A stretch of DNA of 64,000 bases from Owenia fusiformis (taxonomy: Eukaryota > Annelida > Polychaeta > Sabellida > Oweniidae): the NCBI GenBank assembly GCA_903813345.2, contig CAIIXF020000001.1, positions 42,005,366 to 42,069,365 on the forward strand, given 5' to 3'. Below are positions 1-64,000 of this stretch, piece after piece. The stretch's first letter is position 1. Each line of letters starts with the position of its first letter. The notes beneath the pieces were generated by a model. The model searched no databases. It saw only the letters and a program-made list of their open reading frames with translations, and had not been told where the DNA came from. The position numbers and the translations under genes were made by a program.

Positions 1-753
1 TATTTTTTCGTAAACATGTACATTTTCTAAAACATATGATACTGATGCACGTTGTGAGAAAAACGTCGTGGGGATTCTGCCTACAACGCGTGAAATAAGG
101 AAAAAAGAAAAATCGTGCCTTCGAAGTTTCCGACATTTTGTTACCAAAACGGTTCGTTTTGGTAACCAGCGTAATCGAGTGGATCACCAGTGCAAATACA
201 AACTCAAAACGGTATGATAAAGCGCGGATATTCGACACAACATACCTGGAATTTCTCTCTAGTCTTTCAGATCTTAATCCCCCCATGTTACCCTACCAGA
301 CCATTTGTTGGTGGTCATACTTTGCCCGAGAGGGGATATTATTATACATTATTAAATATGATTCAAGTTTCGTATGTTATGTAGTTTGGGTATCGTTTTA
401 ATCGAAGCTTTTTAGGACGACAAAAACTTTACAGTTTCAAACCTATGCATCTTGATCAATGTGAAAAATAGAATAATATTGTCTTCAATTTATTATAAAA
501 TCGAATTCTGACTTTGGGTCAATGTAATATTGTGTAACATTCAAATTATTGCTAAAACTCAACACCTGTTCTTCAAAATCAGTATTTCGCCTTGAGCATT
601 TTCAAGCAGGACCAAGGGAACTTACTACTTTTCCGGAAAGCAGCGGATGAATTTTATTATTTCGATTAAAATGTACGTGATGTTGTTACTGTTTGTGCCG
701 TTGACTAGTGCCATATTTGTGATAGAAAATAATAATAACACAATCATGGTATA
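1..753. other. AT-rich stretch, nothing recognised
   Basis: Only short chance reading frames occur here. I see no conserved protein motif, inverted repeat or RNA gene up to the left end of the mariner at 754. Confidence 0.5.
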
Positions 754-2150
754 CAGGTTGGGCCAAAATGTTACTAATTTTAAAGTGTAATACACTGATC
801 TCTAGTAGAAATCGGTGGATTCAGTCATGTACATGTTATTTATCATTAGGTCAAGTGTACATTATTGAGAATGGGGTCATTGCAAAAATATAACAGCAAA
901 TCGAGGTAAGTGATTTCAGAGTTTCTATTAAACACTGTGTCTTGAAATCTTGCATACATATTCAATATATAATTATATAGTCGGACAACATTTCAGCTAC
1001 GGCATTCATGTTATAGAGAAGATATCTGAACAAAATTTCGTAAACTAAAGCACATTTGTGTACCGATTCCAATATGTAACATTTGGATTGAGAACGGTAA
1101 CAATTGATTCCAATCATAACGTCAAGATACATCATAATATAAGCTTTTTCAAAACGAATATTTCATACCATAATCCCTAAAATATTATAGAAAGCGTTGG
1201 CTTTGTAGCTTACTTGACACAAACATATTTGGCAAACATTTTAGTCAGTGACATGTTCCACCTATCTGGACATGTCAACAAGGAACGTGAGATTCTCCGC
1301 TGCTAATAACCCCAGGCAGACGCAAGATAGACCAACTAGTGTTTTCATTCATTATATATTTATTCAATTCAAAAAGTATACAGTAGTTACAGTAGTCGCT
1401 GCCTAGCGCATTTTGCATTATAGGCTAGCATTTCAAGTTATACATAAAACAAAAATTAGAGAAGGCGAGTGAGTAAGTGCCAGTAAAATACCAACAGTAA
1501 ATCAGGAAGAGATGAACTAAGTTATACTAGAAACGAATTCAACAAACCTTTCTTTTAATTCAGAATCCTTTCCAAGTGAAAGGGAATTTTGAAAAATTTG
1601 AGATTCAATTTTTTCTTGTCCATTGAATGGGGTCCAACTAGTGTTGAATAAGTAAGAGTATGGTGTGCTAGAAAAGAAAGGTATTGTGGGCCCATTCTGG
1701 TTCGAAGATGTCTAACGGGCCGGGAAACCCTGTAACGGTGGACTCCAAAAGGTGCAAGAACCCGATCCTTGAGCGTTTCCTACCTGTTTTACAATGGAAC
1801 AGATGGGTGAGAATGAGACGTGACAATTCCCAGCAGGATTGAACACCTCTTCATTATATCAGCAGCGTGGAAGATCGAAAGGGAGTATTTCCTAGCGATG
1901 GGCTTATTTCATGCAGGACCCCTAACATATGGCTATCATACTCTCCAGCAAGGCGCATGGATGGAACCATTCATTCACTAAAATGTACATGGAGATTTGA
2001 TTTGCAGCCACCTAAAAACGCAGAGAAGTACATAAAAATCACTTATGTGGAACAAAACTTGCATCAATTCTTATTCATCTCAGAAAGATTGACACCAATC
2101 ATGCCAATAATGAATGAGTAAATATCAGTAACAATTTTTGCCCCACCCTG
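754..2150 (+). mobile_element. Decayed mariner-like (Tc1/mariner) element
   Basis: The left end reads CAGGTTGGGCCAAAATGTTA. The reverse complement of the right end reads CAGGGTGGGGCAAAAATTGT, so the two ends form imperfect terminal inverted repeats. Both are bordered by TA (752-753 and 2151-2152), the mariner target duplication. The length of about 1.4 kb is normal for a full mariner. The + strand interior holds recognisable transposase remnants (separate entry), so this is a dead copy of an autonomous element and not a MITE. The same end sequence recurs at 51522-52754. Confidence 0.8.
1677..2121 (+). pseudogene. Mariner transposase remnant (catalytic domain)
   Basis: Read across frameshifts and stops, the + strand gives GIVGPFWFED, then GNPVTVDSKR, ILERFLPVLQ and QQD, then RTPNIWLSYSPA. 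This is the order seen in the second half of mariner DD34D transposases: the IGPFWFED strand, the WFQQDGATPH second aspartate, then RTPNIWPPYSPDL with the third aspartate. The enzyme cuts and rejoins the element ends. Here the conserved DG after QQ is interrupted by a stop near 1832. The third catalytic aspartate is replaced, with YSPA in place of YSPD. The N-terminal helix-turn-helix half is not readable. It lies within the TIRs at 754 and 2150, which supports the identification. Certainly inactive. Confidence 0.8.
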
Positions 2151-2410
2151 TATGTGCCATCATTGAAGCCGGGACTTGTACAGATGAGTCCTGATAATGA
2201 GAGTGGTCATTTGACATGGAGGGGGGGGAGTGGAGAGGGTTATTTGACATTGATTCTTTGTAAATTAGATTAATTGGCCGATGGTGTTTAAATCCTTGTA
2301 ACTGCATGTCTGTTCTTTTCAGTTTCATTATGTACATGTATTTTATACAATACTTGGTAGATATTTTCCCATGGGCCACTGCGCTAAAACATTCCATTTA
2401 TACATTTAAA

Positions 2411-3201
2411 CCCCCCTATCACACCAAACTAGTTCTTACCCGTTCTTGCCAGTCCTACAAAAAACGTCGTAAAACGGGCTCAATTTGGCCGTGGTCGGGA
2501 AATATGTCTAAAATAATTAGCTACTTCGTTCATAAACAGTCTTCAATACGTCCATCTCATTCGCAGTTCGTTCAGGTCGCACCACGTCGATGTGCAACGT
2601 CGTATAACGCGTCCCTTAGTCTAGAAGGTCATCATGACCTGATTACAGAACAATATGGTCGCCATCGAATTTTAAATCATTTCAAAATTCTAAAATCACC
2701 TTCCCGTCTGAGAACGTTCATGAAGTTCGTAAATAGTCCTTAAAAAGTTGCAGCGCACACAGTTTAAAACCAGTTTTGAAGAACACAGTGGTAACTTGTT
2801 TGGTGTGAAAGCTATATTTTTGCTAACTCTTTCATAAGCAGTCTTTAATACGTTCTTAATCAGTTTAAACCCGTTTGCAATTACTACTTCGTTCTCAATA
2901 CGTCCTTACAGACAGTTCAAGTCGTTGTAAAACCGTCCCTAGTAGGATTGAAGTACGACGGTTCCGTTCGTAGTACGTCCAGCTCGTCGTTAGTACGTTG
3001 TCACTCGTTCTAATTGTACGTGACGACCACGAGAGCATTTTGAGCATGTTCTAAGTTCTAAAGGACCTACCCGTTCAAGTACGTTCGATGAAGTTTGTAA
3101 ATAGACCCCAAACGGTTCTAAGTACGTCCAGTCACGGTTCGTACACAGTTGAAGCCCGTTTTCGAGAACGTAGTGAGAACTAGTTTGGTGTGATAGTAGG
3201 G
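2411..3201. mobile_element. Non-autonomous Harbinger-like MITE (0.79 kb)
   Basis: The left end CTATCACACCAAACTAGTTC and the reverse complement of the right end match over about 25 bp, each preceded by a C-run (CCCCCC against CCCTA). A further internal copy of the GTTTGGTGTGA motif lies near 2800. The interior is dense in GTTCGT/ACGT motifs on both strands, like the subterminal regions of the Harbinger at 11366-16038. The open frame across 2306-2743 has no protein similarity I can recognise and is taken as non-coding. No clean 3-bp target duplication could be fixed, so the Harbinger assignment is by resemblance only. Confidence 0.55.
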
Positions 3202-4431
3202 TTATCTGATTCGGGCAAGATGTAAATAAAGCATGCGCAGGGTAGATGTTATTCCAATTAATTAGCTAAATATGAATTGCTTTTAAAAATAAAACAGCCG
3301 CTTACATCAATTAAAGGCTAATGATAAATTTGAAATATGTAATGCATCAACTATATACCGTTACAAGACTGAACACTTATGATGTGTGCCTAATGAAGAA
3401 AGATGAAGATGTGAAGTATCTTTTTACATCCAATTAAGTGTTGAAAGTTAACACATCATTACAAGCGAAGATTGATACGTCTCCCACTCTTTATCGCGTC
3501 GAACTTGTTTTATAAAATCCACAGCCTCTCAATCATCCAGCGTCTCAGGAATAAGCTCCATGAAGCCGTAAAGCAATCTGATCGATCTAAACATACATCA
3601 ACTTTCCCTAGAGGTAAAGCGACTTCTTGTCAATGAAAACTGTGAACAATATAAAATCTACGTCCTAAAGCTTTAGTATGTGGATCAAATATATAAAACA
3701 ACAAAAACATTTCCATGCTAATCAATGATTAAACCATCAGAAAACCACCGATGGGGATTTGGATTTACTGTACATATCAGAGAGATGGATGTTTCTGCGC
3801 AATTGATATTGAAAATTTCATCAATGCCTGGGAATTATCTTTCCAAATGATATTCATCGTGACAGAAATGAAGTAGTCTGACTGTTTACGATTCTTGTCT
3901 GAATTTCAAAGTTGAAAAATCTCTCAAATGCTCGACATAAGTAAAAAGTCAAACTACTAATGGGTGAAGAACGCCCCTTACGCCCCAACACCCCGAGGTC
4001 ATGCCAAACTAGTTCTGAAAACGTCCCACCCCTTTCTGAAACAATCGTAAAACTATTTAGATTTTTCCGACTTTAGATGCTTTGGCTTTACCATTTTGCA
4101 GGGCGGAATATATGGAATCCATATTTTATACTTGGTTTAGCTGACCGATGGTTTATCGATATCGTGAAAATTCTACCTACTATTTTGGATGATTCTAACT
4201 CCAGTAAGTTTTACCCTGCTGTGGACTGGTGTCACTAGTGTGATAGTTCCTACAAGGTGTGGGGGTTGCTTGTTAGTTAGATCGTAGTTTGGGATATCAT
4301 GGCTGTGCATTTCTTATGACCAATTACGCGCTTCATTTTGTATTGGCATACTCTGTTTTCTGAGAGTTTTTGGTGCTTCCCCTTTTCATCATCAATTATG
4401 AGAAAAACTAAATTGAGTACGGGTTATTTGT
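3202..4431. other. Unannotated stretch with one solo repeat end
   Basis: No gene is seen. Around 3995-4030 a fragment (CCAAACTAGTTCTGAAAACG) resembles the end of the MITE at 2411 and may be a solo remnant. Confidence 0.4.
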
Positions 4432-4852
4432 CTTTAAGGTCAGGGTGCATGATGGGAAATTTTCTGCATTCCTCAATTGAGTCACATGTTATTTTTCAAA
4501 CAAGAATCACTCCTTCCCCGGAGAGTCTATATCTTCCAGGTTTGCACAAAGAGTGCTCTTATGTGCCTAGAAAAGACTTGTGAGAAGAATGTTTTGATAA
4601 AGTGTATAAAAAACAAGAAAATTCAGTGAAAAAATTCAGAAATTTTTTCACTGAATTTTCTCGTTTTTTATACATTTTACAAAACAAATCTTCTCACAAG
4701 TCTTTTCTAGGCACATTAGTGCACTCTTTGTGCAAACCTGGAAGATGGAGACAATGTGGGGAAGGAGTTATTCTTGTTTGAAAAATAACATGTGACTCAA
4801 TTGAGGAATGCAGAAAATTTCCCAACATGCACCCTGTCCTTAAGATGATTAA
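4432..4852. repeat. Large palindrome (foldback), ~205-bp arms
   Basis: The left arm (about 4432-4638) and right arm (about 4641-4852) are reverse complements over about 205 bp with few mismatches and almost no spacer. The centre lies at about 4640, at GTGAAAAAATTCAGAAATTT. A third, single-arm relative lies at 14368-14520 in reading order matching the left arm, so the single-arm form is also mobile or duplicated. The arms contain short open frames on both strands that mirror each other (4338-4583 + and 4694-4894 -), which is a by-product of the palindrome. No target duplication was recognised. Confidence 0.85.
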
Positions 4853-4979
4853 AGATATGTTCGATAATGTTTCAAAGCTGGAATATTCTGACAAACATAT
4901 CGGTATTTACCTAATCAGTCAAATCATCGTCAAATAAGATAAAAGATGCTCGCCTTAAAGCGGAACAAGATTGTATCCT

Positions 4980-5560
4980 GAAATTTCTTCAGTAGGATAA
5001 TCCAAACCATGATGAAATTCGAATATTCGGAATTGACCAGTGTGATATTGTTAATGAGGCAATAACAAAGGCAAAACTTGAGTATGAATCACACATGTAT
5101 GAGAAATTAAACTCCCTTAACTATGGCAGCAAGTCTTACTGGTCGGTTATATCTATAATTTTATTCAAATCTAAAGTTAGGAAAATTCCTATTTTGACCA
5201 ACCAAAAATGGCTCTTCTTTACTCACCAGTACAGAAAAGACTAATTTTCATTCTGATTAAAACATAGACACAGACAGTGTCCAATTTGACTTTAGTGCAA
5301 AGCCTTAGGTCCTGACAATCTTAGTAATAAAATGCTCAAGTTAGCAGCTCCATCTTTCTCAAAATTATTTTCAAAATGTCTCAATAAGATGTTCATAATT
5401 TGAAAATTTACGAATTCTGGAAACTAGGCAATATTATCCCATTATTATTATTATTATCCAGCCAGTGACTATGTCGATTCGGTAGTACCCCAGGGGTCCA
5501 TCTTAGGACCATTGCTTTTTTAGTCTACATAAACGATTTACCAGATGTAAATTATTGGAA
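4980..5560 (+). pseudogene. Broken LINE reverse transcriptase (CR1/jockey-like)
   Basis: Translating across frameshifts gives AITKAKLEYE and NYGSKSYWSVI, then GPDNLSNKMLKLAAPS, and after a deletion VVPQGSILGPLLF and YINDLPD. These are the pre-palm segment and the GPD..P and PQGSxLGPLLF..YINDLP motifs of non-LTR reverse transcriptases of the CR1/jockey/Rex type. The YADD active-site segment and everything after it are missing. The segment between the GPD block and PQGS is mostly deleted and filled by an ATT-rich run near 5447. It is an inactive fragment on the + strand, and its subfamily cannot be fixed by eye. Confidence 0.75.
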
Positions 5561-7398
5561 CTACTTGACACATTTCCTTTATTTTAATTATATCTTTTTG
5601 GACACGTAATTTTCAAAGATCCTTGGCCTGTGTGCTTAAATATTTTGCCTTGGTACTGTGGTCCCGTTTTACCATAGCAACAATAACTCATTCAGAGTTT
5701 CATGAATATTTCAAACTTTTTAAATAACTACATTCTGTAAACATTTGAACACGATCAGTGCAGTAACGATGAACGGGTAAAAAATTTGACAGAACCAAAA
5801 ATTTGGAATTGCTTTTGTCTCACCCTGTATTTTACATTGTTCGATGCTGCCTATAGTAAGAACCCACACTCCTTATGTGTTTTGCAGTACAACTGTTGCC
5901 ACTGTCAAGACTAAAAACAAGTACTTCTTCGTTCAGGCTGATAGTTAGATAACAGTAGTAAAAGAGGGGGAGCTGAGTGGCTGTTGCATTCAGTTATACA
6001 GGTTTGTCAATCGATTCTTCGAGCTGTTTTCAGTTAAGCGGTATTAATTGAAGAGTATCTCACTTTGAAAGGATAAATACCTTGATAGTTATTGAAGATG
6101 GCTTCTCCTGCTTTTCACCTCTAGTAATTAGGAAAAACTTGAACAGTAGATAGTATCGATTTTTGATAATGTTTAGATAACAAGACAACAAGACAATCGA
6201 ACACCTTCTGTCCAGGCTAGATACGACGTGATTGAAATCGGAATGTTTAGGTAAGAACCTTATATTAGTTCAATATTTAACCAGAAATGATTGATGTCGT
6301 TTAGATGTCTACAATGAGTGATATAAAGTATCAAAGAATATCAGCTAGAGGCAAGCATTAGTGATTTGATATCCTCCATTTGATAAATTTATTTAAAACA
6401 TCTCAGCGGAGAGGATTTAATATTTCATGATATCAGATGAAATTCCTAGTGATGGTTTACTTTAGATTGATTCATAAGATAAACCTGGATCATTGTCATA
6501 CAATCCATGCCCGGACTACTCCCGATAGGTTAAGATCATTTGCATAATCATTTAGTCACTGCTTGAATGTGCCGATCTCATTAATTGCGAAGAAACCAAT
6601 GTATTGTTATAAAGAAAATCTTATCGTTATTCTATTTGGAAATCGGTATATTTTATTGATAGACATTTTGACGGCATTTTGAATTTCTGTAATATTACAA
6701 TTATTTATGCAATTCTGGAAATATAAATTTTTGCACAAGTGCGATAACGTACCATATGTCGTTATATAGACAACTTGACTTGGCTATTAGTGTTTAAATC
6801 ACTTGCAACAATGTTTGAAGGCACTAGCCCTTTCCAAATGAAAGGCAAGAATTTGAGTTTCCACTACATTAATGTGCTGTTTTGTATTTGTTCGTTTGTC
6901 TTAATTCTTTATATTTTGTGACATGATGCGTCTCTTCTGCTGTCAGTTGTGAAGACTTGAATTAAGTTAAATATTGAAAAGACACGTCCATAATGATTCA
7001 TCGATAAATAGCATTAATGGATATTGTATAAATGTATTGAAAAATATGATGAAAGGAAAGGATATATCATCTCTGAACATTTGCTTCTACACGAAGTGAT
7101 TAAACGCATGAAAGCAAATCTCCTAATGCTGAAAAATGAATTTTTGCTTCGGCAGATGATGTCGTCCATCCCGGTCATTTTTCAAGAGAGTAATCCTTCA
7201 ATACTTAATAACTGTATGTGTTTGATTAATAAGTTTACTTTCGACTAGGATACGAATTGTCTTGTTTGATATGAGGCAATGTTTGGGTTACATCTTGTGA
7301 ATCCGAATCAGAAAAAGCAACTGGTTTTATTGATTTTTTAATATGAGATTTATTTACAGTTTGATGGTTCGTGTCATAATTAACGTAGCCAGCTCTAT
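5561..7398. other. Unannotated AT-rich stretch; solo mariner end near 5820
   Basis: No gene is recognised. GTCTCACCCTGTA at about 5817-5829 looks like one right-hand mariner terminus bordered by TA, with no partner nearby. Confidence 0.4.
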
Positions 7399-7645
7399 CA
7401 CAAGAGAGATATAAATTACTCTTCGTTCAGTGCTTGCAAAATATCAGCATTTGCTATATATTGGACTTAGCACATATTTTAAAAAAAAGTATGGACGAGG
7501 TGGCACTAACAATATATCTTTATATAATGACAGGTCACAAGAGAGATATAAATTGCTACGGGCGTTAAAACAGACATTTTTTAAAGATAAGTATCAAAAA
7601 GTATCAAGAGACGAGGTGACACTAATAGTATATCTTTATATAATA
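7399..7645. repeat. Old tandem duplication, period ~137 bp
   Basis: CAAGAGAGATATAAATT occurs at about 7401 and again at about 7538. Each copy is followed by related text ending in GAGGTG(G/A)CACTAA and ATATCTTTATATAAT. The second copy has diverged in the middle. The open frame spanning it (7430-7660) simply reads through the repeat and has no known similarity. Confidence 0.65.
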
Positions 7646-7861
7646 TGGTGTTCAATTTGATCTGCTACTCTAGGATTTATGTATTTTATATTGCGCCATC
7701 ATCATTAACTAAAGCACCCTCTTACATCTCAAATCAGGTGTGTGTCGATTCGAGCTGGCTAACTCATGCAAATATAAACACATTCTTTCAACTATTTTTG
7801 GATCATTTACCTTGGCGAGATGCTCGTTCTGCATTCACAGAGTTTCTTGTAGAAATTATCT

Positions 7862-8262
7862 AGATTTGGTTCAATAAAAATTCAAAATTCAGGCAAGCTG
7901 ATGTCATATTTGGAATCTACATGTAAAATAACATATAGAAATGTGGTTTTGTAGAGAGTTTATCAACTCTGAAAATACAATTTTCTCTGAAAAGTTGACT
8001 TGAGGTCGGGGAGATTCCCCATAGACCCCATGTTGTAAAATCACAAAAACTGAAATATCTTTTCTTGTGTTGGGCAGGTAATATTTTATTTTACTGGACA
8101 TATTTTAATTTGTATAATTATCAGGTACATAAGGGTAATATGAAAAGTGAACCACTAAAACTGATGATTATTAAGGGAATTTTCTAATACCCTGCCATGT
8201 TATTTCTTCCGAATCAGCCACCTGGTGGCGAAAGTGGTGACTACCTACTCGTATCTGAGTAA
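7862..8262 (-). repeat. Dispersed repeat with CCACCAGGTGGC core, copy 1
   Basis: In reverse orientation this matches 41918-42165 (conserved start AGATACGAGTAGGTAGT, then the CCACCAGGTGGC core, then the GGGGTCTATGGGGAAT block). It then continues with sequence resembling 44040-44170. It therefore looks like an internally deleted version of the roughly 2.3-kb unit at 41918-44230. A third, short copy is at 54140-54300. No coding capacity was recognised. Confidence 0.6.
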
Positions 8263-9856
8263 ACTGAAGGTGGTGGAATAATAGCTACGTACAGAAAACC
8301 AACACACTTTGATCAGAGATCGGTAAAGTGACATTATCGAATAAAAGCATTTCCAAGAAAAATTGTAGGCTGAGCAATATGCATTAGAGCACTGACGTTC
8401 AATCTGATAGTTCTATTGCTACAACAGGTTATTACTTAATCATGGATGCAATGTTGTCATAGTGGAATTATCTTTACTTCGATCTAATGAAGTAAAATCA
8501 TTTCATGATTTCCGTGTCCTGTGTCACGAATTCAGAAGTGCTATGAAGGTTTCTGAAAAAATCTATCGTCATTCAATACATCCAGTTTCAGACATGGCAT
8601 CGTCGGAATGTACATAAAGGGCAATATGAACGTCTTTCCCTTGTTTGATAGTGCTCAAATGTAATTTTCAGTTGTTATGAAGCTAATTCATGCATCGGTT
8701 TGTCAAAATCTGTTGAATTGAATCTGTTTGATCGTCTTATATCACGTATCACTAGATTTTGAAAGTAACTATGGAATATGACACAGCTCTTTGGGTCTAA
8801 CGTAACGACACTTGGAGGAGTAGGTAAGGTTACAGTATTTGCATTGATTTTGTAAAGCTGTAATTGGTAAAACATGTATTTTATGGCTGTTCTTGCACTG
8901 ACGCACTTAGGCGAAGACTATATGGTGATTCTACAGGCGATAATCTCTGATAAATACACTATAACTTGTTTTTCATGTAAATATGAGTAGAAATCTATAA
9001 TAAGGATATAAGAAAAGTGAGACGATGTTGTCTTTGGTAAAAGGCTTCATAATCTATAGTCTATGCCTGTTGGGTTGTATATGATCTGTCATCACATAAC
9101 TTTTGCGACATATCTTATCAGATTGAAAATTTCCAGCTGCCGATTATCGTGTACATTAACAGATTTTCGATATTAATTGTGTAATTTTAAACTTCGATTT
9201 TTTATTCCGCGTGTGTAACTAGACACTGCATCATTTATATTACCCAGCTGAGTCCTAGAGACTTTTATATTAATGATGTAAGTCAAAGAGTATGAGTCTT
9301 GACACGTTGTTCCAGCGTTTGCGCTGACCTTTTTGCTAAACATCCTTATAATGGCAGACATAACATCTCGAATGAACATTTATCGTTCACGTTGTACGTT
9401 TATGTCATCATAGCGAATATAAGACGTCCTTCAATAACCTTTATTTGGATGATTACTTTTCCATGGAGATTACTACTATTATTCCGTCGGATTATTTCAT
9501 CCCTTAAGAATATACGGCCCTTTATCAGTTACATAATTTATCACCTGACATAATATAATAGAATCAGAGTACTTGAGTTAGATATGATTTCAATTAGGAA
9601 TGAGATTGAAGAAGATAAAGTATATCGTAAGTATAAGAAACACAGATGGGCCATGAATCTTCGGCGGCTTTTGCTTTCTCTTATTTTACAAAACAGTTAG
9701 TGCATTTCTTTTATCTTCAGAAATTTCATTCACATGAATTCTGCCATCAGCTACTGTTGTGTAAACAAAAATAATATGATATATTACTTCTATTAAAGTC
9801 TTTCATTTTCGGATCGCTGTTTATACACCAACTATCTTACTATAGCTAGGCTACAT
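8263..9856. other. Unannotated AT-rich stretch
   Basis: No protein motif, RNA gene or clear repeat is seen. Short open frames occur on both strands but none is longer than about 85 codons or carries a known signature. Confidence 0.4.
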
Positions 9857-10153
9857 CAAGGAGGATTGGCTCCCAGAGTGAAACATCGATATTCTGTCCC
9901 ATATATGGGGATGTCGTGCTACAAAATTCGAATTCCAACAGCCGCCATTTTGTTCACTTCAACATTTGAATCGTGATTTTGGTCTTATTTCCTAACGAAA
10001 AATTCCAAAACTCACAAGAAATGATATTGGTTCGAATCTTTTGAACTGTTTATTTTGAATTTATAATCGGTTATAATTTCAGAAAATAACTACATTTCGG
10101 CGTTTTAATTGTTGGAAAATATCGACTTCGATTCTGGGAGCCAATCCTCCTTG
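9857..10153. mobile_element. MITE, family CAAGGAGGATTGG, copy 1 (297 bp)
   Basis: The ends are CAAGGAGGATTGGCTCCCAG and its inverted copy (ending CCAATCCTCCTTG), matching over about 20 bp. Next to the TIRs are related ATCGATATTC/AATATCGAC blocks. The same ends bound a 188-bp element at 58889-59076 with a proven 9-bp target duplication. At this copy the 9 bp on either side do not match, so the duplication has decayed or rearranged. Confidence 0.85.
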
Positions 10154-10602
10154 CTATAATATGAAAACAACTATCAAAGCCAAGGGATTCACCTTTTTGA
10201 AATATCATTGGCATACAGTCGGTATGTGTATCTTACATTGTGACTCGAATTCTGTTTTCCATTACAGCCATGTTGTAGATTGCTGATCAGCTTTGATTGG
10301 CTTAAGTGCTGATCTGTTGATTCAAACGTACCAAGCCGTTCTCAACCGCGATGTGTCTAGAAATACAAACGCAATGAAAAATAGATGTCTAAAGTGAGTT
10401 CAGTCAATATAACATTGTATTGGAACGCCTCTGTAATAAAGAACAAACCTCACACGCCTTTGGGGAATATAATAAAGATAATAGAGAGGTTAAGGTCCAC
10501 GTCCTTAGAGAGCTTATACGGGAAACGCGTAATACTATATACCAGAGAGTTTAAATAAGCGTATACGTAGGGAAACACCCAGGGCTTTAGGGATGACAAT
10601 AG
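10154..10602. other. Unannotated spacer
   Basis: No gene or clear repeat is seen between the MITE and the nested palindrome starting at 10603. Confidence 0.4.
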
Positions 10603-11243
10603 GGGTTATGCACTGGGAGGTTTTGGATACAGGGAATATCCCGAGGGATATACACTATATCTTCCCGAGGGACCGAAGGGACCAAGGGAAGATATATTGT
10701 ATATCCCAAGGGATATTTCCTGTATCCAAACCGACCGTGCATAACTGTTGTATTCCATACCTGATGAGGTTTGAAATAATAAGCATGTATCCCATATGCT
10801 CTGGTGTGTTTACTTGCAAAATATATACTTTCAAATTTTCTTCCAAATTTGTTTTCAACTTTTTTTTCAGAATTTTTTTCAAAATTTTCTTACATAATTT
10901 TTTCCACAATTTTTTTCAAATTTTCATTTTCAATTTTTTTTCCCTAATTTATTTTTCAAATTTTTTTCAAAATTTTTTTTGAGCGGGACATACGATTTAT
11001 ATGTCCCGGAGCTCCGTTGTCCGAGCGGGACATACGAAAAATATTTGCCCGGATATGGAATATATTCCCGGTTGATATGTCCCTGAAACCTCATCAGGTA
11101 TGGAATACGACATATTACGTCTCTTGCGTACCACCTTCGTTTGCGCAAATTCTCACCAGTTAGTTTTTGAATAAAATACGTCGTTGTGATGTTTTAATCG
11201 ATTTAAGCATATTCCTTACATTCTTCTTTATCTTGATGTGAAA
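10603..11243. repeat. Nested palindrome family, copy 1
   Basis: A terminal hairpin at 10603-10748 has arms starting GGGTTATGCACTGGGAGG and ending CCGACCGTGCATAACTG, with a GC-rich apex (GGGACCGAAGGGACC). It is followed by a second inverted repeat: 10750-10773 (CATACCTGATGAGGTTT) pairs with 11085-11109. The inner loop holds a T-rich tract (about 10826-10980) and short CGGGACATA dyads. The flank 11110-11243 recurs in reverse at 35769-35900, so it probably belongs to the same mobile unit. The open frame at 10593-10982 crosses the hairpin and T-tract and is not a gene. Confidence 0.75.
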
Positions 11244-11852
11244 TAACAAGCTATTATATTGGTTAACACGCCAGAAATTAACATGTACACTCCCCTTCAA
11301 AAGTTTGGCAACTCTAGCTCCCTCATTGGACTACATGTTAAAGTCTCTTTATGTTTGGATTTTTAAGCCCCCCTCACATATGAACGAAAACCCCTTTACG
11401 TCAACTTGCGTATAGTGGCGAATAGGAAATTAGTCAAATTCGTTCTCATTAGTACGAGTTCGTGACAGTACGTCGCAGTGTTCGTATAGATGCGTTTGTC
11501 AGCGTTTACCTCGGTTGAAATTAGTCTTTTTCGTCGGAAAATGTTGAACATGTTCAAAAAATTGCAGCGAATAAAGGTTTCGTGTGTCATTCGTTGAAAT
11601 TCGTTTCAATGCGTTAACGATCGGTTAACCTTCGCATTGGCTTCGTCAAGTGACGTTACAGGTCGCTGGGGATAAGGTCGTATCCCCATAATTTGCATAT
11701 CAAGCGACTGACGACGATCCCATTACGAACCATTACGAACCATTGCGGCAGTTTGCAACCTTGTACGCAGTGGAACGAATTCTTACGAATTGGATCTACG
11801 TTAAGCTGAATAATTGAGAGAATACCAAATTAAATCAAATAATTATTTTGTC

Positions 11853-12183
11853 ATGGAAGACACAGATCGACTGAGGCTGCAGGCTGCAGTATGTGGCTGC
11901 TATGGCCCAGCAAGAAGTTTTAACGCAGCAACTTAACATTCATGAGTTCATCAGAGGCCGTTTTAGGCGGAGAAGGGGAGCCAGAGAACGTGGCATCTGG
12001 AGGAGACAATGGTTGAATCCAGAGAGACGGCGCCAATTCGGCATATATGATCAGCTCGGTGTTGCAAAAATGTACATCCAAATCAGCAACAACGTTTTTG
12101 AATATTCCTTTCGAAAACATGACCAACATTACAAATACTTAATCTGGCTTTTAACAAGACAAATAATTATACTAAGAGAATAA
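11853..12183 (+). pseudogene. Harbinger transposase N-terminal stub
   Basis: After a frameshift near 11890 the frame reads FIRGRFRRRRGARERGIWRR, then QWLNPERRRQFGIYDQL. This matches the N-terminal RRRR..W.R.W...R...G.Y..L signature of PIF/Harbinger transposases. Downstream text (KHDQHYKYLIWL) may be a rearranged piece of the next conserved block. The DDE catalytic domain that should follow (about 250 residues) is absent: the convergent partner gene's stop codon is already at 12283. An upstream ATG at 11853 begins in a different frame (MEDTDRLRLQAA), so the start is also disrupted. The stub cannot encode a working transposase. Confidence 0.75.
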
Positions 12184-12282
12184 ACTTTATTTAGAAAATA
12201 TCTTTATAACAAAAAATTTAGATGTAAACAACAAAATTTACAAAATAAAAACAAGAGCAGTGAACATGTCGTCACTAAGTCT

Positions 12283-14896
12283 CTAAGCACTTGACTGACT
12301 ACGTGGTGCGGATGTGGAAAAAGCATCCGAAGCAGAAGGCAGAACTGGAGCAGATGTGGGACGGGTGCTACCAACAAGAGAGACATCCATACTGAGCCCT
12401 TCTTCACCCAGGACAGGTAGGTTGCTGGGCATTGCGGGTATGTTCACATGTTCCTGTGTAGGCTTCTCCTGAAGTAGTATATCCATTCCAGACGACAGCA
12501 ATGCCTGGGTCAGAGGAGAGGCTATAGGGATAGCTTGTGGTGGACGTAAAGAACCCCTAGATAAGTCATCATGGCCCTGAGAAGACTGGCCTAAAAGTTA
12601 AGAAATAATAATTGGGTGCATGAATTTTGCATGAATAATGTAATAAATCATGAAAATAATAAACTACAATGCGATATGATAGAAACTGTCACTGAATCCA
12701 ATGGCAGTCTCGTCCCATGGGTCTGGGATATAACATATTCCCTTGTTATCTTTCTTGATTTAAAGGATGTGAATAATACACAATGTGTAGAACTCACCAT
12801 AGGAGACATTAATCAGCGATCGTCGATTGGGGGACTGCAATGTTGGATGCATCTGGGGAGTTAACTGCTTCCTCTGCTGCTGGAAATACTGCTGCATATA
12901 TCTGTCATCTTGACTGTGCCAGGGAGATGCTGTTTGTGGTGGATTTGGGATCCATCTGCTAGGCGGAGGCTGCCAGCCACCACCATGAGATTGATGCATT
13001 CCAGAGGCGTAGAAACTGTTGGTAGGACTGAAAATAAAATAAATTACCAATTACAAATACAAAGTAATGAATAACTTTATAATTTTACCCCTTTATTCCT
13101 TTACCTAGTGTTTGACAGTGTTTGACAATCGGTCAATGTTTTTTCCAAAAAATAAGCAGGTTTAAGGAAGTGCATGCGCATAATTGGTCGTGGCAGTGAA
13201 TAATTTTATGAATCCATAATTGTTTTACTTACCCACTTGAGGATGGAGTCACGGTGGAGGAGGTAGAACTGCTTGTTTTCTTAGCAAGAGGTTTGATAGC
13301 ATCATCTTCAGAGTCGGTTGACGAGTTGTACTTTGCCAAACTTGCTTCAACTTCCCTACGGAATAACTTAAAACGTCTCTTGGACATCTGTCTCATCTCT
13401 TGTGTCAAATACCGTCCATACAAGGTGGCAACATCAAACGGTTCTTCGCGTTTAACAGCAACTTTGTTGACGGATTCCTTTAGCGACTCAAGGACACTAA
13501 TAGACTCTTTCGCTGTATTTTGAAGCATGGTGATCTCTTTATCCTCATCCTCGCTGTGTTTCTTTCCTTTGCTTTTCCGTTTTAAGTCATCATCCTTCCC
13601 CTGTCTCACAGCTTCTCTCTCTGCTGCATTCAAGTCAACTGCAGGACTGTCCTCTGCTAACTGAGTAACATAAAATTCGGATAATTTAAAATGTTATCAG
13701 GTAAGAAAAAAATACTGGTTTAGAATTGTGCTATTTTTAAGTTGACTGATTTTCTTTTATGCAACCTTGGACGTTTTAACATATTTACTTAATGGTTCTA
13801 AATCATTAACATTGTTTATTGTTATACATTTATTGTTTTATTTATATTGCCTCGGGAACATAGGCCTAATGGAAACTACTTGAAACTCCCGTTTTTATCT
13901 TATCAATACATTGTATTTATGATTATCATCTTATTAGTTTTATAAACTCGATTTTCTACCTATTTATTTTACATCAGACTTTGTTGATTTTTTTTATTTC
14001 AAACAACTCCGACTCCGAAAAAATAAGCCCGTTTTTAATTTTGATTTTTTTAAGTGTCACTTATACATCACAAAGGCTTATTTCACTTCAAATTAACCAT
14101 TAAGTTACAATTGAGTATGTGGAAATATCAATCACTCACACTCTTGATAGGTGTCCTCCTATGAACCGGTCTATTACTTAGAAACGACAGATTTTGCAGC
14201 ACCCACTTTTGTTTGTATGGGAGATCGTCTCTTTCCGAGCCGGATTTTTTCAGGGACAAACGGGTGTATGTGTCTCTAATGCCCTTCCACCAGCCAACTA
14301 TATTTTCAACTGCAAATTGACATCAAGCTTGCTATGTATGTTTACTCTGAATTTTGATGCAAACCTCCATAGAGTCACATGTTATTTTTCAAATATGGAT
14401 TATACCTTTCCCACATTTCTCCATCTTTCAGTTTTGCACAAAGAGTGCACTAATGTACCTAGAAAGGACTGTAGAGATATTTTTTGATAAAATGTTTAAA
14501 AACCGAGAAAATTCAGGGAGAAAATATTTATGGACGATTGCATCAAAATTCCGAACATACAGAGTAACCTTAAACAGCATTAATTATTCATGAATGTGTC
14601 AAAGTATGCATGAATCTACAGGATATTCACAAAACACAGGTTTGAAATTGCAATCAATTCTAAATTGAATAAATAGAATAAATAGTCAGTTTTTTACCCG
14701 AAACACCGGTGCTTTTCGAGATATCTTCGAGAAGTTTCTTCTTGTTGTCCCTGTTGTGGTGATCTTCAAGGCGTATATCCCATAGGGATGGATTCATTTT
14801 ATAGAATTCTACCAACTCTTTTTCTATTTTGGGATCTTTTTTCATTTCGATTTTGTGATCCTGCCTCTTTGTGTTCTTTCTCTTTACTTTATTCAT
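12283..14896 (-). CDS. Harbinger accessory protein with MADF and BESS-like domains (5 exons)
   Basis: Exons on the - strand are 14896-14698, 14309-14178, 13653-13233, 13027-12798 and 12590-12283. Every junction is GT/AG and the phases agree. The sum is 1290 nt, giving 429 residues from the Met at 14896. Residues about 27-110 form a MADF (Myb/SANT-like) DNA-binding domain, with ELVEFYKMNPSLWDI, then GWWKGIRDTYTRL and KWVLQNLSFL. Around residues 195-230 ATLYGRYLTQEMRQMSKRRF resembles a BESS protein-interaction motif. The tail is rich in Gln, Pro and Ser. In Harbinger elements such proteins bind the element ends and bring in the transposase. The frame is undamaged although the element's transposase is lost. 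The gene may start further upstream (possible exons at 15212-15283 and 15430-15552). The acceptor at 13653 was chosen by phase and is the least certain junction. Confidence 0.8.
14368..14520. repeat. Single arm of the 4432-4852 foldback, in intron 1
   Basis: AGAGTCACATGTTATTTTTC, the CTTTGCACAAAGAGTGC-like block and the GAGAAAATTCAG end are shared with the left arm at 4480-4640, at about 80 percent identity by eye. It lies between exons 1 and 2 of the MADF gene, so it is tolerated in an intron. The second arm is absent here. Confidence 0.7.
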
Positions 14897-15211
14897 GTTT
14901 GCTGCTGGACTGAAAGACGAAAACAAACATTAACTTCATGCCTACAAATGTTTAACAACTTTGCCCCCCCCATTGTTTACATGAAAGTCATAAAAACAGA
15001 TATGATGTAATTTTTTCAATATAAACGTATTTTCTTATTATGCAAATAAGGATTCTAACTGAAGAGGCGTTAAGGCAATCCAATGGTGGGGTACGGGTTT
15101 CAAAACGTTTGGAGGGGAGTGTACATCTCAACAAAACATGTGCTACTATTTGGTATATTATACATGAATTTTGTGGTGACAAGTCACGATTAACATAACA
15201 GAAATCTTCAC

Positions 15212-15283
15212 CTTGTATATTCAGCACAGTCTGAGTGTTGCTCTCGGTTTTCACTTTTGGCCCCACACTCTATATCACCGGCA
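15212..15283 (-). other. Possible upstream coding exon of the MADF gene
   Basis: An acceptor (TTCAG before 15283) and a donor (AAG then GTGAAG at 15211) bracket 72 nt. This stays open in the frame that joins 14909 (acceptor TTTCAG), reading into SPAANMNKVK just ahead of the Met at 14896. The phase match on both sides is the only evidence. Confidence 0.4.
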
Positions 15284-15345
15284 CTGAACATAAAAATGCA
15301 CAAAATAAATATCAACGAGCGTAAAAATTACACATAGTGTATCCG

Positions 15346-15369
15346 TATGTGTGTGTGTGTGTGTGTGTA
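15346..15369. repeat. (GT)n microsatellite
   Basis: About a dozen consecutive GT dinucleotides lie inside the nested Harbinger, between the possible upstream exons of its partner gene. Confidence 0.9.
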
Positions 15370-15429
15370 TCCGTATTTACATCTAACCAAGACATACAAT
15401 TTTTGAATCTTACAAGTTTTGAATCTTAC

Positions 15430-15552
15430 CCAGGAGGACTATTGTCTATTGTGACTTCTTCCTCTGCCTTGTTTGGCTCTACGGAAGATGGTTGTGTGTC
15501 CTCTTTGTCGGGTTTGTTCTCCGGCGGTTGGTTTTCTTTTAAGTCTTGCCAT
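15430..15552 (-). other. Possible further 5' coding exon of the MADF gene
   Basis: The - strand is open and acidic here (QPPENKPDKEDTQPSS). It ends at a good donor (CCTGG then GTAAGAT, exon end 15430) whose phase fits the exon at 15283. No in-frame ATG follows the upstream TAA, so the true 5' end or another exon is missing. The ATG near 15556 lies in a different frame. Confidence 0.3.
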
Positions 15553-17151
15553 TTTTATATTTCATTAACTTACGTTGTGTGAATAGGTTAACAAGTTGTT
15601 GTCAAGTAAATTGACCCTTACACTTTTCGCAAAGGTTCGTTTAGATTCGGAAGCATGCGCACAATTGCGCTTTGGTCCGCATGTATGCGTTGTTAATCGC
15701 TGACGGGAATCGCTGACGCCTCCTGCTTTTCGTAAGGCTTTGTTCAGATTCGGAAGAATGCGCATAATTACGCTTTATTTCGCATGTATGCGTTATTACT
15801 CGCTGAAGGGGATGTCAAAGGTTGTTTAAGAGACGCAACGCATCTTAGCGAAGAAAAGTAGTAATTCGTCACACTTCGTAAAACATTCGCAACAAATAGT
15901 TACCTTACATTACTATTCGTTATGTTTTCTATTATGTAACATATTTTTAAACATTTTCGCTCAATATTCGCCAGAAATGACTAATTTACCACATGCGTCA
16001 GGCTGCGTTTGGTGGATTCGTTCATATGTGAGGGGGCCTTATTTACATAACTTGCGAAGAAAATACTTTTAATATTGATGGAAATGTAACTTGACTTGAC
16101 ATGTCAAATGCCGCCAAATTTTCCCAATTTTTTCCTCAATTACAATAGGTTGTGGAAATTCACGATAAATCTGATCAATTTTTGAAAATCGACATTCCCA
16201 TGTAAACCAATGGGAAATGGTATACTATAGGTTTGCCGTAAGTCATATTACAGAATATTAATCCATCCAAGTTCTTGCAAAATACAAGTTAGGTAGTCAA
16301 TTGAATTTGCTAACTTTATGTTATAAAAAATTGATACGTTTCTTCAGGTTTAAAAAAAATTATAGGTCTTCAAAGTCAAAATTACTTTTCAAAAAATCCT
16401 CCCATTGAAATAACACAAAGTGGCGAAAAATTATTTTCAAAAATGACTTTAGAAGCTCTGTAACTTTATTATTCATAAAGTAAACTGAACATTTAGCGTA
16501 CAAAAGAGTTACAAAATTCAATTTTATATATAAAAATATTTTTGTTGAATCTTTTAATGGATAGATATCCTGAAATCAGATTTGCTCCGAACCCAATATT
16601 TCCCATTGGTTTACATGAGAATGACGATTTTCAAAAAATTATCAAATCTATCATCAATTTTCGACCTATTTTAATTGAGGAAAAAATTGGGAAAATTTGG
16701 AGGCATTGGTAATAAAGTCAAGTTACATTTCCATCAACATTATAAGTATTTTCCTCGCAGGTTATGTACTAAATAAAAATTCAAACATAGAGAGGCTTTA
16801 ACAGTTAACACGTAGTTCAATGAGGGATCTAAGGTTGCCAAACTTTTGGAGGGGAGTGTAATATTATTCGAAGCGTTATTAGAACATTTTGAATCCGCCA
16901 TTTTTGTTTCTCGATTTGGACCAATCAGGACGGTGGGTCATCTCAATACAGATTTACATTATAGACGTACGTCATCTTTGAATCCAGGGGTTTCTCCCCC
17001 TCTTCGTATGCATATACCCATCCGTATGTTTCTTACGGATACGTATAGGTAATGCGAGCAATGAGAGTTACAAGACAGTGAATCCCCGTTAAGGTTTATA
17101 TACAGTGAACCCCCCCGGGCCGTACGGTTGCCGCAGATCAAATGTAACCTA

Positions 17152-18668
17152 GGTATTGACTTCTCTAAATGGTTCAAGATTCTATATAATTGGTCTGAAA
17201 GTTGCGTTATAAATAACGGTTTCTTTTCAAGTTTTTTTTGGATTAAAGCGTAGCTGTCGGCAGGGAGATGCCCTTTCCTGCTATGCATTCATCCTAGCCT
17301 GGAACCTTTATGTTCAAAACTTAAAAACGACAAAGAAGTTAGGGGTATTAAAGTTTATAATGAAGAAGTTCAAATGGGAATGTATGCAGATGACACTTTT
17401 GTATTTTTAGATGGCACAGCAAAATCACTAGGACGCTGCCTATGTATTTTTGATATGTTTTATGAAACGTCAGGATTAAAGTTAAATATAGAGAAAACGT
17501 CAGCTATCTGGTTAGGTAGTAAACAAGGTTCTAAAGAAAAATTATGCCAAGATAATCCAATTAACTGGGAAACAAATTTCAAACTTCTTGGAATAAACCT
17601 ATCTTCTGATTTAAAAGATGTAGAATCTCTCAACTTTGAAAACAAAATTACTGAAATGCAAAATGTTATAAGTATATCAAACTTGAATCAAACAATTATT
17701 CACTTCTTTCATTTGGAACTCAACAGTTGCAAACGTAAGTTTTTCACAAATTGTACAAGATTTTGACGACGGAGGCTTAAAAATGATTGATCCCAAGATC
17801 TTTGAACATTCACTTAAATTGACATGGTTGCAAAAAGTTCAGAAATCTGGCACATGGCAAGACATTGCACTTAATATTTTAAATGTAAACTCAAAACGTA
17901 AACTCTTTGCATATGATTCAAAATCCTTAAAGAAAATAGAAGAAAAATTTCAAATAAATTCTGGAAAGATTACACGTTTACACTTTTAGAATATACACTG
18001 AACAAAAAGAGAAAGAGGCAAATAATGATTCAAAATTGAGTGCTGAACTTGCTATGTGCAACACTTGGGCAAAGCTTACAAAGAACCAAAATGTCCAAAC
18101 AATATTGAAAAATGTAAGAGCCAATGGAGAGACAATTGTACTACAAGATATGTTTCACCAGTCTAATAGAATTTTGAATCAAGAAGAATTCAATGAAAAG
18201 TTCAATACAAACATTAATTTTCTTGACCAAAAGACCTTACTGAGCTCTGAATCAGTAAAATTTTCAAGGTCAAAGGTCATCTAACTAGGTCACACAACTG
18301 TGCAATCTAAATTTCTCAAAGTTCGAGACTACAAATCCAAATCAATATAATTGTTTGAAAGTCAGGATATACATTCCTCTGAAGGTTCCAAACTGTGTGA
18401 GCACAGGACCGTGGGTCCTTTATCAATATTACAATAAGATATAACATTTGCTTTAAATCCTTTAAAGGTAGGTTTTAATATCGAGTATTTGCATACAGGT
18501 ACACATATCTTTTAAATATTCTCCACATATTTGTCAGGATAATTGTTCTGTCATTTATACATAATGGTCCTATTCAATGATATTATGTATATTGTATATG
18601 TTAATGTACGAGAACTGCTTTCAAATGTTTTTCTATGAATAAAAAAGGAATAAAAAACAACAAAAAAC
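17152..18668 (+). pseudogene. 5'-truncated L1-like LINE (reverse transcriptase and 3' tail)
   Basis: Across frameshifts the + strand reads GIDFSKWFKILYNW, SCVINNGFFSSFF, RQGDALSCYAFILA, EVRGIKVYNEEV and the catalytic MYADDTFVFLDG. Then follow TSGLKLNIEKT, FKLLGINLSSD, DFDDGGLKMIDPK, LKLTWLQKV and FNEKFNTNINFL. This is the palm, thumb and C-terminal order of L1/Tx1-type ORF2 reverse transcriptases, which copy element RNA at a nicked target. The endonuclease domain and 5' half are missing. Frameshifts lie near 17228-17240, 17300 and 17765, with stops after 17985. The copy ends in an A-rich tail with AATAAA-like signals at about 18640-18668, consistent with normal 3' end retrotransposition. Confidence 0.85.
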
Positions 18669-19779
18669 TTCTCTATTTGTTCGAAGAAAAGTGTGTTGAT
18701 TAGCTACACCCAATTGATGACGAAGAAGCAGGCAAAATATGTATTTACATATAATTTCAGACTCTATTAATATATTGGATTGTTTACCTTAATTGACGAA
18801 GGAAGACAGGTGAACATAAAGCCACATTCACTGCTGTTCACAATTACATAAGAGTTACAAAAAGATTCTCAAACAACTAGTTCCTTCCTTTCACTCTTTC
18901 ATTTCATCCCAAGCCTCCCATCCTGCACAAATAAATAAAACTGTAATAATCAAAGGAGAGGACTTAGAATAGGCGCGAAAGCCTTTTGTCCAATCCGTTT
19001 CGTTAAACTGTATCAATATAATGTATGTAATGTAATATATAAACGAATAAAATATTCTTAATAAATAAAAAATTGATGATGCGATGGACATGCTGAAAAA
19101 GGATTTCTCATCGTAACTCTACAGCTCATGGTGGCTCTGAAAGGAAAATGGGTCTGGACACGGCATATCTATTTTGCCAAACACCAGCAAGTAAGATGGT
19201 TAATTGATCAACGGACATCCATTTCAGTCAATTGACCTAAATGTACTAATGGCTTTTAATGCTGAAAAACAATTTCATGGAAATACTTCAGAAATAAGTA
19301 GATATTTGTAATGGACCAAGTGGATAAAGGTGGATTCGTTAGATCGTCTTATGAGGTTATATATCGCATCATGTAAAAAGTATAGTCCACTGAGAATGTT
19401 GCCAAAGTTATGACTGAGCGTAATGACATGACACAATTGCTAATAGAGTTGCGGCCTAATATTCACTTTTACTCGATTTATGGTGAAAGGTTTATCCATT
19501 ACTTGACAAATAGAACCACTTTGGCATTTTTTCCTGGGATTGTCTGTTGAAAGACTTAGTTTCAATTTAGCGCCTGTCTATTATCTAACAAGGGCACTTG
19601 TGTTGTTAGCTAATGTAATATTGTCATCGAGCTATCATTCCCTGATGTCAAAACCTACTTGATGGATCCTTTATCCCAATCTCTCTAAGAGGCCAATGTT
19701 TCGTCATTGGACTCTAAGTGCACCATCATTACATTTTATTTTGTTTCATTTTGAAAGGTTGCAACGTGATTTTGTTCCC
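18669..19779. other. Unannotated AT-rich stretch
   Basis: No gene, RNA or repeat is recognised. Confidence 0.4.
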
Positions 19780-20036
19780 CATTCGTCCAAATCCCAATGG
19801 TCAGAATCCCATTCGACTGAATCCCAATTGTCCGAATCCAAATGGTCCGAATCCCATTCGTCCAAATCCCAAATGGTCAGAATCCCATTCGTCAGAATCC
19901 CAAATGGTCAGAATCCCATTCGTCCGAATCCCATTCGTCCAAATCCCATTCGTCCAAATCCCAAATGGTCAGAATCCCATTCGTCCGTATCCCAATTGTC
20001 CGAATCCAAATGGTCCGAATCCCAAATGGTAGTGCA
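19780..20036. repeat. Minisatellite, ~15-bp unit
   Basis: The unit AATCCCATTCGTCCR repeats about 17 times with variants (CAAATGGTCAG, CAATTGTCCG). Because the period is a multiple of three, all three + frames stay open and give repetitive peptides. These frames (19696-20064 and two others) are not genes. Confidence 0.9.
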
Positions 20037-21637
20037 CCGATTGATATCATATAAACGAATGTAATGAAAATAGGAAAGAGCTGAGGAGTTAAAGTTAAAG
20101 AGAGTGATGGAGCCGAGTCATTATTTCATGCTCGACATTTATGCTTGATATTGAAATTATTGCCATGATTAAACTCGATTTCCAAGTTGGTTCAGCTTTA
20201 TCAGCTTTGGTTCACCCATTGATCACAATTAGCTGGTCATCAATACATTAATTATCTGAGACAAACTGACCTTTTGAATCGAATCGTGATGCACAGGCAC
20301 TTACTTATTTTGCAAGGCCAAGGAGATTTGATAGCCTGGTAAAACAACAAGAAAATGAAAAACAAAATATGCTGGCATGAATCCATATAAATTCAAAAAT
20401 ACAATGATGAATGTAAGAGGTGTCAATATGGAATAGTATGTGCTCCTCTGATGTCAATAAGAAATTAAAAACATGATTACTAGGCTACATGACTTTGTCA
20501 TCCTGCGTACATGAATATTGTTGTGTACCTTAAGTGATATTTAATTTTTGGTACATCCGATGTGAAAACATCATCCACATCTTTATTGGCTTGTACAGGA
20601 ACAACAGGAATCCTGTAAATATTGTATTAAAAATTAATCATAGCATAAAAATCGAGGTTAGTGCTCTAACATATAAAATTAAATAGTATGGTATGGTTAA
20701 CAGTAATTAAGTATATTGTAGCTAAGTGACCCAATCGCCTAAATCATATAATGGTAGTTAGCATAAGTGTTTTTCTAATTTAGACATTCAATTATAAAAG
20801 TCTAAAAGGTGTTTGGGCTTAGATTAATGCCCTAAATATGTTAATTGCTTCAATCAGGAAGTTAATGGTTAAGATTGGATATAATTCAAGGCAGGCATAA
20901 GTACTTCATTTAAATTCATAGATCGCGACACTTTTTAGATTTGTTCACAATTTCTTCCTTTGACATTATGCAATAAAACACTGCCAGTAACTCTTCAATT
21001 TGTTAGCCAGTGACTCCTATTTAGGAACTCATTACAACAACTAATGGCTATTCATCAAGAATACTGTAATTTGTAATTGGAAATTTCAAATGTGATGAAA
21101 CACGAAGACCGCTAATGGCAGGGTATGATATTTCATCTTACTAATACTGGAAAATGCACGCTTCGGTGTAAATCGCATATTACGTCTGCATTTATCAAAT
21201 GTACTTCGTTTAAATCCAGTTCCGCCAGTATGATTAAATGAAACAATAAGCAGTTATATGACCCCTTTATAAAAGAACAACCTCCCATTTGATATTTGAT
21301 ACATATAACCAAATCAATGAGAATCTATAAGCCTTATCCAGGATTCAATGTCTGATTAACTGTTGCAAAGAGTGATATACATGGGATGATCAATAGATTT
21401 TGCAAGTGACCTCTATGAGCTACTTCTAATTACGTCATGAAACTTGGCACATTGAATATGGTTAATAAATACTAATATTTGATAGTATTTTTGTAATTTT
21501 GGTGTTTATGACTGGGATTAAGGGGTTAGGAATTTCAATCATGAATAGACCTTAAGTCTATATGGCCGCCTAATTGAATATTTCGTGATACATAAGCTGA
21601 AGCATTTACGACAGTTGTTACGCGGAATATGCCATAG
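20037..21637. other. Unannotated AT-rich stretch
   Basis: No gene or clear repeat is seen up to the Harbinger left end. Confidence 0.4.
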
Positions 21638-22018
21638 TAGAGAGGTTTCGCACAACGGGTTTGCTAAAACGTATCCGCATCCGTATCTCGTTACGTTTAC
21701 GGATACGTTATTCGAAAATTTTCGTTTCGCAGTACGTTTTTTTAGCACGTAATCCACAAAACGTATCTCAAGCCGTGACCTTGACAATAACATTCATTTC
21801 CTGTGGAAGTAACACAACAGTTATATCTTCTCAAAAAGGTAAGATTTTGTCGTGTAATTTGGCAATATCGATTTATGTTATTTTGCCCCTCATATCATTT
21901 CGTGAACATAGAATAATAGTACATTCTGTCTCTAAACATGGGATAACATTGGAAGAAAAACTCTGGATCATTTCGGGTGTCAAGAGTGAATATACTATAA
22001 TCTCCCTGAATATATAGT

Positions 22019-22193
22019 CCCGGTGTGAAAGAAATTATGGTCCCCTGGGGATTATGGTCCCCGTTCCAAACGGCCCTTATTGGCCCTGATTGTGTATAAA
22101 ATAATAAGGGAAAGAGTTGTGATTAGGTCACTATATAAATCAATGGAGAGTAGGACCATAATTTGATAGGACCTCCTACCCTTTTACACCGGG
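22019..22193. mobile_element. 175-bp MITE with 9-bp target duplication
   Basis: The ends CCCGGTGTGAAAG and, inverted, CCCGGTGTAAAAG form the TIR. ATATATAGT directly precedes (22010-22018) and follows (22194-22202), a perfect 9-bp target duplication that points to a MULE-, hAT- or Merlin-type machinery. A second copy lies at 25408-25583. It sits upstream of the transposase gene. Confidence 0.9.
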
Positions 22194-22537
22194 ATATATA
22201 GTCCAAGGATGCATGTTACCAGACTATATTTTCTATGGTATACAATATAACTTCGAGGTATTTATACTGACGAACTATAGATACGTTGACAGCAGTCCCA
22301 TCCCCATTCAGTACCAATCCTAAATAGCATACCCCATTCAACCAGCTTTGCCTCTTTTTAAGGAGTGATATTCGATTGTTTGGGAATTCTTTGCTAAAAT
22401 ATGATATCCTGATCCAAATATCAATTATATTTTCAAGTAATATTCGATCTATATCATTGTAACCATGGGGTAATAGTAGTTAGCCTAATTCACTATTTTA
22501 TTTCATTCTAGTAGTGTGATCTTCGACAACTGTACAT

Positions 22538-23554
22538 ATGGCAGGCATTGACCCAGTCACCGCGGCCGCTATTATTGATGACAAGGATGACGAGGAAACA
22601 CTCCTCCTATATCACTTATTTGAGGAAGATAGGCGTGATGGTATTAACGCATTCAGAATAAATCTAGAAAGACTATCAAATGAAGAGTGCAGTCTCTTGT
22701 TTCGATTTGAAAAAGATGATCTATTCAGGATATCTCAGGTCATGGAGTTACCAAACGTATTCACTGGTTATAACCGATGTTCGTGTAGTGGCATCGAGGG
22801 CTTGTGCCTTTTACTTCGCCGTCCTGTGTACCCAAATCGACTGTGGGACATCAATGGGATGTTTGGTATGGATCTGTCGACAACTTTTGGACCTCTTTTA
22901 ACAGAGTTTAACCAGCCATGGATGACCATTCCAGATTTACAACGATATGCTCGCGCGATTCAGGCTAAAGATGCCCCTCTTATAAACTGTTGCGGTTTTA
23001 TTGATGGGACTCCAAGACCATGTGCTCGTCCACAGGAAGGGCAGCGTCATTTCTACAGTGGGCATAAAAGGGAACACTGTCTTAAATTTCAGTCTATCAT
23101 ATTACCCAATGGCATTATTACAAATTTGTATGGGCCTGTTGAGGGGTCCCGGCACGATGCCTCAATGCTGCGTCGCAGTAATATCCTGGATGCACTTGAA
23201 ACAAAAAGCCTGCCTAACGGGGAACCCATGTCGATTTATGGAGACCCCGCGTACCCCCGAACTCCCCATCTTATTACCCAATTTAGAGGACCCGATGTGA
23301 CCCCTCAACAGGCCCAATTCAATAGAAGTATGAGTTCTGTGAGGGAAAGCGTTGAATGGGGTTTCGGAAAAATCATCAGGGAATTTGCTTTTTTGGACTT
23401 TAAAAAGAATCTCAAAATACTTTTATCTCCAATAGCTAAGTATTACAAAAATGAAGCTTTTTTAACCAATGTGCATACATGCCTTTATGGTAGTCAAGTG
23501 AATACTTACTTTAACACTGAACCTCTGTTACTTGAATACTACATTCATAGATGA
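22538..23554 (+). CDS. PIF/Harbinger DDE transposase (HARBI1-like), intact
   Basis: A single uninterrupted 338-codon frame from the ATG at 22538. It cuts the element out and inserts it at TWA sites, acting in the nucleus with a Myb/SANT-like partner. Visible blocks in family order are RFEKDDLFRISQVM (about 56-69), a short helical domain, then GFIDGTPRP with catalytic D156. Next come YSGHKREHCLKFQS and GPVEGSRHDASML, then YGDPAYP with D236 and SSVREAVEW-type text (SSVRESVEWGFGK) with E273. It ends LLTN-like (AFLTNVHTCLYGSQ). The DDE triad is complete, and length and end match full-length members. Upstream ATTCTAG at 22506-22512 could be a splice acceptor for a 5' non-coding exon. The shorter frames overlapping it are shadows. 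The partner gene lies downstream and convergent at 25198-29562. Confidence 0.92.
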   Translation: MAGIDPVTAAAIIDDKDDEETLLLYHLFEEDRRDGINAFRINLERLSNEECSLLFRFEKDDLFRISQVMELPNVFTGYNRCSCSGIEGLCLLLRRPVYPNRLWDINGMFGMDLSTTFGPLLTEFNQPWMTIPDLQRYARAIQAKDAPLINCCGFIDGTPRPCARPQEGQRHFYSGHKREHCLKFQSIILPNGIITNLYGPVEGSRHDASMLRRSNILDALETKSLPNGEPMSIYGDPAYPRTPHLITQFRGPDVTPQQAQFNRSMSSVRESVEWGFGKIIREFAFLDFKKNLKILLSPIAKYYKNEAFLTNVHTCLYGSQVNTYFNTEPLLLEYYIHR

Positions 23555-24053
23555 ACATGATTGTGTAACAAACCAAACATTTTGAGACTAAACATGAACA
23601 ATCATAGAAAACTGTCAACTGTTAAAACAATTGATAATTAAACAACTTTATTATTGCAAAAACACCATATCGCTGATTGGAATCGAAAAATCTGTCCGCT
23701 GTGGTGGAGCATGCTATTTTTCTAAAACACACCAAGAAAACTTCACAATTTATATTTAACTCACATGTTTCATTATACCAAAGAAATTCACCTACTCCGT
23801 GCAATGAGATTAATCAGTAGCGGGTAACCTTAACTTCTGTTTGACGTCCAATGACGCTAGTAAAAGCTATTGGAAACGACAAAATCAAACTCTAAATGTA
23901 TCATTTCTTATTAATGGCACGATATAGTGATACGATAATATTTCCATATCTTCAGCATAACCCTGAAGGTATTAATGAGATCTGGATGTAATGGGTCGTT
24001 TTTATTTATTTTAATAAAAAATAATGTTAAATTATTGACCGCTATGGAAGAAC

Positions 24054-24212
24054 AGTTTCAAATGTGAAGTACATTAAGATTCATAATATATCTTTTGAAC
24101 TACACTTTAGAGAAAACGTATCAAACCTCCCTCCCAAAATCAAATCGTTCCTAAAGTGTAGCTGTAAAAGTAATATATTGGGAACTTTGATGCATCTCAC
24201 ATTTGCAACTAG
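24054..24212. repeat. Short foldback, ~60-bp arms
   Basis: CAAATGTGAAGTACATTAAG at the left pairs with CTTTGATGCATCTCACATTTG-type text at the right. Both arms share a CTACACTTTAG block nearer the centre, and a short spacer lies around 24125-24150. It sits between the transposase and the last exon of its partner. Confidence 0.65.
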
Positions 24213-25197
24213 TCCTCCATAGAGGACAAAAATCTAGACATCATTTTTAACAAATTAAAAAGAACAAATTAAAAATACTAAAATTCATCTATACTAGATC
24301 TCTTAATACCCCCATAGTTAAGTTAAAACATATGCGATATTATCATGTCACTGTGTTCAGTGCAATTGAAAATTTAGAAAATAATTGGTACGTTTTAGAG
24401 TATGATACTCTAGAGCTGTTTTCAATAGATTTTGCTCCTAGCGTTATTGTAGTTCAAACAAAAGTAAAGGTTACTTGCAAATGGTGTACCTATTGCACAG
24501 GGTAAGTTGAGGTTCTTTGGTATAACGAAGCATATGACTCAAAAAATTGTGACGTTTTCTTAGTGTTTTTATGAAAAATAACATGACACAACATAGCGGA
24601 CAAATCTTTCGATCACAACCCGTGCTACATGTATAATGTATATGTATATGTATAATTAAAATAAATGTTATATGCAAGTAAACAGCATTTTTATACGTAA
24701 CAAAATTTAGAACAAGAGGAGCATTAGCAGTTAGCTAATTTAAATGATTGAGATGATTGGTGATCAGTGCGTTTAAAGGAATTAGTCTTTTTAAAAGTAA
24801 CATTTTGTACCTTCATCTTTTTGCGTTCATAATAATAAAATATGAATTTAACTTGCCATGAGGACAAATAAAACAAATAAAAAGAAGTAACTAAAACAGT
24901 ACACATCAAACTGATGTTAAAGTCTCCATCTATGAGTATGTACGTCTAATCCTAATTTTCCATTCCAGAATATTTTACTGATAATATTGATCTGTAAGGC
25001 TTGTTGAATTAGACAACAAGTGCTATTAATTTTAAAGTAAACATCAAATCCGTATGCACAAGATTTTTTACTTGTCAAAAGTGCTGCCGAAATAATCAAT
25101 CGAGAAAAAATGTTTGAACTAAAGTAAGTACTGAAATGTGGCTATTTAGTATTAAAATTACAGACACGGACGTTTTAATGTCAGTATGCCCACATCA

Positions 25198-28100
25198 TCA
25201 GTCTTTCTTGGGATTCATTGCGTTCCATTTTCTCTCTTCCAGTGCAAATTTCCTCTCCTCAAGTTCAATTTTTCTGGTGAGGTATTCCTCTAAGAAGTTA
25301 CCTACAACACATAAAACAGAAACGTATGCATGTTATCCTATGTGATTAGATTTGGATAAAAAATCATTGAAACACTTCTTTTGAATTGTAAAGGATGAAT
25401 AGTGTTTCATGATTGTGAAAGAAATTATGGTCCCCCAGGGATTATGGTCCCCTTTCCTAACGGCCCTTACTGGCCCTGATTGTGTACAAGATAATAAGGG
25501 AAAGAGTTGTAATTAGGTCACCATATAAATCAATGGAGAGTAGGACCATAATTTGATAGGACCTCCTACCCTTTTACACCGGCATGTGTTGTTCGTATAT
25601 CATATTAATTTAATTAAATGCAGAACAATAAATACCCAGATTGTATAGATTTTTAAATAATTCTGTCATTCTGTTTGGGTCTTACCTCTTTTGCAGAGTC
25701 GTTTCTTAGAAGGGCTTGATTGAGGCGATTTCGTTTGTTTACCAAGGGTGTTCATCGACTTCTCTAGAATTTCAGTCACTTTCTTTTGATCTTTTTCTTG
25801 ATCTTCTTCCTTCTTCTTTTTTGTTTTTGTTCTTTCCATTTCCACATCTTCTTTTAGGGAAATCACTTCAGTCAACATTTGTGACATCTCGTCATATTCC
25901 TCTTCAGTACCAGATCTAAAAGCGTTAAGTTTAAGACGAGATAAATTTTCAGGCGCATTTATGAAAATACATGCTTGACCCTAATGTCTGCAAATGGAGA
26001 ACGGTGGTCAAATTGACTCCTCTGTTTTAATGAGTTCTTTTATGCACGTTATTTTGTGAATCCCTCATTTTTAGCTTGAGCCGCACATAAATGACACATT
26101 TTAGCGTAGAAATCAGTTTGATTGAGGAAGATCATATTTATGATAATCGGAATTTGATGCCAATGAACAGAAAGTCGATATAGTTGCCTTGTCCTAATAC
26201 TGTGGAAAAAGCAAAGTGATCATTATTTATGGCGTGTCTGATAGACAGTCATTCAGCATATTGAATTTCCTTTCCCACATGCTTATTTCATGAAAATCAA
26301 ACCCCCGATCAAGCCACTATTTACTATTTAAAGCATGAACTCGCGAGTCGCGTTTTTCCCGAATTTGAGAGATAACAGTTTTTCAAAAAACTGCTTGATG
26401 AATAGCTATTATTTTTGCACGTTCCTGAACATTTGTGCAACGATTTATCTGATCATAATTTCAGATCTTTTTTCCCTCTCCCAATTTTTCAACTTCACCA
26501 ATTCGATTTATATGCCGTTACTTGGTGGTTGGTTGGCTAAGTCATGGACCAAAAATATTCGGAATCTACCAAGTTAAGTATTAGTCTACTGCCGAACTGA
26601 AACACCGAGTGGCATTTGTAATACTATATTTGCAAATATGAATGGAAAAATTGCTGACAATACAATTGCGTTCAATTGAATTTCAATTGAAAGTGCATAG
26701 CTGAGTTATACAAAAGCTTGACAGACGTTGATTTTTTGATTTATTTTAACAATAATGGACTATTCTTTTAAGAATTATAGCATTTTGGCACCAAACAATT
26801 TTCCTTTCATAGAAAAAGCATCAAAACAGAATGTCAAAAATACCCTTAAGTCAAGTTGTTCTCGATTTTGTTGACCTACTTTTTGGAGAGGTAATTGAAT
26901 AAGGTTTACAATTCCAACACGATTGAAATTAGACAAGTAGTTTTCAATCATCAGGGTGAGGTTTATCCAGGTTCTAAGCAATTTCGATATTTTTGATATA
27001 TTCGATATTTAAGAAATATCTTCGAATGTACCCCTTAGGGCTAGGCACAAAAGCTTTCAAACCCCTCACTCCCTTCGGTCGTTCAGGGTATAGAAAACGT
27101 TTGTGCCTAGCCCTGCGGGGTATATTCGTCGATATAACAACACCTGCTCTGAGGTCTATATTACTTCGACCATGAAAATTCACCAACATTTTTCAAATAT
27201 TCGTTGAAATTTCCGCCATTACTACGGCCCGCCGTTATGAGGTCACACATTACTCGTATTAACAGGGGTACTGTTGGCGAATATACCCCGGGTGAAATGT
27301 TGACGTCATAAAAGGTGTGAATACAGTCATGTTCGAATTCAAGATACTGACCGGTTAATTCGAAGAACTTTTGATGTGTGTTCAGAGTACCTGTTGAGTA
27401 AATGAATGTTTGAGTTTTGGGTTGGGCCGCCACAAATTTTGATGATTTCATTATGTCACTTTGTTAATTCTGGGCACTGTTTAAATTAACAAATGCAACT
27501 TCCAAACTTTTCAAATGTTTTATAGAGATGTGAGGAGTGGCCCGCTCCCCCTAGAAAATGTTACACTTTTGAGATGCTATTTGGTGATTTCTGGGTACGT
27601 TCAAAGTGTATGAGTCAATAAAATTGAATTGAGTCAAAGAGGTTCAGAAGGTGAGCTAGGGTGGGGTGCCAGAGGGGATCGGAAGCAATAGGTTGTCCCC
27701 CAGAAACATTGACCATATGAAGGTGCTATTTGATGATATCTGGGCACTTTAAAAGTGTCTGAGACAATAAATGGAATTCAGAATTGTTCTAATTGTTTTG
27801 GTGGGATGTGTGGGGTGGCCCACTACGTTAGAACATTTTACGATTTTAATATGCTATTTGGTGCTTTCTGGGCACACTTTATTGTTTGTCCCCAATAAAT
27901 ATTGACCATATCAAGGTGCTATTGATGTTAATTCTGGGCATTGAACAAATGCAACTTCCAAGCTTTTAAATTGTTTTATGGGGACGTGATTAGTGGCCCG
28001 CTCCCCCTAGAAAATTGTACACTTTTGAGATGCTATTTGGTGCTTTCTGAGCACTGTCAAAGTGTATGAGTCAATAAAATGATCTTTTATTGCGGGATGC

Positions 28101-29562
28101 CAGAGAGTGAGGTGGGGTGCCAGATGGGAGCTAGGGGTTGTCTCCAAGAAACATTGACCATATCAAGGTGCTATTAAATGGTGTCTGTGAACTTTAAACG
28201 TATCTGAGAAAAAAACATAAAATAAATTCAAAATTTTCAATTGTTTTGTATATTGGTCCCCCTAGAAAAAGTTACAATTTTAAAATGCTATCTTGTGCTT
28301 TCTTGGAACTTTCAAAGTGTATGATTCAATAAGACACATTGACTTTTTATGGGGGGGGGGTGTAAATTAGGGAACCAGGGGGGGGGAGTAGACTATATCC
28401 TATTTAGTCTGAATAATATTCAGACTATACATATAAAAACTATTTGTTTACATAGGAAGTGATATTCAAAATGGCTATTCAAAATGGCGGGAGTGAATTA
28501 ATTTGCATATTTGTTACTTCAACTAGCTTTATTTCCACCTAATATGCTGTGTTATTATTGCATTTAATTAATTGTACCTTACTACTTAATTGAAGTGATA
28601 AAATGTTGTTTTTTTAACTAATGCTTCCTCAAATTGATAATTTTTGGCAGAAAATTTCACTGCAATTTCCACAGGACAGTAGTACATCATAACAGACTGA
28701 CTTCTATAGTCAGTCTGTTAGATACATACTAAGAGGTGGAGGTGAGGTGGGGGTGCTAGAGAGGAAGCAAGTGTTAAATGCTGACTATAGTAAGGAGCTA
28801 TTTGATGATGTCTGGGCACTTTAAAAGTGTCTTAGACAATGTATCAAATAACTTCAATTGTTTTGTGGGGGTGTGAGGGTGGCCCACTCCCTCTAGAAAA
28901 TTTTGCAATTTCTTTATCGGGGGGGGGGGGGGTGCTAGTCTATATCCAATAGACTGAATGAGAATTTTCATTCCAAATTTCAAAAAAAATTAAGACTGAA
29001 TAAGATGTTGTCTAGGGGGTATGCAGTCGCATCCATAGAACCCCCCCCCCCCCCATCTGACGGCCCTGCCAAAGACAGCTTAGGTGTAACATGCTAATTG
29101 TGCATGGGTTTTTGATATACACAGATGATGGCATTAATTATCGTTAGGTATTCAGTGATTGCCTTGTCTGATAAGAAGACGTGTATGGCCAATCATACAA
29201 TTGCTAACTTGATATTGATATAATTGATATAATTACATGTACTTATATTAATACCTAAATGACCTACAAGAATATTGAAACTTTAAAGATTAAATCCGGG
29301 AGATAAGATCATAAAACGTTTCGTCTTACTTGGATTTCCGCAATCTGTCCTCCCTCTTGAACGATTTGATGAGGAGTTCCATCCTCTCACGAATAGTTCG
29401 TAAACTATCAACGTGGAGACTTTTACACACGTCGAGGCGAACAGCCTCCCAATTGGGAGGATTCTCCCATGGATTTCTTGCCAGGGAAGAACGCACTAAG
29501 ACTAAGTCGTCTTTGAGTCTAAAGTAAACACGTTTTTTGGCGCTTTCTTGATCTTGAGACAT
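25198..29562 (-). CDS. Harbinger Myb/SANT-like partner protein (3 exons)
   Basis: Exons are 29562-29330, 25915-25686 and 25301-25198. Their lengths (233, 230 and 104 nt) sum to exactly 189 codons and both introns are GT/AG, so the model gives an uninterrupted 188-residue protein. Residues about 13-75 form a Myb/SANT-like domain: YFRLKDDLVLVR, NPWENPPNWEAV and RERMELLIKSFKREDR. The first junction rebuilds RKSKSGTEEEYDEM, a run I recognise as conserved after this domain. A Lys/Glu-rich linker follows, then a short C-terminal coiled coil, IELEERKFALEERKW. In this family the protein binds the element's terminal motifs and carries the transposase into the nucleus. Start choice: the Met at 29562 comes just before the domain, and the longer open frame to 29643 is upstream leader. 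The 3.4-kb first intron is swollen by other repeats. Confidence 0.85.
25408..25583. mobile_element. MITE, second copy of the 22019 family
   Basis: It matches 22019-22193 in the same orientation over its whole length at roughly 90 percent (ATTATGGTCCC, GGCCCTGATTGTGTA, ATAATTTGATAGG). The left TIR has decayed (GATTGTGAAAG), the right is intact (CTTTTACACCGG), and no duplication remains. It lies in intron 2 of the partner gene. Confidence 0.85.
27021..27134. repeat. GC-apex hairpin in intron 1 of the partner gene
   Basis: ACCCCTTAGGGCTAGGCACA on the left pairs with the inverse of TTTGTGCCTAGCCCTGCGGG on the right. Outer ATATTCGATAT and GTCGATATA text extends the pairing. The loop (CCCCTCACTCCCTTCGGTCG) is itself GC-rich. 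Mirror-image open frames on both strands (26974-27189 and 26993-27175) are artefacts of this dyad. Confidence 0.75.
27480..28915. repeat. Alternating A/B tandem array, ~130-150-bp units
   Basis: Type A units carry GTGGCCCGCTCCCCCTAGAA and then GATGCTATTTGGTG. Type B units carry GAGGTGGGGTGCCAGA, then AACATTGACCATATCAAGG and GTGCTATT. Both end in TCTGGGCACTTT.AAAGTGT..GA..CAATAA, so A and B are diverged forms of one unit. A units start near 27505, 27787, 27965, 28228 and 28850. B units start near 27650, 27880 (partial), 28100 and 28735. An unrelated piece with G-runs interrupts at about 28340-28730. The array lies inside intron 1 of the partner gene. Confidence 0.75.
28916..29325. other. Intron sequence with G/C homopolymer runs
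   Basis: It has a run of about 12 G at 28920 and about 14 C at 29041. No coding or repeat structure is recognised beyond these runs. Confidence 0.5.
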
Positions 29563-30240
29563 GATGTTCAGCAGTCCACGCGCTATGGATGAATATTGAA
29601 GGCTCATTGTGCTGTTTATAAGTACGATTTGCAGGCCACTCACTCAAAATCAAATTAGTTGACTAATTAGCCTGGTTCCTTTCATCAAAATTAGCACGAT
29701 ATACACTAAACATTATGTAGGTCACTTAAATTTAACATTTAGGGGAAATTGATAAACATTTGAAGGACAAAAATAGATGCGGAAACAACTACGCACAAAA
29801 GTGTCAACTTTACGTACTTTCGGTATTGCAGTCGATAACACAAACGTATTGAGTCCACATTTGCTCCATCGATGCGTTACGGATTTTGATACGGGCAGCT
29901 GAAACGTTGTGCGAAGCAACTACACTGTGATTATTGTAATACCATTCCACACAGTGTAAAATGAATTGAACATACCATTTGGAAAACTCGATTTATGTCA
30001 AACAATAAACAAATCCATTCACCAAATCTAAGTCATATATTGAACAACACAATGTGTTTGTTCATACAGTGATACTTTTGGAACTAAAATCAATGTAATT
30101 GTATGATAAAATGGGATGCGTAAATGACCAACGTACAAAAGCCTCATTTTTCGTGTTTTCCGTATTGCTGCACGTATAAATTGGACGGACTGCGCATAAA
30201 TCTGGTAAATACGTTACGGATACGGATACGTTGCGCTAAA
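29563..30240. other. 5' flank of the partner gene and subterminal Harbinger DNA
   Basis: Short variants of the TIR motif recur (ACGTTGTGCGA near 29911, CGTTACGGATAC near 30212), as expected for subterminal transposase- or partner-binding sites. No gene is seen besides the leader of the partner gene. Confidence 0.45.
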
Positions 30241-30294
30241 AAACGTTGTGCGAAACCTCTCTATTATGTCCATTGTCGCGCGGTATTTGCGATA

Positions 30295-31177
30295 CATAAG
30301 GGTTATGTACTGGGAGTTTTTGGATATGGGGTTTATCCAGAGGGAGATATGCATATCTACCCGAGTGACCGTAGGGACCGTAGGGACCGAAGGTAGATGT
30401 GCATATCTCACGAGGGATGAACCGAATATCCAGACCGACCATACATAACTGCTTTATCCTATACCAAGTAGAGTTTTCAGGGGCATATGGCAATTTCAAT
30501 AGTACAAGGTGTAAAAATAAACAAATCTTTCATATGCAAAGTCATTTTATCGCACTGAAGCGGGAGATATGGAGGTTCTGGATATGGAAACCTTAAAATC
30601 AGGATATGGGATATATCTTACCAACTTATCTCCCTAAAACAATTCTTGGCATCGGATAAAGGTGAGTATTTCATACTTGAGTGGGTTTGGGGTAGATATC
30701 ACCCGGGAATATATATCATATCTGAGGAGCGGGCAGGATATATTGTATATGTCCCGCTCTAGGGCAAATGCGGGCAGATATAATATATCCATCCCGCTCC
30801 CGGGAATTTTTTCAAAAGTTTAAAAAAGTTTAAAAATTTTAAAAATTTAAATTTCAGAAGTTTAAAATTTTTCAAAAAGTTTAAATGTTACAATTCTATT
30901 GTATTGAACTGAAGGAATATTAAGAAAATGTTAAATATAAATTGTGCTTTTACAGTATAGGCCTATCTTGTCATTTGAAAAAGGTGGTAAAGGTTATATC
31001 TACCCCAAACCCACTCAAGTATGAGATACACCAGTTATGTACGGTCGGTTTTGGATACAGTGTTTATCCCGCGGGAAATATGTGTATCTCCCTCGGTCCC
31101 TGCGGTCCCTCGTGAGATACACATATTTCCCTTGGGATAAACCCGGTATCCAAAACCTCCCAGTACATAACCCTTAT
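30295..31177. repeat. Nested palindrome family, copy 2 (most complete)
   Basis: Left terminal hairpin 30295-30450 (GGGTTATGTACTGGGAG to CCGACCATACATAACTG) and right terminal hairpin 31032-31177 (CAGTTATGTACGGTCGG to CCTCCCAGTACATAACCC) are each self-complementary, with arms of about 60 bp. They are also reverse complements of each other. Inside, a second inverted repeat pairs 30673-30699 (TGAGTGGGTTTGGGGTAGAT) with 30995-31023. Inside that are CGGGCAGATATAATATA/TGTCCCG dyads and an AT-rich loop (about 30785-30950). Apex sequences are CGGTCCCTRCGGTCCC or the complement. There is no coding capacity. It starts 32 bp beyond the Harbinger right end. Confidence 0.85.
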
Positions 31178-31367
31178 ATATGTGATACATTGGTTTTATT
31201 TATTGCACTGCCTTGTTGAATGATTCAGTAATCATTATAATATCTCATAAACTGTTGTGTACTTCCGTAACGCATTCTTATTAGAATGTCATATTCACCA
31301 GCGGTATATGAAATATTCAACTGCAGAATATGTTTATCTCGTGTTTACCGCACATAACAACAGTGAT

Positions 31368-32000
31368 AGTTGGTGTCTGTGACGAAGTTAAGGGGTCAGT
31401 TAACGTTATCGGGTTTGTCTTTACCCAAGTCATGTAAGCCTAACTTTATATGGAAGTCAAAGATGGCTTCAAAACAGCCGTTAAAATAAAATGGTAACTT
31501 TATCTAAGAAGATAGAGCATTTAGGATAGCGAGTTTGGTGTCAGGGATTCTACTTTTACCCACGGTCAAACTGCCCTAATACGTAACTTACGTAGTAGTT
31601 ATATATAAAAAATGTAGGTAATTAGGGCTAAACAGTGATTTAAGTGTCTGTCTTCAGTTTTCTTAACTTAAATCATTAATGCCTTCCTTTAAATGAGAAT
31701 TCAAGATGGCCACCAATATGAGATAAGGACAATTTAGCAGCTTTAGTGTGCTTAATTATAAAAAGAAAGAAAACCTTTCGCCATCTGGAATGGATATGTG
31801 ACCAATTCTAAGCATATTGAACAGTGATCCACGATCCGTCAAGATGGCTGCCAAAATATAGTAGCCTACATAATGGGTAGTAATATCTAAAGCAATATCA
31901 AGACTGTGGTTTTGGTGTCTATGACTAAGAGTGAGAGGTAAAACCTGTAGCCGTTGGTTATGTTAAGTTACCCAAGCATTTGGTAAAACTCTTAGAAATC
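31368..32000. repeat. Degenerate repeat cluster (TTTGGTGTCT / AAGATGGC motifs)
   Basis: TTGGTGTC recurs near 31368, 31528 and 31912, and AAGATGGC near 31461, 31703 and 31843. The surrounding text is loosely similar, with spacings of 160-385 bp. It looks like an old, eroded tandem or dispersed repeat and boundaries are unsure. Confidence 0.4.
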
Positions 32001-32231
32001 AAAGGAGTGCACCTACACAAAGACGAAAACCTTACACATTTTCTGCATTTTAGTGTAAGTACTCTATATTTCTTTAGAATTTTTTTTTTGATATATTCGT
32101 TTATTCTTGGCCCTTCTTCGATATTTCTTGAACACTCTGAAGCGGGTGGGCGCTTATCAAGGTAAGACTTTTCATTTTTTTCATTCCATTGGACATTTCA
32201 TATTTCATATTGTGTTCTACAATAAAGCATC

Positions 32232-32308
32232 AGATTTTCACGTGCATTTAATTTTCGCGATGTTGTGTCACCCTCGAAAACGGGAAATTAAGTGCACGTG
32301 GATTTTAA
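32232..32308. repeat. Short dyad, TCACGTGCATTTAATTTTCG
   Basis: TCACGTGCATTTAATTTTCG is followed about 20 bp later by the inverse, CGGGAAATTAAGTGCACGTGG. The arms are about 22 bp with a few mismatches. Possibly a tiny MITE or its remnant. Confidence 0.55.
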
Positions 32309-32340
32309 GTGTTTTACAGTAAGTTGGATCAGGCTATACA

Positions 32341-35300
32341 GAAATTACATTGTTTGTTGGCCAGGAACCCAAACAAGAGACGGAAATCATTTTAGCGCCC
32401 ACCAAAGAATATCTTTCCAATCAATTTTTAGATAAAGTTACTTATGTATCATTAAAAGATGCTCATGTCATTTAACATCAAACTCTACTTTAAGGTAACT
32501 CAATTTTCGAATTTTACTGAGATTAATGAGGATTACACCAAGGGTGTATTGACTTTAACACGGGGATATACACAACATTGACTTAACTTGGTGATATCAT
32601 CACGGTGATTGATACAAAATCCTCATTATCAGAGAACCCAAGTTAATCGAGTCTCAACAATTAGATTCATGTGGTATAGTATGGTAGAATCCAATTTCAA
32701 TAAATAAGATATTAAATTTAAACGAGGGTCCTATTCGTAGATCAGCTAGGGATCCCTTCTATATTTTAATTCCATACATAATCAATTGAAAAACAGAACA
32801 ATCCCTATCCAGGATACGATATCTGAATACATGAATATGACACTTGCTGAATTCATATTATGACACCCACTGGGGTTGCGATCTTGGTTAGCTCTCAGAT
32901 GATTAAGAGTATTCCCCATTCATGATTAATAGATGATTGATTTTGTTCATGGCGTCTTTCATTGTTATATCACAACATCCAAGAACTAACTACAAGTTAG
33001 CCTAACTATATCTTGATCCTTCAAATCAAAATCTTACTGAGATGATTGCGATAAATGTCAAATAAGAGAATTACAACACTCTTAACCTCAAACAATAGTT
33101 TAAATGTTCATCTTAACAATGAGTTCTTATTGAACAACGACATTTCAGAACTTACAATTCAAATAGGACGCTCAAAGCTAAGATTGCAGGTTGGCAGAGT
33201 TCAACAATCGATCACATTGGTGGATGAATAATTGTCTCAAGATGATCCAGGAGATCAGTATGTCATTTTAGATGAGACTTCAGAGAAAAACTTTTCTTTG
33301 TACAGTTTTATATATAATCCCATTATGCAATTAGAAATCGAGGTGAACGTGTTGGATTTTCATTGTTTCGCCGACCCAAATGACATGTTTGTCGAATTGG
33401 TCAAAGAGGATGTCTTTATTAGTGTTGAAGTAAAAGTAAAAATTGTGATGAAACGTCACTTTGATGATGATGGATTACACTGGTGTAAGTTCACACAGTA
33501 AAGTCCACTTTCAATTAAAAAAATTCCAGGATGTATCTTTCTCAATACAAAATACTACATTGATCTCTCAGATATCATTATAAAATATTAAGTTGATCTT
33601 GGCTCCAAAGAATAATCAGTTGGGAATGTTTAACGCTCGTGTGATTTCAAATGACAATAAATGAAAACGGAATGAATAGATGTTTTTGCAAGAATCTCTT
33701 GTTAGTAGATATTCTTAGTTTACTTTTAGAAGCATACGATACTTTGGAAAAGAAGGCGATGTGGTTAATATCAATGCTTGTACAGGATGGGCAATACACT
33801 ACTTTTTAGGAGGGCAGTGAATTCATCCATACCATAATAACCATATACGTTTTTAAGAAGTGAATTCAGTACAATGTTTTTTATGGATGGGGTGTTACTG
33901 ACACAAGTATGTGATTTTATACTTATATCAAAACATAATTTTTTGTAACTTTGTAACCCTATGATACTTATTATACTTATAAACATTTGTCTCAGTTAAA
34001 GTAGAATTAAAACCTATGTTGAAACTTGAAGGTTCATTCTCCCTGTTTTCTTTATGACTTTATGGTTTGTGTACTTATAGATATTTTTCCTTGCTGTGTT
34101 CCGAAACGATTTTTGGTCCTTTCCATTTGGTACGTGTGCATACAGTTCCACATTCATTTATAACTTGCTTTAAAAGTGTCATCCTTATGCAAATATAAAA
34201 TCAAAATTAAATAGAATTGAATCACTTAATTGCCTCTGTGATTGACCATCTTTATCTTTTGAGGTAGGATTATTTTGTAAATAATTTAGTACAGGTAAAT
34301 ACAATTTACCAACCCTCGGTTCCTACTGTCCTTCAGGTAACATCGACTAATGTATGTTTTGTGTGATGAATGAATAACTCCGAGATACTTGTAATGTAAT
34401 AATCGCCACACAGTTGTCTTAAATTGGACATTGATTAAAATATATCACCAAGAAAAATAATCCATTCTGAGGCAAAAGGGGAATTAACCCAAACTATCGA
34501 ATGATAAATCTGAAAAAGATGGGAATACGATGATTGCATGCACAAGCTGCAATTATCATTTCGTGGACTGAAGTATGATTAGACTAACATCGGTAAATAA
34601 TTCAATTGTATCATACACTCTTGTTGATGAGAGCTGAAGGCGAAAACATCTCCAATTTAATGGGCGTCAATGGAAAAACAAAAACAAATTAATTTTGACT
34701 TTAAAAGTTAATGGTTCATCGTAACCACATTAAACGAAGTTTTTGTATGAGAGACGCAAATAGAAAAAGTGAATCAGTTCATAAACAAAAACAAATGTGA
34801 GTTCCATAGCCATACTATTTTTAGGAAATGATTATAAAAATACATCGTTCCCAAGAATCGGTTATATAATTTCTGCGACAAACATAGAAAATACAGCCAC
34901 TTGAGTGGATTGAGTGGATTGTTCTTAAAATAGTTGTTGACATTTTCTTTCCATAAGTATTTACTTACATTTTGTAAGTTTCAAATATTTTCAATGAGAT
35001 TTATCTCCTAGTTTTTTCAGTATTTTTAATTTTTAAACTGTATAATTACACCGACTGAATTAATCATCATCTATCGATAGCTAGTCCTTAGGCCACTGCT
35101 ACAAACAGATAAACATGTTCTGCTAAAAACAATCACAGAGACTTTATCCTTTGATCCATCACTTGACAAAGATTGATAATATGGTAGATTGATATCTGTC
35201 TCCGTTGGTCCAATTGCAATTTTTGGAAATATAACTTAGTCTAAAACCACTTGAAGTTGAAATGAGGCAAAATCTGTAAAGGCATAAGTATTACGATTGA

Positions 35301-35768
35301 TGAACTAAACCATGTGAATTCGATTCAAATTGTACATATCAATCGATTCCTGCTCATCATTACGTAAATTGTAGGGGTTATTTGTCAGTCGTGTGACAGA
35401 CAATCAGTATGGTTTCACTATCAATCAGAATGATCATTCTGATACTCATAGCATCTTTCTGTTTCACCTGAAACATGCTCTGATATTACGAGGTATATTC
35501 TATGATCTGACCACATCAGATGAGAAGGGTTATAACTGTCAATAAGTGTGATAGTTATCATGTAATCATTTACCTTAATGTGAATCCAAATTACATAATA
35601 GGCATTGTATTCAACAGCAGATATTAGAACAGGCACAGGTACATAAGTTTTATGAGCCCAATAATGAAATATGAGCTGGGATGAAAGATCTCAAAAATCC
35701 TCAATTTTGGCTCTCCTGGATCGCCAAATCAGGCTCATTATATCATGATATATACAATGAAGAGGGTT
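32341..35768. other. Long unannotated AT-rich stretch
   Basis: No known domain, RNA gene or clear repeat. One 89-codon open frame (33232-33501 +) is acidic and ends at a donor-like GTAAGT, but it begins without an ATG and has no recognised similarity, so it is not called as a gene. Confidence 0.4.
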
Positions 35769-35900
35769 TTTCACATCAAGATAAAGAAATATCTAAGGAA
35801 TATGTTTACATCGATTAAAACATCACGACGACGCGCTATGTTCGAAAATTAACTGGTGAGAATTTGCGCAAACGAAGGTGGTACGCAAGAGACGTATTAT
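35769..35900 (-). repeat. Reverse copy of the palindrome-family flank
   Basis: It matches 11108-11243 in reverse over about 130 bp at roughly 85 percent (TCACATCAAGATAAAGAA, ATCGATTAAAACATCAC, TTTGCGCAAACGAAGGTGG). In the first copy this sequence abuts the nested palindrome. Here no hairpin follows, so it may be a solo end or a separate repeat used as an insertion site. Confidence 0.7.
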
Positions 35901-36379
35901 GTCAGTCATCGCTAAAGCTCTGGGGCTTTCCCTCCTCTTTATACAATGGAGACATTTGGTGCAGTGTACTACTGTGTAGCAATGTAGTTCATAACCTTAC
36001 TGAAACTAATTGGACAAAATGGTATGTCACAAGAGAAATATATGTTTCCATAAGGAATGGGGTTACTAAATCAACTTTATCAACGTTGGAATTAAGAGCA
36101 CGTTATCCATTATATCAACTCCTTTCTCTTCACTTATCCTAGAATCTAAGCTAGAACGAAACCTTCTTGGTAAAAATAAAAATTTCCTCCAAATGGAAGT
36201 TCATCCATTTACCAGATGGGGACCTGTGAATGGGCTCGGGATCGATCATTCTGAACAGTGCGCCAGTGCGTTCAAAATTGACGCGCGTTTTCATAATAAC
36301 CGACTATTTGTATGTAGTAATTAGTTATTCATGCAACATACTTTTGTAAGTACTAAGCCATGATATAATTGTTTCTACT
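35901..36379. other. Unannotated spacer
   Basis: No gene is seen. Only a short dyad around 36168-36220 (GGTAAAAATAAAAATTTCC with CCATTTACC) was noted. Confidence 0.35.
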
Positions 36380-36618
36380 GTTTTTCTGTTCATATATGGG
36401 CCTGTTGCAACACACTGTTCTGTTTGTATGTAGGCTAGTCATTTACAGATGTCACTGCAGGTATAATTTTTGTTTGTTTGTATTTAGGCGTGTTATTCAC
36501 ACAGCCCATCGCAAGTATAATGTTTATGTTCGAATGCAGGCGTGTTATTAACACTGCAGATATAACGTTTCTGTTCTTTGGATACATGCGTGTTATTTAC
36601 CCAACACATGCATATATA

Positions 36619-37473
36619 GAGATTATCCTATAGTCGGTTCAGGATATTGGGATTATCCCGAGGCTAATATAATATATCTGCCCGAGGGCCGTAGGTAACA
36701 AAAATGAACCAATATGCGGGACGTAAAGCTATATCTGCCCGTTGATGAAAAGGTAAGTTTTTACAAACCTGCTTTGTGTACCTGTGACACGTCCAAGTAT
36801 GGAATAAATAATACTTCTGTTTGTATGTAGGTGTGTTATTTACACAACATACAACATTCGAGTTTATTCTCACACAGGATACAGCATATCCCCATGCATA
36901 TGTAGTTGTGTTATTCGAACAACATACAGCATATCCCCATTTATCCCATACTTGGACGTGTTACGGGTACGTAAAGCCGGTTTGTAAAAACTTATATCTT
37001 CATCAGCGGGCAGATATAGCTTTACGTCCCGCTCCGAGCGGGCAGATATAGTATATCTGCCCGCTACGTCATAATCGCAGTTCCCGTATTGGTTCTTTTT
37101 TGTAACGTTCGCATACTGTAAACGACAATGGAGAAAAACGCAAACAATCGATCGCGATCTGTTTGATGCTTTAGAGAAGGGAAGGAGCAGTATGCCCCGT
37201 TAATATTCAAATATTTGAACAGGAAAATCCGGCTACGGACAAGAATAAAAAACTGGACATGAATATTTTAAAATAATTCCACGATTGGTTGCAACAATTG
37301 AACAATGTGATTGGTATGGGATAAACAGATCATCCTATAGTCGGTTCAGGATATTGGGATTATCCCTTGGCCAATATAATATATCTTCCCTCGGGACCTA
37401 CGGACCTCGGGCAGATATATTATATTGGCCTCGGGATAATCCCAATATCCTGAACCTCATATAGGATAATCTC
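36619..37473. repeat. Nested palindrome family, copy 3
   Basis: Outer arms 36619-36695 and 37396-37473 are reverse complements (GATTATCCTATAGTCGGTTC and CAGGATATTGGGATTATCCC within the left arm). Inner arms 36699-36808 and 36941-37104 pair through TTTACAAACC...CACGTCCAAGTATGG, and the loop between them is satellite DNA (36822-36940). The right side has its own hairpin, 37333-37468, with apex CTCGGGACCTACGGACCTCG. The spacer 37105-37325 shows nothing else. Confidence 0.75.
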
Positions 37474-37966
37474 TATTTATCCTATGCCAAGTAGAGTTTC
37501 AAGGAGATAAGTTGGCAAGATATATCCCGTATCCTGATTTTGAGGTTTCCATATCCTGAACCTCCATATCTCCCGCCATATCTCCCGCTCCAGGGCATAT
37601 CTGCCCGCTTCGAAAAAAATTTGAAAAATAAGAAAAAATTAAAAAAAAAGAAAAAATGTGAAAAAATTTGAAAAAATTAAAAAATTGAATTGAAAAAAGA
37701 AAGAAATAGAAAATATAGAAAAAATTTGAAAAATGTGGAAAAATTTAAAAAATAAAAAATATTGAAAAAATTGAAAGAAAATTAGAAAACTCTACTTGGT
37801 ATAGGATAAAGCAGTTATGTACGGTCGGTTTGGATATAGGGTTCATCCCTCGTGAGCTATGCACATCTACCTTCGGTCCCTACGGTCCCTCAGGTAGATA
37901 TGCATATCTCCCTCTGGATAAACCCCATATACAAAACCTCCCAGTACATAACCCTTATGTATTATG
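37333..37966. repeat. Nested palindrome family, copy 4
   Basis: Terminal hairpins 37333-37468 (shared with copy 3) and 37809-37966 flank inner arms 37457-37480 (ATGCCAAGTAGAGTTT) and 37785-37808 (AAACTCTACTTGGTAT). The loop is an A-rich tract (37610-37785) preceded by short CGGGCAGATAT-type dyads. The right hairpin has arms of about 60 bp (TTATGTACGGTCGGTTTGG with the inverse of CCTCCCAGTACATAAC) and apex TTCGGTCCCTACGGTCCC. Confidence 0.75.
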
Positions 37967-38225
37967 TAGTTTTGTTATTCGCGCAACATACAGCATATCC
38001 CCGTGTTTTATGTAGTTGTGTTATTCGAACAACATACAGCATATCCCCGTGTTTTATGTACTCAGTAGTTGTGTTATTCGCACAACATATCCCCATGTAT
38101 TTTGTAGTTGTGTTATTCACACAACATACAGCATATATATTTATATAAAACTTTTATATGTATGCATTTAGTCGTGTTATTTACACTTCATGCAGTATAT
38201 ACTTTTATGTAGTCAGTATAAGACA

Positions 38226-40646
38226 ACAGACCGCATGGATACACGTTGTGCTTTCGTTACAGGGCATCAAGATCATTTTTATCTTAATCGATTGGATGCG
38301 ATTGAACAGATTACTCTTTATGATATTTCAAATAAGCTCATTTGTTCTATTTCTGTGATTTATATTCGTCTAGCTTGTATTTGCAAGCTGCGATTAATTG
38401 GGATAGCGATGGCCAATTTGTGCTGATGGATTCTTTTATTATTAATGTTTAGAAATATAATACCTGTGGATATCATAACATGACTTGATGAATAGCATTG
38501 GTATAACTATAATAACATATCATAACTCAAAATTGATTCATTCTTGCACTTTTGCTTGATAAAAATCATTAAATTATAAACCATTAAACGTTAAAACAAA
38601 GAAAAAATGGATCGCCTATGCCTCCTAATGATAAAATGCTCAATTGAGTAGCCCATGGGGACCTTTAAGATAACTTTAATTATCGATAGCATTTCTCAAG
38701 TTTCTCTTTTCTTTCGTATGCCATGGATAATTGTTTTAAATTGGATGTCAACGTCGAAATGACACAGTCAATGAATGAATGCTTTGAGAGCCAATTAAAA
38801 AAATGAATCGAGCATGTTTAATTTAGAAAAATCTAAGAGAAACAACGACCGAGTCTTGAAGAAAAAACAGTCAATTCATAATCCAATCTAGCTAGTGCAC
38901 AGTTCGTTCATTATGAACTCTGCCAATTGATACATACGATAACTTAATGTAATACTTAATAAGGTAATATTAATCATACAGACATAATAAAATCTGATTG
39001 CATGATTCTGATTGCATGAAACTGTATAAAGAACAATGTTTTTTTTCATTTTGAGTGACAAATTGACATCGTTTTTTAAAAGTACAATATTTTTCAGATG
39101 AGTATTTACTTAATGAACCACCCAGCGCCCACCGCGTATTATTTTTATGCTTAAGTCAAGTCAGGAAGGGAGTAGCGTCAGCTGCAAAGTGATCTCTGGA
39201 TTAACGATATGGGAACCTCATTTATCATATATGATTTTCACAAATCAATTCATCACTCAGTGCAAAGAACCATTATTAAATTCCTCAAGCGTTTGGTTTC
39301 ATAAATTGACTTTAAATGACATAAGTGCCATAATTAGCCCCATCAAGTATTTGATTTAAAGATTGCACATTCGTTTAACTTGTCACAGACGTCGTGGTCG
39401 TAGTAGAAGAAGTAGTAGTTGTAGGACTCTTCTTTTTTAATTCATGTTCCGCAAACCGTTCTCATTTTATATCTTTGTGTACATCAAGTCATTTTACAAT
39501 ACTACAAAATGTTATATAATAGTAGTAGGACTGTTCCTTAAAAATGGAATCATCGTGGGTTGTTCCGAGGTATACTGATATTTTGAGATACAATGAAAGA
39601 AAATAGTCAATGATGGACAAATGGGAAATATTTTGTGTACAAATACCCACAATAATTATTTCTTTGATTGCTCGGATTGTCGGCGACAATCCAATTTCTC
39701 GAAGATTTCTTGGTTCACAATATCATGTGACTACAAATTAAAATAATTTACTTGAATTACCCAAGTAGCTTATGGAATGAGCCTTGGCCTAGCGGATTTC
39801 TCGCTAATATTCAATTGTGATGACTTTAAATAATAACCAGTTCTTTAATTTTGTGATTGACACAAAAAACTCATAAACTCACAAATAACTCATATGATTA
39901 TAATGATATTTGTGATTTTATGACTACAAACTCTTTAATTTATATTATTTAATCTTATTTGATGGTCAATACATCAAAATATTTCAAAACGTTGAAAAAC
40001 AATTGGAAGTGTCAGTAAGGCGTCAAAATATGTAAGCAAATGAGTTAACTATGTTCTTATTATACAGAGCGCTGCAATACCTTTTTGTGTAAGCCTAATT
40101 TGAGGTCAAACGGAAAAGATAGACCCAACCATGTTGTTTTACATATGTTTTCATTTTAGATGTTGTTTTAAAATTGGTTGCCATGATAACCACAAAATAA
40201 ATAAAGATTGCAAGAACAACAACTTCAAGAAAACAATTGTGTTATATACTTTTTTACGTTATGGAAAACTATGAGTCTCGGGCTTCTCGGTCCGAGGTTA
40301 TTATTCCCCCCCCCAAGGCCCATTACGAATGGTTATCTAAGTTGAACCCATCAACCCTGGATCCTATGAAAGGTAAATCGTCCACGACAAAATTTTAGGA
40401 AAATTGGATTTATTTGTATTGAGGTTATTGTCTTGATAAGTGAGTGGGGCAAAATTAATTCAGGTTCCACAGCATGTCATAGGACAGGTACAGTGTAAAA
40501 TTTGATTTCTTTGTGTTTACTTTTCATCTATTGACGGAGTGAATAGAGTGTAATTAGTTCTGTTTTAGTACACTGCATGTGTCAGTCCAGGTGTAAACAC
40601 TGAGCATGGATAGAGCAGAATTGTAAGTAAGCTTAGATCAATACTC
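38226..40646. other. Unannotated AT-rich stretch
   Basis: No gene, RNA or structured repeat was recognised. A C-run occurs at about 40306. Confidence 0.4.
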
Positions 40647-40894
40647 TAGGTAGCAACAAATATAAATAAATAAATTGTTTTATTTTAAAGAGGCAAAGTA
40701 ACAAAAGAAGAGAACATGTACATTTTTATATTGATTTCAAATGATGGAAACTATCGAAAACTTTCCACGTTGGTTTTGGATAGCTTACCAAGTGTCCATT
40801 CTTTAAAAAAAATAGAAAACGAATGCACTCTTCTTTGTAAAAACTGTACATTCTTTAAGATAAACTACAGTTCATTCTGTTGTGTTGCTACCTA
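40647..40894. mobile_element. ~248-bp MITE, TIR TAGGTAGCAACA
   Basis: TAGGTAGCAACA at 40647 is mirrored exactly by TGTTGCTACCTA ending at 40894. If the outer TA is the target duplication the TIR is GGTAGCAACA, which would suit a Tc1/mariner-type MITE. The interior is AT-rich and non-coding. Confidence 0.6.
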
Positions 40895-41476
40895 AGTGGG
40901 TTTAATAGCTAATTTACGGTTATTGTGGCTACTTGTCACGATGAAAAACAATGACAAGTGTGACAATAATTTGTCTGACAGTAATCGATAATATTCAAAG
41001 ATTGTGAGGCATTGGGGGCTGTAAGCGCCACTTATGTCTGATTTTAGGCCATCATTTTGCGACTTCTTAAAATACGTCTAGACAACATCATTGAAGTAAA
41101 TTCAGACACTACTGGTAGAAGGGTTTCCCGATCGAGAATGGATGATTAGGAAAGCTCTCAATGGTAACTGCTGATCAAAATTAATGAATACATTGACATG
41201 ATTATTAAATTGTGAAACAGCTGATGAGATCTCATATTAGGTCACTTTTATTATTCGATGTGAATCAATAACGTTCTAAAAGTACTGATACACATACTGT
41301 AACTTCAAAGTCAAAGAACTTGAAGGAATTCTCTATTTAATATAAGGAGGTAGAGTCGAGCGATGAAGATGTAACAAGCGGGGTTTCCTCATCTACTGAT
41401 GTGCCTAATGCATCCGTAAATGATACATGAGATCTTAAATAGAAGTTGACAATTGCAGATATCGACGACTTATCTT
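40895..41476. other. Unannotated spacer
   Basis: No gene or repeat is recognised. Confidence 0.35.
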
Positions 41477-41738
41477 AGTGTGTATTCGCTAAAAAATATT
41501 GCAACTAGCGGTGAAGTAATATTGTATAATCTATTTTATGAAGTTTCAAGCGAACATGTTCTCATTTGGTGTTAGTTTGAGATAGTTATCATGCAATAAA
41601 GCTATTAAAGTGTGTATTCGCTAGAAACTATCGCAACTAGCAGTGAAGTAATATTATATAATCTGTTTTATGAAGTTTCTAGAGAAAATGTTGTCATTTG
41701 GTGTTAGTTTGAGATAGTTATCATGCAATAAAGCTATT
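41477..41738. repeat. Tandem duplication, 131-bp unit x2
   Basis: GTGTGTATTCGCTA begins at about 41478 and again at about 41609, and both units run to ATGCAATAAAGCTATTAAAG. The two units are about 93 percent identical by eye, so the duplication is fairly recent. It abuts the left end of the element at 41739. Confidence 0.9.
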
Positions 41739-44379
41739 AAAGCAACAGGGTCCAGGATAGCCTATTGATGTTATGAATGATAACCCTCATTTGAAAGATT
41801 GGGTAAACAGATAAGCTCGATAGTTGAGTCAAAAGTCGACCCTCACTCGATAGTTGGTGGCTAGCGGACTTCTCAGCAGAGGGCAATAAAATCTATTCAA
41901 ATGCTAATAACGCAGATGCGAGTAGGTAGTTACCAGATTCACCACCAGGTGGCTCGTTCGGGTCAGATAGCATGGCGGGTATGGTAGAAAGTTCCCTCTA
42001 ACTTAAATTACATCTATTTGCGAGGTTCAATTTTCATATAACCCTTATGTAGCTAATAGTTATGCAAATTAAAATATGTCCAGTAAAAGAAAATGTTATC
42101 TGTCCAATACAAGAAAAGATATTTCACTTTTTGTGATTTTGTAGTATGGGGTCTATGGGGAATCAACCCGAATTAGAACGGTCAAGACAAGTAATCTAGT
42201 CAACATTATATATTCGTATGTTCATCAATATTTACTAAGAATGGTGCCACAATTGAAGTAAACCTCTGGTTAATTATTTTCAATAAACCTATGAGCAAAC
42301 GTTTAAATGATAATTTTGATGTTCTGTTACATATTGGAGAAGCAATCTTTGGGATATGACCTAAATTTCTGATTTTCCACTGTGTCCCTGTATACCCCTA
42401 CTTCAAAAGATATATGTTATTTGTCATTTTTCATTATGAACCAACCATAAATGTATTTTTTCTTGTTTACATACAGAATGAACTTTCGGTTTTCAAATAT
42501 TGCAAGACGGTACTGCATTTATTTGTCCAGGATATCGAGCAAACAAATGCGTGTCAATTTACACTGTAATATCCTACATACTTATATTTCAAGGGTAGTT
42601 TTGAAGAATAATCTAGAAAATTCATGTTTTCAAATGGATTCATCCTTGTCAAAGAACGTGAATGAGGATATGCCGTTTGAAAAACTCACAACATGTTTCA
42701 AGTTCTTACAACTCTTGGTTAAAAAATAATAATTTGAAAGTTGTGATTTCGAATGTAATATCCTACTCAATGAAATTTGTTGATATTTGTGAATTTTTTC
42801 TTTCGAAATGCACATTGCTGGATAACAGAACCTTGCCATGTTCGAGATGCACGAAAAGTGTTTTGTTAATACTTGACGTCGTACGGATATTTGGATGTGA
42901 TTGACGTTTTCGTTAATCTCCTACCACTGTAATTTCCAACTTAATTTTTGGAAGCCAAATGTGATAGTCACGAATTGATATTTAAGTCACACGTTGATGC
43001 ATACATCATGTGTGTACATTAACTGTCGAATACATGCCAACTTACATTTATATAAATATCCACAATTAACTCAAATCATCAATTCTCGAAACGGTTTATT
43101 ATTTAACTTGGTGAATTGAATGTTTCATTTTGATTCATAATTATGGTATCGGATTTGAGTATAATATAAGTCGAGGCTTAAACAAAGCAATAAAATTACG
43201 TGAAACCTTTTGTGAAAATTCGAATGATTTTTCAAAAATCCTCCTTCAAAGTGATACCAAAGTGCTCACCGGGAGTGGAAATTTCGTCTTGTGTAATCAA
43301 AATAATAGAGCGGGTGATTTGAATTTTTGTTTGAGTTTATAGTTTACATCTATAAATTGAAAAATGTATCGCCTAATTGAGAGGTTCATGCATATTTTGG
43401 CGATCTATCATTATAAAGGGCTAAATATTGTGCAAAAACAGGAGTTGACACGCTTACATTTGAAAATGAAATTTCCTACATAATCGTCGACTCATGTTTA
43501 AAAGTCATGAAAACAAGGTTGAACACAAAACATTGACCCAGTTACTGTCTATTCAGCATGGGTTCACTAAGGGAAATATTATTAATGACTTAAATCGTTT
43601 ACAGTTAAGTTGTATTCCAAGAAACTTATCAATTTAGAAATGCAAATTGTTCAATTTTGTTTTTCAATTATAAAAAATGGCACCTGTAGAGAACAACGTT
43701 TTCAAAAATTTTTAAAACGGAGTTATTATCTTATGCAACATTCATTGGCATGCGTAAGGGAATAAATAGGAAGAATATGCATTTGATTCTATATCTTGTT
43801 CCTAAAGGAGTTTGTTAAGGAGCGGTATATCTTAACGTACTTTTATCATCCCGAACTCAAACATTTCGAATACTTATTTCGAGAACGCTTTGTTGAGAAT
43901 GGATTCGAGATGTACTCAAAATAAGTGCGTTAAAATGTGTATTATCATCTAAATAACCATCTCACAAATTATTTTGGAAATCAAAGATGTACGATTTTTG
44001 AGATTTTTATTTTCGAATGTTGACTTACTTACTTGGCTTGACTGAGAAGTCACATTTTCAAAAAAGATTAACTTTTCAAAGTTGATAAACAATTATCGAA
44101 ACCATATTTCTAGATGTACATTTACATGCAGATTTCAAATATGACATCGCTTTGACTGAATTTTGAATATTAATGACGTAAATCAAGATTATTTCTACTT
44201 GCATGTAGTCTATTGGGTAATCATTATTTCAGCTGACGGGTCCGATATTTGGTATATAACGAATGCACACTAGTGTCGAGAGGGTCGACTTTTGACCCAA
44301 CTATCGAGCTTATCTGTTTACCCAATCTTTCAAATGAGGGTTATCATTCATAACATCAATAGGCTATCCCTGTTGCTTT
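41739..44379. mobile_element. 2.64-kb element with ~105-bp near-identical TIRs
   Basis: The ends AAAGCAACAGGG and the inverted copy are followed by a shared roughly 105-bp run (ATAGCCTATTGATGTTATGA, GATTGGGTAAACAGATAAGC, CAAAAGTCGACCCTC), with only a few substitutions and one small indel. High TIR identity suggests recent mobility. No target duplication is visible (CTATT left, GTGGT right). Frames inside (42451-42729, 43130-43342) show no transposase motif, so it is non-autonomous or of unknown class. It contains a full-length copy of the CCACCAGGTGGC repeat unit (about 41918-44230). Confidence 0.75.
41918..44230 (+). repeat. Dispersed repeat with CCACCAGGTGGC core, copy 2 (longest)
   Basis: It begins AGATGCGAGTAGGTAGTT and then the core at 41942-41953. 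It shares its first roughly 250 bp with copy 1 (8262-7985 reversed) and its last roughly 150 bp with 7862-7960 reversed and 54245-54290. The interior between is unique in this window. Confidence 0.55.
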
Positions 44380-45298
44380 GTGGTCACTGAGAAAACATTG
44401 AAATGTGAATGAATGACTTTCAAGTAGTGACCTTTTGTGTAGCAGCCTAGTTTATATATAGTTACCTCAACGTCCAAATATAAGACCATGGATTACTGAC
44501 TTTCTTGCACATACGCTGCGCTATGAATTTTCTTAGTCTAATAAAAATATCTTGCATTTTGCGAATGGAAAATTGCACCATTTACCGGTTAAATCAATTT
44601 AAACCCAAATGAAGAAAACAGTTAAACCTCTAACGGTGCAGGCCCACCAGTGCGTCCGGTTTGAGCATTCGGATGCTGTCAATGTCATTAACGAGTGCTC
44701 AGATTCCATCAAATTATATGTTGCAACAGCTCATTTTTATGTGATCATTTTAAGATTAACCTGACCTAAAACATTCTTATTTTTTCATTTAGAATTCCTC
44801 ACAGAAGTTAAATTTGACAGGACTCTGATGCATCACTTTGGTTATCTTCAACATTCTCATGTAACCATGTTCAAGACGATTGGGTATAGGTTGCCAATTA
44901 CACTTGGAAATAGATTTGGGAAATCGGTGCCATTTCTACACCATCTGAGTTTCAATTTATCACATCCGTGCCAGTGTATCTATGGGCACGATGACATTAC
45001 TTGCTGAATTTCTATACTAATCACACTTGTCCTAATCAAGTTGTATGGAAAGCTCTCAATCAGTTAATGTCGTTAATATACGAGTGTCTGGTCAGACTCG
45101 AAGAAATATCTCTGTAACTAGCTCTGGAATCCATCACTTTTCACTGGTTTCAGATATTTTTTCACCAGGAATTGAAATTATTTTGATGAATATCATATGA
45201 TTTATACACTGGTAGCGCATGTTTGCGTCATGAGGATTTCTAAGGTAATACACTAATAGATAGATACAAATGGTTATGCTCAATATTTTTCAGACCCC
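44380..45298. other. Unannotated spacer
   Basis: No gene or repeat is recognised. Confidence 0.35.
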
Positions 45299-45302
45299 TT
45301 AA

Positions 45303-46068
45303 AGGAGTGGTATCGATTATGGTGGACTTTTTTAACACACGTTTCTCTTAAACCAGTCATACAAAATAAAAGATCTAACACATCGTCAATTTAATGGTCA
45401 TCTTTTGAATGGTAACAATATAATTTGTAAAATATATATATACTTTTATCTTAATTGTTTTAGGAAACACATCACACACTTGTTTTGTTCTTGGTATCAT
45501 ATTTCTAAAGTGAAATGAAACATGCATCTTTCCGAACCTCATTGGAACCAAACGACATAAACACAACATGTTTAGGTCTCTCAATATTGTAATTGTACAA
45601 AGGAAATTTTGGTTGATTTTAAAAAAGTATCTTGTTAATGAAATAAAAGGTTTATCTTGATTTTTATATATATATATTTTTTTTGGGGGGGGGGGGGTCG
45701 ATTTTGTTTTAATTTTTTGAATACTTTTTTGAAACCAACCTAAACTTCCTTTGTACAACTATAATATTGAGAGGTCTAAAACATGTTGTATATGCTATTT
45801 TGTTCCAACAATTAAGGTTCGGAAAGACATTTTATTTCATTCTCAAGAATTGGTAGAAAGGAGCAAAAACAATTGCACAAAAAACAATTTTTTAAACAAA
45901 AACAGTTACTAAGTATATAAAATATTTCTAAATAATTTTCGCATTAAATTGTTGCCAATCGGTCAACATTACCTAAAATACCGTGTTTTTTCACAGAATG
46001 TTTTCAATAATTGGTTTAAGAGAAAAACATTGTCGAATTCAATTCACCATATCGATACCTATCCTTTG
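45303..46068. mobile_element. TTAA-flanked foldback element, copy 1 (766 bp)
   Basis: AGGAGTGGTATCGAT at the left and its inverse at the right lead into arms that stay complementary for about 350 bp (TTTCTCTTAAACCA, TTTCCGAACCTCATTGGAAC, ACATGTTTAGGTCTCTCAAT). TTAA lies at 45299-45302 and 46069-46072, the target type of piggyBac/Kolobok-like transposition. The exact centre (about 45685) is a run of about 13 G. No protein is encoded; open frames in the arms are artefacts. A second copy is at 51596-52324. Confidence 0.8.
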
Positions 46069-46238
46069 TTAAGGCAAAACGATCAAAAGGGAGCCAAAGA
46101 GTATCAAGGGACATATACACAACGTGAAGGGAAGCATTTAAAGCCACAACTCTCCAAGTAAAATAAACGCACATTATCCAATCTCTAACCCAGAGCCATC
46201 CTTTATTTAATGCTTTAGAGGGAAGTATTCAAAGGATA

Positions 46239-46512
46239 ATACAGCATTGGCTGATCTGGGGGGGGGGGGGGGGGTGGGCGGGGTGGGCCCAGAAAAATGT
46301 TTGGCCCCAAAAAATGTTGGGCCAAAAAAGGCCTTAAGAACCCAAAAAGAAGGCATTTTTGGTCAATATTGGGCCAAATTTAAAAGAAAATGGCCTCAAA
46401 ATTTCATAATTTTGGTCCACTCTTTGGTTTTAGGGGCCCAGACTTTTTTCTCTTACCTGAAATTTACCCCCCCCCCTTTGTTGGTTCCCAGATCCGCCCC
46501 TGATACAGGTAT
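46239..46512. mobile_element. hAT-like MITE with CAGGGGCGGATCTGGG end
   Basis: The right end, inverted, reads CAGGGGCGGATCTGGG. The left end (CAGCATTGGCTGATCTGGGG) is a decayed version leading into a run of about 18 G at 46258. CAGGGGCGGAT-type ends are common in hAT-derived MITEs. The open frame through it translates to low-complexity Gly/Pro text and is not a gene. Confidence 0.6.
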
Positions 46513-46902
46513 CCATCAATGCACATTATGTCCAACACCCGTCTACTACCACACCATTCAGCAATCATGCATTCGTTTAGTATTTTCCGCTTCTTATGGT
46601 TAACAAAAATCTAGCGAATGATGTATCCAGTAACTGAATATTAGTAATCAATCAAAAGTTATGTCATGTAATAAATGATTTATCGCTTATAATTTAAAAT
46701 AAATGTTTCAATGGAAATATAGCACACAAAGAAAAAGTATTCGATTTCCCGAGTGTGATATAATATCGGTAATCACAATACAAAAAATCTGTCAGATCGA
46801 AAGAAGAAATCTGTCAGATTTTGAAATAAGAATCTTCCTGAATTACATGTACGTATTCAACAAACGGACAAAAATGTGTTAATTAGAAATCAAACAATAT
46901 AT
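46513..46902. other. Unannotated spacer
   Basis: No gene or repeat is recognised. Confidence 0.35.
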
Positions 46903-47765
46903 CGGGTGTCCCAAAAAAACGTCACACTTTTTGACTTGTAATATCTCATTTATTTGAAAGCCAAGTTCTTTGAAAATTCTCAGGGACCAACTTTAGGCTG
47001 TTTGCAGGAAGCATTGAAAATATCAAAGCGATTTGTTATAAATCCAGTGAGAATTGCTCAATACACAAATGCAAGTCAAGAAATACAATATCAGGGCAAC
47101 TTTCTTATTTCAACCTGTTTTCAACCTTCTTCCACTTCCAATCGTGGCTCTTTTTTCCATCCTGATAATGCTCTTGCGAATCTCATCTAAAGTGATTTTC
47201 TCCCAGGAAGCAGAAATTCTGTCCTTTAATCCCTGCTCTTTGAACTTGTCATTATATCCATGGTACACATTTCCTTCAAAGAGTCCCCAGCCTTTTTCCT
47301 TGAAACAATTAGCTTTATCTCCATCGCTGAAAACCATGATTGCTCTTTTGCAAATGACACTTTGGAATGAATTTGTCTTGGACACAAGTATCAATACAAG
47401 AATCTCACCAGCTTGACACATTTAAATAGGTTGACACTGATTGCCAACTTCTGCAAGGTCAATACTGACAACATTTTAATCACCTTGGCAACCATACAGC
47501 ACTTAGTATCTGACCTGCATAACCATTTGCCTGTTATTACTGGGTGCTTAATGCACTTCTCAGTTGACGAAACACTGATATTTCATTTTTAATATGATTT
47601 TTTTGTTCCAGTCAGTAAATCAAAAATATGAGTTGGATTTTTTTATCTTTTCACAGTCAATACAAAATATCCTGATCCCAATAATTACAAAATTTTAATG
47701 ATTTCAGTGCAAAGGAAGCTGAGATATTGCTAGTCAAAAAGTGTGACGTTTTTTTGGGACACTCG
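46903..47765 (-). mobile_element. Internally deleted mariner-like element (863 bp)
   Basis: Both ends carry CGRGTGTCCCAAAAAAACGT followed by CACACTTTTTGACTWG, inverted, giving roughly 35-bp TIRs with very few differences. The GTGTCCCAAAAAAACGTCAC start is typical of mariner-like elements. The - strand interior holds the C-terminal part of a transposase (separate entry). At 863 bp it lacks the rest. Confidence 0.85.
47113..47330 (-). pseudogene. Mariner transposase C-terminal fragment
   Basis: The - strand reads WGLFEGNVYHGYNDKFKEQG, then LKDRISASWEKITLDEIRKS and an RMEKRATIGSGRR end. This corresponds to the final helices of Tc1/mariner transposases (W..L...VY......ELK..I..W..I....IR....M..R....I...G). 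The catalytic domain is not readable upstream. The fragment lies inside TIRs of the same type, so it is the remnant of that element's own enzyme. Confidence 0.7.
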
Positions 47766-48266
47766 CAAGAAAGATGCTATACTTGTATCAGAATTTTTTG
47801 AATATGGCAGATTCATACGTTGATATGGCAGATTCATATGTAAATACTACGTATTCAATGGTAAGCTCGGCCGTCAATATCTGACAGATTCTGGGCAAAA
47901 ATCTGGCAGATGTATATGTGAATCAGGCGGATTCATATGTAAATCTGGCAGACTCACTAATCTGCCTTCTACTGCACCACCATCAAGATATGTCATATTC
48001 CGCGTAACATGTGGAATACAAGGAATAAATTTAATTAAAGTGTTCTTCTCAAGCGTGTTCCTATTAGTGAAATTGTAAACCGTATAACCCTTGTTCAATT
48101 TTTTTTATTATTCTCATTAGATGGGACTGATTATGAGGAGAGCAGTCTTAACTGAAATTCTAACAGAAAATAAGGAGGTAATCATATAAAGGAACTATCG
48201 AAAAAACGTTTGCGAACCCGTAGAATTATGGTCGTCTCGGGATTTGTTCTCCCCTTCTTAGTCACT
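47766..48266. other. Unannotated spacer
   Basis: A short run of diverged TCTGGCAGATTCATATGTAA units (about 47805-47960) is the only structure seen. It is probably a small degenerate tandem repeat of about 30 bp. Confidence 0.4.
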
Positions 48267-48555
48267 CAGCTGGATAACTCCAACTGCAGTTAGCTTCATG
48301 ACGTAATGATGACGTAGATCAACTTCGGTTAGAGTCATCCTAGGTGAAGCCGTTTTCTTTAAAATTCTCTAATATTGCGGTTGTTTGGGCATTCATTTAT
48401 CGTTGAATACAATCGTAGTTTTATTAATTTGTATGGCGAAACTTTTGGAATCAAGATTCAACTTAGTTTAGCTGAAATCGGAGGTTATCGAAAACGAAAG
48501 AATCTTGGCAACCATCTTGAACGAAGCTAACTGCAGTTAGAGTCATCCAGCCGTG
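48267..48555. mobile_element. 289-bp MITE, TIR CRGCTGGATRACTC
   Basis: CAGCTGGATAACTCCAACTG at the left and inverted CGGCTGGATGACTCTAACTG at the right continue through CAGTTAGCTTC, a 31-bp TIR with 3 differences. The interior is non-coding. No target duplication was fixed. Confidence 0.8.
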
Positions 48556-48809
48556 GAACAGTGTTAGTATTTAGTTGCGCATGTCACATTGAGTAACAAT
48601 GTATTTAGTAGCATAGTTGTATTAGGACAGTAATCTCTGACCATGGTGGTTTAACATTACATCAATGTGTGTATGTGTAGGAATATATAAGCGCAAATGT
48701 CAAAGGGAAAAAAGGATAGGAAATGTCAGTTGTGCTTCCTCTGGTGTTTTCGAGCGTTAACATCAGCTGCCTCTAGTCAGATCGACTAACAAAACAAACT
48801 TTTTTGGGG

Positions 48810-48905
48810 TTGTCGAGTTGACCGAGAGGGCTTGAACGCCAGCACGTTCAGGCTAGGCGATTGGGCGCCGTAACCACGAGGTTGCGAGTTCGAGACGTGT
48901 GTGCT
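48810..48905 (+). ncRNA. tRNA-like sequence, probably a SINE head or tRNA relic
   Basis: A box-A-like GTTGACCGAGAGG (48817-48829) and a box-B-like GCGAGTTCGAGACG (48884-48897) stand about 67 bp apart, the spacing of Leu/Ser-type tRNA promoters. Between them TAACCACGAGGTTGCGAGTTC resembles an anticodon-to-T-arm segment of tRNA-derived SINEs. A proper acceptor stem and anticodon loop cannot be folded, so it is not a functional tRNA. No other copy was found in the window to define a SINE body. Confidence 0.45.
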
Positions 48906-50318
48906 CCTTGTGTTTATTCATTCACGTAGTTCTCTAAAAACGTGCTTTACCTCTCTACATTCAAGTGAAAATAATATTCTTTCGCACATTGTTGATCTGA
49001 ACACAAGTGCACTTTTAACGGTTGGACTATCAAATGATTTCCTTTTAATAAGATATGATGAAGTTATGAATAAATCAATTTAGCTTTAATGAAGTCTTCG
49101 ATTTTCAACTTGAGAATTAAGTACGCATGGGATTATTGTTTCATTGCGGATAGTGCGGTATTTTACACATGTACACCACCCATTATATGTCTATCTAGAG
49201 ATAATCTTCTATTTAAAATATAGGAAATTGCATTGAATATCATTTTACGAACTTTATCACGCAATGGTTATCAAAATATTTGTATTGCCTGTTGTTCTTA
49301 GTTTAATTTCATGGAAGGTTGAAGTGGATCATTTAATCCAATGGATTTTAAGCAAGACATAATTGCAAGGTCATTCCGGAATTTAATGAACCTAACATTA
49401 TTTTCATTACATTCCGATTGGTGATAATGATTTAACTATTGATTTACATCTCTTCAATTAAAGATCTGCACTGGATCGTCGAATTCAATCCTTATTTATT
49501 GACAGAATTATCTTCAGAGTCATGGTTGATTATTCATCAATTAAAACCCAGTTTAGCTCATAAGGGAACTGATTTATGGCCTATATGTTATTACTGAAAT
49601 GCCGATTAAAAAGAAGAAGATGCTCATTATTTGGGATCCCATTAGTATTAGATTTTTATAACTACAGGGTGTTGCAAAATTGGAACGTTTTTTATATAAC
49701 TTCATCTTGCATGACAATTTCATTCTCCTATATGTATACTAAAAGAATAATTCAAAAATGCGTACGCTCGTAATTAGAACATCGTAAAAACTTCCAACTG
49801 TCCAGGCCAATCTTTCGCACACAATTTTAGCCCGTTCGGTAACACGTTTTAAGACTTATGTTATATTCGGAGCAAGTTTTGTTTGACGGTGAGGTTTTTA
49901 GGTCACTCTTTAAGGAAGTACTCATATTCAGCTGTATAAAAACAGGTTATAGTCCCTTACCACGTTTGACTTCATAACCTTCTGCATTTGCATGCCAATT
50001 TTGACGAAGAACAGATCCAAAATTAGTTGGCCATAATATAGAGGTCATGTATGATTTATTTTCGAGGCAACCCCATAAACTCAAGTCTATTTAATGAAGG
50101 CAAGGGTATTTGAAGGGTGAGACTTGGATAGAATAAAAATTTTAGAATAAATTGATTATGCATGCACGTCAACAAAAATGGAACATAGGTACATGATATT
50201 CTAACATGACTGTTTGATGCCACAATTTGCACCAGGTTTTCCCAAACCTAGAAACCTAGTAAAAATGGTTTGGAGCATGTAAACTTCCAAACTGTTTCAT
50301 CCCTTCTTAAGGAATGAA
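48906..50318. other. Unannotated stretch; solo mariner end at 49664
   Basis: TACAGGGTGTTGCAAAATTG at 49662-49681 looks like a single mariner left terminus bordered by TA, without a partner. No gene is recognised. Confidence 0.4.
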
Positions 50319-50670
50319 ATATTCGCCTGTTCGTTCTTTGGGAGCAAACAGTTTTTGGTTGTCCGCATGACTTCAAATTCCTTTCTACAGAATATGTACT
50401 TTTATATTCGCCTGTTCGTTCTTTGGGAGCAAACAGTTTTTGGTTGTCCACTGCATGACTTCAAATTCCTTTCTACAGAATATGTACTTTTATATTCGCT
50501 TGTTCGTTCTTTGGGAGCAAACAGTTTTTGGTTGTCCACTGCATGACTTCAAATTCCTTTCTACAGAATATGTACTTTTATATTCGCTTGTTCGTTCTTT
50601 GGGAGCAAACAGTTTTTGGTTGTCCACTGCATGACTTCGAATTCCTTTCCACAGAACATTGTTCATTGTT
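50319..50670. repeat. Tandem repeat, 88-bp unit x4
   Basis: The unit starts ATTCGCYTGTTCGTTCTTTG and ends AGAATATGTACTTTTA, with starts near 50319, 50405, 50493 and 50581. The first is 85 bp (3-bp deletion) and the last diverges after about 65 bp. The middle units are almost identical, indicating recent expansion. Overlapping open frames repeat with the array and are not genes. Confidence 0.9.
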
Positions 50671-51521
50671 CATTACATGTCCTTTCAACTTTCTGATCAC
50701 ATTGTTTGAACCTTTTTATTCAGATTTTTTCGCAATTTTTGTCCCTCTCCAACCACTTTCATTGAAACATGCATGTTGCCATCAAGTCTGCCGAAGAGAA
50801 AAACATTGATTCAGTCAAACCAAACAGAAGAGTTTCTTTGACGATACAGCCAGAAATTTCCCAGACAACACTTCATTCGTCTTGTGTATCACACGGGTGC
50901 GCACGCTCTACTCATAACACATGACAAGTGATGCAGTGTGCACGTGGATCAACGGGACGTGCGTTTTGAGACTATGTTTTCACCTTTACTCCGTGTACAG
51001 ATTACTTAAACTATGACCTTGAAAAGGGGTCAGTATATTCATGACATCATGCCATTTAAATGTCTAAAGTTTGGGAGGGTTTGAAGAAGGGATAATGGAG
51101 CAACTTAGCATCAAAGTACTGCCCATTTTTATGCCCATCTGATAGATTAAGAAGGTGAATCGAGTTAATTTCTAGTTTTTTCAATGTTCTAAATGCTGTA
51201 TCCAGTCCAGCGATTTAGTGTATTTCCTGTTATACTCGACGAAAATACTCTACACGTTTCCATCCCCTGTATCCATAGCATAGTATTAATGCGCGATGGG
51301 CTCATATGAGGCCTTTTTAAAAAGGCATCAATTAGTCATTAACTCCTAATTACTACCACGAAATTATTTCCTAGTAAAAACACACTCGTGGGAAATCAAT
51401 TCCACGTTTATAACTTCCAGACCTTATACATACAATCATTCAGACCTGGTATATTGATATATGAGAACACACAGATAACTAATTAGCACATTATTTAGAT
51501 AACAAAACTAATTTATATATA
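50671..51521. other. Unannotated spacer
   Basis: No gene or repeat is recognised. Confidence 0.35.
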
Positions 51522-52754
51522 CAGGGTGGGCCAAAAAAACAGTACCCAAGTTTAAAGAGAATGACCTTTGTTTTCTCGTGGAGTAATAGGATAAAAGGAG
51601 TGGTATCGATATGGAAAACCTCTTGAACACACGTTTCTCTTAAACCAGTCATAAAAAAACTAAAAATTTAACACATCGTCAATTTAATGGTCATCTTTTG
51701 AATAGTAACAATATAATTTGAAAAACATATATATGCTTTCATATATATTGTTTTAGAAAACACATCAAACACTTGTTTTGTTCTTGGTATCGTGTTTCCA
51801 GAGTGAAATGAAACATCTTTCCGAACCTCATTGGAACCAAACGACGTAAACACAACATGTTTAGGTCTCTCAATGTAATTGTACAAAGGAAATTTTGGTT
51901 GATTTTGAAAAAGTATCTTGTTAATGAAACAAAAAGTTTATCTTCATTTTTATCTATTTCGGGGGGATTTTGTTTTAATTTTAATTTTTGAATATTTTTT
52001 TAAAATCAACCAAAAATTCCTTTGTATAACTATAATATTAAGAGGTCTAAAAACATGTTGTATATGCTATTTTGTTCCAACAAGGTTCGGAAAGACATTT
52101 TATTTCATTCTCAAGAATTGGTAGAAAGGAGCTAAAACAATTGCACTAAAAAAACTGAAAATGTTAACAAAAACAATAAAAAATTTCTAAATAATTTTCG
52201 CATTAAACTGTTGTCAATCAGTCAACATTACATAAAATACCATGTTTTTTACAGAAAGTTTTCAATGATTGGTTTAAGAGGAAACATATTGTTGAATTCA
52301 GTTCTCAATATCGATACCACTCCTTTAAACAAGGGGTGTCATGAGCGACCAAAAATGAAAATTCCCGAATTTCCCTTCATATTGCAGTCATAGCTGCACT
52401 CAGTATGCTTGACTGAATAATTATTTTATTTAAGAGTAATACACAATTGATAGTTAATTAAAAATATATAGGTATTATTGGTGAACTTTGCACTAAATTT
52501 TCTATAAATGCACCTCTTTTGGAAATACAAAATTTGTTAAAATTTCCCTCCATTTTCCACAATTTGGAAATCAGCAGCAAATAATGTTTTGGTCGCTTAT
52601 GACACCACTGATGTCACTTTTAGCCTCTAACTCCATATCAAAACAACTGTTTTTCAAACGGATGGTGACACATTGTTAGGAAATGATTTATCTTTAAAAT
52701 GATAAATAATACAGGGCATGATTTAACATATATCATATGATTTGGCCCACCCTG
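51522..52754. mobile_element. Mariner-type MITE carrying a nested foldback
   Basis: CAGGGTGGGCCAAA is exactly inverted at the two ends, and TA flanks both (51520-51521, 52755-52756). About 730 bp of its 1233 bp is the foldback at 51596-52324, so the mariner shell is only about 500 bp and non-coding. The TIR is of the same type as the element at 754-2150. Confidence 0.85.
51596..52324. mobile_element. TTAA-type foldback, copy 2 (729 bp), nested
   Basis: It is homologous to 45303-46068 along both arms. The right flank is TTAA and the left TAAA (one change). The centre at about 51960 again carries a G-run, here 6 G (TTTCGGGGGGATT). It is inserted in a mariner-type element, so it moved after that element did. 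Confidence 0.8.
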
Positions 52755-53547
52755 TAGATGAGATAGTGCGAAAAATTTTACTTATAAAACCAGGAAATAA
52801 TACCGTGTTTGAATACTTATGCACTTTTACAATTTGAATTTGTAATGCATTGTAAAGGGTAGTTAAATAAAATTATATATATTTTATCCTTTACAATTAA
52901 ATAATTAATTTATGTAATAAAATAATCATATACAATCGATATAATCAAAAATGCTAAATGGTAAAAGGTGTCTACATGTAGTATTCCTGTAGTCGAAGCA
53001 TTCTATTTGAAGATCACCTGGCCATGTGTTAGTGTCTTACACTTTTACAATGTGATCTCGATGATATATTTGAATATTTGGTTTGAAAGATTAACTGGCA
53101 TAAAACAGTTTGATGGAATCATTAATAAGGGGAAGAAGAAAGCCAGATGTCGGAAAAGTAAATTACTTTTCAATTATTATGTAATGTGAGTATCTGTTAT
53201 ATAAATGAAAATACTGAAGTATTGCAAATTGTAGACAGCTGATGCTAAGCCCCGATCGATAAAACTAACAGTAACCATTTAAAAACAAACAGCTTTTCAC
53301 CTTTCGGAACCAATGGTTTTCCAATAGGACCTATCTTTGATTTGTCTTTCCAAATATGACTTTCTTTCAAAAGATGATAGAACAAATTAAGATTCGATCT
53401 AGCTAGAGAATAAAGTTTGTGAATGTTGATAAATAATTGAATGATCTATCACCGGTAAGAAAATCGAAGGGATTGGTATATAAAAAGCATCTGTGTAAAA
53501 AAGCGTCCATTACTTATTGACCACCCCTCGTAGGTACACGGAAGGAC
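52755..53547. other. Unannotated AT-rich stretch
   Basis: No gene or repeat is recognised. Confidence 0.35.
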
Positions 53548-54078
53548 GTGAATGATGTTCAGAGGGTTTCATGTGAGTCAATGAATGGAGTTCAGGGACA
53601 TTTCTTTGAGTCAATAAATGGAGATTAGGGATGTTCGTGTGAGTCAATGAAAGTAGATCAGGGAAGTTCATGTGAGTGAATGAATGGAGTTCAGGGACAT
53701 TTCTTTGAGTCAATGAATGGAGATTAGGGATGTTCGTGTGAGTCAATGAATGGAGTTCAGGGAAATTCATGTGAGTCAATCAAAGGAGTTCAGGGATGTC
53801 CATGTGAGTCAATGAATGGAGTTCAGGGAAATTCATGTGAGTCAATCAAAGGAGTTCAGGGATGTCCATGTGAGTCAATGAATGGAGTTCAGGGAAGTTC
53901 ATGTGAGTCAAGGAATAAAGTTCAGGGAGTTTCATGTGAGTCAATGAATGGAGTTCAGGGAAGTTCATGTGAGTCAATGAATGAAGTCCAGGGAAGTCCA
54001 TGTGAGTTAATGAAAGGAGTTTAGGGAAGTTCGTGAGTCAATGGATGATTATCGAAGAGGCCCATGTGAGTCAATGAC
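53548..54078. repeat. Minisatellite, 33-bp unit, ~16 copies
   Basis: The unit is GAGTCAATGAATGGAGTTCA followed by GGGAAGTTCATGT, with point variants but no spacers. Because 33 is divisible by three, long repetitive frames stay open on both strands (53510-53779 -, 53746-54024 +). They start and stop within the array and are not genes. Confidence 0.92.
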
Positions 54079-54139
54079 ATGTGTGATCAGATCGCGGGGA
54101 TCAGATAAGTTAATTTGAGCCAGTGAGAGGTACACATAA

Positions 54140-54300
54140 GTAATAACCCAGACGAGAGTTGGCAATTACCAGTTTCACCACCAGGTGGCCAATTTGGGTC
54201 AGATAAATTCGGGTCCCTTAAAACTGAATAATATGTATCAGTTTAAGTGGATCAAGATTATTTCTATGTGTATCTACGTAGTCTGAGTATTTTGGTGTGG
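54140..54300 (+). repeat. Dispersed repeat with CCACCAGGTGGC core, copy 3 (short)
   Basis: It shares AGACGAGAGTTGGCAATTAC and the core (54178-54189) with the start of copy 2. About 60 bp later it shares AAGATTATTTCTA..T...CTACGTAGTCT with the end of copy 2. It is a strongly internally deleted member. Confidence 0.55.
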
Positions 54301-56502
54301 CTCGATGTGAGGCTTCCTCGTTTCATAATTGATTCCATACTACCATGCAAGATCATTTGAATCTGAACTCAATACATTTAATAACATAGGTATGTCTATT
54401 ATGTTGCTTCAAGATTATCACCTCTGCCTTTTATATGAGGTAGCATTAAGCCATGATTGTCATTCACACCTCGTTTATTTCCCTCGTGTCGTATCTACTT
54501 AGGTAACCAAAATAACCCAGGGGGACTATATATCTACCACAACGTTCCAAGGAGAGCATGAACGATCACTTGATTCACACAAGAACGACTTTTGTGTGCT
54601 TCGTGAGTTTTAAAGCCCAAAGAATTTTTATGTGTAGATGAAAATAAGTTTGTGCTTTTGTAGAAAGTAAAATGAGTTATCGGTAACTGAAAAAGAAATG
54701 CAAGAGGCTCGATTACAGGAAGTGTTAGCTGAATTTCAGCTATATTTTTAATACAATTTTTACTTTTTATTTCATTCAAAAGATTCATAATGATATAACA
54801 GCTGGTGATTTTATTTTAATTTTGTGGTCGTGACATCAATACATGTTTGTTGTTGACAACGTCTATGGAAAATACATTAAAAGTACTTAAGTTGGCATAA
54901 GATGGACCATACAGTGCTCCTTGAATGTTCATCGCCTTAATTAATAAATAACAGTAAATACAAATATATATATTTTAAAATGCATGGCTTTTTAGTTCAT
55001 AAATTGTATAAGTAAATGTTTTATTTTCGGGTGCTGTGTTTCAAGAGATTTGAACTTGGACTTAAAAACTATTCAACTATTTTTCCTTCTGTTAAGTACA
55101 GTGTGGTCTTGTCTTGACAAGGTCCTCCCTCCATGTCTTTGACTTTCCCAACTACTGTTTATCCAGTTGCTACTTGACTCCACCAAGTATTCTATAACAA
55201 TATTTTGTTTAACTTTGATTTGTACTTGTAAAGCAGACATTTTTGGATGTGTTTGATCCGGAGAGTCTGACTCACTTTCTGACTCACTGATCTAAGACAT
55301 TCTTTAGGTCTATAATTCTATGGCATAATTGGCTGAGGGATCTAGAATTCACCTGCATACACATGGACATGTGTTGTTGAGTCATTAGCATGAAATCATA
55401 CAAAAATGACAAAAAGGTCAATCAAAATCACCATTCAAAAGAGGATGCCACTCATGCCTATACCCTAGTTAACATGGTTGAAAAGTTGAACATATAATGT
55501 CATTGAATGGGGGCCCTGATGTAGTGCATTGTGGTACTCCACATGTAATTGCTTGCTCTTGTGATTTTACACTAATATCCTCACATATAATTGTTTTCGA
55601 TTATTCAGATTGCTTCGGAACCAATAATTCAATTTTCTACAGATTCCAGAAAATGTTTGTTTAGATACTTAACTGTCATCATTAACTGTATCAAATTACG
55701 GCGTGCAAATGCTTTACGGTGGTCTAAATATAATCTTAAATTAAAATAAAACTACTTCCATCACAAAGTTGATATATATTAACCTTGTCCTTGCAAATTC
55801 CATCTGGTCTACAATTTTATTAAATATTCGAAATAAACTTTAAAGGAGGACGGAAAGTATTGCAATAGATTTCGGAGAATCATATTTTGGTTTTTGACTA
55901 TTTTCTGAGGATTTAAACAGGTGCATATGTAAGACCAATGCATTACCTCCAGGTAAGCACTCATGCATAGAGATCGATGATAAAATAGATTCGACTTTGA
56001 GACAGGGAAGATCCGAACAACGCACCCACATGTTTTTCTGAAATGTTTTCCTGATTGTCAACTCTTTCCATCCCTGCATTTTCAATGTTTGTTGCATCAA
56101 TATGTTGCGTTTCGACACCCAGTTAACTAATTGAAAGGACTTTTTCACATGATAATTGCGATAGCTGGCAACGTATGCGTTAACATTTATTTATTTGCCA
56201 CGGCTTCTCTGACTTTTGGTTACTATGGCAACCATTTTAATTAGATATCTCTAGAAAACTAAAATGTTCTTATTGATAGCAATACACTATAAATAAGTAA
56301 ATAAAACAGGAACACTAAGGTTTGATATACAAGGAGTTTATTGATCCGAGTTATTAAATTTTCATATTACCAGTAATGCTATAATATCTCAAGACAATGG
56401 TCTTAATCTGTCGTAGAAGTGCGTTGTAAAGACAGGTGATAGCTAGCTGTCAGCTATCGCTGAGGTCACTAACATTTGAAACTATTGTTTTTTCTTTGTG
56501 AT
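54301..56502. other. Unannotated AT-rich stretch
   Basis: No gene or structured repeat is recognised. The 102-codon frame at 55840-56148 (-) has no motif I know. Confidence 0.4.
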
Positions 56503-56506
56503 TTAA

Positions 56507-56998
56507 AGAGGCTCTATGCCATAGCATAGCACAATCAAGACCCCTCTGGACTTTTTTACATATTGAATTTCACCACATATTCACCCATCTACTTACCAAT
56601 AAGAAAAAAGTCCCAAACCCCCCTCTTTCAGTGTAAATTTTGCGATTGTGCTGGCCGATCTAATTACTTTCGCGGAAATTAATTCAATCTGAAGTTTGAA
56701 TATACCGGGAAAGTCCTCCTGTTATCTGATTGGTCGTTGAATTTGTTTATCATGAACCTGATTGGCTGCCTGGTTCAAGGCGCTTGTGTGACTCAATGGG
56801 GATTCCCCTTGCTAGCCGAGGAATCGATTGTGTTTAATTCTGGAGGTTGGTTGTTCTGTTGATTATTTAAGTATTTCGGCAATAATATACCCAAAAGTTA
56901 TTCTCAAGATATATCCATGTTATGTGAGATATTATATGAGCAATAACAATAGGACATCATTGGTTGTCTAGGGGAGAAACCTATGGTATAATGCATCT
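56507..56998. mobile_element. 492-bp MITE with TTAA target duplication
   Basis: AGAGGCTCTATGCCATAG at the left and inverted AGATGCATTATACCATAG at the right form an 18-bp TIR with 5 differences. TTAA lies directly outside both ends (56503-56506, 56999-57002), which indicates a Kolobok/piggyBac-type origin. The interior is non-coding. Confidence 0.75.
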
Positions 56999-57002
56999 TT
57001 AA

Positions 57003-57975
57003 CGTCTTCTAAGATGTACATTGTTCTAAAGGGGAGTGTAAGAGTTTCAATGTTTGAATTACGGTACCATAGTTTTTAACTCAATCGTGGTACGTGATTT
57101 CATTACGTTCACAAGCAAACGATCGAAGTAGTTTGTATCGTCAGATGTTAATTCCGTCAATGATTGCGAAACAATTGTATTTACATTGAAATTGTTAATT
57201 CCTCTGACATGACAATGTTAACGAATTGCTATAACCTTTGCACACAATCAATTACATAGGCTAGCTTAGTACTTAACCATCTTATGTTATAATTCATTGT
57301 CAAGACTGTGTCCTTGCATTGCATTATGTGGTCAGTAATCTCTATATGAATCGTATGATTTTTAACCCTCTCTTAGTATATCCTGGCTTTATATTTAGCA
57401 TTGCCTTTTCTACGAATTCAATAGCATGTTCGATAGATTTTGACGTTAGCTAGCTATGTTCATGGGCTTCCAAGTCTACATTTTGTAGCGAGTGAAGATA
57501 TCTTTTAAGTGATACAATATATTGGGAAACGCGGTGCGCACTATTTCTTCATACGTTCCATCACTTGCTGATTTTGAATTGTTTTGTTGTAGGTTTTTAA
57601 GTGTTCCCACGTTAATCCTAATCCTAATCGCCCCTGGGATTTAAAAAATGAAAGTGATTAAAAAGTGAAGGTACAATATGAGAGTAAATTCAAAATACTC
57701 TTCAAAGTTCAAATGAATCATGTCATAAAAGTAGGTCAGATAAGGTCAAAAGAAAATCAAACTGAGATATTTTGTAATGTGTTTCAAAAATATATGTATA
57801 TGAGATCCTGATGATTGTTAAACAGTAAGCAATCACGTAAGAACGGACTTGTCCATGTAGAATATATGATAAATGATAGATTTGTGGGTGTTTGATGTGG
57901 ATTCATGATATGAGACCAACGTATGAGGACACATACCAAGTTAACCGTGACTTGCTATACAAAGGTGTATATATG
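57003..57975. other. Unannotated spacer
   Basis: AAAGGGGAGTGTA at 57028-57040 resembles a solo end of the foldback family at 11286. Otherwise nothing is recognised. Confidence 0.4.
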
Positions 57976-58085
57976 CAGGATGTCTCATAAAGAAACTGAG
58001 ATTAAATTACTAATTTCTCAAAGATGAATAATGTTAAGGAAAATTCGCAGGTACCAGTTATCCCAAAACCAGCGACTTTGGACAA

Positions 58086-58330
58086 TCAGCCAAGGGCAAA
58101 ACTGAAGTCGTCTTTGTGTAACTGCATCAAGAAGTTGAAGTTGGGGATGCCTTTGAGGTTTGTATGGACTAATGCTAAGTCGCACAATTCTGTTAATGAA
58201 GCGCGTGGAATTGCTACACCATGTCTTCTGGTAGAGTTGTGGAGGTCCCTCTCAAGCTGGTCATGGACTATCCAGATGTTTTCATCAGGCTGTTCTTCTT
58301 TTTCCACAACGTCGCTTGTTGAGATTGAGA
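58086..58330 (-). pseudogene. Possible mariner transposase N-terminal fragment
   Basis: The - strand reads HDQLERDLHNSTRRHGVAIP, then RASLTEL, and ends MQLHKDDF. This resembles the helix-turn-helix region of mariner-like transposases, which has an STRR..A..LGIPR.SL pattern and then a ...QQL...D segment. The upstream part of the same frame runs into a hairpin repeat and is not original. The catalytic region is not seen. The call rests on this weak pattern plus position inside mariner-type TIRs. Confidence 0.4.
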
Positions 58331-58353
58331 CGTGTTCCTTTTCTCTGATACTG

Positions 58354-59164
58354 AACAAATATTTCACTCTATTTTCGGTGAATACCTGTACATCTTTCAC
58401 AAGTGATATTCCACGAAGCCCGAAGGGCAAGTGGAATATCACCTTGTGAAAGTGCTACAGGTATTCACCGAAAATAGAGTGAAATATTTGTTTTATTATA
58501 TCACTGTCTAGCTAAACATCCCTAATATAATTGAGTCATTGAGTCTTCAGATATTTTTACGAATCTACTCGGTTCGTCTGCCATTTTGACTTACACTGAA
58601 CTAAATTATTTACACTGAACGAAAACAAATTCTTTGAAAATTCCCGGGAGCGTGGGATATTGAACAAATATTTCACTCTATTGAGGTGAATACCTGTACA
58701 TCTTTCACAAGTGATATTCCACGAAGCCCGAAGGGCAAGTGGAATATCAACTTGTGAAAGTGCTACAGGTATTCACCGAAAATAGAGTGAAATATTTGTT
58801 TTATTATATCACTGTCTAGCTAAACATCCCTAATATTATTAAGTCATTAAGTCTTCAGATATTTTTACGAATCTACTCGGTTCGTCTGCAAGGAGGATTG
58901 GAAGCCAGGGTTCCAACTCGATATTCTTTAATCTCCATGCATGCGTCATTTGCTATTCGTGTCTGTGTAATTTGTACGACTGCATGGAGAATGACCCGAT
59001 ACTCTCCAACAAAGCTATCGCTAGGTGATTGTTTTGCAGAATATCGGTGTTGCATTCTGGGAGCCAATCCTCCTTGGTTCGTCTGCCATTTTGACTTACA
59101 CTGAACTAAATTATTTACACTGAACGAAAACAAATTTTTTGAACATTCCCGGGAGCGTGGGATA
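58354..59164. repeat. 309-bp tandem duplication, each with a hairpin
   Basis: Unit 1 (about 58354-58662) and unit 2 (about 58663-59164, lengthened by the MITE) share GAACAAATATTTCACTCTAT through CCCGGGAGCGTGGGATAT. Each opens with a near-perfect hairpin (58356-58490 and 58665-58798) with arms of about 60 bp (CAAATATTTCACTCTATT with its inverse). The apex is CCACGAAGCCCGAAGGGC. Confidence 0.9.
58889..59076. mobile_element. MITE, family CAAGGAGGATTGG, copy 2, with proven 9-bp TSD
   Basis: The ends CAAGGAGGATTGG and CCAATCCTCCTTG are flanked by GTTCGTCTG at 58880-58888 and 59077-59085. The other unit of the surrounding tandem duplication keeps the unoccupied site with a single GTTCGTCTG (58572-58580), so both the element boundaries and the 9-bp duplication are certain. 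The insertion therefore followed the duplication. Confidence 0.95.
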
Positions 59165-59410
59165 TCGCTAGATATCTCACGGTTGTCTTATCTGATTAGC
59201 ATTGCCATTGAATATCGCCAGATATCCCACGACATGTGACCCGGTTTTGACCAATCATACTGTCGCTAGCTAGATAGTGATATAATAACGCTAGATATCT
59301 CACGGTTGTCTTATCTGATTAGCATTGCCATTGAATATCGCCAGATATCCCACGACATGTGACCCGGTTTTGACCAATCATACTGTCGCTAGCTAGATAG
59401 TGATATAATA
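59165..59410. repeat. Tandem duplication, ~122-bp unit x2
   Basis: CGCTAGATATCTCACGGTTG begins at about 59165 and again at about 59289. The two units are essentially identical through GCTAGCTAGATAGTGATATA, implying a very recent duplication. That end is the inverse of TATATCACTGTCTAGCTAAA next to each hairpin at 58497 and 58805. Confidence 0.9.
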
Positions 59411-59575
59411 ATTCTTGATATTCTTCCAGATTGTTGATTGAGCGTACTGCAAATTGATCAGCAACCTGCCGAGGGCTCCCACTTCTGAGCCACTCAGATA
59501 GAAATTTTCCCATTTTTATTAATATTTGAGAAATAATTGCAATCAAATCCCGGTTCCCTTTTTTGAGACACCCAG

Positions 59576-62500
59576 TATTATCCCATTCAATGAAAGCATC
59601 TAGACAGGTAGCCTTACTAATCTGCTAATGTTTTGGTTTCTCGGTTGAATCCAATTCCAAGATAATCCAAGAATTACTTTAATCAATCGATGCCAAATGA
59701 AGTGGCGCATGCTAAGTGTCATCTCACGCAATTAATGATATTTGATCAACTCCTCATTCCTCTCGAGATAACTCAAATCTAGGCTGAAACACGACATAGG
59801 ATTTTTGCTAGCTTGACAGGATGAATAGGACTAGGAGATTGAGAAACTCTGGACTCAACTCAAGGTCAGACAATGCTGAGTTGGTTAATCTCTTTAATCA
59901 GCTGATATTCACTATTTGATTATCGGAAGTCGTGAAAGTCATCAGAAATTAGCCTGTTATGGCAACTATTCTCAGTGCCGTTGTCGGGCATTTTTATCCA
60001 AGGTGAATGCCAGTTCGCATATATGACATTTATACGAGCTGTTTGGATCGTATATGCCAACAGAAGCTTACAATTGATACCAACGCATCGTTGACAGACA
60101 CAGCGTTAGCTAACATAACTCACGTTTATAAATTCAGCAGGGACCGTCTAAAAAGTTTTGCATTAAGGCAGAATCGGATCTATACGGGAGTTACAAAATT
60201 GCAAGCAACGTGTACAATTGGCTACCAATGTATTCCTTACAATCTCAAATATTCTCTTTTACATACTGACACGTATTACAGTAACTATTATTTCACTTCA
60301 TTTTGATGTATATGTACCATAATTACAGTACATATATAGTTCCAATAGTATACATTGTTTTTACATCATTTAGGTTCTTGATTAAATTGAATCAAGATTT
60401 TAGAGCCCAATATGTCGGTACTTCGTTTTCATTTGAAGTGATATAATTAGATTAAAAAAATCTCAAATATGATATCTCCCAAAAGATCCACGATATGTTA
60501 TCAATTGGTAAAGTTGTTTAAGTTTCAAGGTAAAATGGGGAAATGTTTAAATTCTCCTAAATAATAAATGTGGTAACCATGTTTACAGAAAAATGAATGC
60601 TTTATTGCAAAAAATATTTTTTCAAATTTTTAGAATACACTTTGGGGATTCTTAGAAAATAGACATATAGAGAAATGAAATAAGTGCAAAATATTCTGTA
60701 CTTACTTCACTTCAGTGGCATATCTTGCTACATGAAGATCTAATACTACCATTACATTCTACAAGTAATTGATGTCGTCAACTGCCTTATCTTATTTCAT
60801 TCAGTAGTACGCGAATGTTTAACAAAAATCTGAATTTGCATTTTTAAATTGCCGACATACCAGTACCACCCCTCTCCATTAAACGAGATACCATGTAGAA
60901 TTTAATACGAAGTTTATGAGATTGCGCTGCAAACAAAGTGACAATCTGAGCAATAAGATCAGATTTACAACTTGATTATTGCGCATATGATATTTAACTT
61001 AGTTACATCGGTTGAAATATTGCTCTCGAGTTAATGTTGTTTTTGTTGATGTTTTCTATAGCATTTTCCACAAATTATCGTTACGGCAGGAAAATAATAT
61101 CATTTAAGCACGTACTTCAGATTTCAGACGCTATCATTCAAGACGTCATATATGCGCCGGGTGGGTCTTATCGAAAAGGAAGTGACCGATTGTTTGAAAT
61201 CAGCAAGAGTCGGTTTTAGATATGACCGACACGGAAACGTCGGAACTAGAAAGATACTGTGTTGTGGAACACTTATACCTGATTCGCATAAAACATCACA
61301 AATTGTCAATCTTATACTTTCCAGTGCAGCAATTCTGCAAGAGAATGCTTTGATATATAAAGATCGGTCCAACTTTTAGCCATGTTTAGGAGGTTACTCT
61401 TTCTTGAATTAGAACATAATCAAGAGGCAATATAAAATATTCATATGTATATTTATTATTTAGTGAAACAGAAAAAGGAAGCAGGCAGACTGCATACAAT
61501 CTTTTATTTGGTTACAATCAATCATTTGTGTGAGCCATCGGAAAAAATACGTGGATGATGTTCCGAACGCAATTTTATGGGCAAGGGGCGCGCATGTTTT
61601 CAAAGCAGGTCAAATAACAACATTTGTGAACAACATTTATGATAATTTGATGAATTCAAATTAGGAACATCATTTGTAAACTTAAGCATCGCTATCAATT
61701 TTGTGATTATTTTTTTTTCAGTTGGCTGTATCGCATTGCATAATGATCAATTCTACTTTGAATGTTGACATGGGTTTATTTTCACTGTCATTTAGACTAG
61801 TTTACATTATGTCGGTAATCCTCGAAATTGCAATTGGGTATTGTGGTGTTCTAGATAGCCAAATATGTGGATTACTAAATAGTAAATACACGTAGTAAAT
61901 CAAGCTAAAGCTTGCCAGTCGACGAAAACCCAACATCATCACCCATTTGATGGTCAGAAGTAGTTACATGTAGCTATAATTGCAATTCTTCTTGGGCGCT
62001 GGGCGATGTGATGAATATCAGAAAGTAGTAGTAATATTTTTTTTAGGTTAAGGTGATCACTATGGCCGAAGATGTAAGGAGAAATGACTTTAATTTCATT
62101 AAGCCGTGGTGTTTTACTTAACACAACTGTATGGTATTTCCGTCTTATGTGTCAATGTATTCAAAGAGTCTGGATGCTTACATCAAAACATTAGTCACCG
62201 GTATTCAACAACCGCCATTATTCACCCAACCGTTGTAATCCCAACATAATGCCGCTTTGTACTTGTGCATCAAATAGTACAATATAGTAGAAAGATTTGA
62301 TTAGTTAAATGTCTCAGCTCGTGATTGCCTTGTCAATGCAGATGAAGATCAACGTCTTACGACTGTATTCGCCGTCTAACTTGGGATCTAGGTTGCGCCG
62401 ACTGCAGTTCATACTACCGATGCCAAAACAAATCATGATATAAATTAATATAAGATAAGATGAGAAAATGAGAAAGGCTGAAACATGAACATTATAAGTA

Positions 62501-64000
62501 GGAATCTTGTTATTAACAATTCATTTCTTCGCTTTCAGTTTGAGTAACACCTTATTATTGCAGCTAATGAGATCCATTAAAACGTTAATAAAACGAACAA
62601 CGAGAAATCAAGAACGTTAACGAACGTTTGAAATATGAAACTATTTGTTAAATAACCATTCATTTCATATTTGAACGATGTATTCCGACTGGTGCTCATC
62701 ACAAATTATGGTATCAGACAATCAAGCTAAGGACCTAATAATACATTATTGTGAGATATGTAATCGCACAAATATTTATCATGAACATTCATCAAGAAGG
62801 GAAGATTTGTTCATAATAAACATAATTAAGATTCTATCTTCGTTATGCAATGTCCAGGAGCAAATTACTTCATTAATTGGTAAATAATAACCTATATGAC
62901 CGGGCATACTTTCTTGTTATGCTTGCAACTACTTGAAATATCTTCCTTTCTACTCCTTCACGGAATGTGACTTAACTAAACAACTAAGTGAGGTTTCTTC
63001 ATGGAGCCTTGCGTCGTGATCAGAGGTTCATGGTTCAATTAAGATGTAGAATCCCATCAAGTCCCGAAGGATGCAATTAGCGTTTAGCTAATATCAGGGA
63101 TCTAGGGATGGGTTAGAATGTCAAAAACAGCACGATGATTGTGCTAAAATTGGCTTCATCTCACATTTATTGGATTTGTCTAAAGGACAATGGACGTTAA
63201 TGAAAATTCATCTTGACAGGTGGTAACCTGGTTATCCTTGCTTCTGAATGAGCTGAAGTTACATGAGCTGAATATATTGGACCTAAAGAAGGTCATTAAT
63301 CAAAAATGAATTGCTCCAAAGGGGAATTGTAACGTTGAATATGCAAACATTATCTCATTTAGATTCGGAAATATTACATTACTGTTTAGCGATAGGTATC
63401 CGTTCAAACGTACCAAGTCTTGTAGAGGGGTCGTGTTTTACAGGTGTATCGTAGATGTCCAAAATGACAGCATATTCCTATGCTAGGCCCCTGTTATTGT
63501 GATAAAGTTCTCCTGATCTTACGTTTGGGCTATTTATTTAATTTCAGTTGTGCGTTCATTTTCAGTCAAACGTGATAAACTCAATTATTATTTCCCCTGT
63601 AGAGCGAAACTAAAAGATAAACCCGCATGTAAATTGGACCAAACATGGACCAGAGTATAAATGTTTTAAACACTCTATGACCATTGAGCTGCTGCTAGTT
63701 GTGTACAGAGACATATTCTCGGTTGTGTAGTATGGTCTCGTAAAGGATGCTATCATTAATTTGGGAAAATCTCATAACAATCAAGACGCATTCTCAAACT
63801 CCCAATGCAATAATATAGTATAGTAGCCTATAGGGAACTAGTAATAATTATGTATGTAAATCCCCACCGACACAATGTTGAAACACCTTTAAAAGTTTTG
63901 AAGGATCACAATGTTAATCAATCCAAATGTCAATTATATCATATAGTTACATTAAAATGGTGTTATTAGTTGATCCAAATGGAATTACTTGTTAAAGCAC
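59576..64000. other. Unannotated AT-rich stretch to the window end
   Basis: No gene, RNA or structured repeat is recognised. Frames at 60007-60306 and 61152-61379 are the longest, with no known motif and no splice context that convinces. Confidence 0.4.

Follow-up and report, generated by a model that had tools for sequence, protein, structure and literature searches.

In the parts of the Crypton survey by Kojima and Jurka (2011; PMC3212892) available to us, animal Cryptons (CryptonA and CryptonI) are DNA transposons with a tyrosine recombinase related to the DUF3504 domain, and their short non-autonomous derivatives are more numerous than the full elements. They are described there as having no terminal repeats, direct or inverted, and as being related to the domesticated genes KCTD1, ZMYM2-4 and QRICH1; the usual sites of tyrosine recombinases are given as arms of 11–13 bp with spacers of 6–8 bp. 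The Cryptons of fungi and oomycetes (CryptonF and CryptonS) likewise encode a tyrosine recombinase, and a circular intermediate has been proposed for them; in the available portions of their description they carry direct repeats of 4–6 bp at their ends, and a hairpin is not mentioned. The elements reported here resemble animal Cryptons in their enzyme and in the abundance of short derivatives.

The window, the 64,000-nt stretch of the Owenia fusiformis genome that was analysed (contig CAIIXF020000001.1, positions 42,005,366 to 42,069,365), contains five complete units of 364–536 bp and one truncated unit, some of them adjoining (Table 1). In the unit plan, the 5' tip is followed by the core and then by the tip sequence in inverted orientation, and a single hairpin of about 145 nt forms the 3' end.

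Table 1. Units and related features in the window (positions counted from its first nucleotide).
Feature	Position	Strand	Details
e1, complete non-autonomous unit (510 bp)	10599..11108	-	5' tip GTATTCCATACCTGATGAGG at 11108; core is an AT-rich minisatellite
e1 3' end	10599	-	CATAACCCCTAT
e1 3' terminal hairpin, 146 nt	10599..10744	-	
e2A, complete unit (364 bp)	30296..30659	-	5' tip TTATCCGATGCCAAG at 30659; hairpin at low-coordinate end
e2B, complete unit (512 bp)	30666..31177	+	tip GTATTTCATACTTGAGTGGG, 38-bp inverted tip copy, hairpin, end CATAACCCTTAT
e2B 3' terminal hairpin	31035..31177	+	
Likely empty site for e1	35870..35940	-	related repeat without insertion
e3m, truncated unit	36614..36807 (approx.)	-	5' tip near 36807; one hairpin arm mostly gone
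e3, complete unit (536 bp)	36941..37476	+	tip TTATCCCATACTTGG, end GGATAATCTCTAT
e4, complete unit (482 bp)	37477..37958	+	starts directly at e3 3' end, head-to-tail junction

A sequence-only reading of this stretch had described at least four nested palindromes of one hierarchical design, with two terminal hairpins around an inner palindrome. The inverted repeats are indeed strong at all four places (e.g. arms of 45 nt at 91%, 67 nt at 87%, 94 nt at 89% and 85 nt at 93%), and the GC-rich apices are borne out as CGGTCCC-type apices in the e1, e2 and e4 units, but the common layout fails at each place and the hierarchy dissolves. The supposed copy at 10603–11109 has a single hairpin and corresponds to unit e1, while that at 30295–31177 is two complete units, e2A and e2B, with 5' tip facing 5' tip. 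The third (36619–37473) comprises e3m, then some 130 bp for the most part similar to the 46-bp satellite next to the cluster, and finally e3; the fourth (37333–37966) is the hairpin of e3 followed directly by e4. The inner arms are formed by the 5' tip of a unit and the inverted copy of that tip; they do differ between copies, since the units come from different families. The core of e3 may weakly resemble the decayed start of a recombinase gene. Two single-frame peptides from e3-type cores gave no match in tblastn searches against the recombinase loci at E up to 1, and no coding relative turned up among the longer e3-type copies (L062 and L063), which carry different DNA at one place within the core.

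A 20-mer of the hairpin end has 1,246 exact occurrences in the 498-Mb genome. Twenty copies of the e2B type were read; their flanks differ, and three have empty sites in related repeats. Such empty sites indicate insertion without target duplication. One copy (L013) was compared with three empty sites, and the four empty sites of the recombinase element L070 read T^ATAA, with zero bases gained or lost; the likely empty site of e1 differs by one base at the junction, and those of L009 and L017 have substitutions and gaps no more than a dozen bases away from it. Apart from an 11-bp flank repeat at L010, no direct repeats were seen at the termini of the elements that were read, in contrast to the repeats described for CryptonF and CryptonS. 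The base preceding the insertion is T in 18 of 20 copies and C in two, and the next four bases are ATAT (11 copies), GTAT (3), TTAT (2) or others (4); the target is mostly T^NTA. The terminal spacer precedes the 5' tip in none of 20 copies.

These copies bear on the suggestion that the palindromes are an undescribed foldback transposon, which was right as to a transposon family and wrong as to palindromic inverted ends. The opposed units in the window do look like a foldback element, cut and pasted by a DDE transposase and with hairpin termini; however, all 20 fetched copies of the e2B type are asymmetric single units with a hairpin at one end, the empty sites were read without target duplication and the longer elements contain a recombinase gene, making this origin highly improbable. 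Equally remote is a palindrome amplifier driven by replication or recombination, or an artefact of assembly. The remaining hairpin arm of e3m holds, by eye, the sequence of the other arm, and this arm-flipped, truncated unit shows that hairpins are able to rearrange, but the number of exact 20-mers, the differing flanks and the empty sites speak against both, and no amplifier is needed because the nesting follows from insertions that are adjacent or opposed to one another.

Elements of 2.4–2.6 kb that have the plan of the units encode a DUF3504 (Crypton-type) tyrosine recombinase. The plan is present at nine of the 17 recombinase loci read (L054–L056, L059, L060, L067 and L069–L071), partial at two (L066 and L072) and absent in the stretch fetched at six (L057, L058, L061, L068, L073 and L074), and the genome has recombinase elements that are 97–99.9% identical in DNA. 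L067 (C9) is the only one found that bears the window's hairpin. It is 2,406 bp long, with recombinase exons and a 33-bp inverted tip (97%); its 3' end region is 93% identical to that of e2B over 163 nt, the 3' 12-mer CATAACCCTTAT being common to both, and its tip compares with e1 at 75% over 68 nt. Judged from the protein sequence, the L067 recombinase may be inactive because two His positions are changed, the usual His being replaced by Tyr in NYSARKTL and by Gln in GQK. In a 2.36–2.38-kb family (L054–L056; five genes with 98–100% protein identity), DNA homology runs out at the tip and at the hairpin end, to within about 9 bp, and the R, HxxR, GHK and NY motifs are readable. The R (HFGIR/HFGFR), HxxRKT, HK and Y motifs can be read in L055, L059 and L060, giving the R-H-R-Y set; L059 and L060 are single copies with the units' plan, their ends set by eye, and L069 and L070 belong to a 2.6-kb family. 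Pfam searches returned DUF3504 at 1.7e-12, 1.6e-20, 5.5e-23 and 6.9e-21, and Phage_integrase in three proteins, above Pfam's cut-off in L059 only. A sequence search of solved structures (E up to 1) gave QRICH1 as the sole match (9hjt, E 4.5e-08), and the AlphaFold model of L059 (A2, 6 rows), with a mean pLDDT of 46.5, was too poor for use. The hairpin shared with L067, together with L070's own empty sites, makes it most likely that the palindromes are non-autonomous Crypton-type units, mobilised by a DUF3504-class recombinase from the 2.4–2.6-kb elements elsewhere in the genome, a reading to which we assign a probability of about 0.8.

The units were initially read as Helitron2/Helentron-type non-autonomous elements (HINE), which a Rep-helicase would mobilise via rolling-circle replication, as their ends fit. 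In the available parts of the published descriptions (PMC3627910, PMC5148889), such elements share asymmetric terminal inverted repeats upstream of a 3' hairpin and mostly duplication-free insertion, and some non-autonomous ones have variable duplications of 7–19 bp that could cover the flank repeat of L010; they differ in their enzyme and in their targets, TTTT^T/C or TT. The genome also has 58 Helitron_like_N matches, 35 of them in open frames of over 2000 aa. Nevertheless, the coding elements found with ends of the window's kind encode tyrosine recombinases and not a Rep-helicase, and in 12 of 13 elements a distance of 125–187 nt separates the inverted tip from the 3' end, as against 20–30 bp in Helitron2. 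The one Rep-helicase family with a defined 3' end (L021–L023), to which the comparison of ends refers, terminates in a short hairpin and CCTTGT; the L039–L046 families were read downstream of Rep. The Helitron2 reading was dropped because of this other 3' end and because the recombinase elements have matching ends, and we regard it as unlikely.

For Crypton-type units, the arrangement of the ends suggests a recombination site that would be split by linearisation. The 5' tip represents one arm (R'). At the 3' end the inverted tip (R'') comes first; beyond a short spacer follow the second arm (L''), the long stem and its apex, the matching arm (L') and a spacer of about 7 nt, with TAT as the final bases in most families. 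Excision would yield a circle joining L'-spacer|R', which in the L055 family would read GGATATCCTCTAT|TTATTCCATAG, and the recombinase would integrate it at T^NTA sites. The tips of other elements would be favoured targets, so that arrays are built. Exact head-to-tail unit junctions gave 75 and 80 pattern matches and reversed controls 0, and one copy (L050) sits inside an e4-type hairpin.

The inverted tip beats all 200 shuffles in eight of 13 elements and ties in e3, but fails this test in L055, L069, L070 and L057, the last being the element with no inverted tip repeat. Pair counts in seven hairpins are above column shuffles on four of five measures and above slid partners; 12 of 56 stem pairs are changed on both sides, with a covariation score reached by none of 500 shuffles. 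When the ends are joined as in a circle, tip, inverted tip and hairpin are predicted to form a single extended palindrome, in which the junction adjoins a spacer that is partly unpaired. The palindrome is present in the predicted folds of 12 of 13 elements, and in 12 of 13 the first 14 tip bases pair at 12–14 positions with the upstream strand. In these predictions, five to seven of the last 7 bases are unpaired in e1, e2A, e2B, e4, L067, L059 and L060, and only two to three in e3, L055, L056, L069 and L070. By eye, an L stem mismatch that could correspond to the extrahelical-type asymmetry of attC (GTCGG/CTCG versus TGAGG/TGAG-type) is present in the L067/e-type, e3, L055 and L069 families and nearly or wholly missing in L059 and L060.

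Crypton-type elements might recombine conventionally, as double-stranded L'-spacer-R' sites, the long hairpin having another role (replication, transcription end or small RNAs). In three families the circle junction shows, by eye, two inverted arms of about 10–12 bp around 6–8 bp, and there is a likeness between the T^NTA target and the junction (T|GTAT or T|TTAT). Two-strand exchange over a 6–8-bp overlap, however, would be expected to leave roughly one copy in two with the element's spacer at its 5' end, whereas none of 20 copies has it, and a long hairpin kept in several families and covarying in one is left unexplained; we consider a duplex site possible at somewhat less than even odds. 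By analogy with attC, and as tentatively, animal Crypton-type transposons may instead recombine through a folded single-stranded hairpin with the layout R''-L''-terminal structure-L'-R'. One strand only would be exchanged at the L'-spacer|R' core and replication would resolve the product, so that no duplication would arise and junctions would always be the same; gene-less "cassettes" would accumulate by the thousand, partly in head-to-tail arrays.

With complete ends, empty sites, near-identical recombinase elements and over a thousand non-autonomous copies in one genome, the recombination site is directly testable. If the folded strand proves to be the substrate, it would be a eukaryotic counterpart to integron-like single-strand recombination; similar palindrome clusters may otherwise get filed as Helitrons or foldback elements.

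The earlier view that no named class has such a layout agrees with our literature search on element architecture, which gave no description of it, and no description of split, attC-like hairpin ends was found in the literature on animal transposons. Compared with animal Cryptons, the elements described here stand apart in three respects: the inverted tips are asymmetric, the 3' end bears a long hairpin and units are joined head to tail. The tyrosine-recombinase kind of transposon is already known; the tip-hairpin plan departs from what has been reported for Cryptons, which is 4–6-bp direct repeats in the fungal groups and no terminal repeats in the animal groups. Single-strand recombination has been shown for attC, and for the window's elements the likeness is one of layout (PMC2727003, PMC8946536). 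Integron cassettes also involve a tyrosine recombinase and a site split by linearisation, and the folded palindrome of attC, with its two antiparallel core sites, non-complementary spacers and outer-core crossover, has a counterpart in the layout proposed here, as do the head-to-tail arrays. Integrons differ in having a bacterial IntI and an attI platform, and in cassettes that carry genes.

The sequence-only reading had seen inverted repeats at four places in the window and had taken them for copies of one nested design. The inverted repeats are indeed strong, but they belong to independent, asymmetric units and not to a single nested structure (see table). Each complete unit runs in the order tip (its 5' end), core, inverted tip, short spacer and a hairpin of ~145 nt. 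The tips of the complete units read GTATTCCATACC, GTATTTCATACTTG, TTATCCCATACTTGG, TTATCCTATGCC or TTATCCGATGCC, and their 3' hairpin ends CATAACCCTTAT, CATAACCCCTAT or GGATAATCTCTAT. Units e2A and e2B are placed tip to tip, 6 bp apart, while the end of e3 and the start of e4 are adjoining bases with no gap. A 46-bp tandem satellite (37958–38136) adjoins this cluster, and since the interval between e3m and e3 (about 36826–36938) largely matches it, that interval is most likely host DNA. At 36614–36700, and also in locus L052 of the same genome, a hairpin arm carries the sequence of the opposite arm, the stem seemingly having been flipped (judged by eye). The window also holds a 344-aa open frame (22520–23554; DDE_Tnp_4, E 5.8e-25) for the DDE transposase of a different transposon, and a reverse transcriptase fragment (17254–17766; RVT_1, E 1.6e-07).

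Hairpin-ended units of the window
Unit	Position	Strand	Status
e1	10599-11108	-	complete unit
e2A	30296-30659	-	complete unit
e2B	30666-31177	+	complete unit
e3	36941-37476	+	complete unit
e4	37477-37958	+	complete unit
e3m	about 36614-36807	-	truncated unit

A search of the genome (498 Mb, 525 contigs, window included) with a 146-nt hairpin query gave 1,859 first-look candidates, of which 40 were scored and were all 98–100% identical (40/40). The 20-mer AAGGGTTATGTACTGGGAGG occurs 1,246 times in the genome and its reversed control 0 times. From the high identity of the scored copies, which are the best matches, we infer that the copies spread recently. Twenty of the 40 scored places were fetched, the window's own place excluded; in these best matches, which are not a random sample, there is a single hairpin, always 3' (20/20), and the 5' tip motif lies 463–515 nt upstream of the 3' end (20/20).

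The joined flanks of the 20 copies were searched, and related repeats lacking the insertion (empty sites) were read for L013, L009 and L017. Three empty sites for L013 show 0 bases gained or lost; two of them carry a single substitution, 5 bases ahead of the junction. The junction is also free of gained or lost bases in three sites for L009, where the sequence beyond it has three substitutions at 4–6 bases and a gap of one base at 12 bases. The three sites for L017 match exactly on the right side; the left side has a gap of 2 or 4 bases along with two substitutions within about 9 bases. Unit e1 has an unfilled related repeat at 35870–35940, differing by one base at the 3' junction, and in L050 an e3-type unit is inserted in an e4-type hairpin at CACAT^CTA. 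No target duplication was found in the sites read for L013, L009, L017, e1 and L050; L010 has an 11-bp flank repeat (by eye). The base preceding the insertion is T (18/20) or C (2/20), and the next four are ATAT (11), GTAT (3), TTAT (2) or, once each, ATAG, GTAA, ACAT and ATAC, counts that include L014 and L016, each directly adjoined 3' by another unit.

The cores of e3-type units resemble a decayed gene start (by eye), and a peptide from one suggested a tyrosine recombinase; DUF3504 was therefore searched, giving 33 matches in the genome. Among 17 recombinase loci read from these matches (L054–L061, L066–L074), the plan of the units is full in 9, partial in 2 (L066, L072) and absent within the fetched stretch in 6. 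Three loci (L055, L056, L054) form a 2.36–2.38-kb family with tip TTATTCCATAGTTAG, inverted tip, hairpin and the end CCTCTAT; the distance from inverted tip to 3' end is 150 nt, the point where DNA homology is lost lies no more than about 9 bp from either element end, and five genes of the L055 family (query counted) share 98–100% protein identity. L067 shares its hairpin and 3' end with the window's units, and its tip resembles that of e1. Its gene consists of three exons, two of them located by tblastn and the third by eye, and matches DUF3504 at E 6.9e-21; in exon 3, two residues that are usually His are replaced by Tyr and Gln. No further recombinase element with the window's hairpin was found among the 17 loci. 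A 2.6-kb family comprises L069 and L070, the latter with four empty sites (AAGT^ATAATAG) lacking a duplication, one of which has two substitutions 5–6 bases before the junction. The plan also recurs in L059 and L060, each a single copy with its 3' end placed by eye.

Against a database of three short N-termini, and without composition correction, blastp of a first e3-core peptide gave E values of 3.7e-05 (L057), 4.6e-04 (L067) and 0.034 (L055), and a second peptide gave 0.003 (L057, L067). By tblastn, these peptides had no match in the recombinase loci at E up to 1, and an L066 match (E 6.6e-05) came from a peptide spanning frames. The e3 gene start is thus only weakly tied to these recombinases, and the recombinase assignment is carried by L067 and the other full elements, not by e3. 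In L062 (930–1660) and L063 (reverse, 974–1460), one shared position in the e3-type core is occupied by differing DNA, about 730 bp long in the former and 480 bp in the latter.

Folding was compared among 13 elements from 10 families, L055/L056 and L069/L070 being pairs. In all but L057 (12/13), the joined form, in which the 3' end of an element is connected to its own 5' tip as in a circle, is predicted to fold as a single hairpin. The first 14 tip bases are paired with the upstream strand at 12–14 positions in the 12 elements and at 5 in L057. Of the last 7 bases, 5–7 are unpaired in e1, e2A, e2B, e4, L067, L059 and L060, and just 2–3 in e3, L055, L056, L069 and L070. When the first 60 bases were compared with the last 330 (200 shuffles per element), the best inverted match started from base 1 and lay 125–187 nt from the 3' end in 12/13 elements. 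It exceeded all 200 shuffles in 8/13 (e1, e2A, e2B, e4, L067, L056, L059 and L060; narrowly in e2A, L056 and L059), tied with them in e3, and was not above all of them in L055, L069, L070 and L057. Covariation was scored on seven of 21 distinct hairpins obtained by motif search of the fetched loci, the rest being mostly near-identical e2B copies. Both-sided changes occur in 12/56 stem pairs, and 95.4% of cells are paired; values are low when the stem partners are slid as a control. The covariation score is 0.201 vs 0.083 shuffled (0/500 shuffles reach it), and the 'further pair types' measure is not above shuffles (324 of 500).

Units also occur head to tail. The 3' end ACATAACCCTTAT followed directly by the tip-like NTATNNCATA has 75 genome matches, and GGATAATCTCTAT followed likewise has 80 (reversed controls 0 in both cases); these are pattern counts, not individually read, a few having letters unlike known tips. 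About 4 matches would be expected for the ACATAACCCTTAT pattern (from 1,246 ends, 16/20 NTAT targets and chance CATA), an expectation that covers this pattern only. Several junctions connect different families, judged by letters, and recombinase elements are themselves in tandem in L054 (two copies, 99.9% identical) and L071. By its sequence, the 5' tip (T|GTAT, T|TTAT) looks to be a good target itself, which would explain the arrays.

Beyond the anatomy, the duplication-free insertion and the ends common to the units and a recombinase element, all of which are observed, the element would be excised as a circle and integrated by the recombinase. Two-strand exchange with a 6–8-bp overlap should, as we see it, leave a terminal spacer at the 5' end too in many copies; such a spacer is present in 0/20, which argues against it. 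In integrons, one-strand exchange is described as resolved by replication (PMC8946536, PMC2727003), and the same course here would predict constant junctions. The constant junctions fit one-strand exchange, and repair bias would give the same, so that the fit is suggestive, not proof.

A literature search, with subscription papers mostly outside its reach, found no published description of such transposon ends. The genome also has 58 Helitron_like_N matches (contigs C13, C158, C505, C515 and others), 39 of them in open frames of 1800–3377 aa and 33 outside contigs C1–C12. Tandem repeats of about 154 bp lie downstream of Rep in L039–L041 (by eye). The Rep-helicase elements of L021–L023, about 99.5–99.9% identical over 5.3 kb and ending 3' in a short hairpin and CCTTGT, are probably a recently active Helitron-type family. 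For comparison, the features of Helitron2 were taken from two papers (PMC3627910, PMC5148889). The units are read here as Crypton-type elements; animal Cryptons are reported by Kojima and Jurka (2011, PMC3212892) to have no terminal repeats.
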